64,000 nucleotides of DNA from Calothrix sp. PCC 7716 (GTDB taxonomy: Bacteria; Cyanobacteriota; Cyanobacteriia; Cyanobacteriales; Nostocaceae). Under the pieces are notes generated by a model. That model did no database searches. It saw nothing but the letters and a program-made list of their open reading frames with translations, and was not told the origin of the DNA. Shown in pieces: positions 1 through 64,000 of this stretch. Each line of letters opens with the position of its first letter. Position 1 is the stretch's first letter. The DNA is taken from assembly GCF_019977735.1 (NCBI RefSeq), contig NZ_AP025018.1, forward strand, positions 2,728,001 to 2,792,000, read 5' to 3'. Position numbers and translations under genes: made by a program.

Positions 1-116
1 TTTTTATTATTAAATGATTACAAATAATAACCTATGTGTTATAAAGAATACTACTAATTCTAACTGGGTAAGAATTAGGAATGTTTTTTAAAAAATTTAT
101 CATCACAAAGAAATAA

Positions 117-183
117 AGAAACCGGGTTTCTACCCAAAATCTTTATTTTTATTACAAGGTATCGGTAAAGAAACCCGGTTTCT
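117..183. repeat. Dispersed hairpin repeat (AGAAACCGGGTTTCT family), copy 1
   Basis: Two arms, AGAAACCGGGTTTCT at 117-131 and AGAAACCCGGTTTCT at 169-183, flank a T-rich spacer containing TTTTTATTACAA. Each arm is nearly palindromic and the arms also pair with each other. The same spacer word occurs in the copy at 26436-26499, so arms and spacer form one element. It lies just upstream of the gene at 210. The first 116 bases are AT-rich and show no recognisable gene. Confidence 0.85.
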
Positions 184-209
184 AAGATATTTCAAAATAG
201 GGGAATGGC

Positions 210-410
210 ATGTTAGCAGCGATTTTAACAGAAAACCAAATTTTGGCGCCGTCTAAAGTTTGTCAGTCATGTATGCTGGCAGATGCAAGTGGTCAACCGC
301 GTTGGCGCGAAGGACAACTGTACTGTGGTCGGGCTATTGATAAAATTACAGCAGAGCAGCCCGAACAGTATCAGTGTGCGATGGGGTTTCGCGTTGTTAA
401 AGTTGATTAA
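210..410 (+). CDS. Small Cys-rich conserved hypothetical protein (66 aa)
   Basis: A 66-residue soluble protein with four cysteines (C18, C21, C39, C55). The first two form a CxxC pair, which suggests but does not prove metal binding. The ATG is preceded by AGGGGA about 6 bases upstream, a good ribosome binding site that fixes the start. I recognise it only as the kind of short conserved protein found in filamentous cyanobacteria; no function is assigned. It converges on the glycosyltransferase gene with an 11-bp gap. Confidence 0.7.
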   Translation: MLAAILTENQILAPSKVCQSCMLADASGQPRWREGQLYCGRAIDKITAEQPEQYQCAMGFRVVKVD

Positions 411-421
411 AGTATTCTTGA

Positions 422-1810
422 TTACTCTGTTAGTGTTCGTTTAGAAACTGTTTTTGGTTTTCGAGTCACTTCATTTTCACTAACGGTATAAAATATAGGC
501 TCGTATCTTGGCTGAATCACAACTGGTTGGACTATTGGTTGAACGCTGTTATCAATAACTGCTTGAACAGCTGGGCTTGTGGCTGGCTCTGTAATTGCGT
601 AAAATAAGTTCTCGTATTGATTCAAGGCGTTATCAAACGAGTAGTTTTCTACTGCGTACTTTCGACTGTTGTAGCCAAGTGAGTTAACAAGTTCTGGCGC
701 CGAATATAATTGCAAAATAGAGTTGGCTAATGCGTCGGGGTCTTCTGGAGGAACGACAATACCACCACCACTACTAGATATTGCCTTTGCCGCTGTGCCT
801 GTATCGGGTACTGATGCTATAATGGCACGTCCACTTGCTAGCGCTACCTGAATTTTAGACGGCATATTGAACGAAATAACATTTTTCTTTTGTACCACCA
901 AGCTTACATCTGCGGCAGCTAACATTGTTGGTAACTTTTCACGTTTTTGAAATGGTAACAATATCACATTGTCGGCGCCGTATTTGTCGCATTCAAGTTG
1001 CAAACGCTGTAAACCTTTAGCTTCTCCAACAATTACTACAACAATATCACGGATGTGGCGCACCTGACTTGCGGCTTTGACGACAGTCTCTAAACCTTGA
1101 GTTAAAGCAATATTTCCTGAGTACATCACCACAAACTTTCCGTTAAGGTTGTGGGTATGACGAAATTCATTATCTTCTTTAGACAAGGAACGAATAAAAT
1201 TTACATCTACCCAATTGGGTATTTTGACCATTTTGTTGGCTGCAACGCCTTTTTGTAACAAATTATCAACGAATCCATCAGCAATGACGCTGATTTTGGT
1301 TGCAGTGCGGTAAGCAAATTTTTCCAGCGTCTGAAAAACTTTGATTAAATATTTGTTTTTGAGTAAACCAACGTGAATTGCAGCGTCTGGAAGAATATCT
1401 TGGAGGTTTAAAACTACTGGGCAACGGTTCCACCATCCTAATAAAGCAGCAGGGACACAGCAGGGGAGCGATGGTGAGGTAGTTAGTATAACCGAAGGGC
1501 GCCAGCCAGATAATGCTGGGACAAAACTGGTTAGTGCAAAACTAGCGTCGAGCAAAATACGGTCGAGTAAGTTTGGCTGAGGACGTATCCAAACGAAACT
1601 ACGTTGAATCTTAACGCCGTTCTTCTCTTCTGTAACAAAAAATTTACCACGATACTCTTTATAAATTTGACGCTGAGGGTAATTAGGCATTGCTGTAACT
1701 ACACGCACCTCGTGTCCACGCTTTACTAAACCCTCTGCTAGTTCTGTCATCAAGGGAGCAATACCAATGGGTTCGGGGTGATAGTTGTAAGAGTAAATTA
1801 AAATTCTCAT
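422..1810 (-). CDS. Glycosyltransferase family 4, WcaI-like
   Basis: Probable retaining GT-B glycosyltransferase for an extracellular or cell-surface polysaccharide. The N-terminus MRILIYSYNYHPEPIGIAPL is the typical Rossmann start of WcaI-like enzymes. The C-terminal donor-binding half contains YSGNIALTQGL and a VALASGRAIIA stretch. An upstream in-frame start (1855) would add 15 residues unlike the family, so I place the start at 1810; neither has a clear Shine-Dalgarno. The last 60 or so residues after the catalytic fold are Pro/Val/Gln-rich and not part of the enzyme core. The sugar-transferase gene next on the same strand suggests a shared role in exopolysaccharide synthesis, but more than 490 bp and a terminator separate them. 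Confidence 0.85.
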   Translation of the reverse strand: MRILIYSYNYHPEPIGIAPLMTELAEGLVKRGHEVRVVTAMPNYPQRQIYKEYRGKFFVTEEKNGVKIQRSFVWIRPQPNLLDRILLDASFALTSFVPALSGWRPSVILTTSPSLPCCVPAALLGWWNRCPVVLNLQDILPDAAIHVGLLKNKYLIKVFQTLEKFAYRTATKISVIADGFVDNLLQKGVAANKMVKIPNWVDVNFIRSLSKEDNEFRHTHNLNGKFVVMYSGNIALTQGLETVVKAASQVRHIRDIVVVIVGEAKGLQRLQLECDKYGADNVILLPFQKREKLPTMLAAADVSLVVQKKNVISFNMPSKIQVALASGRAIIASVPDTGTAAKAISSSGGGIVVPPEDPDALANSILQLYSAPELVNSLGYNSRKYAVENYSFDNALNQYENLFYAITEPATSPAVQAVIDNSVQPIVQPVVIQPRYEPIFYTVSENEVTRKPKTVSKRTLTE

Positions 1811-2253
1811 AAATATAGTAAGTTTGAACAGCCCTGGTCGGTGATTTAAAGGCAAGTTTTATTTTGTTATCGCTTACCTAAAAAACGCTGGTTACTATTA
1901 ATTTTCTCTTCAGAGTTTATTAATGTCCGTTTTTTTTCGTTGAAGATTGAGTAAACTTGAAGTCAACTCTTTACATAGTGCGTAATACTTTTTTTACTTG
2001 CGCTCATTTATTTTATGTTTACTTAGAATAATTTATCTCCGTGAATACCCTCGCTTTTAGAGGCGAAAATATTTATATAACTAACCTATACAAACATAAT
2101 ATTCAGTATTTACGCTTGTAATCGTTATTATTTAGTGTTTAAATTAGTAATTGCAAATTGCAAATCGAATCTAAATTATTGGTATTAACCGAGACAGCTT
2201 TAACAAATTCCCCCAATAACAAGCTAAAATGACTTTAAGGTTTCTACGTGAAA
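1811..2253. other. AT-rich intergenic region
   Basis: About 440 bases between the glycosyltransferase start and the hairpin behind the STAS/sugar-transferase gene. Very AT-rich with poly-T and poly-A tracts. No open frame, RNA gene or clear promoter box could be supported. The promoter of the glycosyltransferase must lie here. Confidence 0.5.
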
Positions 2254-2286
2254 AAAAACCTGGTTTCTTCAAGAAACCAGGTTTTT
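2254..2286 (-). terminator. Rho-independent terminator of the STAS/sugar-transferase gene
   Basis: A perfect 16-bp stem: 2254-2269 pairs with 2271-2286 around a single base. On the minus strand it is followed by a run of eight T. It starts 20 bases after the stop codon at 2307. The stem contains CCTGGTTTCTT, a variant of the AAACCGGGTTTCT repeat family, so a family member appears to serve as terminator here. Confidence 0.8.
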
Positions 2287-2306
2287 GAGTGATGATTAGT
2301 TGTATT

Positions 2307-3305
2307 TTAGACGGCGCCGCTGTTTTTCTTGAACAAAATTGTGATGGTTCTGAAAATCAGCTTGAGGTCGTATAGCAAAGTCCAATTCTTCTGGTATTGC
2401 AAATCAAGACGAATTACATCCTCGAAACTGCGTATACTAGAGCGACCGTTTACTTGCCACTCTCCAGTCATCCCTGGTTTCACGTCTAAACGTTGCCATT
2501 CGGGCACTTCGTAACGCGCAACTTCATCGGGTGTAGGAGGTCTAGTACCAACCAAACTCATTTCGCCTTTGAGTACATTTAAAAATTGTGGCAGTTCGTC
2601 AAGCGAAGTGCGTCGTAAAAAACGTCCAACTCTTGTGACTCGCGGGTCGTTATCAATTTTAAAAAATGCACCTTGGACTTGGTTTTGCTTTAGTAGTTCA
2701 GCCTTTTTGGCTTCTGCATCAACGCACATCGAACGAAATTTCCACATTCGGAAATGTTTACCCATCCAACCACAGCGCGTTTGAGCAAAGAAAATTGGAC
2801 CTGGGTCATCGATTTGGATAGCAATTATAATTGGAATTGCCAAGATAGCGGTAATTACCAAACCTACAACAGCTCCAACGATATCGATAAAGCGCTTCAT
2901 CCAAGATTTGACGCTTAGATGAGTTGTGGGTAAGTTTTCTTCTAACTGATCTACTCGCGATACAGGTTCGGACTTTGATTCAATTGGGAAAACTTGATCT
3001 AATCCGGTCAAATTTAATACTGCCATCACCTGTGGTGTGACATTCCGCAACGTCATCGAAATTCCTTGTTGTTGAGCAATTTTGAAATTACTCACCAAAG
3101 CACCTAACCCACTACTATCCATAAAAATAGTATTGTCAAAAGCAATAATAATTTGTTTCAATACGTTATCTTTTTGGGTTAGGTCTTGGCAGGTTTGCTT
3201 GAAAGCTATAGCTTCAAGTACGCTCAACCTTGTAGGAACCTGAACTATTGCCGTATCCGCTTGGTATTTAACGGAAAAATCTGCCTCTGTGGGTTGGCTA
3301 GTCAT
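2307..3305 (-). CDS. STAS-domain/bacterial sugar transferase fusion (polyprenyl-P sugar-1-P transferase)
   Basis: Predicted to load the first sugar phosphate onto a polyprenyl phosphate lipid at the membrane, initiating exopolysaccharide synthesis. Residues 1-110 form an anti-sigma-antagonist (STAS) domain with the phospho-acceptor motif DSSGLGAL at 63-70. Residues 133-330 are a PF02397 sugar transferase: one membrane helix (about 141-165), QTRCGWMGKHFRMWKFRSM at 175-193, and SLDELPQFLNVLKGEMSLVG at 234-253, including the conserved D-E pair and the trailing R-P. The STAS fusion implies that activity is switched by phosphorylation or partner binding (inference). Length 332 aa; start ATG at 3305. 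Confidence 0.9.
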   Translation of the reverse strand: MTSQPTEADFSVKYQADTAIVQVPTRLSVLEAIAFKQTCQDLTQKDNVLKQIIIAFDNTIFMDSSGLGALVSNFKIAQQQGISMTLRNVTPQVMAVLNLTGLDQVFPIESKSEPVSRVDQLEENLPTTHLSVKSWMKRFIDIVGAVVGLVITAILAIPIIIAIQIDDPGPIFFAQTRCGWMGKHFRMWKFRSMCVDAEAKKAELLKQNQVQGAFFKIDNDPRVTRVGRFLRRTSLDELPQFLNVLKGEMSLVGTRPPTPDEVARYEVPEWQRLDVKPGMTGEWQVNGRSSIRSFEDVIRLDLQYQKNWTLLYDLKLIFRTITILFKKNSGAV

Positions 3306-3602
3306 GAAACTTTGTACTGAAACTTGCTGTAATTATTAATTTTCCTAAACATGATTATGTTGTAATAAATACTTTACCGTTCTTAGTGTACTTAATATAT
3401 AACTACTACGATGGCATCATAATCATTCGTTCACATGCTCTTGTCTCTAACTATAGTTTTTTTACTATGGCGCCTCCTGTACTTAAAGAAAGGTTGATGT
3501 AGTTTTGCTCAAAGTTAAAACATATTCAGTACTACAATGTCAATTTTATTACAGTCTTATCTTAGCTGTGTTTTTAGTCACGTTCTTTGATATATCGATA
3601 GT
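3306..3602. other. Divergent intergenic region (STAS gene / queE)
   Basis: About 300 bases holding the promoters of two divergent genes. AT-rich; one GGCGCC at 3469. No confident promoter boxes or operator symmetry were found. Confidence 0.4.
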
Positions 3603-4406
3603 ATGACCGCAAAAACAACTGTCACAACTGCTACAACTAATGCACGCTTAGTTGAGGTGTTTTCAGCCATCCAAGGGGAAGGACTAAACGTTGGAACTCG
3701 TCAGATTTTTATCCGGTTCGCACTTTGTGACCTGCGCTGTCACTTTTGCGACAGCTCCAATACATGGAATGCACCAACAACATGTAGAATTGAACGCTAC
3801 CCTGGTTTACGCGATTTTGAAGTATATTCAAACCCTGTAACATTATCTATGTTAGTCGAATGGGTTGAGCGACAAAATATACCTCAGCTACACGATAGCA
3901 TTAGCTTGACAGGTGGCGAACCACTTCTTCATGCCTCTTTCCTTGTTGAATTTTTACCGCAAGTCCGTAGTGCCACTAAATTACCCATATATTTAGAGAC
4001 TGGTGGACATCGAAGCGAACAACTCGCAATGGTGTTACCGTATCTTGACTCAGTGGGTATGGATTTTAAACTTGAAAGCGTCAGTGGTGAAAAGCGTTTA
4101 GTAGAACACGCGCGCTTTTTACAAATATGTCACGATTCACAAGTAGAAGTTTTTGTCAAGATTATTGTTTCAAGTTCGACAGATGTAGAGGAGTTAAAGC
4201 AAGCAGCGCAAATAGTCGCGGACATAAATCCATCAATTCCAATATTTTTGCAGCCTGTAACACCTTTAATATCGCCAACACATGCCGAAAAAGAAATAAT
4301 GGCGCCTTCCCCCGACCAAGTTTTGGTATGGCAAGCCATGATGAAGCGAATAGTTAAGCATGTGCGAGTAGTTCCTCAAACCCATAAGATGTTAAACCAG
4401 TTGTAA
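3603..4406 (+). CDS. queE: 7-carboxy-7-deazaguanine synthase (radical SAM)
   Basis: QueE contracts 6-carboxytetrahydropterin to 7-carboxy-7-deazaguanine, the committed step to queuosine and other 7-deazapurines. The radical SAM cluster motif CDLRCHFC gives C42, C46 and C49, in the CX3CX2C spacing. The substrate segment VFSAIQGEGLNVG lies at 19-31 and LTGGEPLL near 103-110, both characteristic of QueE. Length 267 aa. No other queuosine genes are in the window, so the gene is isolated as often happens in cyanobacteria. Confidence 0.93.
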   Translation: MTAKTTVTTATTNARLVEVFSAIQGEGLNVGTRQIFIRFALCDLRCHFCDSSNTWNAPTTCRIERYPGLRDFEVYSNPVTLSMLVEWVERQNIPQLHDSISLTGGEPLLHASFLVEFLPQVRSATKLPIYLETGGHRSEQLAMVLPYLDSVGMDFKLESVSGEKRLVEHARFLQICHDSQVEVFVKIIVSSSTDVEELKQAAQIVADINPSIPIFLQPVTPLISPTHAEKEIMAPSPDQVLVWQAMMKRIVKHVRVVPQTHKMLNQL

Positions 4407-4510
4407 AGCTAGATTTACTCGATATCGAGCGAATTTTCCATATTGTAGAGACTTTCTCGCTAAGTCTCTACAGCTTTACAGTATTTTCAAAACAACAGCA
4501 CAAAACTTTT

Positions 4511-4570
4511 GTAGACGTGATATTTGTAGACGTGATGAATCACGTCTCTACTGATTAATCACGTCTTTAC
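4511..4570. repeat. GTAGAGACG-family palindromic repeats
   Basis: Overlapping copies of GTAGACGTGAT...ATCACGTCTCTAC. Another weaker inverted copy lies at 4446-4471 (GTAGAGACT...AGTCTCTAC). The 3' end of this cluster overlaps the TAA stop of the DUF3318 gene (4567-4569). Related copies are at 5283, 19081, 48391, 48643, 58893 and 63727. Confidence 0.85.
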
Positions 4571-5211
4571 ATATCATCATCGGCGCTTCTGGGAGATTTG
4601 CCACGAACTTTGTTGGCACTGCGTTTTAGTGCTGAAAGACGCGCTTCATATTTAGAGCGTTCACGCTTACTGTTGGTGGTATCAATCAAAGTTTTTAGGG
4701 CACTACCAAGACTTTTATAAGCGTTGGGAAGAGTGTAACCGAAACGCTGTGCAAGTCCAATTGCCTTTTCATCTGCTTCAATTAGTTCGCGTGCGATTTT
4801 TTCGCCACTATTTTTTTGATACAGGCGCCATCCAGAAACACCGCATAATGCTAAAGCGAGGATTAATAATAATCCATCTTGTACCCAAAGTTCACCAACG
4901 GCGCCACCTAAACCAATAGCAAGTGCCGCCATTTCCCATCCATCTTTGGGAATAGTATCATTTTGAACGCGAGCGACTTCATGCCAGAATAACAAGTTGC
5001 GCTGGTCGATAGCGAGAGAGTCCCATTTCACCAAATCGATTTGAATTTCAACTTGGTCTTTACCAATTTCTTCGCATCTAACAAGGGGTGGATTGACTTC
5101 TGTCGTTCCTTCTACCGTAACCCAGCTTTGTAATTCAGGTGGCAATAAACCTTTTAATCGACGTAATTCGCTCATTTCTGCCTTCGCAGAAGAGGTTGCA
5201 TAGGATGTCAT
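4567..5211 (-). CDS. DUF3318 family membrane protein
   Basis: A 214-residue protein matching the cyanobacterial DUF3318 family from memory. It has a soluble N-terminal half (to about residue 88), two adjacent hydrophobic helices near 92-108 and 112-130, then a basic, helix-rich C-terminus with Lys/Arg/Ser-rich tail. The segment LLFWHEVARVQ resembles a metalloprotease-like HE helix, but no second metal-binding motif is visible, so no enzymatic role is claimed. ATG at 5211. Its stop codon lies inside a palindromic repeat. Confidence 0.85.
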   Translation of the reverse strand: MTSYATSSAKAEMSELRRLKGLLPPELQSWVTVEGTTEVNPPLVRCEEIGKDQVEIQIDLVKWDSLAIDQRNLLFWHEVARVQNDTIPKDGWEMAALAIGLGGAVGELWVQDGLLLILALALCGVSGWRLYQKNSGEKIARELIEADEKAIGLAQRFGYTLPNAYKSLGSALKTLIDTTNSKRERSKYEARLSALKRSANKVRGKSPRSADDDM

Positions 5212-5282
5212 ATATCCAGCCCCAGAATAAATCAGTACAATAGAGTATCACTTTGGAGTATAGCTATTTTAAAACGATTTAT

Positions 5283-5327
5283 GTAGAGACGTTACATATG
5301 TACAGACGCGACATGTCGCGTCTCTAC
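5283..5327. repeat. GTAGAGACG-family palindrome upstream of uvrC
   Basis: GTAGAGACGTTACATATGTA followed by a near-perfect palindrome AGACGCGACATGTCGCGTCT (5304-5323). It lies in the divergent spacer between DUF3318 and uvrC. Confidence 0.8.
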
Positions 5328-5416
5328 ACACATGATTGGGTAGTATCGCTATACCCCATAGTTCATCAAAAAATTAAAATATATATAGATATATTATAAA
5401 ATAACCATTTTTAACT

Positions 5417-7297
5417 GTGACAATATCTGGTAAAGTATTACCGCTCGTAAAAGACCCCGAACGGTTAGAAAATCGCCTCAAAGAAATTCCCCCACAACCT
5501 GGGGTATATTTCATGCGTGATGCTAGTGACCGCATTATGTACATTGGTAAGTCTCGAAAGCTGCGGTCTAGAGTTCGTTCTTATTTTCGTGACTCGCAAC
5601 GTTTGACTGAGCGCATTGCGACAATGGTTAAGCAAGTGACTGATATTGAGTTTATTGTCACCGATACAGAAACCGAAGCACTCGCGCTTGAAGCAAACTT
5701 AATTAAGCAGCATTTGCCTTATTTTAATGTTCTGCTCAAAGACGATAAAAAGTATCCATACGTATGTATTACTTGGTCAGAAGATTATCCGCGTATTTTT
5801 ATCACACGCAAACGACAGCTTGGTAAAGGGAAAGATAAATTTTATGGCCCTTATACAGATTCGCGGTTGTTAAGAGAGATATTACGCATTTGTAAGCGTA
5901 TTTTTCCGTTACGTCAACGTCCGCAACCTTTATTTAAAGACCGTCCTTGTTTGAATTACGATTTAGGTCGTTGTCCTGGGGTATGTCAAAAACTTGAGAC
6001 TCCCGAAGAATATCGTAAGACAGTGCAAAAAGTCGCGATGGTGTTTCAAGGACGTGGGCAAGAGTTGGTAGATATATTAACTGAGGCGATGTGTAAGCAA
6101 GCAGAAGCGTTAAACTTTGAATCTGCTGCACGTTATCGTGACCAAATCAATGGGTTAAAGTCGTTAACAGCAGACCAAAAGGTATCGCTTCCCGATGATA
6201 CTGTTTCGCGTGATGCCATTGCTTTGGCAAAAAATGATAATCATGCTTGTATTCAATTATTCCAGATTCGTGCAGGTCAGCTTGTCGGGCGCCTAGCATT
6301 TGTTGCGGATGGAAGTGCAGAACCAGGAGCTATAATACAACGGGTGTTAGAAGAACATTATCAAACTGCTGATGATGTAGAAATTCCTGCCGAAATATTG
6401 GTACAGCACGAGTTACCCGATACTGATATATTGGCTGCGGCTTTAAGTCAACGTAAAGGTCGTAAAGTTACTATTGTGGCGCCACAACGTCAACTCAAAG
6501 CAGAATTACTCGATATGGTAGAGCGTAATGCTCAGTACGAGTTAGAACGAATGCAGAAGTTGGGTGACCGTAATTCGGAGGCAATGCAAGATTTAGCGGC
6601 AATAATAGACTTACCCGACTTACCCCACCGCATCGAAGGTTACGATATTTCCCATATTCAGGGTTCTAATGCAGTTGCTTCGCAGGTTGTATTTATCGAT
6701 GGTTTACCTGCAAAACAGCATTACCGTCATTACAAAATTAAAAATCCTACAGTTACAGCAGGTCACTCAGATGACTTTGCCTCACTTGCGGAGGTTATAC
6801 AACGAAGATTTCGTAAATTTATCGAAGACCCACAGTTACAGCGTTTAGGAAATCCTGATTTTCCTGACTTAGTAATGATAGATGGTGGTAAAGGACAACT
6901 TTCTGCCGTTGTCGCTGTTTTAGAAGAAATGAATTTAATGGAAGATGTGCGTGTTGTCAGTTTGGCGAAAAAGCGTGAAGAAATCTTTTTACCTGGCGCC
7001 AGTTTACCAGTAGAAACCGACGCAGAACAACCAGGAGTGCAACTTTTACGACGCTTACGCGATGAAGCACACCGTTTTGCCGTTACCTTTCACCGTCAAC
7101 AACGAAGTGATAAACTGAAGCGGTCACGTTTAGACGAAATACCAGGTTTAGGAAGTCACCGTCAAAAACAACTGTTGGCTCACTTCCGCTCGGTAGATTA
7201 TATTCGTTTAGCAACACCAGCACAACTCGGTGAAGTTCCAGGTATTGGCCCGCGTTTAGCTCAAGAAATTTACGATTATTTCCACCCGTCAAACTGA
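5417..7297 (+). CDS. uvrC: Excinuclease ABC subunit C
   Basis: UvrC makes both incisions in nucleotide excision repair in complex with UvrB. GIY-YIG nuclease domain about 26-105 ([20 protein letters not shown]), Cys-containing segment [18 protein letters not shown] near 178-195, UVR/UvrB-binding helix near 208-243, UvrC RNase H-like domain about 380-545 ([23 protein letters not shown]), and tandem helix-hairpin-helix at 570-622 ([29 protein letters not shown]). 626 aa, normal length. The start is GTG at 5417; no strong Shine-Dalgarno is visible. No uvrA or uvrB nearby. Confidence 0.97.
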
Positions 7298-8290
7298 TGG
7301 ATAGTATTTAAAAATGCAGCTTCTACAAAAGAAATGATGGGTAATTGACAGGAGCGAAAATTCCACTCTCGATTACCCATTACCGATTACCCATTACCCA
7401 TTACCAACCACTACCTTAGCAAATCTCTCAAAGACTGTTAATGTCTAACATTGGAATTTTTGATTAAATTTTCTTACAAAATAATATTTTTACTCATAAT
7501 TAACAAAATATTAATTAATTATTAAGTTTTGTATAGTCGCATCGATAAAATATACCTATGTAAAGCTTGCTTTTTTAAGTTTATTAAAAATTTCTGTACT
7601 GATTTTTACAATATTTTAGCTTTTTAACGCATAATGATTCTTTCTTGTAAAGTATTGAAGCTTTCAGTACGTATTTCAAGTCAGAATCTCTTTTTTTGTG
7701 AAAATAGTCCCAATATCTCGCATGTCAGCTGTGCAAACTGGATAAATAGTAAACTTTGATACCAAATATGAGTTGTTTTTTTAACTAAACTCATATAAAG
7801 TGTAGTGTTTTACAGATAGAGGTGCGATTGAAAATAGGTTGTTCTCAAGGGTTACGCATTAGGGATCATTGTAAACGCTTTGAGGTAACAAGTAAAAATA
7901 ATTAGCTAATATGTCTGAAGTTATATAGGCAATTGTAATTTTATTGAGCATAATAGAAAAACATATCTATAAGTTTTACAGAAGGCAGGTATCAGGAAAA
8001 CAGTTGGCGCCGATTGTGTATTTATGTAAAGCGACTTGCGTTGATTGACTTGTTTCAATGCAATAGCTGAAGAAACTAATTTGAAAGCTAGGTAAGTTAG
8101 GGTAAATTGCTGACTTGTTTATTGAGAAGTAATCCTATTAACTTAGTTAATTTTATGAATACGACTTAGATAATAAAACTCGATAAATAGAATCTAATTA
8201 CGTGCTTACTTTACGTAATTGCTTGCCTGAAAACTACCGAATTTGTAAAACTGTAAGAAACTAAAACGATTATTAAAAGGGGCAATAACA
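7298..8290. other. Long AT-rich spacer with short direct repeats
   Basis: Nearly 1 kb without a convincing gene. Bases 7366-7405 carry direct repeats of the word ATTACCCATTACC. From about 7440 the DNA is strongly AT-rich and its six frames are broken. One GGCGCC lies at 8006. A strong ribosome binding site AAAAGGGG at 8275-8282 belongs to the small gene at 8291. A long leader or small RNA is possible but cannot be supported from the sequence. Confidence 0.5.
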
Positions 8291-8470
8291 GTGCAAATTA
8301 TACAAAAAATACGCTGTCCTAACTGCGGTAGTGAAGGTGAAAGACATTATATTTCAGAAAGTCAAATACAAAGGACGCAGTGTCCAGCTTGTGATTATTT
8401 AATGATTATTTGTACTCGTACAGGCAGAGTCATAGAAGCTTACGCTCCAGGAATTCCATCATGTAAGTAA
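8291..8470 (+). CDS. Small zinc-ribbon protein (59 aa)
   Basis: A short gene starting with GTG at 8291, 8 bases after AAAAGGGG, and ending TAA at 8470. The product begins MQIIQKIRCPNCGSEGERHY and carries two CxxC pairs (CPNC at 9-12, CPAC at 32-35), a classic zinc ribbon, then a GRVIEAYAPGIPS tail. I recognise this as a widely conserved cyanobacterial protein, in some databases mislabelled as a PriA fragment; it lacks any helicase domain. Function unknown; nucleic-acid or protein contact through the ribbon is plausible. A hairpin repeat begins 2 bases after the stop. Confidence 0.82.
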   Translation: MQIIQKIRCPNCGSEGERHYISESQIQRTQCPACDYLMIICTRTGRVIEAYAPGIPSCK

Positions 8471-8471
8471 A

Positions 8472-8505
8472 AGAAACCGGGTTTCTCTCAAAAAACCCGG
8501 TTTCT
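8472..8505. repeat. AAACCGGGTTTCT hairpin repeat, copy 3
   Basis: AGAAACCGGGTTTCT (8472-8486) and AAACCCGGTTTCT (8493-8505) form a compact hairpin directly after the stop codon at 8470. It could act as a transcription terminator, though no T-run follows. Confidence 0.8.
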
Positions 8506-8656
8506 AGGATTCTATATATATCCCCAAAGAAAGAGTGACTTTCCTTCAAAGGCAAGATGTAACAGAAGCAGGTATTCAATCATTATTACCTTTGTAAGAC
8601 TTGTGCTGGAGCGTAAGTGCAGCGCATAAAGCTTTTTAGGGTAGTGGAATGTTGTG

Positions 8657-9148
8657 ATGAGCAAAATAATTACACAAAATAAAAAAGCCTCGTTACCGAT
8701 AGCGGTTTTTCTTTCAGCTTTATTAGCAGCACCCGTGTTACACGGTTGTGGTGGTGGAACACGAACCGAAGCTCCTCCTGTAAATGATGCAGCAGGTAGA
8801 CAGGTAAATTATCCAACCAATGCGAACCAACAAGCTCAAAAGAAACCAGGACTTTCAAACCGCAATAAAGTATTAATTACCTTAGCAGGCGCCGCAGCAC
8901 TTTACTATCTCTACAACCAGCGCAAAAATGCTAAAGGTGACGGGGCACAGGGAAAATATTATCTTTCTAAAAATGGAAGAGTTTATTATCGTGATGCTCA
9001 AGGTCGTCCAGTATGGGTAACACCACCATCTGAAGGTATTCAAGTACCAGCTTCTGAAGCAGAAAGATACCGTGATTTTCAAGGATACAACGGACGCTCT
9101 ACAGGACGTGATTTGAGAGAACTGGCGCCACAAGGGTCTACGTTTTAA
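8657..9148 (+). CDS. Membrane-anchored conserved hypothetical protein
   Basis: About 163 residues. The N-terminus has a basic stretch then a hydrophobic segment ending ALLAAPVLHGCGGG. The LHGC site resembles a lipobox but has an unusual His at -2, so lipoprotein processing is uncertain. A second hydrophobic helix (KVLITLAGAAALYYLYNQR) lies near 71-89, followed by a basic, Tyr/Gly-rich exposed region with YYLSKNGRVYYRDAQGRPVW. GTG at 8654 and ATG at 8657 are adjacent; I chose ATG. The next gene follows 38 bases later and is probably cotranscribed. I do not recognise a function. Confidence 0.75.
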   Translation: MSKIITQNKKASLPIAVFLSALLAAPVLHGCGGGTRTEAPPVNDAAGRQVNYPTNANQQAQKKPGLSNRNKVLITLAGAAALYYLYNQRKNAKGDGAQGKYYLSKNGRVYYRDAQGRPVWVTPPSEGIQVPASEAERYRDFQGYNGRSTGRDLRELAPQGSTF

Positions 9149-9186
9149 CTAAAGTTTTTAAGGCTAATTTAATAAGGAGAGAAATT

Positions 9187-9579
9187 ATGGTAGGCGATTT
9201 TTTCCGCAAAGCGAAAGATTTTTTAGCAAGCGGTGTTGAAAGCGACCGCGATGAAGAACGTGATTACCGTGAAAACGTTCGTCCAGCTAGTGAAGACCCA
9301 TACGGAGACCCTGCCGACCAACAATATTATGGCGAGCGCGCGGGTTACGAACAATATGGAGACGTTCGTCCAGCTAGTGAAGACCCGTATGGAGACCCTG
9401 CCGACCAATATGGCAGTGCAGGTTATGGTCAATATGCTGATATTCGTCCAGCTAGTGAAGACCCGTATGGAGACCCTGCCGACCAATATGGCAGTGCTGG
9501 TTACGGTCAATATGGAGATGTTCGTCCAGCGAGTGAAGACCCGTATGGCGACCCTGCCGATGAAGAAGGCTATCGATAA
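9187..9579 (+). CDS. Acidic tandem-repeat protein with four RPASEDPYGDPAD motifs
   Basis: 130 residues; ribosome binding site AAGGAGAG 6 bases before ATG. A short amphipathic head (MVGDFFRKAKDFLASGVES) is followed by four copies of (V/I)RPASEDPYGDPAD separated by Gly/Tyr/Gln linkers such as QYGSAGYGQYGD. The repeats start at nucleotides 9277, 9364, 9442 and 9520, spacings of 87, 78 and 78 bp, so the last units expanded by in-frame 78-bp duplication. Predicted intrinsically disordered, very acidic, rich in Tyr and Pro. Function unknown; a scaffold or condensate-forming role is only a guess. Probably in one transcript with the membrane protein upstream. Confidence 0.8.
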   Translation: MVGDFFRKAKDFLASGVESDRDEERDYRENVRPASEDPYGDPADQQYYGERAGYEQYGDVRPASEDPYGDPADQYGSAGYGQYADIRPASEDPYGDPADQYGSAGYGQYGDVRPASEDPYGDPADEEGYR

Positions 9580-9613
9580 AGTTACCCTCTAGTAGTATTT
9601 TGAAGGGTTGTAG

Positions 9614-9633
9614 CACAGGCATCCTTGCCTGTG
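9614..9633. repeat. CAGGCATCCTTGCCTG-type inverted repeat
   Basis: CACAGGCA and TGCCTGTG pair around TCCT. This is one of a family of hairpins of the form GGCATCC(C/T)TGCC seen also at 10243, 40913, 45477, 51390, 53020 and 57642. It lies 35 bases after a stop codon. Confidence 0.75.
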
Positions 9634-9804
9634 TAGTTATGTATTTTTGTCGTCGCATCTAGTAGCAATATATCCGGGTAATTCGTAGTAATTCCTGATT
9701 TTTATGCTAAAATATAAAAATAAGATATTACAAATTAACTATTGAGCTAGAAGTTATGTGAGTAGTTACGTTGAATCTCTTCTAACGAAAACTAAACCTT
9801 AGGA

Positions 9805-9909
9805 AGTTAGTTTATATTAGTTAATTTTAAAAACTAACTCGGTACTAGTTACTGAGGAAAGCCTAGACCAGTAATGGATTAGGTATGTACCAATACTAGA
9901 AAAGGTATT
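9805..9909 (+). other. Possible structured RNA element in a 730-bp gene-free region
   Basis: Several complementary segments sit side by side: a perfect 9-bp stem AGTTAGTTT (9805-9813) with AAACTAACT (9831-9839); GGTAC (9841-9845) with GTACC (9887-9891); CCTA (9862-9865) with TAGG (9880-9883); TTACTG (9849-9854) with CAGTAA (9869-9874), which would cross the CCTA/TAGG stem as a pseudoknot; and AATAC (9892-9896) with GTATT (9905-9909). I cannot match it to a named RNA family. Transcription and strand are unproven. Confidence 0.25.
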
Positions 9910-10185
9910 CAACGTACCCTTATTGCTGCATTGGGCTTGGGTAGACTGCCTGTAATATTCCTACTACACTACGTTCCATGTGGTTGGGTCTACGACCCGC
10001 TTGCTACAGGTAACGACTACAGAGGAGTAGAAAAAGTGAACGGCGAAAAACGAGTTTTTCTTACGATTTACTACGTTTCGTTGGCTACTCATCATAGAGT
10101 ACATATAAAGTATAAGAGTAAGATAATATCAACTCACCAAAACTTTTGACATATACCACTAGTAGGAATTTTGGTACCTCTAATT

Positions 10186-10230
10186 TTCCTAGAGGATATG
10201 TTTTTGAGTATTTAATTTATCCTCTAGGAA
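10186..10230. repeat. TTCCTAGAGGATA hairpin repeat, copy A
   Basis: TTCCTAGAGGATA (10186-10198) and its exact complement TATCCTCTAGGAA (10218-10230) flank a 19-base loop. A perfect second copy is at 17027-17065 and a half-decayed one at 15699-15740. Confidence 0.8.
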
Positions 10231-10242
10231 TTTTTATGGAGG

Positions 10243-10297
10243 GCGGGCAGGGATGCCCGCTCCACAAGACAAGACAAGACAAGACAAGACAAGACAA
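10243..10297. repeat. GCGGGCA hairpin followed by ACAAG pentanucleotide tandem repeat
   Basis: GCGGGCA (10243-10249) and TGCCCGC (10254-10260) form a hairpin. It is followed by about seven units of the 5-bp word ACAAG (10263-10297). The block lies immediately behind the 3' end of mdh (stop at 10312). The rest of 9634-10311 shows no supported gene. Confidence 0.85.
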
Positions 10298-10311
10298 AAT
10301 GTGTGTATCTA

Positions 10312-11286
10312 TTAAAGGTTGTTTAATACTTGTTTTAGTTTGTCAATATTATGACGCACTGAGGTAGCGGAAATACGCAAGGTGTCTAACTCAGAGTCAG
10401 TTAAGTTCAATTCAATAACTTTCTCAATTCCCCCGCAACCTAAACGACAAGGTACACCAATAAATAAATCATTCAGACCGTATTCCCCTTGTAACAGTGC
10501 TGATACGGGTAACATGCGTGAGTGGTTACGCAGTATAGTTTCTATCATCATACAAGTAGCCGAGGCAGGTGCAAAAAAGGCGCCACCAGTTTGAATAGAA
10601 TCAACTATTTCTGTACCACCTTTACGGGTACGGTTTACTAAACGCTCAATAGTTTCTGCGTTCATTAATTCTGTAATTGGAATACCGTTAACTGTAGAGT
10701 AACGGGGCAAAGGTAGCATCTCTTCACCATGACTTCCCAAAACCATCGCGCTAACATCTTGAGGTGAAACACCTAATTCCATTGCAATATAAGTTTCAAA
10801 GCGGGCAGAGTCTAATACACCAGCCATACCCATAATTCTATCTCTTGACAAACCAGTAGCAAGCCTTGCTAAATATGTCATCACGTCTAAAGGATTTGTG
10901 ACAACAATAAAAATAGCTTGTGGAGAGTGAGTAATTGCGTTTGTGGCAGCTTCTCTCACTATTTCGGCATTTTTTTGCAGCAAGTCATCGCGACTCATAC
11001 CAGTTTTGCGCGGAAAACCTGCTGCGATAACTACTATTTCTGAACCATATATATCAGCATAATCGTTGGTGCCAATAATCCTGCGGGTGTGGTTTTCTAA
11101 AGCGCGTGCTTCCATTAAATCTAGCGCTATTGCATACGGCATTTTCGGAATAATGTCAAGCAATACCACATCCGCGAGGTTTTTCTCAACGATTCTTTGA
11201 GCAAGCGTACTACCTACCCGACCAGCGCCAATAATACTAACGCGCGGTGAATGACACAGAATCGGCGAAGAAGAGTCAGAGAGCAT
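10312..11286 (-). CDS. mdh: Malate dehydrogenase
   Basis: NAD-dependent malate/lactate dehydrogenase fold, 324 aa, interconverting malate and oxaloacetate. The Rossmann motif VSIIGAGRVGSTLA is near 17-30. The substrate loop GFPRKTGMSRDDLL carries Arg where lactate dehydrogenases have Gln, indicating malate specificity. NPLDVMTYLA and the catalytic His in LGSHGEEMLPL are present. The first 15 residues (MLSDSSSPILCHSPR) are a short non-core extension. Start ATG at 11286. Only 76 bp separate it from the HAD gene on the same strand. Confidence 0.94.
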   Translation of the reverse strand: MLSDSSSPILCHSPRVSIIGAGRVGSTLAQRIVEKNLADVVLLDIIPKMPYAIALDLMEARALENHTRRIIGTNDYADIYGSEIVVIAAGFPRKTGMSRDDLLQKNAEIVREAATNAITHSPQAIFIVVTNPLDVMTYLARLATGLSRDRIMGMAGVLDSARFETYIAMELGVSPQDVSAMVLGSHGEEMLPLPRYSTVNGIPITELMNAETIERLVNRTRKGGTEIVDSIQTGGAFFAPASATCMMIETILRNHSRMLPVSALLQGEYGLNDLFIGVPCRLGCGGIEKVIELNLTDSELDTLRISATSVRHNIDKLKQVLNNL

Positions 11287-11362
11287 AATTGAGATTCCGA
11301 TTCTTTACCTTCCCTTATCCTATATCCTTACGGGTATTAGTGTTCAAAAATTGTACGTTGCA

Positions 11363-12037
11363 TTAATTGGCGCCGACTAAAACTTTTTGCTCACTGGGTC
11401 GTGTTATTAGTACACCGCGCATTCCAACAGCTTTGGCGCCATAGTAGTCATCGTTTTTGCTATCACCAACATGCCAAGCTTCTTCTGCTGGACAGTTGTG
11501 CTTGGCTAAAGCGACACCAAATATTTTGGCTTCAGGTTTTGCGGCGCCAACTTGAGTGGAAATGGTTATAGAATCAAAATAATCTTGTAGTTCTAAAGCT
11601 CGTAGTACCGAGAAAATACGGGAGTCGAAATTAGATATTATACCTAGTTCTATTCCTTTGGTGCGCCAATTTTTTAAAGCTGGAATAACATCAGGGTAAA
11701 CAAACCAAGGTTGAGCGGTACCAAAATGGATATATAATTCGCCAAAGAATGTATCAAAGTCTGTAAATTTGTGTAAGGCGCCTGCTTTGTTAAACGTTTC
11801 GCGCACAACCGCAAACCACCATTTATACTCAAGGTCGGGCACATCGTGAACTTCCGCATCTGGGAATGTCGGAGATGGTGCAGCTTTAAAGCTTTGGGAA
11901 AACGCTTGGTTTAAAGCGGACGATGATATGTGAACCCCAAACTCACTAGCTATTTGGCTATATACTTCACCAACGCTGCCTTTGACAGAGAATAAGGTAC
12001 CAACAGCATCGAGAAATAAAACTCTCGGTTTCGGCAT
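11363..12037 (-). CDS. HAD-superfamily hydrolase (subfamily IA, HDHD3/DREG-2-like)
   Basis: 224-residue HAD protein. Motif I is FLDAVGTLF: the nucleophile D10 is present but the usual acid/base Asp two residues later is Val, as in the DREG-2-like branch. A helical cap spans about 15-110. Motif II is ISNFDSR (Ser/Asn form), motif III the Lys in AAKPEAKIF, and motif IV HVGDSKNDDYYGAKAVGM. The motif I change implies a slow phosphatase or a non-phosphatase role; substrate unknown. It lies upstream of mdh on the same strand and could be cotranscribed. Confidence 0.85.
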   Translation of the reverse strand: MPKPRVLFLDAVGTLFSVKGSVGEVYSQIASEFGVHISSSALNQAFSQSFKAAPSPTFPDAEVHDVPDLEYKWWFAVVRETFNKAGALHKFTDFDTFFGELYIHFGTAQPWFVYPDVIPALKNWRTKGIELGIISNFDSRIFSVLRALELQDYFDSITISTQVGAAKPEAKIFGVALAKHNCPAEEAWHVGDSKNDDYYGAKAVGMRGVLITRPSEQKVLVGAN

Positions 12038-12177
12038 ATAAAGTTTTTTCTTATGGTCAGAGTAAATACTGATTATTATATTCTGCCTTTCCCAAGAAAT
12101 AAACGCTCTCCATAAGTATTTACACGCGAATCGAAAATAAAACCCAATATTATAAAGGAAATGTAAAAAATAATTGC

Positions 12178-12963
12178 TTATCTGAACCCATTTTCTCGCA
12201 AAAAGGTATCAAGCCAATCTTTATCAGTATTTGATAATGCGGGAACGGGTTCCTTAGTATAATCAATTACTAAGTCATAGCTTACACGGTCATATAAATC
12301 GTGCAATATATTTTGTAAATCAAATATCGGTTCAGAATCTCTCTCACGTAAAGGCAATGAAAAAGATGGAATTGGGTTTTGAAGATTAAAAGCATATAAA
12401 TCTGCCTTTGGACGCAAGTCACTGCGACTTACTAATATACGATAACTACTTTGAATATCATTTTGAAGAATTACCATTGGTTTGCCATTACGCAATAAAT
12501 CAATTTCAACTAAGTTACTTAGACTACCTAGCACTCGTAAGCGTTTTTTGTTATAAGTTTGGCGCCCATCCCCAGCACGTTTATTTTTAGGAGATAATAC
12601 TTCAATTACTGTTACTACTTGCTTTGTTGCAACATCCCGCACTTCTAAGTAAGTTTCTCGCACTGTTTCAGGCATTGGAATAGTTACAGTCACTGCTTGA
12701 GTAGGAGGAGAAGCAACAGCAACATTACTTGTTTCCTGAATATTTGTAGGTTGGTGACTTTGCACTGCTACATCTGGCACACCAACTAAAAGAGAATCTC
12801 CATCAGTTGTTTGATATACTCGCTGTTCGATAGCAACTCGATACTTGGGTCGTAATATCGGATTAAGTGTTTGAGAGATTAATGAAATTAAAAGATTATG
12901 AAATTCTGACCAAAAGGCAGGATTTTCTAAATAAGGATTCATCCCAGGAAAAGGTGATGACAT
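12178..12963 (-). CDS. DUF4058 family protein
   Basis: 261 residues beginning MSSPFPGMNPYLENPAFWSE, the signature start of DUF4058, abundant in filamentous cyanobacteria. The central segment VEIDLLRNGKPM and EVLSPKNKRAGDGRQTY resemble a PD-(D/E)XK-like core, with E/K residues in the conserved strands; nuclease activity is only an inference. The family is often found in many paralogs per genome. Flanked by tandem repeats upstream. Confidence 0.85.
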   Translation of the reverse strand: MSSPFPGMNPYLENPAFWSEFHNLLISLISQTLNPILRPKYRVAIEQRVYQTTDGDSLLVGVPDVAVQSHQPTNIQETSNVAVASPPTQAVTVTIPMPETVRETYLEVRDVATKQVVTVIEVLSPKNKRAGDGRQTYNKKRLRVLGSLSNLVEIDLLRNGKPMVILQNDIQSSYRILVSRSDLRPKADLYAFNLQNPIPSFSLPLRERDSEPIFDLQNILHDLYDRVSYDLVIDYTKEPVPALSNTDKDWLDTFLRENGFR

Positions 12964-13039
12964 AGCAAGTCCTAAAAATGTACTTAAAACTTATATTTGA
13001 ATGGAATTCTATTTTGACTGTGATGTGTAGTAATGTATT

Positions 13040-13258
13040 TTTTTACCACAGAGACGCAGAGACCACAGAGGGAAGAGAAATGAACCACAAAGACACAAAG
13101 GGCACAAAGGAAGAATTATTAAGATATGAATCTACCAACATTAATGACGTAGACCACTAGTATTATATTAATTAATTCTAGGGAGCAGGCGCCTCTCGTA
13201 CAGGTCGAATTAATTCTGTTTTTACTCTGTGCCCTCTGTGTCTCTGTGGTAAAAATAT
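13040..13258. repeat. CCACAGAGACGCAGAG-type tandem repeats, two inverted blocks
   Basis: A block of ACCACAGAGACGCAGAGACC and CACAAAGACACAAAGGGCAC words (13040-13110) is mirrored by CTCTGTGCCCTCTGTGTCTC (about 13216-13248) on the other side of a short spacer with one GGCGCC. This is a common cyanobacterial intergenic repeat. The 350-bp spacer between the ndbB and DUF4058 genes holds nothing else recognisable. Confidence 0.8.
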
Positions 13259-13314
13259 ACCATTAAAATTAATCACATCAAGTATTAGCCCCCAAGATTT
13301 GGGGGTTGGGGCAA

Positions 13315-14508
13315 TTAACTTGAAAGTACTTCAATAATAGGACGAGCGAGCCAGTTGAAACCAACTTTTAACTGGTGGTCTAATGTAGGCATACGATATA
13401 AATAAGCTGCACGACGGGCAATATTAGCAAGTGGTCCAGAGAGTTTAATACCTAATCCTGTGAGGGTGGCATTATCAACACCCAACGTCATCATTTCGCC
13501 TAATGGTTGGTAACGGAAAGGTAACAATGGACGGTTTGTTAAACTTGCCCAAATATTCCACGCAGTATAGTCAGCTTGTTGGAAAGCAGATTGAGCGGTG
13601 CTTGGAACTCTTTGTCCTTGAGCATCGTGACATTCAGCTAAATCGCCTAAAGCAAAAATATCAGGATAGTCAGGCGCCTGTAAAGTTGGTTCAACGATAA
13701 TTTGACCACGTTGATTTTGCTTTAACGGAAGACCACGAACTACAGGCGCCACTCTTGTACCTACAGTCCAAATTACCAAATCAACGGGGATAGTATCAAG
13801 TTGATTTTTATATTCAAGGGTGATGCTATCTTGGCTAATGGACTCTACCTTGGTGTCGAGGTCGAGAAATACTCCATGTTTTTCTAAAGCTTTTTGCGCT
13901 GCTTCACGGTTAAATTCGGGGGAAGTGCGTAAAATTTGGTCGGCAACTTCTACTAAACGAAATCTTCCACGGTCGCCTAGTCTATCAGATAATTTACACG
14001 CTAACTCCACACCGCTATAACCGGCGCCGACAATAGCGATACGAATTTTATCTTGATCAGATTCTTCTAAAATGCGTAAACGTTCTTCTAAACGATAAGC
14101 GTCTGTAATTGTACGGAATGGGTAAGCATAAGATGTTGCTCCTGGCACCATATCAAGTGGAGTTTCACCACCTAATGCCAAAACTAAACGGTCACATTTA
14201 ATTTCGGGACCATCGTGTAAGTGAATACTCTTCGAGTCAACATCAATTCCAGATACAGCAGCTTGGCAAAAACGCACACCTGTATTTTGCAGTAGTTCAG
14301 CAAAAGGAGGAGCAATTTCCCAAGTTTGTAACTCTCCGGTTAAAAGTTCGTACAGTAACGGAGAGAATAAAAAGCGGTCGCTTTGGTCAACAAGGATAAT
14401 TTCTGGCTTTTGGCTATTATCCCAAGGTAACTGACTGAGGCGTAAAGCGGTATAAAGACCGCCAAAACCTCCACCTAGTATACAAATTCGTGCTTCTGGT
14501 TCAGACAT
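13315..14508 (-). CDS. ndbB: Type II NAD(P)H dehydrogenase, probable demethylphylloquinone reductase NdbB
   Basis: 397-residue two-dinucleotide-binding flavoprotein. FAD site ICILGGGFGGLYTALRLSQL at 8-27; NAD(P)H site IAIVGAGYSGVELACKLSDR near 156-175; second FAD segment DIFALGDLAE near 284-293. The C-terminal AWNIWASLTNRPLLPFRYQP and LGIKLSGPLANIARR match what I remember of Synechocystis Slr1743 (NdbB), which reduces demethylphylloquinone before the last methylation in phylloquinone synthesis. A generic NDH-2 role remains possible. No methyltransferase gene is adjacent. Confidence 0.78.
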   Translation of the reverse strand: MSEPEARICILGGGFGGLYTALRLSQLPWDNSQKPEIILVDQSDRFLFSPLLYELLTGELQTWEIAPPFAELLQNTGVRFCQAAVSGIDVDSKSIHLHDGPEIKCDRLVLALGGETPLDMVPGATSYAYPFRTITDAYRLEERLRILEESDQDKIRIAIVGAGYSGVELACKLSDRLGDRGRFRLVEVADQILRTSPEFNREAAQKALEKHGVFLDLDTKVESISQDSITLEYKNQLDTIPVDLVIWTVGTRVAPVVRGLPLKQNQRGQIIVEPTLQAPDYPDIFALGDLAECHDAQGQRVPSTAQSAFQQADYTAWNIWASLTNRPLLPFRYQPLGEMMTLGVDNATLTGLGIKLSGPLANIARRAAYLYRMPTLDHQLKVGFNWLARPIIEVLSS

Positions 14509-14558
14509 TTGTCAAATGTGGTGTTAAGGGCGCGTGCGGGTACTACTATTAAGTGTAC

Positions 14559-15122
14559 TTATTTATTCTTGTCAATAGCCATTAACCAGCAATCTCGATA
14601 CTCACCTTCATGCAATTCGTGTTTGGGTAGCAGTTTTACTTTTACAAACCCACATTTTTCGTAGCAGTGAATAGCGCGCGTGTTCCAAGTTTCTGGGTCT
14701 ACGACAACTCTTTGCACGTTGAGTTCATTAAATAAATAGTCAACAAGCTTTAATATAACTCTACTACCAATGCCTTGATTCCAATACTCAGTTTCGCCAA
14801 TAAACAAATCTATCGCGTACACCCCACTTGTATCTTCCAAGTTGTAAGTTTCCCTATCTGCTTGTGTTAATTCATCTAAAGCACAATATTGTAAGTAACC
14901 AATAGGCTGATTTTGGTAGTAGATAAAGCAAGCGACTTCAGCATCTTCACCGCAAACAGTTGGTTGATAGGTCTCAATAACTCGTTCAACTGGAAAAGGA
15001 TTATCCCGACCTTCAAAAAATTCCAAAACCTTCTCGTCAGTTAACCACTTTGCCATCAACTCATAGTCATGCATATTATCTTGCATGAGACGAATCGAAA
15101 TTTCGTCAGTTTTTAGCAGCAT
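14559..15122 (-). CDS. GNAT family N-acetyltransferase, AAC(6')-like
   Basis: 187-residue GNAT protein of the Acetyltransf_8 type. Substrate half: IRLMQDNMHDYELMAKWLTD; acetyl-CoA loop: ETEYWNQGIGSRVILKLVDYL near 111-131 (Q-x-x-G-x-G pattern); C-terminal motif WNTRAIHCYEKCGFVKV. The arrangement resembles aminoglycoside 6'-N-acetyltransferases, but chromosomal homologs often act on other amines, so resistance is not claimed. Start ATG at 15122. Confidence 0.82.
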   Translation of the reverse strand: MLLKTDEISIRLMQDNMHDYELMAKWLTDEKVLEFFEGRDNPFPVERVIETYQPTVCGEDAEVACFIYYQNQPIGYLQYCALDELTQADRETYNLEDTSGVYAIDLFIGETEYWNQGIGSRVILKLVDYLFNELNVQRVVVDPETWNTRAIHCYEKCGFVKVKLLPKHELHEGEYRDCWLMAIDKNK

Positions 15123-15195
15123 ATAATAATCACATCACGCTAAAAAACTATTTTAACGAAAAAAATATTTTGTTTTTCTACTCTTCATTCTTAAA

Positions 15196-15321
15196 CTAAG
15201 CAATTACCTCAATTTTACTGACAATATTAGTATTAAAATTATCTAAATCTTCGGCAGGTATCCAATACTCTTGGTGTTGCGAAACACCTACAGTTTTACT
15301 TTTGTTAATAGGTGGCGCCAT
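15196..15321 (-). pseudogene. C-terminal remnant of an ADP-ribosylation/crystallin-J1-like protein
   Basis: A 41-codon frame from ATG 15321 to TAG 15196. The product includes VGVSQHQEYWIPAEDLDNFN and NIVSKIEVIA. From memory this matches only the last third of a roughly 120-residue family in which the tail reads like WVPAEELAEFN..IVGPI. No upstream part is present: the DUF1345 remnant stops 17 bases away. I read it as a truncated fragment at a rearrangement junction. Confidence 0.55.
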
Positions 15322-15337
15322 CTGAGTGATTTTTTAT

Positions 15338-15778
15338 TTAAATTAGAGCAGCGATAATATTTATACTCATCGCCAAAATAGAAGTATTGAAGAAAAAAGA
15401 TATTATCCCATGTAATAGTGCAAGGCGCCGCATCAAGCGCGATGTTGTTTGAACATCAGAAACTTGACTTGTCATACCAATAACGAACGAAAAGTATAAA
15501 AATTCCCAATAATCTGGGTCAGTTTCATTAGGGAAATCTAAACACGGAGATTGCTTGCTTGTTATATTCGTGTCGTGATAATACCTATATGCATATTCTA
15601 AGGCAAACACAGTATGCACCAGTAACCAAGAACCAACAATTGTCAAAATAATATATTTGTATTGTATTTTTTCTAGAAAATTATTGGCTTGGTAGATTTT
15701 CCTAGAGGATATATTTACATCTAATTTATCCTCGCTTGAATTGGGCGCCGTTTGGAATTTTCGAGCGAGAAGTATCAA
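15338..15778 (-). pseudogene. N-terminally truncated DUF1345 membrane protein
   Basis: From about residue 45 (SWLLVHTVFALEYAYRYYHD) to the end the protein follows DUF1345, with FLYFSFVIGMTSQVSDVQTT, SRLMRRLALLHGIISFFFNT and a final helix. The family is normally about 210-230 aa with more N-terminal helices; here these are missing. Codons for residues 13-30 come from a copy of the TTCCTAGAGGATA repeat (15699-15740) also found at 10186 and 17027, so non-family sequence has been joined in. The only available start is TTG at 15778. It may still be translated as a short membrane protein, but I call it broken. Confidence 0.65.
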
Positions 15779-15830
15779 ATTAAACCATAACCTGCAATAA
15801 TCTCATCTAAACTGACGTGGAAGGAAGGCT

Positions 15831-16663
15831 TTAAGCAGTTGCAATTTGGGTTAAATGCTTTAAGGTACGAAGTACATCATATAATTCATTTCCAGGATTA
15901 CGCACTTCAAATATTTTAGAGGTTCCATATTGAATAACTTCACCCTTAACTAATTTGATAAAAATGAAACTTCCACCTGTGGTAATCATACCGAAGCTAG
16001 GTTTATCTGAGTGAGGATTACCTAACATATAAGCTAAAAGTTGCGCGAGTCCTTTTTCAATCGAAAACTCAGCTTGTTTAGACTCAATAATCATAGCCCA
16101 TAGTTGGTCTTTTAGTACTAAAGTATCTATTTTACCCTTAATAATTACTCCTTCGTCTTCATCCGTAATATCTATTTGTTCTTCAGCTTTGATATAAAAA
16201 GGAGTTAAGAAAAAATCTCCAATAAAAAGTATTGGGTCAACAATAGCTATTCTGACAACACTTTCTAGTACAGGTGGATAATTTAAAAGATTAAAATAAC
16301 CTGCTTTGACTTTATCTAAAAGTTGTTTATCTAACTCTGTAATTTCTGGTAAATCATCTTTCCATTCATGGAAAAATTGGCTCTTCCGTAGGTGTTATGC
16401 TGAACTTAAAAATAAAATTCAGAGCTTTCCTTTAAAATCAAGGCTTCCAAGCAATTAGAGTCTAAAATTTCACGCGAAGGCTCGAACGTTAAGACTAACG
16501 GCTGTTATCCTTCCCTAGTAAAGGTTTGAAGCTTTTTTTTATACTCCTTCAGCATAAAAAGTAATGAAGAACCGAAAAATTTGTCATCTAATACTAATTG
16601 GATACCGTAGTTATTAATCAAGTAACGTAAGTCAATATCTCTAGCTTGTTTTGTTTGGAGCAT
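15831..16663 (-). pseudogene. Interrupted PD-(D/E)XK-like gene (cyanobacterial 'restriction endonuclease subunit R' family)
   Basis: The reading frame starts at ATG 16663 (MLQTKQARDIDLRYLINNYG), runs to about 16558, is broken by a 163-bp inverted-repeat element with an in-frame TAA, and resumes near 16392 as SQFFHEWKDDLPEITELDKQ, continuing through GVIIKGKIDTLVLKDQLWAM and IIESKQAEFSIEKGLAQLLA to the stop at 15831. The conserved core is D (GKIDTLVL) and ExK (IESKQ), a PD-(D/E)XK signature. The intact family is about 210 aa. A downstream ATG at 16094 would give only the last 87 residues, lacking the catalytic Asp. Confidence 0.75.
16395..16557. mobile_element. 163-bp inverted-repeat element (MITE-like) inside the PD-(D/E)XK gene
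   Basis: Perfect 10-bp terminal inverted repeats TTATGCTGAA (16395-16404) and TTCAGCATAA (16548-16557). It separates two halves of one recognisable protein, so it is an insertion. The interior carries no transposase frame, so mobilisation would need a transposase in trans. No unambiguous target duplication could be seen at its edges. Confidence 0.6.
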
Positions 16664-16813
16664 GATTATATATTTATTTTAAAGGTATAATTAATTGTAA
16701 CTCAAACTAAAAGAAGTAACAATGTTAATATCTACTTTAAAAAAAATATCTCTTTAATAAAATTCAAAACTCACGTTATTTTAATCTTACTTTGCTTCTG
16801 CTTGTTGAAGAAG

Positions 16814-16922
16814 CTATACAATATGTGTATATCCTGCTGTCTTAGCACGACTCAAAGCTGTATCTCCCCAATTATCTTTAGCGTTGATATCGGTACCAGC
16901 CTGAAGAAGGCATTTATAAAGA
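16814..16922 (-). pseudogene. Ankyrin-repeat remnant
   Basis: The minus strand encodes LLQAGTDINAKDNWGDTAL then SRAKTAGYTHIV and a TAG at 16814. This is one canonical ankyrin repeat, including the DxNAKDxxGxTAL core. No start codon or further repeats are present; a duplicated AT-rich repeat begins exactly where the ankyrin frame ends. It is a fragment of a longer lost gene. Confidence 0.6.
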
Positions 16923-17266
16923 GATAAATATGTAATCTTGAATAAATTAGGCAGCGTTATTTACTTGTTGTTGAAAAAATAATACTTTTGTATTGTGTTT
17001 AATCTAGTAAATAGGCTTGATAGATTTTCCTAGAGGATAAATTAAATGTAAATATCCTCTAGGAATTTGGCTACAGCGAAATTCAGTCTCTAGACTATTT
17101 AATATAAGTAATCAGTCTTAATCATGTATAAAAAAACTGATTTGAGACATTTTTTAGATATAAAAAAGCGCTTCTAAAGAGACAAATACGTAATTTTGAA
17201 TAAATCAGGCAATATTTTTTACTTGTTGTCAGAGAAACAATATATTTGTATTGCATGTACCAAATA
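16918..17266. repeat. Duplicated AT-rich segment with a TTCCTAGAGGATA hairpin between copies
   Basis: 16918-17007 and 17177-17266 are diverged direct copies (shared words include TTGAATAAAT, TTTACTTGTTGT, TTTGTATTG). The part with TTTGTATTG followed by the TTCCTAGAGGATA arm also occurs inside the DUF1345 remnant (15650-15711). A perfect hairpin TTCCTAGAGGATA/TATCCTCTAGGAA lies at 17027-17039 and 17053-17065. No intact gene is present in 16664-17370. Confidence 0.65.
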
Positions 17267-17273
17267 TATCCTC

Positions 17274-17324
17274 AGTCCATTAAAATGGACTTAAGCTATT
17301 AGCATACGACTCTAAGTCGTATGC
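17274..17324 (-). terminator. Two adjacent hairpins behind the PLD gene
   Basis: AGTCCATT (17274-17281) pairs with AATGGACT (17284-17291), and GCATACGACT (17302-17311) pairs with AGTCGTATGC (17315-17324). They lie 47-97 bases downstream of the stop at 17371 on the minus strand. No long T-run follows, so terminator function is likely but not certain; they could instead be dispersed palindromes. Confidence 0.45.
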
Positions 17325-17370
17325 GGGATAGATTTCAACGAATAGTTTAAAAACAGGAATCTACAAAGAA

Positions 17371-18996
17371 TTACCAACTTATATAACCTTGTAATCTTAA
17401 CAACTTACTACTACTTAATCCCTTGACTCGTTCCAAATCCTTTAATGATGTAAAAGGTTTTTGCTGTCGTGCGTCAATAATTTGCTGTGCTGTTTTTTTA
17501 CCGATACCAGGTAGTGCTTCAATTTCAGCCAGAGTTGCAGTATTTAAATTAACCTGCACAGATTTATTTTTTATCGTTGAAGGTGACTGTATTTTCTGAC
17601 ATTGTTTTTGTTGAGATTTTATTTTTTGCTGAATTTTTTGTGGTAGTCCAGGTTGTGATTTTTTGTATAATCTTTCAAATTCGCGCGTGTAGTGAGCAGC
17701 GATAACAGGGTTTTGAATTACTAAAAGTGTTTCGTCGTTGCCACTATTAGCTGCTTCTGACCAGTTGTGTGAACCTGTAATGACTGTTTGATTATCGATA
17801 ACACCAAATTTATGGTGTAATAAGTCACCCCTTTGTAACGTCGGTACACCAACAGTAGTAATGGGTTTTTGCCAAGGTTTATTATTGACTTCGTATTTAC
17901 ATTTGTCGCCAAGTGCCAGACCCATCATGTCTAACCCTTCACTATAAGAACGATATGCAAAGCTTTTTTCGAGTAATGCTCTAATTTGAACGTTTTGTTG
18001 ATGGCGCCCTTCCAATATATCAGCGAGTCGTTGTTCGGAAAAAACAAACAACGCCATGTCTACAGATTTTGTAGCACTTGATAAATTTGTATTAATTAAT
18101 CCATTACTACTATTTGTCCAGGGTTGAGTTGGAGAAGTTGGTGAAAAATGAATTGTAACTGTACTATCGCCTATTTTGATTGTTCTTGGCGCCCGTATTG
18201 GTTTTTTTAGTCCAAATTTTTGGCTAGTTTTACCCCCACTTCCCCACATCAAGTTAAATTCTTCTGTAAATAGTGCTGCGATATCAGGACTGTCTATTTT
18301 TAATAAATTATTGGCATTTCCTAGAGTTTCTGGTTTTGTATAGTCACCGTGAACATCTGAAAGTGTAAAGTTCGCTGATGTGACAATTACAAAACGGTCA
18401 TCTACTATAACAAATTTATGGTGCATTAAGTCACTACCACGACTACCATCTGAGGTATCATCAAGTTTTGTGACTTTGGCTTTATCGAGAATTACTAAAG
18501 CATCACGCTGTTCTATTTCTTTCGTATCTAGCTTACCATCTTGATTGATGTCAACAAAACTACGATATTCTTTATACTTTTGCGCTTCCCTTGGTTTGAG
18601 CTTTTTAACTTCTTGCGGTGATAAACTACTAATCGAACGATTGTATGTGTTTTCTATAATTAATCTAACTTTTACCCCTGCTTTCTGCTTTGCTGCTATA
18701 GCTTGGGCTATTTTTGGTAAACGTAACTCTTGTACTGCTATGTCTACTTGAGACTTGGCGCCCATTATTGTATCAACTATTTGTTTTTCTAAATCATCAC
18801 CCTGCCGCTTTTTATCTTTGTAAGGTTCTTGATATTCTGAAGTTTCGGAATGATTTAAATAGACTTGAATCAATGGGTCTTGAGGTAGTGGTGTGAGCGT
18901 TTGTTCTATCTTTTTTTGCTGACAACCATTTTGACACCCTGTGAGAATGAGTATAAAAGAACAAGATATATACTTTTTTATAAATTTGAGATTCAT
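17371..18996 (-). CDS. Lipoprotein phospholipase D-like nuclease with EF-hand loop and ComEA-type HhH domain
   Basis: 541 residues. Lipoprotein signal with lipobox LTGC, Cys21, so the protein should be anchored outside the cytoplasm. Two HKD motifs give a complete PLD active site: H192-K194-D199 (MHHKFVIVDD) and H394-K396-D401 (LHHKFGVIDN), each followed by a GSxN-like strand (TSANFT, GSHNWS). Between the domain halves, D149-N151-D153-G154-D157-E160 forms a canonical EF-hand calcium loop. Residues 482-538 are a helix-hairpin-helix of ComEA type (NLNTATLAEIEALPGIGKKT). The combination suggests a calcium-responsive extracytoplasmic DNase (inference); phospholipase activity is the alternative. 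Confidence 0.85.
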   Translation of the reverse strand: MNLKFIKKYISCSFILILTGCQNGCQQKKIEQTLTPLPQDPLIQVYLNHSETSEYQEPYKDKKRQGDDLEKQIVDTIMGAKSQVDIAVQELRLPKIAQAIAAKQKAGVKVRLIIENTYNRSISSLSPQEVKKLKPREAQKYKEYRSFVDINQDGKLDTKEIEQRDALVILDKAKVTKLDDTSDGSRGSDLMHHKFVIVDDRFVIVTSANFTLSDVHGDYTKPETLGNANNLLKIDSPDIAALFTEEFNLMWGSGGKTSQKFGLKKPIRAPRTIKIGDSTVTIHFSPTSPTQPWTNSSNGLINTNLSSATKSVDMALFVFSEQRLADILEGRHQQNVQIRALLEKSFAYRSYSEGLDMMGLALGDKCKYEVNNKPWQKPITTVGVPTLQRGDLLHHKFGVIDNQTVITGSHNWSEAANSGNDETLLVIQNPVIAAHYTREFERLYKKSQPGLPQKIQQKIKSQQKQCQKIQSPSTIKNKSVQVNLNTATLAEIEALPGIGKKTAQQIIDARQQKPFTSLKDLERVKGLSSSKLLRLQGYISW

Positions 18997-19080
18997 TATT
19001 ATTTTCTACAAATCTTGGTAAATCAATTTACAAATTTATATTTCCCAAAATTTTGTATCAAATAACATTACATAAATTTA

Positions 19081-19102
19081 GAGACGTTACATGTAACGTC
19101 TC
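19081..19102. repeat. GAGACGTTACATGTAACGTCTC palindrome region
   Basis: A perfect 22-bp palindrome of the GTAGAGACG family in the spacer between ctaB (stop at 19184) and the PLD gene start. Confidence 0.85.
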
Positions 19103-19153
19103 TACAATTGCGTGATTTTTACAATGCGTGACTTATACAAATGCGTAATTTCC

Positions 19154-19178
19154 ACAATGTGTGATTTCCACACATTGT
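19154..19178 (-). terminator. Hairpin behind ctaB
   Basis: ACAATGTGTG (19154-19163) pairs perfectly with CACACATTGT (19169-19178) around ATTTC. It lies 6 bases beyond the ctaB stop on the minus strand and is a probable transcript end, though the following sequence is only moderately T-rich. Confidence 0.5.
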
Positions 19179-19183
19179 AAATA

Positions 19184-20140
19184 TTACCCAACGAGCAAAT
19201 GTAATTTACTGACTGCAAAATTTACCGCATGATGAGTGATGGGGAGACTATCGACAACCATACCCAAGCACAGTAACATCATGTAAGAAATTGAATAGAG
19301 AAACAATGCTTTTGCCGTGGGTTTATCTTCTGGATTCTGTAATAATTTCCAAGCTTTATGTATGAATACAGCACCTAGAGATACCGCTATTGCACCATAA
19401 ATAAATCCTGTCTCATGCAGGGGATAAATTAGTAGGAGACTTGCCAATACTGTTATTAAGGTATAATACCAAATTTGTTGTACGGTAGCTTTGGCGCCTG
19501 CGACTACTGGTAGCATTGGAATACCAACTTTTGCGTAATCATCGCGAATCATTAACGCCAATGCCCAGAAATGGGGAGGTGTCCAAACGAAAACGATAGC
19601 AAAAATTAACCATGCTGCCCAGCTAAGGGTTCCTGTCACTGCTGCCCAACCAACTAAAGCCGGAATCGCACCAGCGGCGCCACCAATTACAATGTTTTGA
19701 GTACTATGACGCTTGAGAAGGTGAGTGTAAATCAATACGTAAAATACAATACCTGACATTGCTAAAAGTGCAGAAAGCAAATTAGCGAAAACAGATAAAA
19801 GCGTAAAAGAAAGAATTGCGAGGACAGCAGCAAAAATTAAAGCATCGCGTGATTGAACTTTGCCTGAAGGTAAGGGACGATGGCGCGTGCGCTCCATGTC
19901 ATAATCAATATCCCGGTCGTAAACGCAATTGATTGTTTGGGCACTAGCTGCCGCGAGAGTACCACCAGCTAGAGTTACTAACAACAGTAATGGGTCTACT
20001 TGTCCTTTGGCGGCAATCCACATGCTGCCAGCGGTGGTAATTAGTAGTAATGGGATAATACGGGGTTTAGTGAGCAAATAGTAGCTCTGAACCACTTCTA
20101 AAAAAGTTTGGTGGTGTCTCGAGACATTAGTCTCAATCAT
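19184..20140 (-). CDS. ctaB: Protoheme IX farnesyltransferase (heme O synthase)
   Basis: UbiA-type membrane prenyltransferase, 318 aa, that attaches a farnesyl group to heme B to make heme O, the precursor of heme A. The first Asp-rich motif is [20 protein letters not shown] near 86-105, and the second conserved polar loop is [15 protein letters not shown] near 197-211. About eight to nine hydrophobic helices are visible. It follows ctaA on the same strand with a 119-bp gap, and the pair stands divergent from coxBAC, consistent with supply of heme A to that oxidase. Confidence 0.95.
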
Positions 20141-20259
20141 TTTGGCACTAGTTCCTTATTTACAAATAACTGGGAATGGGCAGTGAGAATTGGTTGCACA
20201 CCAACCCATTCGTATCTCTTCTTATGAATTTGATTCTGTAAGAGGTGAACTTGTTAGCT

Positions 20260-21210
20260 TTACTGGGCTGTTGCTGTTATTGCTAGTTCTGTTTGTTTAT
20301 TTGTTTGTGCATCACGCATTGCTAAAACAGTGAAGACAACTAGGGTTCCTAACAATGTGGCGCCTATTGTTGAGTGCAATACAGTCAGCGGTTCAACTTG
20401 AAGATGTAGTCTAAATGTGGCGACACCTAACAAAATTTGCAGAATAAGCAATCCACCTGCATAGTTAGCTAGTTTTCGTAAAGCTGGGTGTAACGCTGGA
20501 GTTCGCCATGCCATTACTACTAAAGACAGAATTGCTACTGTTGGCGGTATCAAGCCAAAAATGTGACTATACATGACACCGCAGAGTTGGTATCCAGCAA
20601 AACATTGGTGAAGTGCCCAACGTGACCCAACGACGGCGCCTAGCAAACTTTGAACATACACCAAAATTGCAGCAGTTAAACCTATCCAAGGTAGCTTGCC
20701 GACAGTTCCAGTTCCCTGGTACGGTGTACTAGCTGTACCAATGATTAGCAAAGTTATGAAGAATAATAATGCCGTTCCTAGGTGTGCCGTCACAATGTCG
20801 AATCGTAACAATTGAGTAACTGTTAGACCACCTAATACACCTTGGAAAACAATTAGGAATAAGGCAAATGTTGATGCTATTGGTAGCCAATTGGGAAGAT
20901 GGCGCCGTTTCCACCAGCTTAAAAAGACTAGTACTATGGCACTTAGACCAATTAGCGAAGCATCCAATCGATGAAACCACTCCAAGAAGACTTGAAGATT
21001 CATTTGTTTGGCTGGAACAAGTTCACCGTAGCACAGAGGCCAGTCAGGACAAGCGAGTCCAGCGTTCATTACACGAGTGGCACTGCCAATCGCGATTAGA
21101 ATCAGTGTGGCAATAGAAATCTTCCAGACCAAGCGACGAATTCGCTCAACTGGTTGAGTTTCTGTCGCTAAATTTTGTTGTTCATTTTGTTCAAGGACAA
21201 ACTCGCTCAT
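20260..21210 (-). CDS. ctaA: Heme A synthase (CtaA/COX15 family)
   Basis: 316-residue integral membrane protein oxidising heme O to heme A. Eight helices in two related bundles. Conserved features include GSATRVMNAGLACPDWPLCYG at 42-62 (paired cysteines), EWFHRLDASLIGL with a heme-ligand His near 76, a second His in VTAHLGTALLF, paired Cys in HQCFAGYQLCGVMYSH, and LTVLHSTIGATLLG near the C-terminus. Upstream of ctaB in a probable two-gene operon, divergent from coxBAC. Confidence 0.94.
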   Translation of the reverse strand: MSEFVLEQNEQQNLATETQPVERIRRLVWKISIATLILIAIGSATRVMNAGLACPDWPLCYGELVPAKQMNLQVFLEWFHRLDASLIGLSAIVLVFLSWWKRRHLPNWLPIASTFALFLIVFQGVLGGLTVTQLLRFDIVTAHLGTALLFFITLLIIGTASTPYQGTGTVGKLPWIGLTAAILVYVQSLLGAVVGSRWALHQCFAGYQLCGVMYSHIFGLIPPTVAILSLVVMAWRTPALHPALRKLANYAGGLLILQILLGVATFRLHLQVEPLTVLHSTIGATLLGTLVVFTVLAMRDAQTNKQTELAITATAQ

Positions 21211-21686
21211 GAATGATACCTTTTGCCCACTACTCGTAGACTATACTAACCGAACGTAATTTATTTAGTAACGAACGGACAATTTGATTAATAAGCAATA
21301 TTAATCTAAGAAGTTTACAAAAATTGTGTTCTGCTTATCTACACCCTAGCTCATAGATTTCGGGTTGGAGATAAACTTTTACTGTTTGCTACGAATAAAT
21401 CTAAAGATAGGTCATTACGACCTTGCCAAAAGCTTTAGATATTTTTTAGCTTATAATAAGCAGCGCACAACACTCATTATTCTAATTCCTGCGTCTTTTT
21501 ACTCAAATACACCCCCCTATGCTAGTCATGGCAAAGAGTTTTCACATATTTGACAATTGAACTCAACCCTAAAAAATTAATAATATTTTTACTTTCTACT
21601 ACTCCATGTCGCATAGGCTAGATTACCGTAGTAGAAGAGTGAGCAGTTAGTTCCAAAAGTATTAAGTCGGAGAGCGTAAATCCACC
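21211..21686. other. Divergent control region of ctaAB and coxBAC
   Basis: About 475 bases. A TTGACA box lies at 21550-21555, but no well-spaced -10 box follows it, so I do not call a promoter. GGAGA at 21669-21673 lies 13 bases before the coxB GTG and may serve as its ribosome binding site. Short open frames here have no conserved look. Confidence 0.4.
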
Positions 21687-22772
21687 GTGAAAATTCCAAG
21701 TTCAATCTGGACTTTACTAATTGGCATCCTGCTGACCCTTGTCAGCCTTTGGTACGGTCAAAATCATGGCTTATTACCAACCGCTGCTAGTAGTGAAGCC
21801 TTTCTCATTGACGGTTTGTTCAATACCATGATGACCGTCTCTGTTGGTATCTTCGTTTTAGTTGAAGGTATTTTAATTTACAGCGCTTTTAAGTATCGTC
21901 GTAAAGCCGGAGATGAAACAGACGGCGCCCCAGTACACGGAAACGTCCCATTAGAAATTCTGTGGACTGCGATTCCAGCAATTATTGTTATAGGTATATC
22001 TGTATACAGCTTTGAAGTGTACAACGACATGGGTGGTTTTGATCCCCATGCGGCACATACGGCGCCAATGTCTCCTGAAGCAATGAAAATGCCAGGTGCG
22101 GCAATAGCGGCGACGTTAAATGATACTCCACCCACTGACCAACCTAACCGTAACCAGGAACAGTCAGACGAGGCTAATCTTGACCCAGCAACTGCTGAAG
22201 TTCGCAATGCCGACCAAATTCCGCAGAAAAATGATGCTCCAGGTATGGGGATCAGTTCTCCAAGATTAGGCGCCACTCCCGATAAAGAAGGAAAAAAGCC
22301 TGAATTAGTAGTCAACGTCACAGGTTTACAATACGCCTTCATTTTTACTTATCCTGAAGCAGGTGTAACAAGTGGCGAGCTACACGTTCCCGTTGGACGT
22401 GAAGTCAAGTTAAACATGAGTGCTAACGATGTTATCCATGCATTTTGGGTTCCAGAGTTTCGACTCAAGCAAGACATAATTCCTGGTCGCCAAACTGAAA
22501 TTCGTTTTACTCCACAAAAAGAAGGCGATTATCCTTTAATTTGTGCCGAGTTGTGCGGGCCTTACCACGGCGCCATGCACACGACTGTTGTAGTACAACC
22601 ACAACAAGAATACGATAATTGGATACAAGAGCAATTAGTTGCTAGCCGAGAAACCCTTAATCAAGCTGTAGCTATCAATTCTACAGATAAATCAGTTTCT
22701 GATTTCTTGGCGCCTTATACGACTCAGATGGGAATTGAAGCAAACGAAGTATTACATCAAATTCATCATTAG
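21687..22772 (+). CDS. coxB: Cytochrome c oxidase subunit II
   Basis: 361 residues, GTG start. Signal-anchor helix 1-22, second helix region near 36-58 and a third at 88-108. The C-terminal CuA cupredoxin domain (about 210-325) contains DVIHAFWVPEFRLKQDIIPG and the CuA ligands in CAELCGPYHGAMH (C-x3-C-x3-H-x2-M). Cytochrome c or plastocyanin docks here in the lumen or periplasm. An insert of about 85 Pro/Asp/Glu-rich residues (120-205) between helix and CuA domain makes it longer than usual. First gene of the coxBAC cluster. Confidence 0.96.
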   Translation: MKIPSSIWTLLIGILLTLVSLWYGQNHGLLPTAASSEAFLIDGLFNTMMTVSVGIFVLVEGILIYSAFKYRRKAGDETDGAPVHGNVPLEILWTAIPAIIVIGISVYSFEVYNDMGGFDPHAAHTAPMSPEAMKMPGAAIAATLNDTPPTDQPNRNQEQSDEANLDPATAEVRNADQIPQKNDAPGMGISSPRLGATPDKEGKKPELVVNVTGLQYAFIFTYPEAGVTSGELHVPVGREVKLNMSANDVIHAFWVPEFRLKQDIIPGRQTEIRFTPQKEGDYPLICAELCGPYHGAMHTTVVVQPQQEYDNWIQEQLVASRETLNQAVAINSTDKSVSDFLAPYTTQMGIEANEVLHQIHH

Positions 22773-22813
22773 TAGTAAGCACTGAAGTGCTTACTACGAT
22801 AATTTCTTTCCTT

Positions 22814-24556
22814 ATGACACAAGCAAAAATCCAGGAAGCTGCGAATATTCCAGCAAAGATTGAAGAACCTGGTGTTAGAAAATGGTGGGAGTTTTTCACC
22901 TTTAGCACCGACCATAAGGTTATTGGTATTCAGTACATTGTTACCAGCTTCATTTTTTATTGTATTGGTGGGGTAATGGCTGACTTGGTTCGTACCGAGT
23001 TGCGAACTCCAGAAAGCGATTTTGTTAGCCCAGAACTGTATAACAGCTTATTTACACTGCACGCCACAATCATGATTTTCTTGTGGATTGTGCCTGTCGG
23101 CGCCGGATTTGCCAATTATTTAATACCCCTAATGATTGGCGCCAAAGATATGGCATTCCCGCGTCTTAATGCTGTTGCATTTTGGATGATTCCTATAGGC
23201 GGTTTACTACTAGTTAGTAGTTTAGCTGTGGGAGACGCACCAGATGCAGGTTGGACTTCATACCCACCCTTATCACTAGTCACAGGACAAGTGGGTGAGG
23301 GAATATGGATTATGAGTTTGCTGATATTGGGAACATCGTCAATTTTAGGGGCGATTAATTTCCTTGTAACGCTGCTCAAAATGCGTATACCAGGAATGGG
23401 GTTTCACCAAATGCCGTTATTTTGCTGGGCAATGCTCGCAACTTCGGCATTGGTATTAGTTTCTACCCCAGTATTAGCAGCGGGTTTGATATTACTGTCG
23501 TTTGACTTATTTGCCGGCACGACATTTTTTAATCCTACCGGTGGTGGCGACCCAGTAGTTTACCAGCACATGTTCTGGTTCTACTCGCACCCAGCCGTGT
23601 ACATTATGATTTTGCCCTTCTTTGGTGGCATTTCTGAAATTATTCCTACCCACGCGCGTAAGCCAATATTTGGTTACAAAGCTATTGCCTATTCAAGTTT
23701 AGCTATCAGCTTTCTTGGATTAATAGTTTGGGCGCACCACATGTTTACCAGTGGTATCCCAGGTTGGCTACGGATGTTTTTCATGATTACCACCATGATT
23801 ATCGCCGTACCTACTGGTATCAAAATATTTAGCTGGTTGGCGACAATGTGGGGCGGTAAAATTCAACTCAACACTCCAATGCTATTTGCGATGGGGTTTG
23901 TTGGAACATTCGTTATTGGTGGTATCAGTGGTGTAATGCTTGCGGCTGTACCATTTGATATTCACGTACACGATACATACTTTGTAGTTGCCCACCTTCA
24001 CTACGTATTATTTGGTGGTAGCGTTCTCGGCATTTTCGCAGGAATTTATCATTGGTTCCCCAAAATGACCGGACGGATGTTCAACGAGTTTTGGGGTAAA
24101 GTTCACTTTGCCTTAACAATTGTTGGTTTGAACATGACCTTCTTACCCATGCACAAACTAGGTTTGATGGGTATGAACCGTCGTATTGCTCAGTACGACC
24201 CGAAATTTACATCAATAAACGAAATTTGCACCTACGGTTCTTATCTTCTTGCTATTTCAACCTTGCCCTTTATCATTAATATGGCTTGGAGTTGGTTGTA
24301 TGGCGAAAAAGCAGGTGACAACCCTTGGAGAAGTCTCACCCTAGAGTGGATGACAACTTCGCCACCAGCAATTGAGAATTTTGAAGGAATTCCTGTATTA
24401 GCAACAGGTCCCTACGACTACGGTTTAGAAAATGCCAAATACGGCGTACCGATGGAAACCAATGACCCACTGACATCGGCAGGCACAAACTCTGTATTGC
24501 GCGCAGACCCTGACGAACCATATCCGTCGATAGCAGCAAAAACCGACGAACGATAA
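22814..24556 (+). CDS. coxA: Cytochrome c oxidase subunit I (A2-type heme-copper oxidase)
   Basis: 580 residues, 12 helices; binds heme a, heme a3 and CuB and pumps protons. The helix VI motif is WFYSHPAVYIMILPFFGGIS: YSHPxVY replaces the Glu of A1-type enzymes, placing it in the A2 class that uses the Tyr-Ser pair. CuB His pair in VWAHHMFTSG and heme ligands in VAHLHYVLFGG are present. An upstream frame start at 22787 overlaps the spacer; ATG 22814 fits family N-termini (MTQAKIQEAAN). It follows coxB by 41 bases. Confidence 0.96.
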   Translation: MTQAKIQEAANIPAKIEEPGVRKWWEFFTFSTDHKVIGIQYIVTSFIFYCIGGVMADLVRTELRTPESDFVSPELYNSLFTLHATIMIFLWIVPVGAGFANYLIPLMIGAKDMAFPRLNAVAFWMIPIGGLLLVSSLAVGDAPDAGWTSYPPLSLVTGQVGEGIWIMSLLILGTSSILGAINFLVTLLKMRIPGMGFHQMPLFCWAMLATSALVLVSTPVLAAGLILLSFDLFAGTTFFNPTGGGDPVVYQHMFWFYSHPAVYIMILPFFGGISEIIPTHARKPIFGYKAIAYSSLAISFLGLIVWAHHMFTSGIPGWLRMFFMITTMIIAVPTGIKIFSWLATMWGGKIQLNTPMLFAMGFVGTFVIGGISGVMLAAVPFDIHVHDTYFVVAHLHYVLFGGSVLGIFAGIYHWFPKMTGRMFNEFWGKVHFALTIVGLNMTFLPMHKLGLMGMNRRIAQYDPKFTSINEICTYGSYLLAISTLPFIINMAWSWLYGEKAGDNPWRSLTLEWMTTSPPAIENFEGIPVLATGPYDYGLENAKYGVPMETNDPLTSAGTNSVLRADPDEPYPSIAAKTDER

Positions 24557-24562
24557 ATAAAG

Positions 24563-24617
24563 TAGGGTGGGCAGTGCCCACCTTACTTATCATGTGGTGG
24601 GCACTGCCCACCCTACA
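24563..24617. repeat. GGTGGGCAGTGCCCACC palindromes, two copies
   Basis: AGGTGGGCAGTGCCCACCTT-like palindromes occur twice in inverted orientation (about 24566-24584 and 24598-24614) between coxA and coxC. The family recurs at 29345, 44358, 55662, 56782 and 58989. Such hairpins inside the cluster may attenuate or protect the message. Confidence 0.85.
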
Positions 24618-24656
24618 ACTAACTAAAATTTTTTGTCCCTTAAATAATAAATCTAC

Positions 24657-25277
24657 ATGCAAGGTCAAACAATTGACTCTAAATTAACCGAGTTAAATCA
24701 TCACCATACAACAGCCGAAGCTCATCACGAAGAACATCCAGACCATCGTATGTTTGGACTTGTTTTCTTCCTAATTGCTGAAGGTATGATTTTTATGGGC
24801 TTGTTCGGCGCCTACCTTGCCTTTAGGTCTGTGCTACCCGTTTTTCCACCCGAAGGAACTCCCGAACTTGAGTTACTGCTACCCGGTGTTAACACCGTTA
24901 ACCTAATAGCTAGTAGCTTCGTTATCCATAATGCTGACACCGCAATTAAAAAGAACGACGTGCGGGGAATGCAATTGTGGTTTGGAATTACCGCGCTAAT
25001 GGGAATCACATTCTTGTTTGGTCAAGTATATGAATACACCCACCTTGAATTTGGTTTAACAACAAACTTATTTGCTAGTGCATTTTATGTACTAACTGGT
25101 TTTCACGGATTACACGTAACAATTGGTGTAATTGCAATTCTTGCCGTATTATGGCGTTCTCGTAAACCAGGTCATTACAGCAACGAACATCATTTCGGTA
25201 TCGAAGCGGCTGAATTATATTGGCACTTCGTTGACGTAATCTGGATTATCTTATTCGGTTTACTGTACATTCTATAA
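24657..25277 (+). CDS. coxC: Cytochrome c oxidase subunit III
   Basis: 206-residue membrane protein with five helices. Conserved FLIAEGMIFMGLFGAYLAFR, TGFHGLHVTIGVIAI and EAAELYWHFVDVIWIILFGL are the hallmarks of short-form bacterial subunit III. A His/Glu-rich N-terminus (HHHTTAEAHHEEHPDH) precedes the first helix. Third gene of coxBAC, 100 bp after coxA. Confidence 0.95.
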   Translation: MQGQTIDSKLTELNHHHTTAEAHHEEHPDHRMFGLVFFLIAEGMIFMGLFGAYLAFRSVLPVFPPEGTPELELLLPGVNTVNLIASSFVIHNADTAIKKNDVRGMQLWFGITALMGITFLFGQVYEYTHLEFGLTTNLFASAFYVLTGFHGLHVTIGVIAILAVLWRSRKPGHYSNEHHFGIEAAELYWHFVDVIWIILFGLLYIL

Positions 25278-25386
25278 ATGTCATTCTGAGCGTAGCGAAG
25301 AATCTTTATAACGTGCGAATATTATAAGATGCTTCACTGCGTTCAGCATGACAATTTACTATCATCAGATGCTTCACTGCGGTACA
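25278..25386. repeat. GTCATTCTGAGCG-type dispersed repeat
   Basis: Begins immediately after the coxC stop codon with TGTCATTCTGAGCGTAGCGA and ends with the opposite arm CACTGCGTTCAGCATGACA, then a partial second arm. This is a common bacterial intergenic palindromic repeat. Confidence 0.7.
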
Positions 25387-25393
25387 AACGATA

Positions 25394-26206
25394 ATGAGAA
25401 AATTGGTTATTTTGAGTTTTTGTCTAATTATTGGGTTATTTGTATGGAGTAATGAGGCAAAAGCTGGGGAATTAGCACAAAGGTTAGCAAATTTTTCGCA
25501 ATGGGAGAGATTAACCAGTACTCAACCTGTAAATGGAGATTTAATATACCCGACTTGGATGCAGGGTGAATGGATTGTAAAAAGTACCTTAGTTGATTTG
25601 GCTGCACCCCTGGCGCCTGATATAATTACACCAGGGTTTGAAGGAAATCGACAGTATTTAAATCAACCAGTTAGTTTTAAAGTTAAATTTGTACCAGAAA
25701 AAACTTATATTACTGGTTCCAAGTTAATTCCTCGTATAGTAAACAAATCTGCTGCTATTGTTGCAGATAGAGCATACAACGGTTTAAGTTTAGCGCGTGC
25801 ATATTTAGGAGAAGACGCAGTAATATCTGTTAAAGTAGACCCAGAGTCACCTAACCGTCAAATTACCACACTCAAAAATGACTTACAGCTAGTATCAATA
25901 GTTACTACACGGGCAATAGAAACTACACAAGATGATAAATATATTACAAGCGAAGTATTCCAGCAATTATTTAAAGGCGCCAAAAATCCTTACTTTAATA
26001 TAGTAGAATCAACAACCGCATATCAACAACAACCAACAAAACAACCTGCTATTATTGCCGACCAAGTTACCGCAGTCTACCTATCCCCCCAAGACCCCAA
26101 TTACTTTAAAGCTGGAACTAAACCAGTAGCACTATATAAATATAACTTAGAGTTTAACACTACAAACAATAGTCAAGAAAAAATGGCGCCTCCAGATTTG
26201 CTATAA
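25394..26206 (+). CDS. Exported conserved cyanobacterial protein (DUF6816-like)
   Basis: 270 residues with a Sec signal peptide (MRKLVILSFCLIIGLFVWSNEAKAG, likely cut after AKA). The mature part has WERLTSTQPVNGDLIYPTWM and GEWIVKSTLVDLAAPLAP, then PGFEGNRQYLNQPVSFKVKF. I believe this is a family shared with plant chloroplast lumen proteins, now called DUF6816, but this assignment is from memory. Position directly behind coxC suggests possible cotranscription; no role in oxidase assembly is shown. The C-terminal tail is Asn/Gln-rich. Confidence 0.7.
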   Translation: MRKLVILSFCLIIGLFVWSNEAKAGELAQRLANFSQWERLTSTQPVNGDLIYPTWMQGEWIVKSTLVDLAAPLAPDIITPGFEGNRQYLNQPVSFKVKFVPEKTYITGSKLIPRIVNKSAAIVADRAYNGLSLARAYLGEDAVISVKVDPESPNRQITTLKNDLQLVSIVTTRAIETTQDDKYITSEVFQQLFKGAKNPYFNIVESTTAYQQQPTKQPAIIADQVTAVYLSPQDPNYFKAGTKPVALYKYNLEFNTTNNSQEKMAPPDLL

Positions 26207-26229
26207 TAAAAAATAAAATCGTACTAAAA

Positions 26230-26406
26230 ATGGTTAAACCTAACAATCAGTATCGCGGACACACAATCGAAAAAGTTGGTCACGGAAAAAGAGCAGTATT
26301 CCAAACAACCCTCAATGAAAAACAATGGTCAGCTGTAACAGAATCGGAAGTAAAAAGAGCAATTGATGCTTGGATTGACCAAGGAGTAGAACCAGACGAT
26401 TTGTAA
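26230..26406 (+). CDS. Small conserved hypothetical protein (58 aa)
   Basis: ATG at 26230, TAA at 26404-26406. The product starts MVKPNNQYRGHTIEKVGHGK and ends with AWIDQGVEPDDL. A basic first half and acidic helical second half (EVKRAIDAWIDQG) are visible; no Cys, signal or membrane segment. It lies 23 bases after the DUF6816-like gene and converges on the histidine kinase. The even composition and lack of rare codons suggest a real gene; function unknown. Confidence 0.6.
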   Translation: MVKPNNQYRGHTIEKVGHGKRAVFQTTLNEKQWSAVTESEVKRAIDAWIDQGVEPDDL

Positions 26407-26435
26407 TGTAAAAACTTTAAATATGTTTTGTACGA

Positions 26436-26499
26436 AGAAACCGGGTTTCTACGCAGCGTCGTTTTTATTACAATATTTCAATGAAGAAGCCCGGTTTCT
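26436..26499. repeat. AAACCGGGTTTCT hairpin repeat, copy 4
   Basis: Arms AGAAACCGGGTTTCT (26436-26450) and AGAAGCCCGGTTTCT (26485-26499) with the spacer word TTTTTATTACAA, as in copy 1. It fills the gap between two convergent genes, 5 bases from the kinase stop, and could terminate both. Confidence 0.85.
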
Positions 26500-26504
26500 A
26501 GGAG

Positions 26505-28370
26505 TTATGTTTGTTTTGGTAATAAAATAGTAAACTTTGTCCCTTCTCCAACGATAGAAGAACATTCGAGCTTACCACGATGTTTTTCTATAATTTTGTA
26601 GCTAACTGCCATTCCTAAACCGTTGCCTGAACCAACGGGTTTTGTTGTAAAGAATGGGTCGTAAATTCGGCGCCTTATTTCTTCGCTCATTCCACACCCG
26701 TTATCTATGATGTTAATAACTACTTGATTTTGTTCGTTAATATTTGTATTGATAACTATTTTACCTGTTTGATGACTGCCTGAGTTGTGAATTGCGTCAA
26801 TGGCATTGTTAAAAATATTCATAAATACTTGATTTAATTGTCCTGCATCGCATTCAATTTTTCCAATGGCGCCATATTGTTTGACAATTTCAATGTTTAA
26901 AGCGTTTGATGAACTATTGAGACGACTTTGCAATATTAATAGTGTACTGTCTATTCCTTCATGAATATCAACTGCCTTCAACGATGCTTCATCTAGTCGC
27001 GAAAAGTTTCGCAGTGATAAAACTATTTGCCGAATACGGTCGGCGCCTTTAATCATTGATGATAAAATTTTGGGCAAGTCTTCTTGAATAAAGTCAAGGT
27101 CAATAGCTTGAAGTACTTTATTAATACATGACGAAGGTTTGGGATAGTGTTGCTTATATAGTAAAACTAGGTTCAGCAAGTCTTGAGTATATTCGTGGAT
27201 ATGGCTGATGTTTCCATAAATAAAGCTAACAGGGTTATTAATTTCGTGGGCAACACCCGCAACAAGTTGTCTCAAAGACGACATTTTTTCGTTTTGAATT
27301 AATTGTACTTGGGTGTCAGCAAGTTTTTGGATGGCTCTTTTAAGCAATTCTGCTTCTGCTTGTTTACGTGTGGAAATATCTGTAATCGCCGATATCCACT
27401 CGCGTACATTACCATCTTCTGAGAATACTGGAACCGCGCGCGTCTGCATATATCTATAGTTCCCATCAGCATCCATTAGTCGATGCTCAATTTCGTAAAA
27501 GCTTTTATTACAGTGTGCAGACTGCCAAGCTTGTTGAACTTGTGGAAGGTCTTCGGGATGAATTCTTTCTACCCAACCTACTCGCTGTAACCCTTCAATA
27601 TCCTTAACTCGATATCCTCTTCCTGCGAACATGTGTGTTAAATTACCATTTTCATCACTGATACATACTATCTGCGAGGTTGCTGCAACTAACGAACGAT
27701 AACGTTCTTCGCTCCGTCTTAGCGCAAGTTCAGCATTTTTTCTATCGCTAATATCTTCGATAACTTTAATTAGCTCAATTGGTTTACCGTTCGAGTCGCA
27801 AATAACCGAAGCAGACAATTTTATCCAAACAAGCGTACCATCACAACGAATATAGCGCTTCTCCATATGATAGCTAGTTTGTTCTAACTTTAACAGTTTT
27901 TGCTGTAATGACAGTTCAAGTAATAAATCACCTGCATGAGTAATATCTTGAAACCGCATTGATAACAGTTCCGAAGCTTCATATCCAACTATTTGACAAA
28001 ACTTTGGATTCGTCCGCAGAATACGTCCATCTATATCAGTATGAGAAATTCCTACTGCTGCTGCTTCAAAAATAACTCGAAACCTTTCCTCGCTTTGACG
28101 CAGTGCTTCGATTGTATCAAATATATTTTTCGTTTGAATTACCCATTCATCGTATACTTGCCACTGTTTCGCTAACGAATTTGGAAGCAAGTTATAGAAA
28201 ATCTTACCTATATGCTTTATCGACCATATTTTTCTAACTATTACTCCACCTATAACCAGAATTACTGTATATAAAAATACTATCAAACTGCGGTAGTTTG
28301 TAATATTATTTACATCAAACGTACTAATGGTTGCCGTATTCATGACTAACCGAGTCAACATAAATTTCAC
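26505..28370 (-). CDS. PAS-domain sensor histidine kinase
   Basis: 621 residues. One membrane helix near 29-46, then a PAS-PAC unit about 92-215 (ERFRVIFEAAAVGISHTDID), a second about 218-340 (ERYRSLVAATSQIVCI), then a histidine kinase with phospho-acceptor H375 in LVAGVAHEINNPVSFIYGNI and an ATPase domain with N box, NIIDNGCGMSEEIRRRIYDP, FFTTKPVGSGNGLGMAVSYK. The HEINNP box with long HisKA insert is of the HisKA-4-like class common in cyanobacteria. No partner response regulator is adjacent. The start could be GTG 28370, ATG 28361 or ATG 28343. Confidence 0.9.
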   Translation of the reverse strand: MKFMLTRLVMNTATISTFDVNNITNYRSLIVFLYTVILVIGGVIVRKIWSIKHIGKIFYNLLPNSLAKQWQVYDEWVIQTKNIFDTIEALRQSEERFRVIFEAAAVGISHTDIDGRILRTNPKFCQIVGYEASELLSMRFQDITHAGDLLLELSLQQKLLKLEQTSYHMEKRYIRCDGTLVWIKLSASVICDSNGKPIELIKVIEDISDRKNAELALRRSEERYRSLVAATSQIVCISDENGNLTHMFAGRGYRVKDIEGLQRVGWVERIHPEDLPQVQQAWQSAHCNKSFYEIEHRLMDADGNYRYMQTRAVPVFSEDGNVREWISAITDISTRKQAEAELLKRAIQKLADTQVQLIQNEKMSSLRQLVAGVAHEINNPVSFIYGNISHIHEYTQDLLNLVLLYKQHYPKPSSCINKVLQAIDLDFIQEDLPKILSSMIKGADRIRQIVLSLRNFSRLDEASLKAVDIHEGIDSTLLILQSRLNSSSNALNIEIVKQYGAIGKIECDAGQLNQVFMNIFNNAIDAIHNSGSHQTGKIVINTNINEQNQVVINIIDNGCGMSEEIRRRIYDPFFTTKPVGSGNGLGMAVSYKIIEKHRGKLECSSIVGEGTKFTILLPKQT

Positions 28371-28936
28371 CTATTAAAATCAAGTTACTTAAAATTTGTT
28401 TTGGGAACTGTAAACAAATTTTCGATATTTAAAGTCCGGAAACACTTGTTTATCTAGAGATGACAAATTAGACATTCTTAAATTAATGTCTAATCTATAG
28501 CCTTCCTATATTTGTTTAAGGGTTTATTATATTGTCGTAATCTCACAAGTTAGTGCTACGCACTATTCACAAATTAGTTCGTACAAGTACTTATGCAGGT
28601 ATCAGCACCCTATTCAGTTAAAATTAATTACATATCTTGACGGGCTTATATTAATAGTTATAACTATTTCTGTGTATAAAAACCAGTTTGAACATTAAAA
28701 TATGCATTTAAAAATACATTCAAAACTATAGTCATCAAATTAGATATCTGATTTAAAAGACGGATGTAACAGTAATCATTTGATTTCTTCATCAATTCTC
28801 TCCAAAGTCATATTGATTTAATATAATAATTAAGTCTTTAGATAGATGAGTTTTATAAATAATGATTATAATTTGCGTATACATACTGACTAATTTAAGT
28901 TAAAATAACAACGTCTTTTACACATACCCTACAATC
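28371..28936. other. AT-rich intergenic region
   Basis: About 565 bases between divergent genes. Very AT-rich with no frame over 60 codons that looks coding, no GGCGCC, and no clear hairpin or repeat family member. I see nothing specific in it. Confidence 0.5.
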
Positions 28937-29311
28937 ATGACAGCAGATAGCTCCCAAAGAGGAAGTATCTGGGAGAGGCTAGAACAAGGACGAAAACTCA
29001 AAGCGGCGCGCGGTGGCTATGCTGGCTACGGTTCACCACCTTTTGGTTTGACGTCAATTAACGGTGAACTTGTCGAAGAACCGCACGAACAAGCTGTAAT
29101 TGAGCTAATTCGCCGTCATCACAAATCAGGAAAGTCTCTACAACAGATAGCTAACTGGCTCAATGAGCAAGGATATCGGACTAAGCGTTGTCAGTTATGG
29201 AAACGAATATCTGTCAAACGAGTTTTAGACAGGCTTTACGGAAAATCGTTGAGAATGTCTGGAGTTGATTGCCTTATTGGCGAATCTTTAGACTTTGATG
29301 AAGATGACTGA
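28937..29311 (+). CDS. Stand-alone 'recombinase' DNA-binding domain protein
   Basis: 124 residues matching only the central PF07508 'Recombinase' domain of large serine recombinases: RGSIWERLEQGRKLKAARGG, YAGYGSPPFGL, EEPHEQAVIELIRRHHKSGK and LQQIANWLNEQGYRTKRC. The N-terminal catalytic resolvase domain with its Ser nucleophile and the C-terminal zinc/coiled-coil region are absent, and the ATG start is clean, so it is a complete short protein. It could bind attachment-like sites or regulate; it cannot recombine alone. The C-terminus ends in DFDEDD. Confidence 0.75.
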   Translation: MTADSSQRGSIWERLEQGRKLKAARGGYAGYGSPPFGLTSINGELVEEPHEQAVIELIRRHHKSGKSLQQIANWLNEQGYRTKRCQLWKRISVKRVLDRLYGKSLRMSGVDCLIGESLDFDEDD

Positions 29312-29315
29312 GAGA

Positions 29316-29368
29316 TTTGACATTTGGAGACGTGACATTTGGAGTAGGTGGGCATTGCCCACCTTACA
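29316..29368. repeat. Direct GAGACGTGACATTTG words and a GGTGGGCATTGCCCACC palindrome
   Basis: GAGACGTGACATTTG occurs twice in tandem (about 29322-29343), a half-site of the GTAGAGACG family. It is followed by AGGTGGGCATTGCCCACCTT at 29347-29366. The palindrome overlaps the sbcC 3' end (stop at 29364). Confidence 0.8.
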
Positions 29369-32300
29369 CGAGTAAGCGTAGGTGTGAACCATCAGTCGTT
29401 TTGGTAACTTCGATACGTGCTTGAAAGGCTTCTTTGAGATGTGGCATGTGTGTTACCGTCAGGATACAAGCGAAGTCGGGAGCTATCGCGTTTATTGCTG
29501 CTATTAAACGGTCACATCCTTCTGCGTCTTGTGTCCCAAAACCTTCATCGACTATCAGCATTTGCAGCGCGGCGCCTGCACGTTGTGCTAATAATTTAGC
29601 TAGTGCAAGTCGTATTGCAAAGTTGATTCTAAACGCTTCTCCACCTGAATAAGTTTCATATGCGCGTGTTCCTCTTGCATCTGCAATCAGAATATCTAAA
29701 GTATCTATTAATTTGGCATTTTTCTTTGTGGATTTGCCGTTGCGTCCATGTCGTTGCGTAACAAATTGTACGTGTAACTGATTGGCGGTTAAACGCGAAA
29801 GTAATTGATTTGTCTCGGCTTCCAGTTGAGGTAACACGTTTTCAATCATGAATGCTTGGATACCATTTTTACCAAAAGCTTGCGCTAATTCCTGATATAC
29901 ACGCTGTTGGTTGCGTGTTTCAGTGAGTTGTTGCTGTTGCTCACCATACTGAGTTTGTAAAGTGTCTAAGTACTGCGATTGCTGTTCGAGTCTTCCTAAA
30001 TGTCCAAGCTGTTCGTCGAGTTGACGGCGCCTAATTGCTAATTGTGCTTCTAACGTTTGAATTTGTTGTGTTGGGTTGGCACTTTGTTTTAATTGCTCAA
30101 TAGTTGCTTCGATTTGCGATGCTAAACGCTGACGCTCAACTCCACGTTCTGCTAATGCTACACTTAATTCATTTAACCGCGATTGTCGGGTGGGGTATGT
30201 AGTTTTCGCATTATGTAACTCTTGGTAACGTAGATGCCAAGCTTGTGCAGTACGAAGTGCGGTGCGAATGTTGTTATGCTCGTTATTATCGTAACCAATT
30301 TCAGCAATATATCTATCTAAAGCTGCAATTTCTAAAGCACATTCAGATTCTACTGCTTCTAATTCGATACGTCGTTCTAACTCAACGATTTGCGCTTCTA
30401 ACTCTGGTTTACGCTTATCGAGTTGCGCTTGTCGCTTTGCCGCATCTTTTATTTGACCTTGTTTGATTTCTGCCCATCGCCATCTTTCAACTTCGTTACG
30501 TGCTAAAGCGTGATCTTGTTCGTTGTAATTTAAACTTTGTATATACTCATCAAGGTGACGTAATTCCTCTTGTTGGTCAGGTGCATAATCTCCTAAATGT
30601 AACGCGCGCTCTAATTTTTCTTTTTCAGCAGCAATTTGATGTAGTTGCTCTTCTGCATCGCTACTAGATTCTAACTGCGCCGCTAATTGTCCTCTTTGCT
30701 CGCGTAAAGTATCGTAAGGGGATAATTTTTGCGAGATGTCGCGGTATTCTTGCCTTAAAACTTGAATTTCACGGTCAGATACAGCCATTTGTTCGCGGAA
30801 CACCCATAATTGTCCCTCGGTATCTTTATATTCTGTTTCTGTTTTACTAACAACTCGGTTCCAGTGATGTTCATCTAAAGGACGTTCACATAATGGACAA
30901 ATGGCGTTAGGTGTTTTGAGAAGCTGTAATTTTTGTTCGAGTTCACCTAAAAGTCGCTCATATTCGCGCTGCTGTGCTTGCAAACGCTCGATAAAATGGC
31001 GCCGTTCTTGACCTTTTTCTTGAACTCGCTGTAAATAAACGCGCGTTTTTTCGAGTTCTTCTATTTGCGCTGCGACTGCTAATACTGCCTGTTGAATTTG
31101 CGGTTGACGTTTTGTTGCCCGTTGTAATTGAATTTCATTCGTTTCTAGTTGCTCAATACGCGCGACCAAACCCGCATGTGCTTTATCAAGATGGCTTTGC
31201 AGTTGAGTACGCTGACGCAATATAGGGGCAACACGCATTTGCAAGTCATCAAGATGTGTTAAATGATTACGAGATTCCCGTAACTTTTCTAAAGCAGCTT
31301 CAACTTCTTTAGATTTATTGAGCGTTTGTTGAATATCCCGTTCTTGTTGCAGCACTGCTTCTAATTGTGCCTGTGCTTGCTGTAATTGTCGCTCTAGAGC
31401 ATTAATTTGTTGATTAAGCTGTTGCTGTTTTATACCACGCTGTTGTTGAGTACGGGTAAATTCTTGAAATTTTGTCGAAAAAGCTTCTTCTTTTGCTTGC
31501 AAATTTTGGTAATGTTGGTACCCTGCGATGATATCTTTTTCGCGTTTTAATAATTCATCTAATTTAGCTAACTCGGCGCCAACACTAAAACGGTCTTTTT
31601 CTAAACGCTCACAGTCTTGGGTTAAATTGGCAAACGAAGAACGGACAAAACTAAGTTGCTCTTCCCAAGATTTGCGCTGATGTTCTACAACCTGCAAGCT
31701 TTGCAATTGTATAGTTTCAAACTGCTGTTGCTGTTGAAGTTGATTAAGTTCTGCTTCTAATGACTTGCGCTGAAGAGTGATGGTATCCCGGTTTTGCAAT
31801 TGACTTTTAATTGTGTCGAGCGTGCGTTCTATTTCATCTGAGCGAACTTTTAAAGTTTTTGATAGTTCTTTTGCTCGCTCCTCTAATTCATCATACTGGT
31901 TAAGCTTTAATAACTCAGCTAATATTTCTTTACGTTCAGCCGGACGCTTGAGCATAAACTCGTCGGCGCGTCCTTGGCGAAGATAAGCCGAATTTATAAA
32001 AGTATCGTAATCTAGCTTGATATGGGATTGAATTAAATCTTGAGTTACCCTAAGTCCCTTACCAGTTAAAGCCTTAAAACCACTTGGTGTTTCGATTTGA
32101 AACTCTAACCCCCCAGTTCCCCCACGACTGCGAGTTCTAATGACACGATAAATTTGTTGATTTGCCTCGAACACAAAATCAACACGCACATCTTTACTGC
32201 CAGTATGAATTACATCATCTTCTGAAGCGGCACGACTTTCACCCCATATTGCCCAGGTGATTGCTTCTAATAGCGAAGATTTTCCGGCGCCGTTTGAGCC

Positions 32301-32390
32301 GCAAATACACGCGGTATGCAAACCGTGGAAATCTAACGTGCCAGAGCGATACGAGAGAAAATTTTTAATGGTAAGTTGTAGTGGAATCAT
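29364..32390 (-). CDS. sbcC: SbcC/Rad50-type DNA repair ATPase
   Basis: 1008-residue SMC-like protein that with SbcD forms an ATP-dependent nuclease acting on hairpins and protein-blocked DNA ends. Walker A GSNGAGKSS at 31-39; long coiled coils about 170-480 and 520-830; zinc hook CPLC at 498-501; ABC signature YSGGEAFRINFA around 914-925; Walker B LQMLIVDEGFGTQD near 940-953. Normal length. No sbcD lies next to it, so the partner must be encoded elsewhere. ATG at 32390. Confidence 0.95.
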   Translation of the reverse strand: MIPLQLTIKNFLSYRSGTLDFHGLHTACICGSNGAGKSSLLEAITWAIWGESRAASEDDVIHTGSKDVRVDFVFEANQQIYRVIRTRSRGGTGGLEFQIETPSGFKALTGKGLRVTQDLIQSHIKLDYDTFINSAYLRQGRADEFMLKRPAERKEILAELLKLNQYDELEERAKELSKTLKVRSDEIERTLDTIKSQLQNRDTITLQRKSLEAELNQLQQQQQFETIQLQSLQVVEHQRKSWEEQLSFVRSSFANLTQDCERLEKDRFSVGAELAKLDELLKREKDIIAGYQHYQNLQAKEEAFSTKFQEFTRTQQQRGIKQQQLNQQINALERQLQQAQAQLEAVLQQERDIQQTLNKSKEVEAALEKLRESRNHLTHLDDLQMRVAPILRQRTQLQSHLDKAHAGLVARIEQLETNEIQLQRATKRQPQIQQAVLAVAAQIEELEKTRVYLQRVQEKGQERRHFIERLQAQQREYERLLGELEQKLQLLKTPNAICPLCERPLDEHHWNRVVSKTETEYKDTEGQLWVFREQMAVSDREIQVLRQEYRDISQKLSPYDTLREQRGQLAAQLESSSDAEEQLHQIAAEKEKLERALHLGDYAPDQQEELRHLDEYIQSLNYNEQDHALARNEVERWRWAEIKQGQIKDAAKRQAQLDKRKPELEAQIVELERRIELEAVESECALEIAALDRYIAEIGYDNNEHNNIRTALRTAQAWHLRYQELHNAKTTYPTRQSRLNELSVALAERGVERQRLASQIEATIEQLKQSANPTQQIQTLEAQLAIRRRQLDEQLGHLGRLEQQSQYLDTLQTQYGEQQQQLTETRNQQRVYQELAQAFGKNGIQAFMIENVLPQLEAETNQLLSRLTANQLHVQFVTQRHGRNGKSTKKNAKLIDTLDILIADARGTRAYETYSGGEAFRINFAIRLALAKLLAQRAGAALQMLIVDEGFGTQDAEGCDRLIAAINAIAPDFACILTVTHMPHLKEAFQARIEVTKTTDGSHLRLLV

Positions 32391-32677
32391 CGATTACTTC
32401 TATCCGTAGCATCTTACTTTTTGCGGTTTCAAGGAATAAGAACAAACATACACCTAAACGTTAGTGTAACTATCTATAATGCATCTTTCTAGTCTTCTTG
32501 ACTGCATCTTTACAAATGTTTACAATTTTTAAGAGATTAAACGTTTGTAAATAGCCACTCAATTATTCTTTGCCTGCAAAAAACTTTTACTCTCAAAAGA
32601 TAAAAATAATTATTAAGGAATTGTTAAGGAAAGACTCTTCACTACTATACTCAGCACTCAGCACTTTCTACTCAGCA
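32391..32677. other. Intergenic region with CAGCACT heptamer repeats
   Basis: AT-rich spacer upstream of sbcC. Bases 32648-32679 contain heptamer words CTCAGCACTCAGCACTTTCT; read on the minus strand, the TAG stop of the amidase gene is followed at once by GTGCTGAGTAGAAAGTGC. The remainder shows nothing recognisable. Confidence 0.6.
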
Positions 32678-34015
32678 CTATAATCCTGCGGATTGATATA
32701 ATTGGCGAACGATAGCGAGAATTTTGGCGCCATAATTTCTATCAGCAGACCAGCGACCAGATAATTGTTCAACAATAGGCGCCACACCGCGTGTTACAAA
32801 TCGGAATCTGGGGTCAACAACTTCTTGAGATAACGGGTCAGAACTAGCGTAAGCTTTGAGGTGTTGAATATGTGCCCTAACACCAATACGTGCGCTTTCA
32901 AATGTAGCAGTTTCGGAACCACCTTCAACAGTACCGAGACCAGCAAAGTTATTTTGTTGAGGTTTTATATTACCACTAAAGCGTAAAAAATCAGTCTCTA
33001 AACACATTTGGCAAAAAGCAATGTCATGATTTACACCTTCAATTCGAGCTTCTTCGATATAAAGTGAGGGGATATCGGGAAACTGTACGGAACCAGATTC
33101 ATTTTTGCTACGTAAAAAGATGTGTAGTTGAACTTCTGATGCTCTACCCGAACCCATAATTTCATTAATTTCTTGGTTTGCAGATGCTGACTTTAAGTTA
33201 AGTGTACGAGTTGCGCTATCCCAACCAACCGACACACCCAACGAGCGCAAGTCAACAGCTTTAACGTAAGTAGCACCTTGGTAAGTAACTCGACCGAGAG
33301 AACCTTTAGATAAATCAACTTGTAATTCGTCGGCTAAGTCAGTAGGCATATAAGCACTACCGCTAACTAAAATTCCTCTATTGGGATAATTTTTGCCATT
33401 AATATTAATATTAATAGAAGGGTATTCTGGTTCACTAGGTGTTCCACTTGGGTCAATGACACGACTCCACGATATTAAACCCTCTGCAATTCCCACTGCA
33501 AAATCACGGCGCCGAGTTTGTAAAAGTCTCCTATCTTCGGGACTAGTTAAAAACCCTACTGCCATTACAAGTGCAGCAATAGATGTTTGACGGCAAAAAG
33601 CTAAACCACCTGTACTAATACTTGTATCAGGTCTAGTGCCACGATTAGGTAATTGGGGAACACGTCGAATTAAAGCTAACAATAACAAATCAGCATTAGT
33701 TCTACGTTCTGCGTTATTGCCAATGAAAAATACAGTAGCACCACGTACCGAAGGATTAGGCGCCGCATCAGTTTGAATTTCGAGCGCAACATCGCGTGAA
33801 TTTGCACGGGCATTAATCCAATTAATAGTACCACGCGCGCTTAAATCATCAGGAACCGATAAAACCTGCCAATTTCGACCGCGTAACTCAGTAACTATTA
33901 AATCTCGTAGCAAAATCATTTCACGAGCTTCTGTAGTACCCCCAGCAATAGCACCTGGGTCAATTCTTCCGTTTTCTCTACCTCCGTGTGCTGCTGAAAT
34001 AAATATACGTCCCAT
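32678..34015 (-). CDS. N-acetylmuramoyl-L-alanine amidase with C-terminal glucosaminidase-like domain
   Basis: 445 residues. N-terminal Amidase_3 fold about 1-185: metal-ligand region ISAAHGGRENGRIDPGA (His near 9, Glu near 29), ALEIQTDAAP where the usual His is replaced by Gln/Thr context, and ALVMAVGFLTSPEDR replacing the usual catalytic E-x-G-F. Residues 200-275 resemble a copper-amine-oxidase-N/stalk-type domain (INGKNYPNRGILVSGSAYMP). Residues 285-445 look like a glucosaminidase (GH73-type) with CLETDFLRFSG and NNFAGLGTVEGG. No signal peptide is evident. It probably trims or remodels peptidoglycan; altered amidase residues make that half's activity uncertain. Confidence 0.75.
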   Translation of the reverse strand: MGRIFISAAHGGRENGRIDPGAIAGGTTEAREMILLRDLIVTELRGRNWQVLSVPDDLSARGTINWINARANSRDVALEIQTDAAPNPSVRGATVFFIGNNAERRTNADLLLLALIRRVPQLPNRGTRPDTSISTGGLAFCRQTSIAALVMAVGFLTSPEDRRLLQTRRRDFAVGIAEGLISWSRVIDPSGTPSEPEYPSINININGKNYPNRGILVSGSAYMPTDLADELQVDLSKGSLGRVTYQGATYVKAVDLRSLGVSVGWDSATRTLNLKSASANQEINEIMGSGRASEVQLHIFLRSKNESGSVQFPDIPSLYIEEARIEGVNHDIAFCQMCLETDFLRFSGNIKPQQNNFAGLGTVEGGSETATFESARIGVRAHIQHLKAYASSDPLSQEVVDPRFRFVTRGVAPIVEQLSGRWSADRNYGAKILAIVRQLYQSAGL

Positions 34016-34066
34016 TTCTCAGTATTTCCTTTGCTAAAATCTAGGTACAGGCAATTAGTTATATCA

Positions 34067-34223
34067 TTTCAGAATTCAGAATTCAGAATTCAGAATTCAG
34101 AATCGTAACTCCTACCTCCTGACCCCCCTCCTACCTCCTGACTCCTGACCCCTACCTCCCCTCCTGACTCCTGACCCCTACCTCCCCTCCTGACTCCTGA
34201 CCCCTACCTCCTGACTCCTGACC
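34067..34223. repeat. TTCAGAA and CTCCTGACCCCTAC tandem repeats up to the dnaG start
   Basis: Five TTCAGAA heptamers (34067-34103) are followed by about 115 bases of pyrimidine-rich words CTCCTGAC, CCCTACCTC and variants ending one base before the dnaG ATG (34225). The repeats occupy almost the whole dnaG leader and leave no purine-rich ribosome binding site. Confidence 0.9.
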
Positions 34224-34224
34224 T

Positions 34225-36159
34225 ATGCAAATCCCTCGCTTACACCCCGATACTGTAGAAGAAGTCAAACAAAGAGCTGATATATATGATGTCGTCTCAG
34301 AATATGTTGTTTTACGCAAGCGTGGCAAAGATTATGTAGGGTTATGTCCTTTCCACGATGAGAAAAGTCCTAGCTTTACAGTTGTTCCAACCAAGCAAAT
34401 GTACTATTGCTTTGGTTGTCAGGCAGCAGGGAATTCAATCAAGTTCATGATGGACTTGCAGAAGCGCTCATTTTCAGAGGTAGTATTAGACTTGGCGCGT
34501 CGCTACCAAATTTCAGTAAAAACGCTTGCACCCGAACAAAGACAAGAATTAGAGCGTCAAATATCCCTACGTGAGCAGTTACACCAAGTTTTAGCACTGA
34601 GCGCCCAATTTTACCAACATGCGCTCAAAAATTCAGGTGGTGGCGCCTTAGATTATTTACAGAATAAGCGAAAATTAAGTCCAGAAATAATCCAGCAGTT
34701 TGGTTTAGGGTATGCACCACAGGGTTGGGAAACATTATATAGATATTTAGTCGAAGACAAGCATTATCCTGTACAGTTAATCGAAAAAGCAGGTTTAATC
34801 AAACCTCGTAAAGAAGGAAGCGGGTATTACGATGTGTTTCGCGACAGGATAATAATTCCGATTCGCGATGTAATGGGGCGTGTGATAGCCTTTGGTGGTA
34901 GAACAATGGGAGACGAGCAACCAAAGTATTTAAATTCCCCAGAAACAGAATTATTTAGTAAAGGTAAGAATTTATTTGCACTTGATGCCGCTAAAAATGG
35001 TATATCACAATTTGACTCTGTTGTGGTAGTAGAAGGATATTTTGATGCCATAGCGCTTCATGCTGCTGGAATAAATAATGCCGTTGCATCGCTAGGAACT
35101 GCATTAAGTATTGAACAAGTTAAATTAGCACTACGATACACTGAGTCAAAGCAACTAATTCTTAACTTCGATGCAGATAAAGCTGGTACGAATGCAGCAG
35201 AACGTGCCATAGGGGAAATAGCTGATTTAGCATATAGAGGAGAAGTACAGCTTAAAATTTTAAATATTCCTGACGGTAAAGATGCAGATGAATATTTACA
35301 TACACATTCAAGCCAAGAGTATCAGCAATTATTAGCACAGGCGCCACTATGGTTAAACTGGCAAATTGAGCAAACCATCAAAGATAAAGACCTTAAACAA
35401 GCAGTAGACTACCAACAGGCATCGCAACAAATAGTAAAATTACTTAAAAATATAGTCAATACAGACACACGTTCGTATTACGTAACATACTGTGCAGAAA
35501 TTCTGAGTTTAGGAAACGTGCAGTTAGTACCTTTGCGAATTGAAAACTTACTAACACAAATAAATAAGAGCGCAAATTCGGCACCTAATAAAAGCATTAT
35601 AAATCGTGCTAGTACACCCAACAATAATAAAGAAACAGACAAATCAAAACCCAGGATAGAAAAAAGCTTACTAGAAAAAGCAGAAGGGTTGGTGCTACAA
35701 ATATTTCTACATTGTCCAGGACAACGACAAAACATAGTAGACATTATAGATAAACGCGACTTGCAATTTAGCCACTCGCACCATCGGTTCCTGTGGCAAA
35801 AAATTCTAAGAGTCTTAGAAGAAACATCAGACGAATATAATTCTGCTGTAATATCAAAATTACAAGATGCATGTCTAGAAAATCCAGAAGAAACGGCGCC
35901 AGTTACACACCTATTTCATTTAACACCACAAACCAAATCAGAAATATTACGGGCACAGCAAGTAATTAAAGCAGCAATTGCCTGCATGGAAATAGCCATG
36001 TGTGAAAAGCACGTACAACATTACAAAGAACTTTGGCAGTCAATAGACCCAGAAGTAGACCGTGAAAGACACGAGTATTACTTTCAGAAATACTTTGAAG
36101 AAAGAATGAAACTAGGAGAACTAGAAAAACAACGGCAGTTCTCAATACTTGATTTGTAG
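34225..36159 (+). CDS. dnaG: DNA primase
   Basis: 644 residues; makes RNA primers at the replication fork. CHC2 zinc finger C41-H44-C62-C65 (CPFHDEKSPSFTV, YYCFGC); RNA polymerase basic core about 110-250; TOPRIM VVVVEGYFDAIALHAAG near 259-275 with LNFDADKAGTNAA; C-terminal DnaB-interaction region from about 480. A poorly conserved, Asn/Lys-rich linker lies near 440-480. The start codon abuts tandem repeats, so initiation may be leaderless-like or rely on unusual context. Confidence 0.97.
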   Translation: MQIPRLHPDTVEEVKQRADIYDVVSEYVVLRKRGKDYVGLCPFHDEKSPSFTVVPTKQMYYCFGCQAAGNSIKFMMDLQKRSFSEVVLDLARRYQISVKTLAPEQRQELERQISLREQLHQVLALSAQFYQHALKNSGGGALDYLQNKRKLSPEIIQQFGLGYAPQGWETLYRYLVEDKHYPVQLIEKAGLIKPRKEGSGYYDVFRDRIIIPIRDVMGRVIAFGGRTMGDEQPKYLNSPETELFSKGKNLFALDAAKNGISQFDSVVVVEGYFDAIALHAAGINNAVASLGTALSIEQVKLALRYTESKQLILNFDADKAGTNAAERAIGEIADLAYRGEVQLKILNIPDGKDADEYLHTHSSQEYQQLLAQAPLWLNWQIEQTIKDKDLKQAVDYQQASQQIVKLLKNIVNTDTRSYYVTYCAEILSLGNVQLVPLRIENLLTQINKSANSAPNKSIINRASTPNNNKETDKSKPRIEKSLLEKAEGLVLQIFLHCPGQRQNIVDIIDKRDLQFSHSHHRFLWQKILRVLEETSDEYNSAVISKLQDACLENPEETAPVTHLFHLTPQTKSEILRAQQVIKAAIACMEIAMCEKHVQHYKELWQSIDPEVDRERHEYYFQKYFEERMKLGELEKQRQFSILDL

Positions 36160-36208
36160 TGGTTTTTCTGAGAAGATATGACGCGCGTCATGCTATAAGC
36201 TTATATTC

Positions 36209-37480
36209 ATGATTAGTGTTAAATCTTTATCTACCAAAGTCACCCAAGCCACAAACGGGCTAATGTTTCCTGCTACGATGTGGTTTGTAAGTCGTACATT
36301 GATATTAGTGGCAATGCTGCTAGTGGCGCCATTATTACCAGCACCACATAAAGGAGTTGCCGCAACATTTGGGTTAGGAGTCTTTTCAGGTTGGGATAGT
36401 ATACATTACTATAATATTGCAACTTCAGGATACCATTACATCAACGGCAAAGGTAATGTAGTATTTTTTCCTCTTTATTCGTTGGCAGCGCGCGCGCTAA
36501 TGAGTATCGGCTTATCTTTTGAAGTTGCGTGTGTATTAATTAGTAACCTAGCATTTTTGCTATTTTTATACGTATTGTATCTTTGGCTATATCAATATCA
36601 AGGTGAAAAAGTCGCACGTTGGACAGTTGCACTTGCTGCGTTATTTCCATTATCAATATTCACAGCAACAATATATACAGAGGCATTATATTTATTACTT
36701 AGTACAGCAGCATTGCGAGCATTTGACCAAAATAAATATACTCAAACGGCAATATTCGGCGCCTTAGCAACAGCAACACGTCCAACAGGGCTAGCATTAA
36801 TACCAGGGTTTTTATTAGCAGCATGGAAACAAAATAAATTACCCAAAGCTTACATAGCAGGACTTTTAACAAGTATAGGAGTAGTTAGTTTCAGTATTTA
36901 CTGTGCCGTACAGCATGGAGACCCGCTTGCATTTATTCATGCTCAAAAAGCTTGGCGCCCAAACCCAGGTTTTGACTGGCAGACATGGTGGAAAATGCTA
37001 ATGCAAATTACCGTGGGAATAAGGAATTATAAACACGGTGGAATCAAAGACATTACCCATCCTTTGATATTTTTAATTATAGTAGGATGTGGTTATTTGC
37101 TGTGGCGCCATCGAAATAAATTAAGTACAGCAAAAGTAGATTATAGTTTTGGCGTATTATTCTTGGCTTTATGGCTACTGGCAGGAGACCCCGTAATAAA
37201 CACTTCAGTGTTTATCATAAGTACTTTCTTACTTTGGCACTACCGCAATGAATTAACCCCTGTAACGTTATTTTATGGTTTATTGGGAATGGCAATGCTG
37301 TTATTATCAGGTGGAACTATCTCACTTTCGCGTCTTGTTTACGGTATTGTTCCCACAATAATCGTATATGGAATTTTTATCGCGCGTAACCCTCGTTGGG
37401 GCTACATGAGTATAAGCTTTTTCACAGTACTATTATTTATTTTCAGCATACGTTTTGCACAAGACCTATGGGTTGGCTAA
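36209..37480 (+). CDS. PIG-V/Gpi18-like mannosyltransferase
   Basis: 423-residue polytopic protein with about ten to eleven helices. The first loop carries FSGWDSIHYYNIATSGYHY, matching the conserved W-D-x-x-H/W-Y-x-x-I-A-x-x-G-Y of bacterial PIG-V relatives, then VVFFPLYSLAARAL. These are dolichol- or polyprenyl-phosphate-sugar dependent GT-C enzymes acting outside the membrane. The glycan target is unknown. It follows dnaG by 49 bases and might share its transcript. Confidence 0.8.
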   Translation: MISVKSLSTKVTQATNGLMFPATMWFVSRTLILVAMLLVAPLLPAPHKGVAATFGLGVFSGWDSIHYYNIATSGYHYINGKGNVVFFPLYSLAARALMSIGLSFEVACVLISNLAFLLFLYVLYLWLYQYQGEKVARWTVALAALFPLSIFTATIYTEALYLLLSTAALRAFDQNKYTQTAIFGALATATRPTGLALIPGFLLAAWKQNKLPKAYIAGLLTSIGVVSFSIYCAVQHGDPLAFIHAQKAWRPNPGFDWQTWWKMLMQITVGIRNYKHGGIKDITHPLIFLIIVGCGYLLWRHRNKLSTAKVDYSFGVLFLALWLLAGDPVINTSVFIISTFLLWHYRNELTPVTLFYGLLGMAMLLLSGGTISLSRLVYGIVPTIIVYGIFIARNPRWGYMSISFFTVLLFIFSIRFAQDLWVG

Positions 37481-37485
37481 TGGCA

Positions 37486-37549
37486 ACGGATGTAACGGAT
37501 GTAACGGATGTATACAATAAACGGGTAAAAGTAACGGATGTAGGCGAGT
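37486..37549. repeat. ACGGATGTA 9-bp tandem repeat
   Basis: Three tandem units of ACGGATGTA start 6 bases after the PIG-V-like stop codon, with a fourth unit after a short gap (GTAACGGATGTAGG near 37531). Confidence 0.8.
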
Positions 37550-37561
37550 TTTGGGAAGATT

Positions 37562-37807
37562 TTAAGAAATTTGTGAGCTACACTTAATTTCTGAAGCCGT
37601 GTAACTGCAAAACCAAGCTAGAGAATCAACGTCATCATAAAAGAAAGCAGTAATCGCACACTGTAGTAATTCCCAAACTATATTTGAAGGATAGTGCTTG
37701 TATATCGTATCAAGGGCTTCTGGGTTTCTTTGCCTACAATATAAAAGAAACTTTTCTACAAGTTCTTCTGATTCTGCTCGTAAAGCTTGATTAATTTCTT
37801 GAGACAT
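37562..37807 (-). CDS. Hypothetical protein (81 aa)
   Basis: A short soluble protein beginning MSQEINQALRAESEELVEKF. Helical, with two Cys and several aromatic residues (ELLQCAITAFFYDDVDSLAW). No recognised domain. ATG at 37807. It is flanked on both sides by tandem repeats. Composition is ordinary for the genome, so it may be real, but without homologs in memory the call is tentative. Confidence 0.5.
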   Translation of the reverse strand: MSQEINQALRAESEELVEKFLLYCRQRNPEALDTIYKHYPSNIVWELLQCAITAFFYDDVDSLAWFCSYTASEIKCSSQIS

Positions 37808-37875
37808 ATCGGTATATATATCGTATTAATTAATTAATTATATGCTTCGATTAATCACAAGCACCAGTATTGTTG

Positions 37876-37968
37876 TTACTCAGCACTCAGCACTCAGCAC
37901 TCAGCACTCAGCACTCAACACACAGCACTCAGCACTCAACACACAGCACTCAGCACTCAGCACTTTCT
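37876..37968. repeat. CAGCACT heptamer tandem repeat (STRR type)
   Basis: About twelve units of CTCAGCA with variants CTCAACA and CACAGCA, ending with CTTTCTAC. On the minus strand the ribBA stop TAG is the start of the unit TAGAAAGTGCTGAG. The family recurs behind htpG (55272) and the amidase (32648). Confidence 0.9.
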
Positions 37969-39652
37969 ACTTTGTAAAGCTATAAATTTTCTGTGTTTGT
38001 AACTGTTCGTGACAAACTGAGGAAGGCGCCGTAGTTCCAACATCAAAAACTTCTCGGTCTAGTTGTACCTGTAGGTTGCTAAGTGGGTCAACACCAGGGG
38101 AAACTAAAAACTCTAGCTTTTCGATGTAAGGTAAATCTATTAAGTTATCTAATATTTGGCTTACAGCTTGTATATAAGGATGACCTGTTTGAGAGTACCA
38201 GTCTGCTGCTGCCATACCAGGTTGGTCAAAACCTAGGTGTACTGCTAACGATGGTTTATCAAACAGTGCTATCGCTAATGGACGCGCGTCTTCTTGCAAT
38301 AATAAGTCGTGGGTTTTTGCTAAATATCTTAGTTTCTCTAATCTTTCGTATCTATCAGTCACACATTGTGGGTCGTCTTTCCAATGTATTGCTACTGTTA
38401 ATAAATAGGTTTGCAGAAGCATATGACCCAGTTTCTCGGCTTTTGTGCTTAAGTAATAAGAGTTATAGTCGTTTGCTTCGATTAACAACGGTACTCGGTC
38501 TACAATTTCTAAATCGTAACCTTTTAAGCCAGCAATTTTACGGGGATTATTTGTAATTAAACGTATCTGGTGTAAACCTAAATCCATAAGAATTTGGGCG
38601 CCCATTCCATAGTCACGCAAATCAGCAGGAAAACCCAAACGCTTGTTAGCTTCGACTGTATCTAAGCCCATATCCTGCAATGAGTAAGCTTTGAGTTTAT
38701 TAATTAACCCAATACCTCGACCTTCTTGGCGTAGGTATACAACAACACCTTTACCTGCACTTTCAATCATCTTGAGTGCGGCTTGAAGCTGCATTCTACA
38801 GTCACAACGTAGTGAACCTAGTGCATCACCTGTGAGACATTCTGAGTGCATTCGTACCATTACTGGTTCATCAACAAAAGTGCTAGGGTCGCCTTTAACA
38901 ATGGCAACGTGTTCTGTATTGTTAAGAATATAGCGGTAGCCGTAAATATTAAACTGACCAAAACTTGAAGGTAGTTTGGTAACAGTTTCGCGAACAATTA
39001 AACGGTCGTGCTGTAAGCGGTAACTAATTAAATCGGCAATACTAATAATTTTTAGGTTATGCTGCTTGGCGTATTCGATTAATTCAGGTAATCGTGCCAT
39101 CGAACCATTACGGTTTTGGATTTCACAAATTACACCAGCAGGATACAAACCAGCTAACCGAGCTAGATCTACTGCTGCTTCGGTGTGACCTGCACGTTTG
39201 AGAACTCCGCCTTCTTTTGCCCGTAATGGGAAAATGTGACCAGGGCGCCGTAAGTCTTCTGGTTTAGTTGCCGGGTTTAAAGCTACTTGAATAGTTCTGG
39301 CACGGTCTTCGGCGGAAATACCAGTAGTAACACCTAAATTAGGACCTGCATCGATACTAACTGTGAATGCAGTTTGATTAGTATCTGTAATATTCCGTAC
39401 CATCAAAGGCAAATCGAGTTCATCGAGACGCTCACCCATCATTGCCAAACAAATCAAACCGCGCGCTTCGACAGCCATAAAATTAATGGTGTCAGGTGTG
39501 GCAAATTGAGCGGCGCAAATTAAATCACCCTCGTTTTCGCGGTTCTCGTCATCAACCACAACGATAGAACGACCAGCTTTTAAGTCAGCTAGGGCGGCAT
39601 TAATCGGGTCAAATCTAAATTCAGTAGCTAGTTCTTCTTGATGCTGCGACAC
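37967..39652 (-). CDS. ribBA: Bifunctional DHBP synthase/GTP cyclohydrolase II
   Basis: Catalyses the two entry reactions of riboflavin synthesis: ribulose 5-phosphate to dihydroxybutanone phosphate, and GTP to the pyrimidine precursor. N-terminal RibB with [14 protein letters not shown] and [20 protein letters not shown]; central RibA with zinc cysteines in [17 protein letters not shown] and RQEGRGIGL. About 140 extra C-terminal residues after the RibA core ([15 protein letters not shown] onward) are typical of cyanobacterial forms. There is no ATG; I prefer GTG 39652 (MSQHQEEL), with TTG 39676 as alternative. Divergent from argC. Confidence 0.93.
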
Positions 39653-39823
39653 AAATGTTAATAAACCTGCGACCAATCGTAAATATCATTGTAGCTTATG
39701 ATGTTAACTCACGAGCAAATTATTCGCGCTTCTCGTTCTCGATTCGCACTGTTTGCGTTTTAATACTAGAGTAAGTTTTTGACTAAACAGCAAATTACAA
39801 AAACAGATAAGGATTTTGATATT

Positions 39824-40882
39824 ATGGGTAATTCTAGGCGCGTAAGAGTTGGGATAGTTGGCGCGTCCGGTTATGGCGGAGTTCAGCTAGTGCGATTGTT
39901 AATAGACCACCCAGATGTAGAGGTAGTGTACATGGGGGGTGATAGCACTACTGGTAAAAAATTTGCGGATATTTACCCGCACTTAGCACACGCAATTAAC
40001 TTGACAGTTGAGAAGGTAGACCCAGAAGTTATTGCAGAACGTTGTGAAGTAGTCTTTCTTTCAGTTCCCAATGGTTTAGCTTGCCAAATGGCGCCTATAC
40101 TCTTGGCAAAAGGATGTAAAGTATTAGACTTAAGCGCCGACTATAGATTTACTAATTTATCAACATACTCAGCGTGGTATGGCAAAGAACGAAGCGACAA
40201 CGAAACAGCATCAAAAGCCGTATATGGCTTACCAGAACTATACCGCGACCGTATAGCAGAAGCCCAACTAGTAGGATGTCCTGGTTGCTATCCAACAGCG
40301 AGCTTACTGGCCCTTTCACCACTACTTAAACAAGGATTAATAGTACCTGAAACAGCCATTATTGACGCAAAATCTGGCACATCAGGTGGAGGACGCGAAG
40401 CCAAGGTTAACATGTTACTAGCAGAAGCAGATAACTCAATAGCAGCATACGCTGTAGCAAAACACCGTCACACCCCAGAAATTGAACAAATTTGTAGCGA
40501 ACTAGCAGGACACGAAGTAACAGTCCAATTTACACCGCACTTAGTACCAATGGTGCGCGGCATCCTCTCCACCGTCTACGCAAACCTACGTGACCCAGGA
40601 TTAGTACGTGACGACTTAATCACCATTTACCGCGCGTTCTACCGTAACTCCCCGTGGGTAAAAATTTGTGACGCCGACACATACCCCCAAACAAAATGGG
40701 CATGTGGTAGTAACCTTTGCTACATAGGTATAGAAGTAGACACCCGCACCGGACGAATTATTGTAATGTCCGTCATCGACAACTTAATTAAAGGACAAGC
40801 AGGACAAGCAGTTCAATGCATGAACCTTATGATGGGCTGGGATGAAACATTAGGACTACCCAAACTAGGCTTCTACCCCTAA
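39824..40882 (+). CDS. argC: N-acetyl-gamma-glutamyl-phosphate reductase
   Basis: 352 residues; reduces N-acetylglutamyl phosphate to the semialdehyde in arginine synthesis. Rossmann motif [20 protein letters not shown] at 7-26; catalytic Cys in [23 protein letters not shown] and the C-terminal HTPEIEQI are conserved. A TTG at 39779 would add 15 residues; ATG 39824 has AAGGA about 10 bases upstream and fits the family N-terminus [10 protein letters not shown]. No other arginine genes nearby. Confidence 0.95.
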
Positions 40883-40890
40883 CTTTAAAA

Positions 40891-40936
40891 TCTCTTGTGG
40901 CACACTCTTGTGGCACAGGCATCCCTGCCTGTGCAA
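40891..40936. repeat. CTTGTGGCACAGGCATCC hairpin repeat
   Basis: TCTTGTGGCACAC is a partial duplicate of the leading words CTCTTGTGGCACAGG. The hairpin GCACAGGCA (40913-40921)/TGCCTGTGC (40926-40934) follows. It starts 9 bases after the argC stop. Confidence 0.8.
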
Positions 40937-40998
40937 CCCAACAATCCTTACAACTAATTCTAATACTTATTTTAATATTAGTAAAAATAATAGTTATT

Positions 40999-41522
40999 GT
41001 TGACCTGAAATTACTAACAGAAGAACAACTTATACTTAGTAAAATTGAAACAATACAAAGCCAGATGCAGGAACCATCAACTGATAATACAAGACTTGAA
41101 AAACTTCATTTGAACAACGAAAACCTTCTAAAGCAATACCGCGAACTGGTAGACAAAATCCGTACTAATAGCCCACAATATGCATCAATTCAATATCCTC
41201 AACCTTTAGAACTAAAGCAAATTCAGCAACAGTTAGATAAAGACAGTATTCTTTAGGTGCAAACCGCAGTTATCTTTGGGCTGTTACACTTAACTCTTTC
41301 CATACATATGAACTGCCTAAACGCTCAGAAATAGAATCTTCTGCTGAAGAATTTCGTAGCAGTATAACAGATTTACTTTCTGTGAGTGAACCAGCCAAAG
41401 CGCGAAAGTTAAATAAACTTAGCCAGCTTATTATGGCGCCTGTTGCAGACAAATTAGCTAAAAAACGATTAGCTATTGTCGCTGATGGAGTTTTACAAAG
41501 TATACCTTTTGCAGCATCATCT
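40999..41522 (+). pseudogene. CHAT-domain protein remnant
   Basis: Two frames carry consecutive parts of a TPR/CHAT-type protein. Frame one gives NLLKQYRELVDKIRTNSPQY and IQYPQPLELKQIQQQLDKDS, ending TAG at 41254-41256. After a small deletion and frame change, GANRSYLWAVTLNSFHTYEL, EFRSSITDLLSVSEPAKARK and LAIVADGVLQSIPFAA follow. In intact CHAT proteins these segments are contiguous just before the caspase-like domain. The His/Cys catalytic part is missing: the frame ends where an aspartic-protease-like fragment begins. Confidence 0.75.
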
Positions 41523-41781
41523 ATATTTACCAGCAGATATTATTGCTAGGTTGGGTTTACCGTTGGCAGAAGAAATGGAAGTTGAAACTGCGACTGGAAT
41601 TGAAACAGTACGTATTTTTCAAAGTGCCACTTTAGCACTGAAAGGACGAGAAACTCAATCTCGCTGTATTGAGTTACCTGAAGGTGAAAGCGCAATTGTA
41701 GGTTTAATACCGCTTGAGAAGTTGAGATTGAAACTTGATGTAGAAAATCAGCAGTTAGTTGAGGTTCTTGCGCGTATTTAA
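41518..41781 (+). pseudogene. N-terminally truncated clan AA aspartic protease-like fragment
   Basis: Coding similarity begins at LYLPADIIARLGLPLAEEME and continues ETATGIETVRIFQSATLALK to LRLKLDVENQQLVEVL. It is clearly paralogous to the next gene, but everything before the LP(A)D segment, including the place of the DTG catalytic motif, is replaced by CHAT-remnant sequence. A start codon in another frame at 41476 would give an artificial N-terminus, so I treat it as a fragment. Confidence 0.65.
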
Positions 41782-41800
41782 CAATATATAGGAAATTAAA

Positions 41801-42217
41801 ATGACTATACCAACTAAAAATACAGAAAATTTTACTACTACAGTCACTTTAACAAATTCTGTAGATGAAATATTAGCAGAATACGCTAATATGCCATCTG
41901 AACAAATTCGTTCTGTGACTATAGAAAATGTTATAGTTTGTGTACGCATTAACCGTTTGTGTTTACCCGCAGATGTTGTTGCTAAGTTGGGTTTAACGTT
42001 TGAAAAAGAAGTAGAAGTTCAAACTGCGACAGGAGTTAGAACATTGCGCCTTTTTAATGATTTAGTTTTAACAGTGCAAGGAAGAAACGCATACTCTCGC
42101 TGTATTGAGTTGCCTGAAGGAGAAAGCGCTATTTTGGGTTTGATACCACTCGAAGAGTTGAGATTGAGACCTGATGAGGACAGTCAGCAGTTAATTGAGG
42201 TAATGGATAGGGCTTAA
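41801..42217 (+). CDS. Clan AA aspartic protease-like protein lacking the DTG motif
   Basis: 138 residues. The C-terminal 95 residues follow a retropepsin-like family common in cyanobacteria: RLCLPADVVAKLGLTFEKEV, TATGVRTLRLFNDLVLTVQG, CIELPEGESAILGLIPLEEL. Family members have a catalytic DTGA just before the LCLP segment; here the aligned residues read IENVIVCVRINRLCLP, so the catalytic Asp is gone. It is therefore predicted to be inactive as a protease, either a pseudoenzyme or a decaying gene. ATG at 41801 with GGAAAT upstream; 19 bases after the truncated paralog. Confidence 0.7.
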   Translation: MTIPTKNTENFTTTVTLTNSVDEILAEYANMPSEQIRSVTIENVIVCVRINRLCLPADVVAKLGLTFEKEVEVQTATGVRTLRLFNDLVLTVQGRNAYSRCIELPEGESAILGLIPLEELRLRPDEDSQQLIEVMDRA

Positions 42218-42239
42218 TAGTTTAAAGACTATTTTATGA

Positions 42240-42258
42240 AACAGCCTGGAAGGCTGTT
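42240..42258. repeat. AACAGCCT/AGGCTGTT hairpin between convergent genes
   Basis: An 8-bp perfect stem with a 3-base loop between the protease-like gene and eno, followed by CCACAAGAA, a reversed trace of the CTTGTGG repeats. It may terminate both transcripts, but neither side has a T-run. Confidence 0.6.
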
Positions 42259-42281
42259 CCACAAGAATAGAGAATAAATGC

Positions 42282-43601
<1,320 letters not shown>

Positions 43602-43715
43602 CTACATGAAGCGCTAACAGTAAACAGTTATTGGGCAGCCCGACAATTTAGCATAGAACGAGTGTGAGTCTTCTAGTAAATCCATGCCAAAGAAATAATA
43701 CAGAACAAACGGAAA

Positions 43716-44354
43716 ATGACTCAATACCAACAAAAAAATCATCCATATTTGTCACAGTCTGAAATTCCGCATGGTTATCTCAACATCATGGGGTATGTAA
43801 ATGCATCCGAGGTAAATGGGCCTGGTTCGCGCGCAGTTGTTTGGGTGCAGGGGTGTACGCGCGAGTGTCCGGGTTGTTTTAATGAAGCTTCTTGGTCATT
43901 TGAGGTAAATCAACTCCTAACTGTAGATAACCTGGCAGAAAAAATCTTCGCTGACTCTCGTAACCAAGGAGTCACGTTTTCTGGTGGAGAACCCTTCTGG
44001 CAAGCTTCTGCACTGTCTAACTTAGCCAAAAAAGTCAAAGCAGCAGGTTTAAACGTTATGTCTTTTACTGGCTTTACCCTAGAGCAACTCCAATCTGATT
44101 ATGCACCACATGGCGCCAAAGACTTGTTAACACAACTTGATATTTTGGTCGATGGCGCCTACTTAGAGGAGTTAGCGGTGAACTCTCCTAATTCTCCGGT
44201 TTCTTCGAGTAACCAGCGAGTCCATGTTTTTAACCCAGCGCTCTCTGACAAAATTAATTGGGCTAGCGACCAGCTTGAAGTTCATATTTTTAAGGATGGT
44301 AGCCGCTTAATAACTGGTTATCAAGGAGGGTTGGAGCTAACAACAGGAGAATAA
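43716..44354 (+). CDS. NrdG-like radical SAM activating protein
   Basis: 212 residues with the short 4Fe-4S radical SAM fold of anaerobic ribonucleotide reductase activases. The cluster motif is QGCTRECPGCFNEASW (C-x3-C-x2-C), preceded by SEVNGPGSRAVVWVQG; GVTFSGGEPFWQ is the SAM-binding GGE motif. No class III reductase gene (nrdD) lies nearby, so it may act on another glycyl-radical enzyme or a partner elsewhere. An insert AVNSPNSPVSSSNQ near 168-180 is low-complexity. ATG at 43716. Confidence 0.85.
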   Translation: MTQYQQKNHPYLSQSEIPHGYLNIMGYVNASEVNGPGSRAVVWVQGCTRECPGCFNEASWSFEVNQLLTVDNLAEKIFADSRNQGVTFSGGEPFWQASALSNLAKKVKAAGLNVMSFTGFTLEQLQSDYAPHGAKDLLTQLDILVDGAYLEELAVNSPNSPVSSSNQRVHVFNPALSDKINWASDQLEVHIFKDGSRLITGYQGGLELTTGE

Positions 44355-44356
44355 GT

Positions 44357-44436
44357 ATGGTGGGCAGTGAACCAGTTGGCGCGTCTCGGTTTCCGTGTGC
44401 GTCAAACTGGTGAACCCGGAGGGTGCCCACCTTACT
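44357..44436. repeat. GGTGGGCA palindrome split by a nested repeat
   Basis: GGTGGGCAGTG (44361-44371) and GTGCCCACC (44422-44431) are the two halves of the GGTGGGCAGTGCCCACC palindrome. Between them lies about 50 bases, including GCGTCTCGGTTTCCGTGTGC and CTGGTGAACCCGGAGGG, which looks like a different dispersed cyanobacterial repeat, with CCAGTT/AACTGG at its edges. It begins 3 bases after a stop codon. Confidence 0.75.
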
Positions 44437-44551
44437 GTTACATCCGTTGCCAACGAGCCATTACCAAAAGCTATACTATACTAGGTATAGATATCAAATT
44501 TTATACCATTAACTCAAAACGCTACGACAAAACCGTTTCAATAATTCTAGT

Positions 44552-45433
44552 GTGAGGAATATGGTTTCAGTTTCATTTTCAAAATATTTAGCAAGTGCAG
44601 TAAGTATAATTGCTATAAGCTTTGGATTTATTGGTTACAGTAATGCAGCACCTACGCACTCGCGAGTTCCAGCGAGTCTATTTATAGCGTCGTCGTCAAA
44701 ACCTGCAACGGCAACTTCTTCTCAATTAGATTTACCGCTACTAATTAAAACAGGAGAAAGTTTTTTTAAAGGTAGTAATTATCAAACTGTATCAGAAATG
44801 CAGTTAAGAGGAGCCAAGCAAAATACAGATGTTACCTTTTATATACAAGCCAAAACTACAGTCAATTCGACGAATCAATTTAGGTCAGAAATTGCCTTTA
44901 CTCAAGATGGTAAACCAAGCAAAGAATCAGCAGTTGTAGTTTCTGATGGTAAACAAGTTTACATATATAGACCTGATTTGAAACAATACAGTGTAATTTC
45001 ATTTCAAGCATTTAATAAGTCAGATGATTCGTTTTTAATTGGTCTTTCTTCTTCGTTTTTCCTTGAATTTGCCAATAATATGGGTAAATATATTGCTAGC
45101 GGCGCCTTATCTCAACCAGAAGTTATCAAAGAAATTAGCACAGCAGCAAATCAAGCAATTCAAGGAGAAACACGTGACATTGAAGGCAAGCAAACATACG
45201 TGTATTCATTCAACGACCCCAAACAAGGATATACTATAAGTGCTTTCGTTAACCCACAACTAGCCAACCTCGAACAAATGCAAATTGTTGGCAAAGATGA
45301 TGGTTTAGATATTGCAATAATTGAAAAAATCCAACAGCGCACCGAAGTCAAAAATCTGGCGCCGCAAACCTTCAAATTTACACCTCCTAAAGGCACCAAA
45401 AAAGTAAAATCCCTATCAATTAGCCCGTTCTAA
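44552..45433 (+). CDS. Exported DUF2092/LolA-like protein
   Basis: 293 residues. Signal peptide-like start (SKYLASAVSIIAISFGFIGYSNA), probably cut after SNA. The mature part alternates beta strands typical of the LolA/LppX-like fold: LRGAKQNTDVTFYIQAKTTV, QFRSEIAFTQDGKPSKES, VVVSDGKQVYIYRPDLKQYS. I assign it to the DUF2092 family from memory. It may bind a lipid or hydrophobic ligand in the periplasm (inference). Start either GTG 44552 or ATG 44561; neither has a well-spaced ribosome binding site. Confidence 0.78.
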   Translation: MRNMVSVSFSKYLASAVSIIAISFGFIGYSNAAPTHSRVPASLFIASSSKPATATSSQLDLPLLIKTGESFFKGSNYQTVSEMQLRGAKQNTDVTFYIQAKTTVNSTNQFRSEIAFTQDGKPSKESAVVVSDGKQVYIYRPDLKQYSVISFQAFNKSDDSFLIGLSSSFFLEFANNMGKYIASGALSQPEVIKEISTAANQAIQGETRDIEGKQTYVYSFNDPKQGYTISAFVNPQLANLEQMQIVGKDDGLDIAIIEKIQQRTEVKNLAPQTFKFTPPKGTKKVKSLSISPF

Positions 45434-45475
45434 TATCAGCTTCAAACATTTGATGCGCGAATAACGATCAATAAA

Positions 45476-45511
45476 ACTCTTGTGGGATGGGCATCGCAAG
45501 CCCCGTCCCTT
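45476..45511. repeat. CTCTTGTGGGATGGGCATC repeat
   Basis: CTCTTGTGGGATGGGCATC followed by GCAAGCCCCGTCCC, a diverged member of the TGGGATGGGCATCC...GGATGCCC-type family, in the spacer between two convergent genes. Confidence 0.75.
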
Positions 45512-45558
45512 CATACAAAATAATTACTTTACATTCCCACAGCAGGCACACATTACTA

Positions 45559-46008
45559 TTATTCTAACGAAATCAAATTGATTAAATTAGAAAACCGCTT
45601 AAAGTCGCTTACATTGTGTGTAATTAGCTGAGGAATATCATAAGCCAGCATTGTCGCAACAATATTAGCATCGTGAATTTGCCTACCCCCAACAGTATAT
45701 TTTTGAAGTAAATCTAATAAATTTTGGGTAACTTCAAAATTATCTTCTGCAACTAAAAATTGGTTTTGAAAGTCTTCGACGTCTTTTTTAAGAGCTCCAG
45801 GTGATAAAGCAATAGTAAAATTTTGTGGACGACTAAGGGTTGCTAGGTACTCTCGCAGAACTTGCCTGCTAATCCATAAATTATTACCAGCAGCACTCAA
45901 TTCTACAAGAGTTTGCCGTGCGATTGCGTGCAAAGGAGCAGTTACTACACTAGCAAAAACAAGTACATTAGTGTCAATAAAAATAGAGTTATTACCTACC
46001 GTCGTCAC
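45559..46008 (-). CDS. PIN-domain toxin-like ribonuclease (VapC type)
   Basis: 149 residues from GTG 46008. Acidic residues of the PIN active site are in SIFIDTNVLVFA (Asp), RQVLREYLATLS (Glu), GRQIHDANIVATML (Asp) and LITHNVSDFKRF (Asp). The start overlaps the end of the antitoxin-like gene by 17 bases, the coupled arrangement of VapBC modules. A longer frame to 46116 would encode a hydrophobic N-terminus inside the antitoxin gene and is unlikely. Such toxins cleave specific RNAs. Confidence 0.85.
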   Translation of the reverse strand: MTTVGNNSIFIDTNVLVFASVVTAPLHAIARQTLVELSAAGNNLWISRQVLREYLATLSRPQNFTIALSPGALKKDVEDFQNQFLVAEDNFEVTQNLLDLLQKYTVGGRQIHDANIVATMLAYDIPQLITHNVSDFKRFSNLINLISLE

Positions 46009-46219
46009 CGTACATATCCTCACGTCGAAGAGAAAGATTAGGGTTCCAAGAACCAAGATCATGCTTAGGAAGATCAAGAAGCGATGACTTGACTTTAGGA
46101 AGTGAGTTTCCTTCAATTACTAAGACAACCTGATACTCTCCAGGAGGCATAGCAACTGGGATATTTACACTCAGTTGACCACTTGTGTCTATTTGTACTT
46201 TGGTTTGAAGAGTTTTCAT
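45992..46219 (-). CDS. Antitoxin partner of the PIN protein
   Basis: 75 residues: an N-terminal beta-rich part (KVQIDTSGQLSVNIPVAMPP, GEYQVVLVIEG) resembling an AbrB-like or small regulatory barrel, followed by a flexible tail (SLRREDMYGDDGR) that could wrap the toxin. Its gene precedes and overlaps the PIN gene. Autoregulation would be expected for this class; no operator is evident by eye. Confidence 0.75.
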   Translation of the reverse strand: MKTLQTKVQIDTSGQLSVNIPVAMPPGEYQVVLVIEGNSLPKVKSSLLDLPKHDLGSWNPNLSLRREDMYGDDGR

Positions 46220-46322
46220 TGTTGGATAACAGTAGATTAGTACTTCTATTTAATCATAAACGATATGATGACATGAAGAAATGCATCTAAAATCTTTATA
46301 TGAAGCTCTAAGGAATGAATTT

Positions 46323-46757
46323 ATGCGTTTACTACACACAATGCTGCGGGTGGGGAATCTTGAAGAGTCGTTAAAGTTTTACTGTAATGTCCTGGGGATG
46401 AAATTACTACGACGAAAGGATTATCCGGGTGGAGAATTTACACTCGCGTTTGTTGGGTATGGTGACGAATCTGATACATCGGTGTTAGAACTAACTTATA
46501 ATTGGGGTAAAGAAAAATATGATTTAGGCGATGCTTATGGTCATATTGCACTTGGGGTGGATGATATTTATGCTACCTGCGATGAAGTTAAAAAGCTTGG
46601 TGGTAAGGTAACGCGCGAACCAGGGCCCATGAAACACGGTTCAACCGTTATTGCATTTATTGAAGACCCCGATGGTTATAAGGTAGAACTAATACAGTTG
46701 GGTACTCAGGGTTCAAAAGCCAAAAATGAAACTAATCAAGAGTTAGTTAATAAATAA
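46323..46757 (+). CDS. gloA: Lactoylglutathione lyase (glyoxalase I)
   Basis: 144 residues; isomerises the methylglyoxal-glutathione adduct. Metal ligands H5 ([19 protein letters not shown]), Glu in [10 protein letters not shown], His in [12 protein letters not shown] and Glu in GYKVELIQL are all present. A GTG- or ATG-type extension to 46281 would add 14 non-family residues; ATG 46323 has AAGGA about 10 bases upstream. Divergent from the toxin-antitoxin pair. Confidence 0.94.
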
Positions 46758-46780
46758 TTTTTACATATAGTGCAGGTGTG

Positions 46781-48382
46781 ATGGAGTTGAAGCCTAAACA
46801 GTATACGCGGTTGTCGCAGTTGCAACCGCCCCCTAAACTCATTGGTTTATTGAGTTGCGGTATATTTAGCCAGTTGTGTTTCCCTTCAATGGCATCTTTA
46901 CCACATTATGAGGCGCCTACAATCGATGTAGGTGTTCAAGTTGCAGAATTTTCACCCATCGCTACTGACCCTGTAACACCTCCAGATAGCAACCCAGATG
47001 CATTAGAGCAATTACCGATGGTGAACGAACTAGAGGACGTTAAACCAACTGATTGGGCATATCAAGCATTAAAGTCGCTAATGGAACGTTACGGTATATT
47101 ATCGGCGTATCCAGACAAAACATTTCGCGGTAATAAACCAATGACGCGATATGAGTTTGCCGCAGCACTGGCGACAACTCTTGATAAAATTGAAGAAATA
47201 CTCGCGAATGCCATCGGTGACCAATATGTTCGGCAAGATGCAATTACAGTTCGGCGCCTGCAAAAAGAGTATGCTACTGTATTAAGCCAAGTTAGAGAAC
47301 GTATTGACAATACAGAGTATAAAGCAGCGGAACTTGAAGCAAATCAATTTTCGACCACAACTAAATTAGAAGGACAACAAATAGCTGGCATTACAGGGGG
47401 AAGTAGTGCTTCGAGTACAATTGTGTCGCGTACTCGTTTGAACTTAATAACTAGCTTTAATCAAAAAGATTTACTCGTCACACAGTTAGAGTCAGGTAAT
47501 AACGGTAGTGATGCTGTGGGAGCAGAACAGCGAGAAGGGTTTAATTTATTAGGTAGTGCAGGTTTATTTGCGAATGCTGGTGGGCTTGATTATAGTGATT
47601 ATGAGTCAAATTTGAAATTAAGGCGCCTATATTACACATTTCGTCCCCAAGATGACTTAGCTGTAACAGTAGGGGCAAAAATGGCGCCACGTGATTTTAT
47701 CGATAAAAACTCTTATGCTAACGATGAAGCACTTGATTTTAGTTCGGGTATATTTTTAAATAATCCACTTATCGTCCAAAATCAAATTGACCGTACATCT
47801 GGTGCCGGTGTTGCCGTAGCATGGAGTCCCAAAGATAGTAAATTTGCAGCACGTGGTCTATATATAGCAGCAGACGCAAATCAACCAACTCAAGGCATAT
47901 CAGGAGACAGGCGCCAAGCGAGCGTAGAATTAGAATATGCTCCTAGCAATCAGCTAAAATTAAAATTACAATATACTAACGCTCAAATTAACGACACTGA
48001 TATCAACGCTTTTGGTGTTAACGCTGAGTACCGAATGAATCTAAACACTGGGTTTTTTGGAAGAGTGGGATACGGAAGTTACAAAGGATTTAACACCGCT
48101 ATCAACCGTAATTTAGACGCACATCCTTTTAGTTGGTCAGTAGGTTTACAACAGCGTAACCTTGTCATACCGGGAACCCTTGCTGGAGTAGCAGTTGGTC
48201 AACCTTTTGTAACAGGTGACTTAGGAAACGCAACTCAAACTAACTTCGAGGCATTTTATAACCTTAGACTTAGTGACAGCGTAAGCGTCACCCCCATATT
48301 TACCATCGTCACCAACCCCGACAACGACAAAGATAACGGTACAATTTGGCAAAGCACCCTCAGAACAGTATTTTCGTTTTAA
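46781..48382 (+). CDS. SLH-domain outer membrane porin (OprB family, cyanobacterial type)
   Basis: About 533 residues. N-terminal signal-like hydrophobic part (LIGLLSCGIFSQLCFPSMAS), SLH domain about 84-140 (DWAYQALKSLMERYGILSAY, FRGNKPMTRYEFAAALATTL) that binds peptidoglycan-linked polymer, a short coiled coil near 150-185, then a beta-barrel to the terminal Phe (TLRTVFSF), the mark of an outer membrane protein. This class forms the major pores and includes iron-uptake porins; the substrate here is unknown. ATG 46781, with GTG 46778 directly before it. Confidence 0.92.
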   Translation: MELKPKQYTRLSQLQPPPKLIGLLSCGIFSQLCFPSMASLPHYEAPTIDVGVQVAEFSPIATDPVTPPDSNPDALEQLPMVNELEDVKPTDWAYQALKSLMERYGILSAYPDKTFRGNKPMTRYEFAAALATTLDKIEEILANAIGDQYVRQDAITVRRLQKEYATVLSQVRERIDNTEYKAAELEANQFSTTTKLEGQQIAGITGGSSASSTIVSRTRLNLITSFNQKDLLVTQLESGNNGSDAVGAEQREGFNLLGSAGLFANAGGLDYSDYESNLKLRRLYYTFRPQDDLAVTVGAKMAPRDFIDKNSYANDEALDFSSGIFLNNPLIVQNQIDRTSGAGVAVAWSPKDSKFAARGLYIAADANQPTQGISGDRRQASVELEYAPSNQLKLKLQYTNAQINDTDINAFGVNAEYRMNLNTGFFGRVGYGSYKGFNTAINRNLDAHPFSWSVGLQQRNLVIPGTLAGVAVGQPFVTGDLGNATQTNFEAFYNLRLSDSVSVTPIFTIVTNPDNDKDNGTIWQSTLRTVFSF

Positions 48383-48390
48383 ACAATGTA

Positions 48391-48666
48391 GAGACGCGAC
48401 ATGTCGCGTCTCCCCAGGAGTCAAGAGTTAAAACTAATATCAGGTCAACACGTCTTAACGTGTAATAATCTCTAATGGTTAAACAGCTAGCTTCTCTTCT
48501 AGCTTTTTGTACTAGTTACAATAAAGTTGGCACCGAGGTTTAAGCTTTTAGCATGATGTAGCCTTACTGAAAAGGCTTCAAAATGCGAGTATATATATTG
48601 TAGATAATTCTGCTAAGTAAAAAAATTAAAAATCCTAACCCTAGACGTGATAAATCACGTCTCTAC
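48391..48666. repeat. GAGACGCGACATGTCGCGTCTC palindrome, terminator-like hairpin and second GTAGAGACG copy
   Basis: A 22-bp palindrome at 48391-48412 starts 8 bases after the porin stop. AGCTAG (48485-48490)/CTAGCT (48499-48504) followed by five T at 48504-48508 could be the actual terminator. AGACGTGATAAATCACGTCT with CTAC ends at 48666, 28 bases before clpB. No gene was seen in 48383-48693. Confidence 0.7.
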
Positions 48667-48693
48667 ATTGCTCTTAACTCATAACTATTTAAA

Positions 48694-51363
48694 ATGCAGC
48701 CTACAGACCCCGATAAATTTACAGATAAAGCTTGGGATATCATTGTTAAGTCACAGGATATCGTTCGTGCTTACCAACAGCAGCAGTTGGATGTTGAGCA
48801 TTTAATTATTGCTGCCTTACAACAAGATAACGGATTAGCCGCGCGTTTAATTAACCGTGCAGGCGCCGATGCCAATAAAATACTACAGCAACTCGAAGAT
48901 TACGCACGTCGTCAACCAAAAGTCGCTCGTGGAGAACAATTGTATTTAGGTCGTAGTTTAGATACAATGCTTGACCGTGCAGAAGAAGCACGAACACGAA
49001 TGAATGATTCGTATATATCAGTAGAGCATATGTTGTTGGGTTTCGTTGATGATGAACGTATCGGAAAAAAAGTTCTCAGAAACGTTGATTTAGATGTAAC
49101 GAAGTTAGAGAATACAATTAAAACGGTACGTGGTAGTCAAAAAGTCACCGACCAAAACCCAGAGTCACGTTACGAAGCACTACAAAAATTTGGACGCGAT
49201 TTGACGGAAGCTGCAAAAGCTGGGAAACTTGACCCTGTAATTGGGCGTGATGATGAAATTCGTCGAGTTATTCAAGTACTTTCACGACGTAGTAAAAATA
49301 ACCCTGTATTAATTGGGGAACCTGGAGTAGGTAAAACTGCTATTGCCGAAGCGTTAGCACAACGGATAGTAAATGGTGACGTTCCTGAGTCTTTGAAAAA
49401 CCGTCAGTTAATTTCGTTAGATATTGGTAGTTTAATTGCAGGCGCCAAATATCGAGGTGAGTTTGAAGACCGTCTCAAAGCAGTTCTACGTGAAGTTACT
49501 GAATCTAACGGGCAAATAGTTTTATTTATAGATGAGCTACATACCGTTGTTGGTGCAGGTTCTGGACAACAAGGTTCAATGGATGCTGGGAATTTGCTTA
49601 AGCCAATGTTAGCACGTGGTGAATTACGGTGTATCGGCGCCTCTACTTTAGATGAGTACCGTAAATATATAGAGAAAGATGCTGCGTTAGAAAGACGTTT
49701 TCAACAGGTTTATGTAGACCAACCCACTGTTGAAAATACAATCTCGATATTGCGGGGTTTGAAAGAACGTTATGAAGTTCACCATAACGTCAAAATATCT
49801 GATAGTGCATTAGTAGCTGCTGCCACATTATCAGCACGTTATATTTCTGACCGTTTTCTACCTGATAAAGCGATTGACTTAGTTGACGAAGCTGCTGCAC
49901 AATTGAAAATGGAAATCACTTCTAAACCAGCGGACTTAGAAGCGATAGACAGGCGCCTAATGCAGTTGGAAATGGAAAAGCTTTCGTTAGCAGGGGAAGA
50001 AAAAACAACCCTACAAACCAAAGAAAGATTGCAGCGTATTGAGTCAGAAATTTCGAGCTTAACCGAGAAACAGCACGAATTAAATGACCAATGGCAAGGT
50101 GAGAAAAATATATTAGAAGCAATTAGTGCCTTAAAGCAAGAAGAAGAAAAGCTGCGGGTACAAATTGAGCAAGCCGAACGCGCGTATGATTTGAATAAAG
50201 CAGCGCAGTTAAAGTACGGCAAATTAGAAGGAGTGCAACGCGAACGCGAAGCCAAAGAAACCCAATTAGTAGACTTACAAAGCGAAGGTTCAACTTTATT
50301 ACGCGAGCAAGTAACCGAAGCTGATATTGCTGAAATTGTTGCTAAATGGACAGGTATTCCTGTAAACCGTTTATTAGAATCAGAACGGAAAAAGCTTCTG
50401 CAACTCGAAAGTCATTTACATTTACGTGTAGTAGGACAATCTGAAGCAGTCGAAAAAGTTTCTGCTGCCATACGGAGGGCACGTGCAGGGTTAAAAGACC
50501 TTAACCGTCCCATTGGTTCATTCTTATTTATGGGACCAACAGGTGTAGGAAAAACTGAATTAGCGCGCGCATTAGCACAATTTATGTTTGACTCCGACGA
50601 TGCCATAGTGCGTCTCGATATGTCTGAGTACATGGAAAAACACTCAGTATCTCGACTTGTTGGCGCCCCTCCAGGATATGTTGGTTACGAAGAAGGAGGA
50701 CAACTTTCCGAAGCGGTACGGCGCCGTCCTTACTCAGTAGTACTTTTAGATGAAGTGGAAAAAGCGCATCCCGATGTATTTAATATACTTTTACAAGTAC
50801 TCGATGATGGTAGAATTACAGACTCTCAAGGACGTGCCGTAGACTTTCGTAACACCGTAATTGTGATGACCAGCAACATCGGTAGCGAACATATCCTTGA
50901 TATTTCTGGCGATGACAATCAGTATGAAAAAATGCGTAACCGCGTATTAGAATCACTTCGAGTCCACTTCCGTCCCGAATTCGTCAACCGCGTCGATGAT
51001 TTAATAATCTTCCATCCTCTCAGCCGTAGCGAAATGGGTCAAATCATTAGAATTCAACTCAAACGAGTCGAAAGCTTACTTGCAGACCAAAAAATCAGCT
51101 TAGAAATATCTAAAGAAGCTTGCGAGTATTTAATAGAAGTAGGTTACGACCCAACATATGGCGCCAGACCCATCAAACGCGCGATACAAAGAGAAGTCGA
51201 AAATACCTTGGCAACCAAAATTCTCGAAAACACTTTCGTCCCCGGAGACACCGTTATTATCGACAAAGGAGAACATGGTTTATCTTTTGATAAAAAGGCG
51301 CCTGCCATTACCATAACTCCAACAACAGTCCAACTAATAGAAACAACCTCAGAAGTAAGCTAA
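48694..51363 (+). CDS. clpB: ATP-dependent disaggregase ClpB
   Basis: 889-residue Hsp100 disaggregase working with DnaK. Double N-domain about 1-145; first AAA+ module with Walker A GEPGVGKT at 208-215 and [12 protein letters not shown]; coiled-coil M-domain about 410-535; second AAA+ module with GPTGVGKT at 614-621, [12 protein letters not shown] and the C-terminal sensor-2 segment [15 protein letters not shown]. The M-domain distinguishes it from ClpC/ClpA. No CIRCE or other heat-shock operator was recognised upstream; a GTAGAGACG palindrome sits there instead. Confidence 0.96.
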
Positions 51364-51388
51364 CTTAAATTAAACCAATGAGTGGAAC

Positions 51389-51425
51389 TTAAAACTCTTG
51401 TGGAACGGGCATCCCTGCCCGTCCT
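51389..51425. repeat. CTCTTGTGGAACGGGCATCCCTGCCCGT repeat region
   Basis: CTCTTGTGG followed by the hairpin ACGGGCA/TGCCCGT around TCCC, 26 bases after the clpB stop. Confidence 0.8.
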
Positions 51426-51525
51426 CTTTCTGATTACTAAACCAAAAACTTAAAAAAACAATAAATTTACTCTCAAAAAAATTTAATATATTTAAATGCT
51501 TAAAATTAGAAGTTAGCATTAGAAT

Positions 51526-51906
51526 ATGAGTGACGAAGAAATAGTAGGCTTTATTACGGACGAAGAAATTTACCAAAGGCTTGGAGACATTGTTAGTAAA
51601 TTTAAACTGCTTGAATGTGACAAGTGTGCTATGGCAGTTGTACAATGGTTAAAAAGTTATGGAATTAATGGAACTCTTCTGAAACTAGAAACAAAGTATG
51701 ATGATGAGGATTTTGTTCTTAGTACACGTTTAGAGCAACTTGGTATAGGAGAATCAATAACCAGAAATGGTATTCACTATGGAGTCGAAGTCAGAGGAAA
51801 AGTTTTTGATAATTTATCCAAAATGGGAATGTCTAGAGAGGATTGGATTAAAGATTTTCACTCATTCAGCGATGAGTTTGAAATAGAAATAATTGAAAAA
51901 TTTTAA
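51526..51906 (+). CDS. Papain-fold toxin domain protein (Tox-PL-2-like)
   Basis: 126 residues. From memory, LLECDKCAMAVVQWLKSYGI and IGESITRNGIHYGVEVRGKV with FDNLSKMGMSREDWIKDF match the papain-fold toxin domain found at the C-termini of polymorphic toxins. The candidate nucleophile is a Cys in ECDKCAMA and the His is in GIHYGVEV. Here the domain stands alone, without secretion or RHS/filamentous sequences. The gene 27 bases downstream fits an immunity protein. It may be a captured toxin tip or part of a toxin-antitoxin-like module. Confidence 0.7.
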   Translation: MSDEEIVGFITDEEIYQRLGDIVSKFKLLECDKCAMAVVQWLKSYGINGTLLKLETKYDDEDFVLSTRLEQLGIGESITRNGIHYGVEVRGKVFDNLSKMGMSREDWIKDFHSFSDEFEIEIIEKF

Positions 51907-51933
51907 ATTTCATAAAATTACAAGGAAACAATT

Positions 51934-52284
51934 ATGAGTAAACTATACGAATTGTTAGAAAAAATTAAACAAAGACCTGGAATGTATCTAGGCGCCGCAT
52001 CAATAAGTTCCCTAAGAATGTTTTTAGTAGGTTATCAATTTGCCCGTCGAGAAATGGGATTAGAAAATCAAGACAGCGAAAGCGACTTTTATAAAAATTT
52101 CCAACCGTGGCTACAACAAAAATTAGAAGTAAAAACTGTTAATTCTTGGGATAAAATTATTTTGCTCTATTCAGTAGACGAAAAAGAAGGTTTCACATAC
52201 TTTTTTCAACTTTTAGATGAGTTTTTGAAACGAGACAAGACTTTAATAGTTGAGAAAACAGATGTTGCTCACTACCAACGGTGA
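51934..52284 (+). CDS. Putative immunity protein
   Basis: 116 residues beginning MSKLYELLEKIKQRPGMYLG, a signature I associate with small immunity-type proteins next to polymorphic toxins (KQRPGMYLG, FLVGYQFARREMG, FYKNFQPWLQQKLE, NSWDKIILLYSVDEKEGF). AAGGAA ribosome binding site 7 bases before ATG. It directly follows the papain-fold toxin, supporting a toxin-immunity pair. No membrane segment, so protection would be cytoplasmic. Confidence 0.65.
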   Translation: MSKLYELLEKIKQRPGMYLGAASISSLRMFLVGYQFARREMGLENQDSESDFYKNFQPWLQQKLEVKTVNSWDKIILLYSVDEKEGFTYFFQLLDEFLKRDKTLIVEKTDVAHYQR

Positions 52285-52314
52285 AAGCTTAGTAAACCAA
52301 GATTCTGTAACATT

Positions 52315-52632
52315 ATGGCGCTTGTGTATCCTCTATGTTGGCGTATTATCAAGCATGAAATTAGGAATGGTAAAGTAGGTTGGGCTTTTGAACATCCAAC
52401 ACTATTTTGCAATCTCACAAATTTACCTACCCCTAATTTGACAACTTTGGATATAGAAGCATTTTTTGGAACAAGTAAAAAAGATGTAGTTATAGAATTA
52501 TTTCGTATTAATGGTGGACAGCATGGATATTATCTAGCCAACCTACTAGAGAAAAAATATTATTACTGCGGCGCCACTGAGGAGGATTTACAAGCTAAGT
52601 TTAAAGAACTGGGTATTGGTAGATTTAAGTAA
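52315..52632 (+). CDS. Hypothetical protein, N-terminus derived from a repeat
   Basis: 105 residues in frame. The C-terminal 70 (LTTLDIEAFFGTSKKDVVIE, LFRINGGQHGYYLANLLEKK, YYYCGATEEDLQAKFKELGI) look like a conserved small protein. The first 35 residues (EIRNGKVGWAFEHPTLF) are encoded by a GTAGGTTGGGC-type repeat and are probably not native, so the true start may lie at a later non-ATG codon or the gene may be truncated. It sits 30 bases after the immunity gene and could belong to that cassette. Confidence 0.5.
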   Translation: MALVYPLCWRIIKHEIRNGKVGWAFEHPTLFCNLTNLPTPNLTTLDIEAFFGTSKKDVVIELFRINGGQHGYYLANLLEKKYYYCGATEEDLQAKFKELGIGRFK

Positions 52633-53317
52633 TTGTTTATACTTGTTATACGTTTTTTGCTTTTTAGTATTTCTTATCTTACCTAAAAACTTAGCTAGGC
52701 GCAAAATCTATCGTTAATACCATTTATTGATTAAATTTTGTTGAGCTACACAATGAAATTAAACAATGTTATTCAAGTTTGGTACAGATAACGTACTAAA
52801 AACATAATGTAATTATTTGATACAATATTTGATACAAAAATCAACATGAACGTAATTGACGAATAAAGTAACTGATTTTAACCAAGTCTTCAGCGCGATT
52901 ATTTGTACAAAACCACCTCACTTTATCAGGAAATGTAGGTCTTTTTACGGCAATGTCATTGTTTTATGACTTCTAGTTATAACTGCTAACTAAATATGAT
53001 CAGATGTTAACTTTGGTTAAAACTCTTGTGGGATGGGCATCCTTGCCCGTCCTTAGCTCATTGTAATAACAAGAAACCGGGTTTCCTTTGGTAAATATCG
53101 ATGATTATCATGTTCAGTGATGGGGAAACCCGGTTTCTGGGGGAGGGGGTGGGGAAAACCGAATTTGGGGTTGTCGGCAAACAGTACTTAGTGGTTGGGA
53201 GGCATTTGGCTACGGTTGCGCTTACAATCCTTAATGGAAATGTCTTTAGGAATAGGTCAAGAGAGCTATTCTGTATAAAACCCATTAAAATTTATTAGTC
53301 TTTCACACACAGGAATT
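52633..53317. other. Intergenic region with two dispersed repeats
   Basis: AT-rich to 53010, then the CTCTTGTGGGATGGGCATCC hairpin (53021-53054), then AAACCGGGTTTCT-family copy 5 with arms at 53072-53085 and 53125-53138. A short G-rich tract (53139-53155) follows. Open frames here run through the repeats and have no conserved look. The htpG promoter is expected near 53200-53300 but was not identified. Confidence 0.7.
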
Positions 53318-55273
53318 ATGCTAGAGCAAGGTACTATCAGTATTCATACCGAGAATATATTCCCGATTATTAAGAAGTCGCTTTACTCTGACCATCAAAT
53401 CTTCTTTCGGGAACTTGTGTCGAACGCGGTGGATGCTATTCAGAAGTTGAGTATGGTATCACGCGCGGGTGAGTACTCTGGTGATATTGGGGAACCTGAA
53501 ATCGTTGTTGCTATCGACAAAGATAAAAAGACGCTCTCAATTACCGATAATGGGATTGGGATGACGGCTGATGAAATTAAGAAGTATATCAACCAGGTCG
53601 CTTTTTCTAGCGCGGAAGAATTTATCCAGAAGTATAAGGGTGACTCTAATCAGCCTATTATCGGTCACTTTGGTTTGGGCTTCTACTCTTCGTTTATGGT
53701 AGCGAAGCAAGTAGAAATCGATACTTTGTCATATAAAGACGGCGCCTCTGCAGTACATTGGAGTTGCGACGGTTCACCCAATTTCACACTCGAAGACTCT
53801 GCGCGTACTACTCGTGGTACTACTATTACGCTGCATTTAATGGAGGAGGAAGAAGAGTATCTCGAAGAAGCGCGCGTTAAGACTCTGGTTAAAACCTATT
53901 GTGACTTTATGCCAGTTGCCATTAAACTTGGTGATGAAGTTCTTAATAAACAAAAGGCGCCTTGGCGTGAGTCATCGAGTAATCTAAGTAAAGAAGATTA
54001 TTTAGAGTTTTATCGATACCTGTATCCATTCCAAGAAGAACCTTTGCTTTGGGTGCATTTGAATACTGATTACCCATTTATTATCAATGGAATTTTGTAT
54101 TTTCCGAAACTGCGTCCTGATGTAGATGTTACCAAGGGACAAATTAAGCTGTTCTGTAACCAAGTATTTGTCAGCGATAACGTTGAAGAAATTATCCCGC
54201 AGTTCCTTTTACCAATGCGGGGTGTTGTTGATAGTACAGATATTCCGCTTAACGTGTCGCGTAGTTCGCTGCAAGGTGATAGAACAGTTAAGAAGATTGG
54301 TGATTATATTGCCAAGAAAGTTGGGGATAGACTCAAGGAACTTTACCGTGATAACCGTGAACAATATGTAGGTGCATGGAAAGACTTGGGAACTTTCGTT
54401 AAATTCGGCGCCCTCAACGACGAGAAATTTAAGAAGCAAGTTGAAGATATAATTGTCTTCCGCACAACTTACCAACCAAGCCAAGATACTCCAACTGTAC
54501 AAGTACAAACCGAAGATAGTGATGCTTGGCAAGATGTAAATGCAGGCGCCAAATTACCTTATACCAACATTAAAGAGTATTTGGAACGTAACAAAGAGCG
54601 TCACGAGAACCGTGTATTCTACTGTACCGACGAAGCATCACAAGCAACATACGTAGAATTGCATAAGAGTCAAGGATTGGAAGTCCTATATATGGACTCC
54701 TTTATTGACACTCACTTTATCAACTTCTTAGAGCGCGAATACAACGACGTTAAATTTACGCGCGTAGACTCAGAACTTGATAACACCCTGCTCGATAAAG
54801 AAAAACCAGCAGAAATAGTAGACCCCACCACAAACAAAACGAAGAGCGAAGTTATCAAAGAACTGTTTGAGAAAGCCATCAACAAGCCTAAACTGAACAT
54901 TCGTACAGAATCATTAAAATCAGATAATCCACAGGGTACACCACCAGCAATGGTACTACTACCTGAAATATTGCGGCGCCTGCGCGAGATGAACGCAATG
55001 ATGCAGCAACAAGCAGTAGAATTCCCTGATGAACATGTTTTGGTAGTAAACACAGCACACCCATTAATACAAAACTTGGCAACATTGAGCCAAGGTACTA
55101 TTATTCAAGGTGGAGGAGAGTCCCCAACCGGACACCTAGCAAACATGATATGCCAACACGTATATGACTTGGCGCTAATGTCGCAAAAAGGCTTTGACGC
55201 AGAAGGAATGAAATCTTTTGTCGAACGCTCCAATGATGTACTAACCAAGTTGACCGAACAAGCAACCAAATAG
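53318..55273 (+). CDS. htpG: Molecular chaperone HtpG (Hsp90)
   Basis: 651 residues. GHKL ATPase domain with FFRELVSNAVDAIQKL, ITDNGIGMTADEI and GHFGLGFYSSFMVA; middle domain with the catalytic Arg in VDSTDIPLNVSRSSLQGD; C-terminal dimerisation region from about 520. The charged linker is short as in other bacterial Hsp90s. A heptamer repeat starts right at the stop codon. Confidence 0.97.
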   Translation: MLEQGTISIHTENIFPIIKKSLYSDHQIFFRELVSNAVDAIQKLSMVSRAGEYSGDIGEPEIVVAIDKDKKTLSITDNGIGMTADEIKKYINQVAFSSAEEFIQKYKGDSNQPIIGHFGLGFYSSFMVAKQVEIDTLSYKDGASAVHWSCDGSPNFTLEDSARTTRGTTITLHLMEEEEEYLEEARVKTLVKTYCDFMPVAIKLGDEVLNKQKAPWRESSSNLSKEDYLEFYRYLYPFQEEPLLWVHLNTDYPFIINGILYFPKLRPDVDVTKGQIKLFCNQVFVSDNVEEIIPQFLLPMRGVVDSTDIPLNVSRSSLQGDRTVKKIGDYIAKKVGDRLKELYRDNREQYVGAWKDLGTFVKFGALNDEKFKKQVEDIIVFRTTYQPSQDTPTVQVQTEDSDAWQDVNAGAKLPYTNIKEYLERNKERHENRVFYCTDEASQATYVELHKSQGLEVLYMDSFIDTHFINFLEREYNDVKFTRVDSELDNTLLDKEKPAEIVDPTTNKTKSEVIKELFEKAINKPKLNIRTESLKSDNPQGTPPAMVLLPEILRRLREMNAMMQQQAVEFPDEHVLVVNTAHPLIQNLATLSQGTIIQGGGESPTGHLANMICQHVYDLALMSQKGFDAEGMKSFVERSNDVLTKLTEQATK

Positions 55274-55352
55274 TAGAAAGTGCTGAGTGCTGAGTGCTGA
55301 GTAAAGAACACTCTTCTTCCTACTCAGCACTCAGCACTCAAAACTCAGCACT
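55272..55352. repeat. GTGCTGA heptamer tandem repeats, two inverted blocks
   Basis: TAGAAAGTGCTGAGTGCTGA runs from the htpG stop (block to about 55302), and an inverted block CTCAGCACTCAGCACTC ends near 55352. The two blocks can form a long stem. This lies upstream of rpmB. Confidence 0.9.
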
Positions 55353-55399
55353 AGTTGTACAATTAGGGATTGTTACCAAAAAATCGGAGAAAAAATAAA

Positions 55400-55636
55400 A
55401 TGGCTCGTCGCTGTCAATTAACTGGTAAAAAAGCGAATAACGGTTATGCACTTTCGCACTCACACCGTCGCACCAAGCGTTTGCAACAAGCTAACCTGCA
55501 AACAAAGCGTCTTTGGTGGGCAGAAGGGAACCGTTTTGTGAAACTAAAGATTTCGACCAAAGCTCTCAAAACCATCGAAATCAAGGGTTTAGCTGCAATG
55601 GCAAAAGAAGCTGGTCTCAATTTAAACCACTACTAA
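55400..55636 (+). CDS. rpmB: 50S ribosomal protein L28
   Basis: 78-residue ribosomal protein with the typical [20 protein letters not shown] start, [17 protein letters not shown] and [23 protein letters not shown] 55400 follows CGGAG at a 10-base spacing; the frame upstream to 55370 is not part of the protein. A single-gene unit here, between two repeat blocks. Confidence 0.97.
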
Positions 55637-55661
55637 ACCGCGCGCTTGCTTTTAGTTTGAG

Positions 55662-55683
55662 TAAGGTGGGCAGTGCCCACCCA
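55662..55683. repeat. AAGGTGGGCAGTGCCCACC palindrome
   Basis: The hairpin GGTGGGCA/TGCCCACC lies 26 bases after rpmB and touches the 3' end of the PEP-CTERM gene (stop at 55687); a likely shared transcript end. Confidence 0.85.
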
Positions 55684-55686
55684 GAG

Positions 55687-56340
55687 CTAAACAACTTTTT
55701 GCTGTTTACGTACACGATATAAACATGCACCAATCGCACTACTAGCTAGTAAAGCAATCACTGAAGATGGTTCAGGTACTGCGGTATAAGTAAGATTATC
55801 AAGAGAGAATCGCGGATTATTCGGGTTTAAAAATAATTCACTATTAAAGCTCAAAATCGCCTTTTTAATTGGGGCGCCACTGTATTTAAATAGTCCTTCA
55901 GATAGAATGGCTAATGGTGCTGTATTGACTGCCGTAATTCCTAAAGAATTTAATGCTTGGTCTAATAGTTCTACAGAAAAACCAGGCGCCAAAGGTCGAA
56001 AAGCCTCTACACCAACGGCAAACTCTAACGCTGCAACTGGTGCAGCAAAGTCTAGAGATAAAATTCCTTTAGCATTACCCTCTAACAATGGTTGTTGAAT
56101 ATTAGCTAATAAATTGGGAGGTAATTGTGGTGGAAAAGATGCATTGTACATTGCATCGTTTGAGTCAACACCATCTATTTTAAAATCAAAAGTTACCCCT
56201 TTTACTGTCAAATTATCCACAGGTGTAGGAAAACCTAATTCATCGAAAGTTAATTTTGTTACAGCGTCGGCATTAGTTGTGCTAAAGACAATACAAGCCA
56301 TGCTGAAAACAGCAAGCGATAACTTATTGGTGGTAGACAT
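55687..56340 (-). CDS. PEP-CTERM sorting-domain protein
   Basis: 217 residues with signal peptide MSTTNKLSLAVFSMACIVFS (cut near NADA), a beta-rich middle (LTFDELGFPTPVDNLTVKGV, LDFAAPVAALEFAVG) and the C-terminal tripartite sorting tag: VPEPSS, a hydrophobic helix (VIALLASSAIGACLY) and basic end RVRKQQK. PEP-CTERM proteins are processed by exosortase and often reach the exopolysaccharide layer. No exosortase gene is in the window. Confidence 0.9.
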   Translation of the reverse strand: MSTTNKLSLAVFSMACIVFSTTNADAVTKLTFDELGFPTPVDNLTVKGVTFDFKIDGVDSNDAMYNASFPPQLPPNLLANIQQPLLEGNAKGILSLDFAAPVAALEFAVGVEAFRPLAPGFSVELLDQALNSLGITAVNTAPLAILSEGLFKYSGAPIKKAILSFNSELFLNPNNPRFSLDNLTYTAVPEPSSVIALLASSAIGACLYRVRKQQKVV

Positions 56341-56610
56341 AATACTAAGTGTTTATACTGCTATGCCTCAAATATTACCATTTGCTGTTGTAGATAATTT
56401 GATGTTTTTTTCGCGTATTTACGATTTTTAAGATGATTTCAAGGCAATACTTATATTTTCAAATTCAATCACAAATAATATTACCTGAACGCATATAATA
56501 ATTATTAATTTTTGCAGCTACTTTAATGTAGTAAAAAGCACATAAAATCTTATTATTATTATTATGAACCTATAATACGATTCAGCTATAGCGGCTACTT
56601 TGATTCAACA
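56341..56610. other. AT-rich intergenic region
   Basis: Upstream region of the PEP-CTERM gene and of a gene fragment. Contains a short ATT microsatellite near 56553-56565 and nothing else recognisable. Confidence 0.5.
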
Positions 56611-56757
56611 ATGATTCCCGAATTTGATGAAAATGGAAATCTACCACCAGGGGTGTATTTTTGTGATTGGGACGAGTTTAAAGAAAGATTTGGGTACACG
56701 CCCAAACGCTCAAGAATGATAGAAGGACTAGAAGAGGTAATAGAACATCTTAACTGA
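56611..56757 (+). pseudogene. Truncated DUF6932-like protein (48 aa)
   Basis: ATG 56611 to TGA 56757. The product MIPEFDENGNLPPGVYFCDW DEFKERFGYTPKRSRMIEG resembles from memory the conserved first third of DUF6932 proteins (about 150-170 aa, nucleotidyltransferase-like). It ends just where the nucleotidyltransferase motifs would begin; a palindromic repeat lies 25 bases further on. Probably a remnant, though a short expressed peptide is possible. Confidence 0.55.
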
Positions 56758-56779
56758 CCGGAATGCACCTTCGATTGGG

Positions 56780-57190
56780 ATGGTAAGGTGGGCACTGCCC
56801 ACCCGACGTAAAAGCACATGTTACAACTTTCCATTGCAAAAACTGCGAGATTTGCCAAAGTATTCAATTGAACGAATTAATCAGTTACAACATAAAGAAA
56901 AATTATTGTTAGCTCACGAATTTTATAATCCTGATAATTATGAAGCTTTGAGCGTAAGTACTGAAGACCATTATATAGTTGGTTATTGTCCAAGATATTT
57001 ATTTGCAGAAGTATTTGAACAAATAAAACAAAAATCGCGTGTCGAAATACGAGTAGAACATGTCAACGAACCTTCTACACTGTTTCAATTTCGTTTGATG
57101 TGTGAGATGACTTTTGATATAAACAATGAAGGGCGCCTGTTTTCAGGTCAGCAATATCAACCGCTTATCACTGAAAAAGCAATAGTATAA
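56780..57190 (+). CDS. HIRAN-like domain protein with repeat-derived N-terminus
   Basis: The frame runs 136 residues from ATG 56780, but the first eight or so codons (MVRWALPTR) are the GGTGGGCACTGCCCACC repeat (56782-56803). From LRDLPKYSIERINQLQHKEK the protein looks conserved: LLLAHEFYNPDNYEALSVST, EDHYIVGYCPRYLFAEVFEQ, QFRLMCEMTF. This layout resembles HIRAN domains (DNA-end or damaged-DNA binding). The normal N-terminus appears to have been replaced by the repeat, so it is probably truncated; expression is uncertain. Confidence 0.55.
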   Translation: MVRWALPTRRKSTCYNFPLQKLRDLPKYSIERINQLQHKEKLLLAHEFYNPDNYEALSVSTEDHYIVGYCPRYLFAEVFEQIKQKSRVEIRVEHVNEPSTLFQFRLMCEMTFDINNEGRLFSGQQYQPLITEKAIV

Positions 57191-57207
57191 TATATAAATA
57201 TAAATCT

Positions 57208-57420
57208 ATGGTTTTTCAACCACGCTTCAATTATTGTGACGCACTAGTAAAACATCTGGGAACTATTGAAGCAGCGCGCGCTGTTATCGAAGTATTACCG
57301 CTTCCTCCTGATACTGCATTGCGGTTACGTCATGATGCTGTGCAAAAAAGCACGCGCAGTTCGACGCAAATTGAGGGAAATCCTTTAGATGAAGCATCTG
57401 TTAGACGTGCAATAGCTTAA
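57208..57420 (+). pseudogene. N-terminal fragment of a Fic-family protein
   Basis: 70 residues: LPLPPDTALRLRHDAVQKST then RSSTQIEGNPLDEASVRRAI. This matches the N-terminal Fic_N segment, whose STQIEGN is strongly conserved. The HPFxxGNGR catalytic motif of Fic is absent because the frame stops at 57420. It starts 18 bases after the HIRAN-like gene. It is a remnant of an AMP-transferase-type gene. Confidence 0.65.
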
Positions 57421-57810
57421 GTTATTACACTGGTTAAAAAGTATGTATTATTACTGTAAAATCATTATTTCTCTCAGTACTATAAAATTGTCTTTAATTT
57501 CCGCGTCTTACCCGCCTTAGATAAAGATGCCAAAAAATGGCTTTTAATTCAAAAATGTAGTACAGGAATTAAATCAGTAAAGGTTATAGCTGATTAATAC
57601 AATGATAATTTAAAGACTTCCAAGCAAAAAATAACAAAAATTTCTTGTGGGATGGGCATCCTTGCCCGTCCCAAACTTAGGCATTTTACATATACGCACG
57701 CTCCATAAATAATTTTAATTATTAAGACTTCATAAAAAATTTATATATTAAATATTTTATGTTTAATAATCACGTACTATCCAGGATGCACAAAAAGTTG
57801 AATTAAATTC
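57421..57810. other. Intergenic region with a CTTGTGGGATGGGCATCC repeat
   Basis: Broken coding traces up to about 57597 (for example DKDAKKWLLIQKC in one frame) may be leftover pseudogene sequence, not assigned. The hairpin repeat CTTGTGGGATGGGCATCC lies at 57642-57672. The rest is AT-rich. Confidence 0.6.
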
Positions 57811-58791
57811 ATGATTGACCACGATGGCTTGTTTAAAAAGTTAATACAGAATTTTTTCCTTGAATTTATCGAGTTATTTTTTCCAGATATCAGTGATGTT
57901 TTGGATAAAGACTCAATCACATTTTTACCACAAGAGATACTTACAGATGTTAGAAAAGGTGAGAAAAAACTTATAGATGTATTAGTCCAAGCAAAATACA
58001 AAAACGAGACGACGCTATTTATTATACACATCGAGCATCAGTCTTATATTCAAAAAGATTTTAGTGAACGTATGTTTTTGTACTTCGCTGATTTGTTTAA
58101 AATCTATGGAATTCCAATAATACCAATCGTGATTTTCTCTCATGATGCACCGTTGACTATACAACCAGCATCATTCAACATCAGCGCAAGAGGCAAGAGT
58201 GTAATGCAGTTTGATTATGAAGTAGTTCAGTTAAATCAACTTGACTGGCAAGACTTTGTGAATAAACAAAATCCTGTTGCCAGTGCTTTGATGTCAAAAA
58301 TGCACATGGATGTTGCAGAACGTCCAATGGTAAAGCTAATTTCACTACAGGTACTCGCTTCGTTAGGGCTAAATCCTGCACAAGTCGAACAAATCTCTGT
58401 TTTTATTGATACGTACCTTAAACTCAATACAGAGGAAGAAGAAGTGTTTAATTCACAAATTGCTACCATAGAAACAAAAAAGAAGGAGCAAGTTATGGAA
58501 ATTGTTACTAGCTGGATGGAAAAAGGTATAGAGAAAGGCAAGGAACTAGGTAAGGAGGAAGGTATAGAAATAGGTAGGGAAGAAGGTATGGAACTAGGTA
58601 AAGAACTAGGTAAGCAAGAGGAAGCTGCATCGGTAGTTCTGTTGCTACTTCAACGTCGTTTCGGGGACTTAAGTCAAAGTCAGCAAGAACGTATTAAAGG
58701 TCTTTCTAGAAAACGTTTAGAAGATTTGATAGCAGCGCAGCTAGATTTTAATTCAATTACAGATTTGAAGAAATGGCTCGCGCGCGTTTGA
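57811..58791 (+). CDS. Rpn-family PD-(D/E)XK nuclease with DUF4351
   Basis: 326 residues. N-terminal nuclease about 1-140 with FLEFIELFFPDISDVLDKDS, the catalytic KLIDVLVQAKYKNETTLFII and HIEHQS core. Low-complexity Gly/Glu/Lys coil near 238-272 (EKGIEKGKELGKEEGIEIGR). C-terminal DUF4351 from about 278 (LLLLQRRFGDLSQSQQERIK, ITDLKKWLARV). Rpn proteins promote RecA-independent recombination and are annotated as putative transposases. This copy appears intact and may be related to the decaying array at 61596-63642. Confidence 0.85.
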   Translation: MIDHDGLFKKLIQNFFLEFIELFFPDISDVLDKDSITFLPQEILTDVRKGEKKLIDVLVQAKYKNETTLFIIHIEHQSYIQKDFSERMFLYFADLFKIYGIPIIPIVIFSHDAPLTIQPASFNISARGKSVMQFDYEVVQLNQLDWQDFVNKQNPVASALMSKMHMDVAERPMVKLISLQVLASLGLNPAQVEQISVFIDTYLKLNTEEEEVFNSQIATIETKKKEQVMEIVTSWMEKGIEKGKELGKEEGIEIGREEGMELGKELGKQEEAASVVLLLLQRRFGDLSQSQQERIKGLSRKRLEDLIAAQLDFNSITDLKKWLARV

Positions 58792-58839
58792 TTATATAGA
58801 AACCCTAAATTGTTTTTAAAAAAATCTTAGTATCTGTAA

Positions 58840-58985
58840 GGATACTGCTGGCGATTCGAGGGTGGCACCCATTATTTCATGAAAACCGACGTGTAGAGAC
58901 GTGAAATTTCACGTCTCTACATCTTTGGAAACAACGCAAAATCGTCTAACTGAGGGGTCAGACCTACCATTCGCCAGCAGTATCC
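58840..58985. mobile_element. 146-bp inverted-repeat element with 5-bp target duplication
   Basis: Perfect 15-bp terminal inverted repeats GGATACTGCTGGCGA (58840-58854) and TCGCCAGCAGTATCC (58971-58985), flanked on both sides by the direct repeat TGTAA (58835-58839 and 58986-58990). The interior carries a perfect 28-bp GTAGAGACG-family palindrome (58893-58920). It has no coding capacity. It is best described as a MITE that has jumped into, or next to, a GTAAGGTGGGCAG repeat. Confidence 0.7.
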
Positions 58986-58988
58986 TGT

Positions 58989-59010
58989 AAGGTGGGCAGT
59001 GCCACCTTAC
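58989..59010. repeat. AAGGTGGGCAGTGCCACCTT palindrome
   Basis: Member of the GGTGGGCA family with one base missing (GGTGGGCAGTGCCACC), directly at the right end of the 146-bp element. The remaining 59011-59142 has no supported feature beyond one GGCGCC (59060). Confidence 0.8.
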
Positions 59011-59142
59011 GTGTTAGTTAAATACGAACACAAACAATTTGAACGGTTTAGGAATATGGGCGCCGATATAATCTCTACAAAATCTTAATTTTAAAATGAT
59101 GACTGGGCATACTAAGGGTAGCTTCTCTTTTCCTTTGATATT

Positions 59143-60132
59143 ATGACTGTTGACTTTACTGTTGCTATTCCTACTTATAACGGCGCCAGTCGTTTACCGA
59201 AAGTGCTATATAAGTTACAGATGCAGACAGGTATTGAGCACCTGAGTTGGGAAATAATCATTGTTGATAATAATAGTAGTGATGAAACGGCGAAGTTAGT
59301 TCAAGAGTATCAGGAAAATTGGCGCCATGCTGCTAAGTTGCGTTATTGTGTGGAATGCAAACAAGGTGCCGCGTTTGCGCGTCAGCGGGCGATAATGGAG
59401 GCGAAAGGGGAAATAGTTGGGTTTTTGGATGATGATAATTTGCCTTATGAGACTTGGATATTAGAGGCGTATAAGTTTATTCAAGAATATCCTCAAGCAG
59501 GCGCCATTGCTAGTCAAATTCACGGTGACTTTGAAGTTGAACCACCAGAGAGTTTGAAGTCGTTGGTTTTTTACTTGGCTATTACAGAACGTGGTGATAA
59601 ACCTCATATATTTGAACCGCGTCGTAAGGGGTTTCCTCCATCTGCGGGTTTGGTGGTTCGCAGGGATGCATGGAAGGTATCGGTTCCAGCGCAGTTGTTT
59701 TTAGTGGGTCGAGTTGGTAATTCGATGATAGGTAGCGAAGATGCAGAGGCTTTATTTTATATTCATAAAGCTGGTTGGGAAATTTGGTATAATCCTGCAA
59801 TGGTGGTTGACCATGTTATTCCGGCATGGCGCCTGGAAAAGAGTTATTTAGTTAATTTAATGCGTGGAGTTGGGTTAGCACGGTTTTATTTAAGGATGCT
59901 GCTACTCAAAACTTGGCAACGACCTTTTGCTTTTTTTGTTTATATTGTGAATGATTTGAGAAAGTTATTAGTGTATTTTGTGCGTAATTATAAGGTGATG
60001 AAAAGTGATGTATTAGTGGCTTGCGAGATGGAAAGGCTACTTGGTACTTTTATAAGTCCATTTTATTTGTTTAGGAATGTAATTAAGAGTTTAATCCCCC
60101 CAACCCCCCTTAATAAGGGGGGCTTAAGATAG
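59143..60132 (+). CDS. hpsE: Hormogonium polysaccharide glycosyltransferase HpsE-like
   Basis: Family 2 glycosyltransferase of about 329 residues, matching from memory HpsE of Nostoc punctiforme, needed for the polysaccharide secreted by motile hormogonia. GT-A start TVAIPTYNGASRLPKVLYKL, donor motif IVDNNSSDETAKL, FLDDDNLPYE as the DxD, GSEDAEALFYIHKAGWEIWY as the acceptor/catalytic region. The last 13 residues (IPPTPLNKGGLR) are encoded by a C/G-rich dispersed repeat; the original stop seems to have been lost. Probably in one unit with the next GT. Confidence 0.85.
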   Translation: MTVDFTVAIPTYNGASRLPKVLYKLQMQTGIEHLSWEIIIVDNNSSDETAKLVQEYQENWRHAAKLRYCVECKQGAAFARQRAIMEAKGEIVGFLDDDNLPYETWILEAYKFIQEYPQAGAIASQIHGDFEVEPPESLKSLVFYLAITERGDKPHIFEPRRKGFPPSAGLVVRRDAWKVSVPAQLFLVGRVGNSMIGSEDAEALFYIHKAGWEIWYNPAMVVDHVIPAWRLEKSYLVNLMRGVGLARFYLRMLLLKTWQRPFAFFVYIVNDLRKLLVYFVRNYKVMKSDVLVACEMERLLGTFISPFYLFRNVIKSLIPPTPLNKGGLR

Positions 60133-60215
60133 CTCATTTTTACTCTTACTTCATAACAGCTAAAAATACTTTTTTTTCCTGTTCCCCCCTTATTAAGGGG
60201 GGCTAGGGGGGATTT
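60093..60215. repeat. C/G-rich inverted repeat pair overlapping the hpsE 3' end
   Basis: ATCCCCCCAACCCCCCTTAA with TAAGGGGGGC (60093-60122) and the mirrored GTTCCCCCCTTATTAAGGGG with CTAGGGGGGATT (60181-60214). Each arm is itself palindromic around TTAATAA. The first arm lies inside the hpsE reading frame. An equivalent pair is at 61291-61406. Confidence 0.9.
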
Positions 60216-60310
60216 CAAATAATTTCACAAACAAATCCGCAAATTAACTGAGCCGTTTCGCTATTGATTTAAATTAGCATATCAATTATATTTTATTTAA
60301 TTGATATTAT

Positions 60311-61291
60311 ATGCCTATTGTCTCAGTTATTATCCCAGTATATAATGGCGAAAAAACTATAAAAAAAACAATTGATAGTGTATTAAAACAAACTTTAACA
60401 GACTTTGAATTAATTGTAATTGATTCTGGCTCTACTGATTCCACATTCTCAATAGTTTCACAAATTCAAGATTCTCGACTTCGTGTATACTCATATCCAA
60501 AAGCAAATGTTGCAGTTAATCGTAACCGTGGATTTGAACATTGTTTAGGTAAATTTGTCAGTTTTTTGGATGCTGATGACCTTTGGGCACCTGACAAACT
60601 CGAAGCGCAGTACAATGCATTAGTAGAAAGTAAAGCTGTAGTGGCTTATAGTTTTACTGATGCTATAGATGAAAATGATAAATTTCTGCGTCCATGTAGT
60701 CATGCAGCGTGGTCAGGTGATGTATTTTCACAACTGCTTTTAGATGACTTTATTGGCAGTGGTTCAAATGTGATGATACGTGCTGAGGCATTTACAGAAG
60801 TTGGTGGTTTTGATGGTTCGCTTTCTAACGCGCAAGATACAGACTTGTGGGTTCGTTTAGCTGCAATAGGTGATTTTGTTGCAGTAAAAAAAGTACAAGT
60901 GTTATACCGTATATCCGCAAATTCTATGTCTTCTAACGTATTAGGACTAGAAAAATCTAATCTAGAAGTTATTGAACGAGCTTATAAGCATCCAAAAGCA
61001 ACTCAGTATAAGCATTTAAAATCAGTAAGTATAGGAAACCTATATAAATATCTTAGTCATAAAGCACTTTCGGCGCCACCTGGTCAACATAATGCCCAAA
61101 TTGCAGCAAGATTTTTAGTTACAGCAGTTAAATATGATAAAACTTTGCTATTTAAACCTATTTTATATAAAGCTTTATTAAAACTGGCAGCAATGTCGTT
61201 TTTATCTCCAAAAGGCGCCAGTGACTTATTAAATAGATTTCCTCGTCTTTCAGATACAAGTACATTTTTTGGTTATATCAAAGTTAATTGA
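60311..61291 (+). CDS. Glycosyltransferase family 2
   Basis: 326-residue GT2: SVIIPVYNGEKTIKKTIDSV, IVIDSGSTDSTF, FLDADDLWAPDKLEAQYNAL (DxD), and WVRLAAIGDF with a D-T-D-L-W acceptor motif (NAQDTDLW). The C-terminal third is less conserved and rich in Leu/Lys. It follows the hpsE-like gene by 178 bases on the same strand and likely works in the same polysaccharide pathway (inference). Its TGA stop overlaps the first base of the C/G-rich repeat. Confidence 0.87.
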   Translation: MPIVSVIIPVYNGEKTIKKTIDSVLKQTLTDFELIVIDSGSTDSTFSIVSQIQDSRLRVYSYPKANVAVNRNRGFEHCLGKFVSFLDADDLWAPDKLEAQYNALVESKAVVAYSFTDAIDENDKFLRPCSHAAWSGDVFSQLLLDDFIGSGSNVMIRAEAFTEVGGFDGSLSNAQDTDLWVRLAAIGDFVAVKKVQVLYRISANSMSSNVLGLEKSNLEVIERAYKHPKATQYKHLKSVSIGNLYKYLSHKALSAPPGQHNAQIAARFLVTAVKYDKTLLFKPILYKALLKLAAMSFLSPKGASDLLNRFPRLSDTSTFFGYIKVN

Positions 61292-61406
61292 TCCCCCCAA
61301 CCCCCCTTAATAAGGGGGGCTATGAATTGTTGATAGAAAAGTGAAGTCAAGTAAAATTTGTATCCTCTCTTGTTCCCCCCTTATTAAGGGGGGCTAGGGG
61401 GGATTT
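61291..61406. repeat. C/G-rich inverted repeat pair behind the GT2 gene
   Basis: Same architecture as 60093-60215: ATCCCCCCAACCCCCCTTAA, a 50-bp spacer, then GTTCCCCCCTTATTAAGGGG and CTAGGGGGGATT. Spacer sequences of the two loci differ, so the arms, not the middle, are conserved. Bases 61407-61595 carry no supported gene. Confidence 0.9.
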
Positions 61407-61595
61407 AATCATACAATTACAAGCACACTCCAGACAGGCGCCAACTTTGATTAGTGCCAGTACAGAAACTGTCATAACACTAATCATTCAAATGTTTTTC
61501 ATAGTATTTTAATGCTATTAGAGCGCTGAAGTTGTTAATCAGCCTAGCTTTAGCCTCTGCATAAAACACTCAACTGACCTTGACCAGGGTGACAA

Positions 61596-62473
61596 ATGAA
61601 GCGAGACCCAATATTCTATAAACTTTTCCAGCAATCTCCAAGCGCGCTATTTCAACTACTTAAGACACAACCACCAAACGCAAACGCTTATAGGTTCGAG
61701 TGTGTAGCAGTGAAAGAGCCAAAATTTGAAATCGATGGCGTATTCTTGCCACCAGCAACCAACAAAAGTGGAATTGTGTATTTTTGTGTTCGCGTAGCAT
61801 GCCGTCAGGCACAGCACGGTTCGAGAAGGATGAGATGTTATATGAAAAATTTTTTGCTGAATCTCATCTTTATTTTTATCGCAACCGTTCAAAATTCAGT
61901 GACTGGCAAGCTGTTGTAATTTACCCATCGAAAAGTGTAGAGCAAAGTAATGTTTATCCACATCGCTCGTATCTTAATGGCGGGCAAGTACATAGAGTTT
62001 ATTTGGATGAACTAGGAGATATTCGTACACTCCCAATTTGGGTTGCTGTAATGGTGTTGACTACACTGAGTGAAGCAGTGGCGCCAACAGAAGCAAGATA
62101 TTTGCTCGAACGCTCACGACAAGAACCGGAAGTTTCAAGTGGCGCCGTACTTGAGGTGGTAACGTCGATAATGGTTTACAAGTTTGAACAACTGAGTAGA
62201 AACGATATAGATACTATGTTAGGCATAACAATAAAGGAAACACGAGTTTACCAAGAAGCTAGAGAAGAAGGACGAGAAGAAGGACGAGAAGAACAAGCAG
62301 TCAATTTCATCGCCCGTCTTTTAAAGAAACGATTTGGGCACTCACTATCTGAAGAGATGCGCGAGCGACTAGAGAATTTACCCTTACCTAATCTTGAAAG
62401 TTTGAGTGAGGATTTATTGGATTTTAGTTCTTTCGCTGATTTACAACCTTGGTTGGACACGAAGGTAATTTGA
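61596..62473 (+). pseudogene. Rpn/DUF2887-type gene disrupted by a TTCGCGTAGC repeat
   Basis: The N-terminal frame (61596-61919) encodes MKRDPIFYKLFQQSPSALFQ and FEIDGVFLPPATNKSGIVYF, then loses the frame at a short repeat containing TTCGCGTAGCATGCCGTCAG. A second frame carries the rest: EKDEMLYEKFFAESHLYFYR, VVIYPSKSVEQSNVYPHRS, VYLDELGDI, a Glu/Arg coil (REEGREEGREEQ) and a DUF4351 tail LLKKRFGHSLSEEMRERLEN. Without the repeat the two parts would form one roughly 290-residue protein. Each part alone lacks half the fold. Confidence 0.75.
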
Positions 62474-62527
62474 TTTTCGCCTTGGCTTATGCATCCAAAC
62501 ACTAAAAATATTATTACCAGGTGAAGA

Positions 62528-62779
62528 ATGAAACGAGACTCAATATTTTACGAATTTTTTCAACAATATCCATCGATACTATTTCAATTACTTAAGACAC
62601 CACCGCCCAATGCGGACGCTTACACATTTGATAGTGTTATTCTAAAAGAGTCGAAATTTGAAATTGATGGCATATTCTTGCCACCGGAAAGCAAAGAGCC
62701 TGGAACTGTGTATTTTTGTGTTCGCGTAGCATGCCGTCAGGCACAGTGCAATTCCAGAAGGACGAGAGGTAAAATTTGA
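62528..62779 (+). pseudogene. N-terminal fragment of a second Rpn/DUF2887-type copy
   Basis: MKRDSIFYEFFQQYPSILFQ and FEIDGIFLPPESKEPGTVYF parallel the first copy, and the same TTCGCGTAGCATGCCGTCAG repeat sits at the same position. The frame ends at TGA 62779. The sequence then continues into a MITE-like element (62804-63024). Confidence 0.75.
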
Positions 62780-62803
62780 AGCAGAGGCGCCCGTTGTTTC
62801 TGT

Positions 62804-63024
62804 AATTAGGGCTTGCTGAATAGAATTAAAACCTTTACCATGTAAGGGTTTCAAACATTTAGATTCCAAATAGACGCAAGAAAAAGGTGCCTACAGGCTC
62901 AAAATCCGTGTATTTGGATGGAAAAATTAGGGCTTGATTTTTAAGCCAACCTCCGAAACAACCATTTTTTGTACTGTGAGCGCGTCTAGATTCATTTTGT
63001 GGAGTTTTTCAGCAACCCCTAATT
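62804..63024. mobile_element. 221-bp MITE-like element with GGGCTTGCTGAA ends
   Basis: Left end AATTAGGGCTTGCTGAA (62804-62820) and right end TTCAGCAACCCCTAATT (63008-63024) are imperfect inverted repeats. The interior contains AAAATCCGTGTATTTGGATG and TTAGGGCTTGATTTTTAAGC but no transposase frame. The ends resemble those of common cyanobacterial IS elements, so it is probably a deletion derivative mobilised in trans. Confidence 0.6.
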
Positions 63025-63056
63025 AGCTTAACGGGAGCGCAAGTTTGAAAAATTAA

Positions 63057-63305
63057 GCTGAAAAGGTATAGATACTATGTTGGATATAACACGCTCAGGA
63101 AACACGAGTTTGTCGAGAAGCTAGAGAGGAGGAAGCCGCTGATGGTATCTTGAGCCAGTTGAAGAAAAGATTTAGGCAAAAAGTATCAGAAGATATGCGT
63201 GCGCTTTCTAGAAGTTTACCTCTAGCTACTCTACACAACTTAAGAGAGGCTTTACTAGATTTTAGTTCTTTAGCTGATTTACAACCTTGGTTGAAGGCTC
63301 AATAA
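63057..63305 (+). pseudogene. Degenerate C-terminal part of the second Rpn-type copy
   Basis: Bases 63066-63305 parallel the coil and DUF4351 tail of copy 1: GATACTATGTTGGATATAAC, then LSQLKKRFRQKVSEDMRAL and LLDFSSLADLQPWLKAQ-like sequence, ending TAA at 63303-63305. The coil is frame-broken and the middle of the protein is missing. Together with 62528-62779 it looks like one copy split by the MITE and an internal deletion. Confidence 0.65.
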
Positions 63306-63336
63306 ATTTTATCCCCTAACCCTTTTATTTTGGGTT

Positions 63337-63642
63337 ATGGGGACAATGGTTTACTTCACACGCGAACAATTGAGCGAAAAAGATGTGAATACTATGTCAT
63401 ACACAGCATTAATAAAGCACACACGAGTTTATCAAGAAGCTAGAGAAGAAGGACGAGAAGAACAAGCAGTTAATCTCATCGTCCGTCTTTTAAAGAAACG
63501 GTTTGGGCAGGAAGTATCTCTTGAGACGCGCGCGCAAATAGAGAGTTTATCGTTGCCAACTCTCGAAACTTTGAGTGAGGATTTATTGGATTTTACATCT
63601 TTCGTTGATTTACAACCTTGGTTGGACGCGAGGACAATCTAA
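63337..63642 (+). pseudogene. C-terminal fragment of a third Rpn-type copy
   Basis: 101 residues: MVYFTREQLSEKDVNTM, RVYQEAREEGREEQAVN, LLKKRFGQEVSLETRAQIES, DLLDFTSFVDLQPWLDARTI. It covers only the coil and DUF4351 tail and has no nuclease part. The ATG at 63346 (MVYF) or GTG-like start at 63337 may be used, but a stand-alone function is unproven. Confidence 0.7.
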
Positions 63643-63648
63643 TTTTTC

Positions 63649-63678
63649 AAGCCCTCAATACCTTCTTCGGGGGCTTTT
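63649..63678 (+). terminator. Weak terminator-like hairpin
   Basis: AAGCCC (63649-63654) pairs with GGGCTT (63671-63676), followed by TT. The loop is 16 bases, so stability is modest. It lies 7 bases after the stop at 63642. Confidence 0.4.
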
Positions 63679-63726
63679 AATCAGGATAAAATTTTAACTA
63701 GTAGTTTATGTCATTAAATTTGGTTA

Positions 63727-63755
63727 GTAGAGACGCGATTAAATCGCGTCTCTAC
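63727..63755. repeat. GTAGAGACGCGATT palindrome
   Basis: A perfect 29-base inverted repeat GTAGAGACGCGATT / AATCGCGTCTCTAC around one A. It belongs to the GTAGAGACG family. The spacer 63756-63863 also holds two GGCGCC sites and no gene. Confidence 0.9.
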
Positions 63756-63863
63756 AATATTTTTTTATTTACGCTGGACTACTTGCGGCGCCCATTTGGG
63801 AACAATAACAATATCCGGCGCCTGCGCGTGAATATTTTATACGTGTATTATTGAACAAAAATT

Positions 63864-64000
63864 ATGAAAATGAAACTTGCCTATATTACAGAATATGACG
63901 TACTAGACAAAACATCGTGGTCAAGAAACCATCAAGGACTTTGTGCAGCAGGTAACTACATAGGGCACCAGCTAACCGAGCAAGATGTATCAATAGACTA
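63864..64000 (+). CDS. Glycosyltransferase family 4, N-terminal part (runs off window)
   Basis: The frame from ATG 63864 encodes MKMKLAYITEYDVLDKTSW then RNHQGLCAAGNYIGHQLTEQ and continues past the window edge. A short beta strand followed by a helix with a Gly-rich turn is the typical GT-B N-terminus, and I recognise the AYIT-Y-DV start of cyanobacterial GT4 proteins. ATG 63870 is an equally possible start. With the two GT2 genes upstream it suggests a polysaccharide locus continuing to the right. Confidence 0.6.
   Translation, partial: MKMKLAYITEYDVLDKTSWSRNHQGLCAAGNYIGHQLTEQDVSID

Follow-up and report, generated by a model that had tools for sequence, protein, structure and literature searches.

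GGCGCC was grossly over-represented throughout the genome from which the window derives, and its distribution indicates that it is the highly iterated palindrome (HIP) of one genus, the Calothrix PCC 7103/Dulcicalothrix desertica group, where the octamer HIP1 (GCGATCGC) is not enriched in window, genome or genus. The genus is one of filamentous cyanobacteria, nearly all of whose relatives carry HIP1. HIP1 was described in the 1990s and its purpose is a long-standing question. The switch from HIP1 to GGCGCC is already known from one strain, since GGCGCC is named as the alternate HIP of Calothrix PCC 7103 by Elhai 2015 (PMC4390886). Compared with the sections of that paper used here, seven genus genomes were covered, including members with one methyltransferase homolog, and a between-species loss spectrum, an excess of losses and conservation confined to the hexamer were added.

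The window (the whole stretch of DNA analysed, 64,000 nucleotides, 39.06% G+C) belongs to a genome (G000) of 12,367,066 bases in 10 contigs. The features used were as follows.

G000:C1:2728001-2792000, the window.
Window 245..63822, palindromic, both strands: 117 GGCGCC sites, from the one at 245 to the one at 63817, used for counts, Markov expectation and ORF overlap.
Window 4109..63534, palindromic: 37 CGCGCG sites (window count, overlaps included).
G000:C1:10950557-10951468, reverse strand, outside the window: 0a, candidate GGCGCC methyltransferase.

About 115 GGCGCC sites had been estimated in the initial annotation; the 117 counted correspond to one per 547 bp, with 5.5, 5.3 and 16.3 expected from order-1, order-2 and order-3 Markov models, respectively. 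HIP1, noted there as absent, was indeed counted 0 times, as was CGATCG. The spread of GGCGCC, described there as even, was no more so than by chance: spacing was near random (CV 0.88 versus a random mean of 0.99), and 8% of 2000 random placements were as even. ORF overlap was determined with 38 of the 40 ORFs of at least 150 aa (44.9 kb; two overlapping ORFs were omitted); 101 sites lay inside these ORFs and 16 outside, and in-frame GGCGCC accounted for 53 of their 152 GGC codons and 53 of their 199 GCC codons.

The enrichment stood when set against Markov expectation beyond the window, with 804 sites observed and 37.7 expected in a 464 kb sample (the window together with 20 further 20-kb pieces of the same genome). 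Over 12.37 Mb, 20,380 GGCGCC sites were counted versus 66 HIP1, the latter at the level of a reversed control word (64), so that HIP1 is not abundant elsewhere in the genome. CGCGCG was likewise enriched in the 464 kb (260 versus 33 expected), as had been proposed, although the approximately 25 window sites given for it fell short of the 37 counted with overlaps. Because it was not conserved like GGCGCC (20 sites kept, 11 lost and 10 gained among the four genomes compared below), CGCGCG looks like something different.

An explanation of GGCGCC abundance by codon or amino-acid usage or by base composition is hardly credible. Of 290 coding sites, 153 were in the frame GGC-GCC, more than in any other frame, as codon usage would have it, but sites occurred in all three frames and at non-coding or edge positions (153, 60, 77 and 49); other GC-only palindromes were absent or rare in the 464 kb (CCGCGG 0, GCCGGC 6), and sampled relatives of similar G+C (G128, G079, G022) lacked GGCGCC. 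The reversed word CCGCGG was rejected as a neutral control and Markov expectations were used instead. Eco29kI cuts CCGCGG, and because an Eco29kI-family gene (PF09517) adjoins the methyltransferase of one cluster in G000 (a cluster found in six of seven genus genomes), CCGCGG is probably restricted.

The switch recurred in the sister genomes. All seven genus genomes carried about 1150–1711 GGCGCC and 4–23 HIP1 per Mb (genome sizes rounded), with GGCGCC observed/expected ratios (O/E) of 15–21 in samples of each; absolute HIP1 counts were 31–163, with controls of 37–75. PCC 7103 itself (G127) is among the seven, and its 163 HIP1 in 11.6 Mb correspond to 14 per Mb, the value also given in Table 2 of Elhai 2015 (PMC4390886). 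The enrichment was present on a plasmid too. Outside the genus, 185 family genomes (55 genera) held 0–603 GGCGCC each, save one with 1053 (control word 1270), and none approached the density of the genus; alternate HIPs are therefore not only sporadic. Across 388 genomes of the class, surveyed for an independent GGCGCC switch, G410 stood out within its own genus (9489 sites in 3.8 Mb, control 2450) and was rejected, the 30 kb read there having 56% G+C. GGCGCC was also dense in many genomes of family f16, reaching 5498 in 2.9 Mb, and the controls there were about half as high. G536 had 3074 sites in 7.7 Mb (control 165), the sequence seen being one 4-kb piece and one all-N piece, and G423 had 1169 in 5.3 Mb (control 25), two 4.8-kb pieces of it having 55.5% G+C, 8 HIP1 and 2 GGCGCC.

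GATC was depleted in samples of all seven genus genomes (O/E 0.11–0.27), as was CGATCG (O/E 0–0.64). An m5C methyltransferase other than 0a, assumed here to be the CGATCG enzyme, was found in 175 of 185 relatives versus none of the seven genus genomes at E<=1e-100. Loss of a CGATCG-specific m5C methyltransferase in PCC 7103 is described by Elhai 2015 (PMC4390886), and the genus resembles the account of PCC 7103 given there in its GGCGCC, lack of HIP1 and CGATCG, GATC depletion and GRCGYC methyltransferase. HIP1 loss is not always coupled to loss of the general methyltransferase and GATC restriction: ten relatives without this enzyme still held 2878–7016 HIP1, and G022 retained it with only 535 HIP1, no alternate HIP being seen in 190 kb of this genome.

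A solitary methyltransferase of fitting specificity had been proposed as something to look for, and 0a, an m5C methyltransferase gene present in all seven genus genomes, is a candidate. It occupied a common locus in six (G000, PCC 7102, PCC 7103, NIES-4105, C42 and FI2-JRJ7), while HK-06 carried it at another locus and had none at the common one. Its neighbours in G000 were RuBisCO-like and SLH/glycosyl-hydrolase-like, and no endonuclease was recognised beside it. In a tree of 35 hand-picked rows, a subset of the homologs, the 0a sequences formed one clade (support 100/99). Specificity was judged from site avoidance around 0a-family homologs at 68 of 80 loci (omitted were the 7 loci from the genus and 5 shorter than 9 kb), divided into cyanobacterial and other loci by record title. 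At 29 non-cyanobacterial loci GRCGYC was avoided (O/E 0.081, 21 versus 260; below 0.25 in 24 of 29); at 39 cyanobacterial loci its O/E was 0.131, yet it was not the pattern depleted most. This avoidance suggests that the family recognises GRCGYC, a specificity that would cover GGCGCC, and 0a may thus act on GGCGCC in the genus. Among the 185 relatives the association was weak, with a median of 6 GGCGCC in those with the methyltransferase (51) versus 25 in those without (134; p 5e-4); four with it (G021, G070, G096 and G112) had 144–277 sites.

According to Elhai 2015 (PMC4390886), a second methyltransferase copy may have been critical, although a one-copy strain is also named there. When the best candidates of each genome were scored (at most 12), PCC 7102 (G138) and C42 (G101) had a single 0a homolog at E<=1e-60, and clustering also gave one each (66 matches entered, split ones merged and short fragments dropped, of which 65 yielded protein); the other genus genomes had two or three among the candidates scored, some of them fragments. 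Two copies, which do not define an alternate HIP, are thus ruled out as a requirement. For an ORF of 368 aa beside the extra homolog 0b, no family or structure match was obtained.

Site turnover was followed in four genus genomes of about 95% identity (G000, G030, G127 and G138), which form a near-star tree; changes were polarised by majority, and only columns ungapped in all four were used (93,219 of the 284 kb reference). GGCGCC losses numbered 46 versus 3 gains, figures that omit 16 sites present in two of four genomes and those of 9 sites present in one of four that had more than two states; other hexamers pooled by G+C gave gain/loss ratios of 0.88–1.13. One lineage carried 20 of the 46 losses. 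Change of the inner C to T (yielding GGTGCC/GGCACC) made up 32 of the losses; within the motif it occurred at 41 of 342 positions versus 4 of 336 and 11 of 332 at the other two C positions, but its rate of 0.120 was only modestly above the 0.071 found for G[C]GC elsewhere, the outside context closest to it (p 0.03). GGTGCC O/E was 0.7–1.4 within the genus versus 0.08–0.25 in three other genomes. Deamination of GG(5mC)GCC would be expected to give such an excess of inner C>T, which points to the inner C as the methylated base.

Long reads are known to carry miscalls linked to methylation, and the C>T excess might be a base-calling artefact at methylated sites of one long-read assembly. This is very improbable, as inner C>T losses were found in all four lineages (G127 15, G030 6, G000 6, G138 5), three of them from assemblies other than that of the window, and such an artefact would itself need methylation at the site. 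Vsr-like repair was also rejected as a driver: no Vsr endonuclease (PF03852) was found in 60 family genomes (G000 and G030 only for the genus; 5 of 14 control genomes were positive), and the precursor GGTGCC/GGCACC was not depleted in the 464 kb (118 versus 98 expected). A HIP1 substitution spectrum was discarded as a comparison, its 7 differences being too few.

Fourfold-degenerate sites at motif positions 1, 2, 5 and 6 varied in 13 of 137 cases versus 641 of 2528 outside (p 9e-6), so that the outer motif bases were 2.7 times less variable at such positions than elsewhere, while the bases flanking GGCGCC varied at or above background. Without codon control, C>T at position 6 (0.033) was not below the outside G[C]C context (0.029), and transversions at position 5 (0.018) were at background level (0.021). 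Given the sharing across the genus, the preponderance of losses over gains and the hexamer-confined conservation, the GGCGCC sites are an inherited set that is retained at the level of the hexamer and is slowly eroding.

Two explanations for how the sites arose or persist were weighed. In the ratchet model of Elhai 2015 (PMC4390886, sections 3.4 and 3.5), G-methyl-C steers mismatch repair so that mutations giving rise to GG(5mC)GCC are favoured, the sites are a functionless by-product and gains stop at about one per kb. The model requires the inner C to be methylated, in agreement with the loss spectrum; the one-step precursors GACGCC/GGCGTC were strongly depleted in the 464 kb (12 versus 75 expected) with C>T at position 5 rare (4/336), and a density above one per kb with gains nearly nil is as would be seen at saturation. 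We nevertheless consider it rather unlikely: repair over about 1 kb should not spare six bases alone, the second methyltransferase copy appears unneeded, the seven genus genomes go against the accompanying statement that such HIPs occur 'Sporadically, not in clades', and the model relies on a postulated, hypothetical MutH analog. Direct selection, with (methylated) GGCGCC as a chromosome-wide signal (repair strand, nucleoid/segregation or self-DNA mark) under weak selection per site, is equally doubtful. It would agree with the protection of the hexamer at fourfold sites, with the plasmid sites, and with HIP1 being at least equally conserved in another genus (41/43 and 21/26 kept versus 0.748 and 0.39 for background 8-mers); but each of 20,380 sites would need selection above drift, 46 losses versus 3 gains is no balance, and spacing is near random.

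The reading we favour, and hold to be somewhat probable, is that GGCGCC was fixed as the HIP in the ancestor of the genus, replacing HIP1, and that the inner C is most likely methylated by 0a, which is vertically inherited and lacks an accompanying endonuclease, to give GG(5mC)GCC. Following Elhai's scenario, restriction would have driven out GATC/CGATCG sites and the general m5C methyltransferase would have been lost; GRCGYC methylation would then have taken over, with GGCGCC accumulating in a past burst. The sites would now be maintained by a process acting on the hexamer, either because the methylated site is under weak selection or through restoring repair coupled to methylation, and present losses would mainly arise where a site's own methyl-C deaminates to T.

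HIP1 of other cyanobacteria is, like GGCGCC, dense, genome-wide and conserved between species, and has been tied to methyltransferases (Elhai 2015, PMC4390886); its bearers among the relatives differ in the word and in the general m5C methyltransferase that the GGCGCC genus lacks. The other alternate HIPs given there, rCCGGy in Oscillatoria PCC 10802 and GCsGC in Cyanothece PCC 7822, resemble GGCGCC in the combination of low HIP1, another high GC-rich palindrome and a matching methyltransferase, but are other words and are described in that source for single genomes. More tentatively, iterated palindromes may come in pulses. The takeover by a new solitary m5C methyltransferase would set off a burst of site creation, followed by a prolonged period with hardly any new sites, base-by-base protection of the hexamer and erosion by methyl-C deamination; the GGCGCC of the genus would represent a HIP in its eroding phase, and HIP1 elsewhere a better kept one. 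The genus-wide swap of words is a natural experiment, with cultured strains (PCC 7102, PCC 7103 and NIES-4105) and one candidate methyltransferase. It suggests that an alternate HIP is able to persist over a genus, with the inner C as candidate methylated base, and that the function of HIPs, if any, is independent of the letters of HIP1.

In the 64,000-bp window (39.06% G+C) GGCGCC was counted 117 times, close to the roughly 115 copies of the initial annotation, against 5.5 expected from an order-1 and 16.3 from an order-3 Markov model; the highly iterated palindrome of cyanobacteria, HIP1 (GCGATCGC), reported as lacking, has no copy in the window, nor has CGATCG, and GATC (n = 13) and GGCC (n = 7) are scarce. 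Sites had been described within genes and in spacers, and 101 lie inside the 38 ORFs of at least 150 aa and 16 outside, at approximately random inter-site distances (CV 0.88). The whole 12.37-Mb genome of Calothrix sp. PCC 7716, in which the window spans positions 2728001–2792000 of contig C1, holds 20,380 GGCGCC and 66 HIP1, so HIP1 is not abundant elsewhere in it. When the 64 palindromic hexamers were compared over 464 kb of it, the highest observed/expected ratio (O/E) was that of GGCGCC, 21, followed by CGCGCG (7.9) and GCGCGC (3.7). The annotated enrichment of CGCGCG was thus also recovered (260 vs 33 expected; GCGCGC 169 vs 46); its O/E is 3.7–9 in samples of all seven genomes of the genus and 0.14–0.99 in three sampled relatives outside it (G128, G079 and G022), and its conservation is unlike that of GGCGCC. 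Many palindromes, TGCGCA, TTCGAA, GTGCAC, CCGCGG and CCATGG among them, are almost missing in the window and the genus, pointing to a heavy load of restriction systems, past or present. Window positions 37878–37964 consist of tandemly repeated ACTCAGC heptamers, variants of the unit included; copies of this stretch are numerous in PCC 7716, NIES-4105 and PCC 7102 (88–99% identity).

The family survey comprised 192 genomes, seven of the window's genus (PCC 7716, Dulcicalothrix desertica PCC 7102, Calothrix PCC 7103, NIES-4105, HK-06 and the MAGs C42_A2020_038 (C42) and FI2-JRJ7) and 185 others in 55 genera. Each of the seven has 7475–20,380 GGCGCC (about 1150–1711/Mb) and 31–163 HIP1, whereas the other 185 have 0–603 GGCGCC, the one higher count being 1053 in G089, where the control word reaches 1270. 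HIP1 numbers at least 1,000 in nearly all of the 185, the lowest counts being 30 in G082 (88% completeness), 535 in G022, 574 in G154 and 990 in G083. Because all seven are enriched relative to the 185 others, the NIES-4105 plasmid included (39 GGCGCC in 40 kb), the switch to GGCGCC belongs to the genus as a whole, within which aligned DNA differs by as much as 19%. G022 (genus g23, 10.7 Mb) has its low HIP1 count despite carrying the m5C methyltransferase that is general in the other family genomes (see below); its GATC O/E is 0.04, no alternate palindrome was found in 190 kb, and a repeat with CGAGGAGACTGA-like words is frequent. Among 388 genomes of the class outside the family, high GGCGCC counts generally accompany a high control word or high G+C; G536 (3074 in 7.7 Mb, control word 165) and G423 (1169 in 5.3 Mb, control word 25), from other families, are possible weaker, independent enrichments. 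The sections of Elhai (2015; PMC4390886) used here describe GGCGCC as an alternate HIP, in HIP1's place, both for Calothrix PCC 7103 and, from 19 kb of sequence, for Calothrix D253, the accompanying traits being low HIP1, GATC restriction and a pair of GrCGyC methyltransferases; word, enzyme and replacement of HIP1 agree with the present genus. PMC3497702, as far as its consulted part goes, deals with HIP1, and no later work on GGCGCC as a HIP was among the matches listed, subscription papers and preprints being outside coverage.

For METHYLTRANSFERASES, the profile search gave 9–17 PF00145 matches per genus genome, and 65 extracted proteins were clustered at 50%. One m5C methyltransferase subfamily, 0a, occurs in all seven genomes (80–99% identity) and groups as a single clade with 100/99 support, the tree being built from 35 selected rows. 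In six genomes it has a common locus, with a RuBisCO-like gene on one side (MtnW-type by NCBIfam, below the model cut-off; PF00016 above cut-off) while the gene on the other side, mostly missing in FI2-JRJ7, encodes a ~682-aa S-layer-homology/glycosyl-hydrolase-like protein; a BrnT/BrnA-like pair is interposed in NIES-4105, and in HK-06 0a lies at a different place, on a 16.8-kb contig. No endonuclease was recognised among the neighbouring genes, which makes 0a a candidate for the solitary methyltransferase that the initial annotation suggested looking for, its specificity being judged from word avoidance. Close to 0a, PCC 7102 and PCC 7103 carry another m5C methyltransferase, of 658 aa, next to which lies an ORF of 270 or 435 aa; the 435-aa ORF matches no family over cut-off. 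Further homologs, 0b–0d, are present in some members; PCC 7102 and C42 have one 0a-family homolog each, so one methyltransferase homolog suffices for GGCGCC as HIP. Near methyltransferase copies in PCC 7716 and HK-06 lie ORFs of 292 aa whose first residues are similar (L070:16302–17180 and L200:8781–9659); that of L070 matches DpdA (deoxypurine in DNA, PF23859).

Avoidance was measured around 0a-family homologs outside the genus. At 29 non-cyanobacterial loci no hexamer pattern had a lower z-score than GRCGYC (21 vs 260 expected, O/E 0.081; below 0.25 at 24 loci), with GGCGCC at 0.118 and GACGTC at 0.069; at 39 cyanobacterial loci it was found 32 times vs 244 expected, several other patterns being depleted more. 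The genus departs from this avoidance at GGCGCC only, GGCGTC and GACGTC still being depleted (O/E 0–0.3). Another m5C methyltransferase (E ≤ 1e-100), present in 175 of the 185 other family genomes vs none of the seven (best match of the 65 genus proteins to four close copies, 35–37%), is taken, going by Elhai's account, as the presumed CGATCG enzyme. HIP1 is retained by ten relatives lacking this enzyme and therefore does not disappear through the enzyme's loss alone.

PCC 7716, PCC 7102, PCC 7103 and FI2-JRJ7 were aligned over 93,219 clean columns (94.7–95.6% identity to PCC 7716), where 124 GGCGCC sites are present in four genomes, 46 in three, 16 in two and 9 in one. Single-lineage losses occur in each lineage (20 of 46 in PCC 7103), and 32 of the 46 are C>T at the inner C (the third base) of one strand, giving GGTGCC or GGCACC; the remaining 14 are scattered over 12 words. 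Inner C>T amounts to 41/342, compared with 4/336 and 11/332 at other motif C positions; outside the motif the figures are 64/1236 for GCG, 28/393 for GCGC (p 0.03) and 1155/24,429 for other C. GGTGCC, the expected deamination product, has O/E 0.7–1.4 in the genus and 0.08–0.25 in three other genomes. Deamination of a 5-methylcytosine in the inner position would be expected to leave such a spectrum. In Elhai's model, as given in the consulted sections, mismatch repair directed by G-methyl-C builds HIP sites and needs methylation at the internal C, and the position methylated by any GrCGyC-specific enzyme is called unknown there; from the substitutions, the methylated base of GGCGCC can be named, with fair confidence, as the inner C.

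Where a fourfold-degenerate position is G or C and the first two bases of its codon are unchanged, motif positions 1, 2, 5 and 6 were variable in 13/137 cases vs 641/2528 elsewhere (p 9e-6), inner positions in 29/116, 28 of them transitions. The five bases on each side vary at 0.109 (overall mean 0.087, smaller alignment); the hexamer itself is therefore kept, bar one transition. Conservation is weaker when codons are not controlled for: C>T at position 6 (0.033) resembles other GCC (0.029), and position 5 transversions (0.018) are at background. Of close-group sites, 61/82 are common to NIES-4105 (control 0.47) and 17/39 to C42 (control 0.29); HIP1 in another genus is retained at least as strongly (41/43 and 21/26). 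That only the six bases are protected agrees better with selection on the site, or with repair tied to it, than with repair that works across a kilobase. Elhai's ratchet, re-converting near-miss sites to GGCGCC, would give a similar picture at positions 2 and 5, and the depleted GACGCC/GGCGTC (12 vs 75 expected) would still be its substrates.

Two-state gains of GGCGCC number 3 vs 46 losses, other hexamers pooled by G+C giving gain/loss 0.88–1.13, and a second count (9:46) is the lowest ratio among 891 hexamers. Exceptional HIPs, in the consulted sections of Elhai (2015), 'occur sporadically, not in clades'. That author's picture changes in four respects: the replacement of HIP1 by GGCGCC is a clade property; a single methyltransferase homolog suffices; the inner C can be named, with fair confidence, as the methylated base; and the sites, judging by the aligned genomes, are at present eroding, not accumulating.
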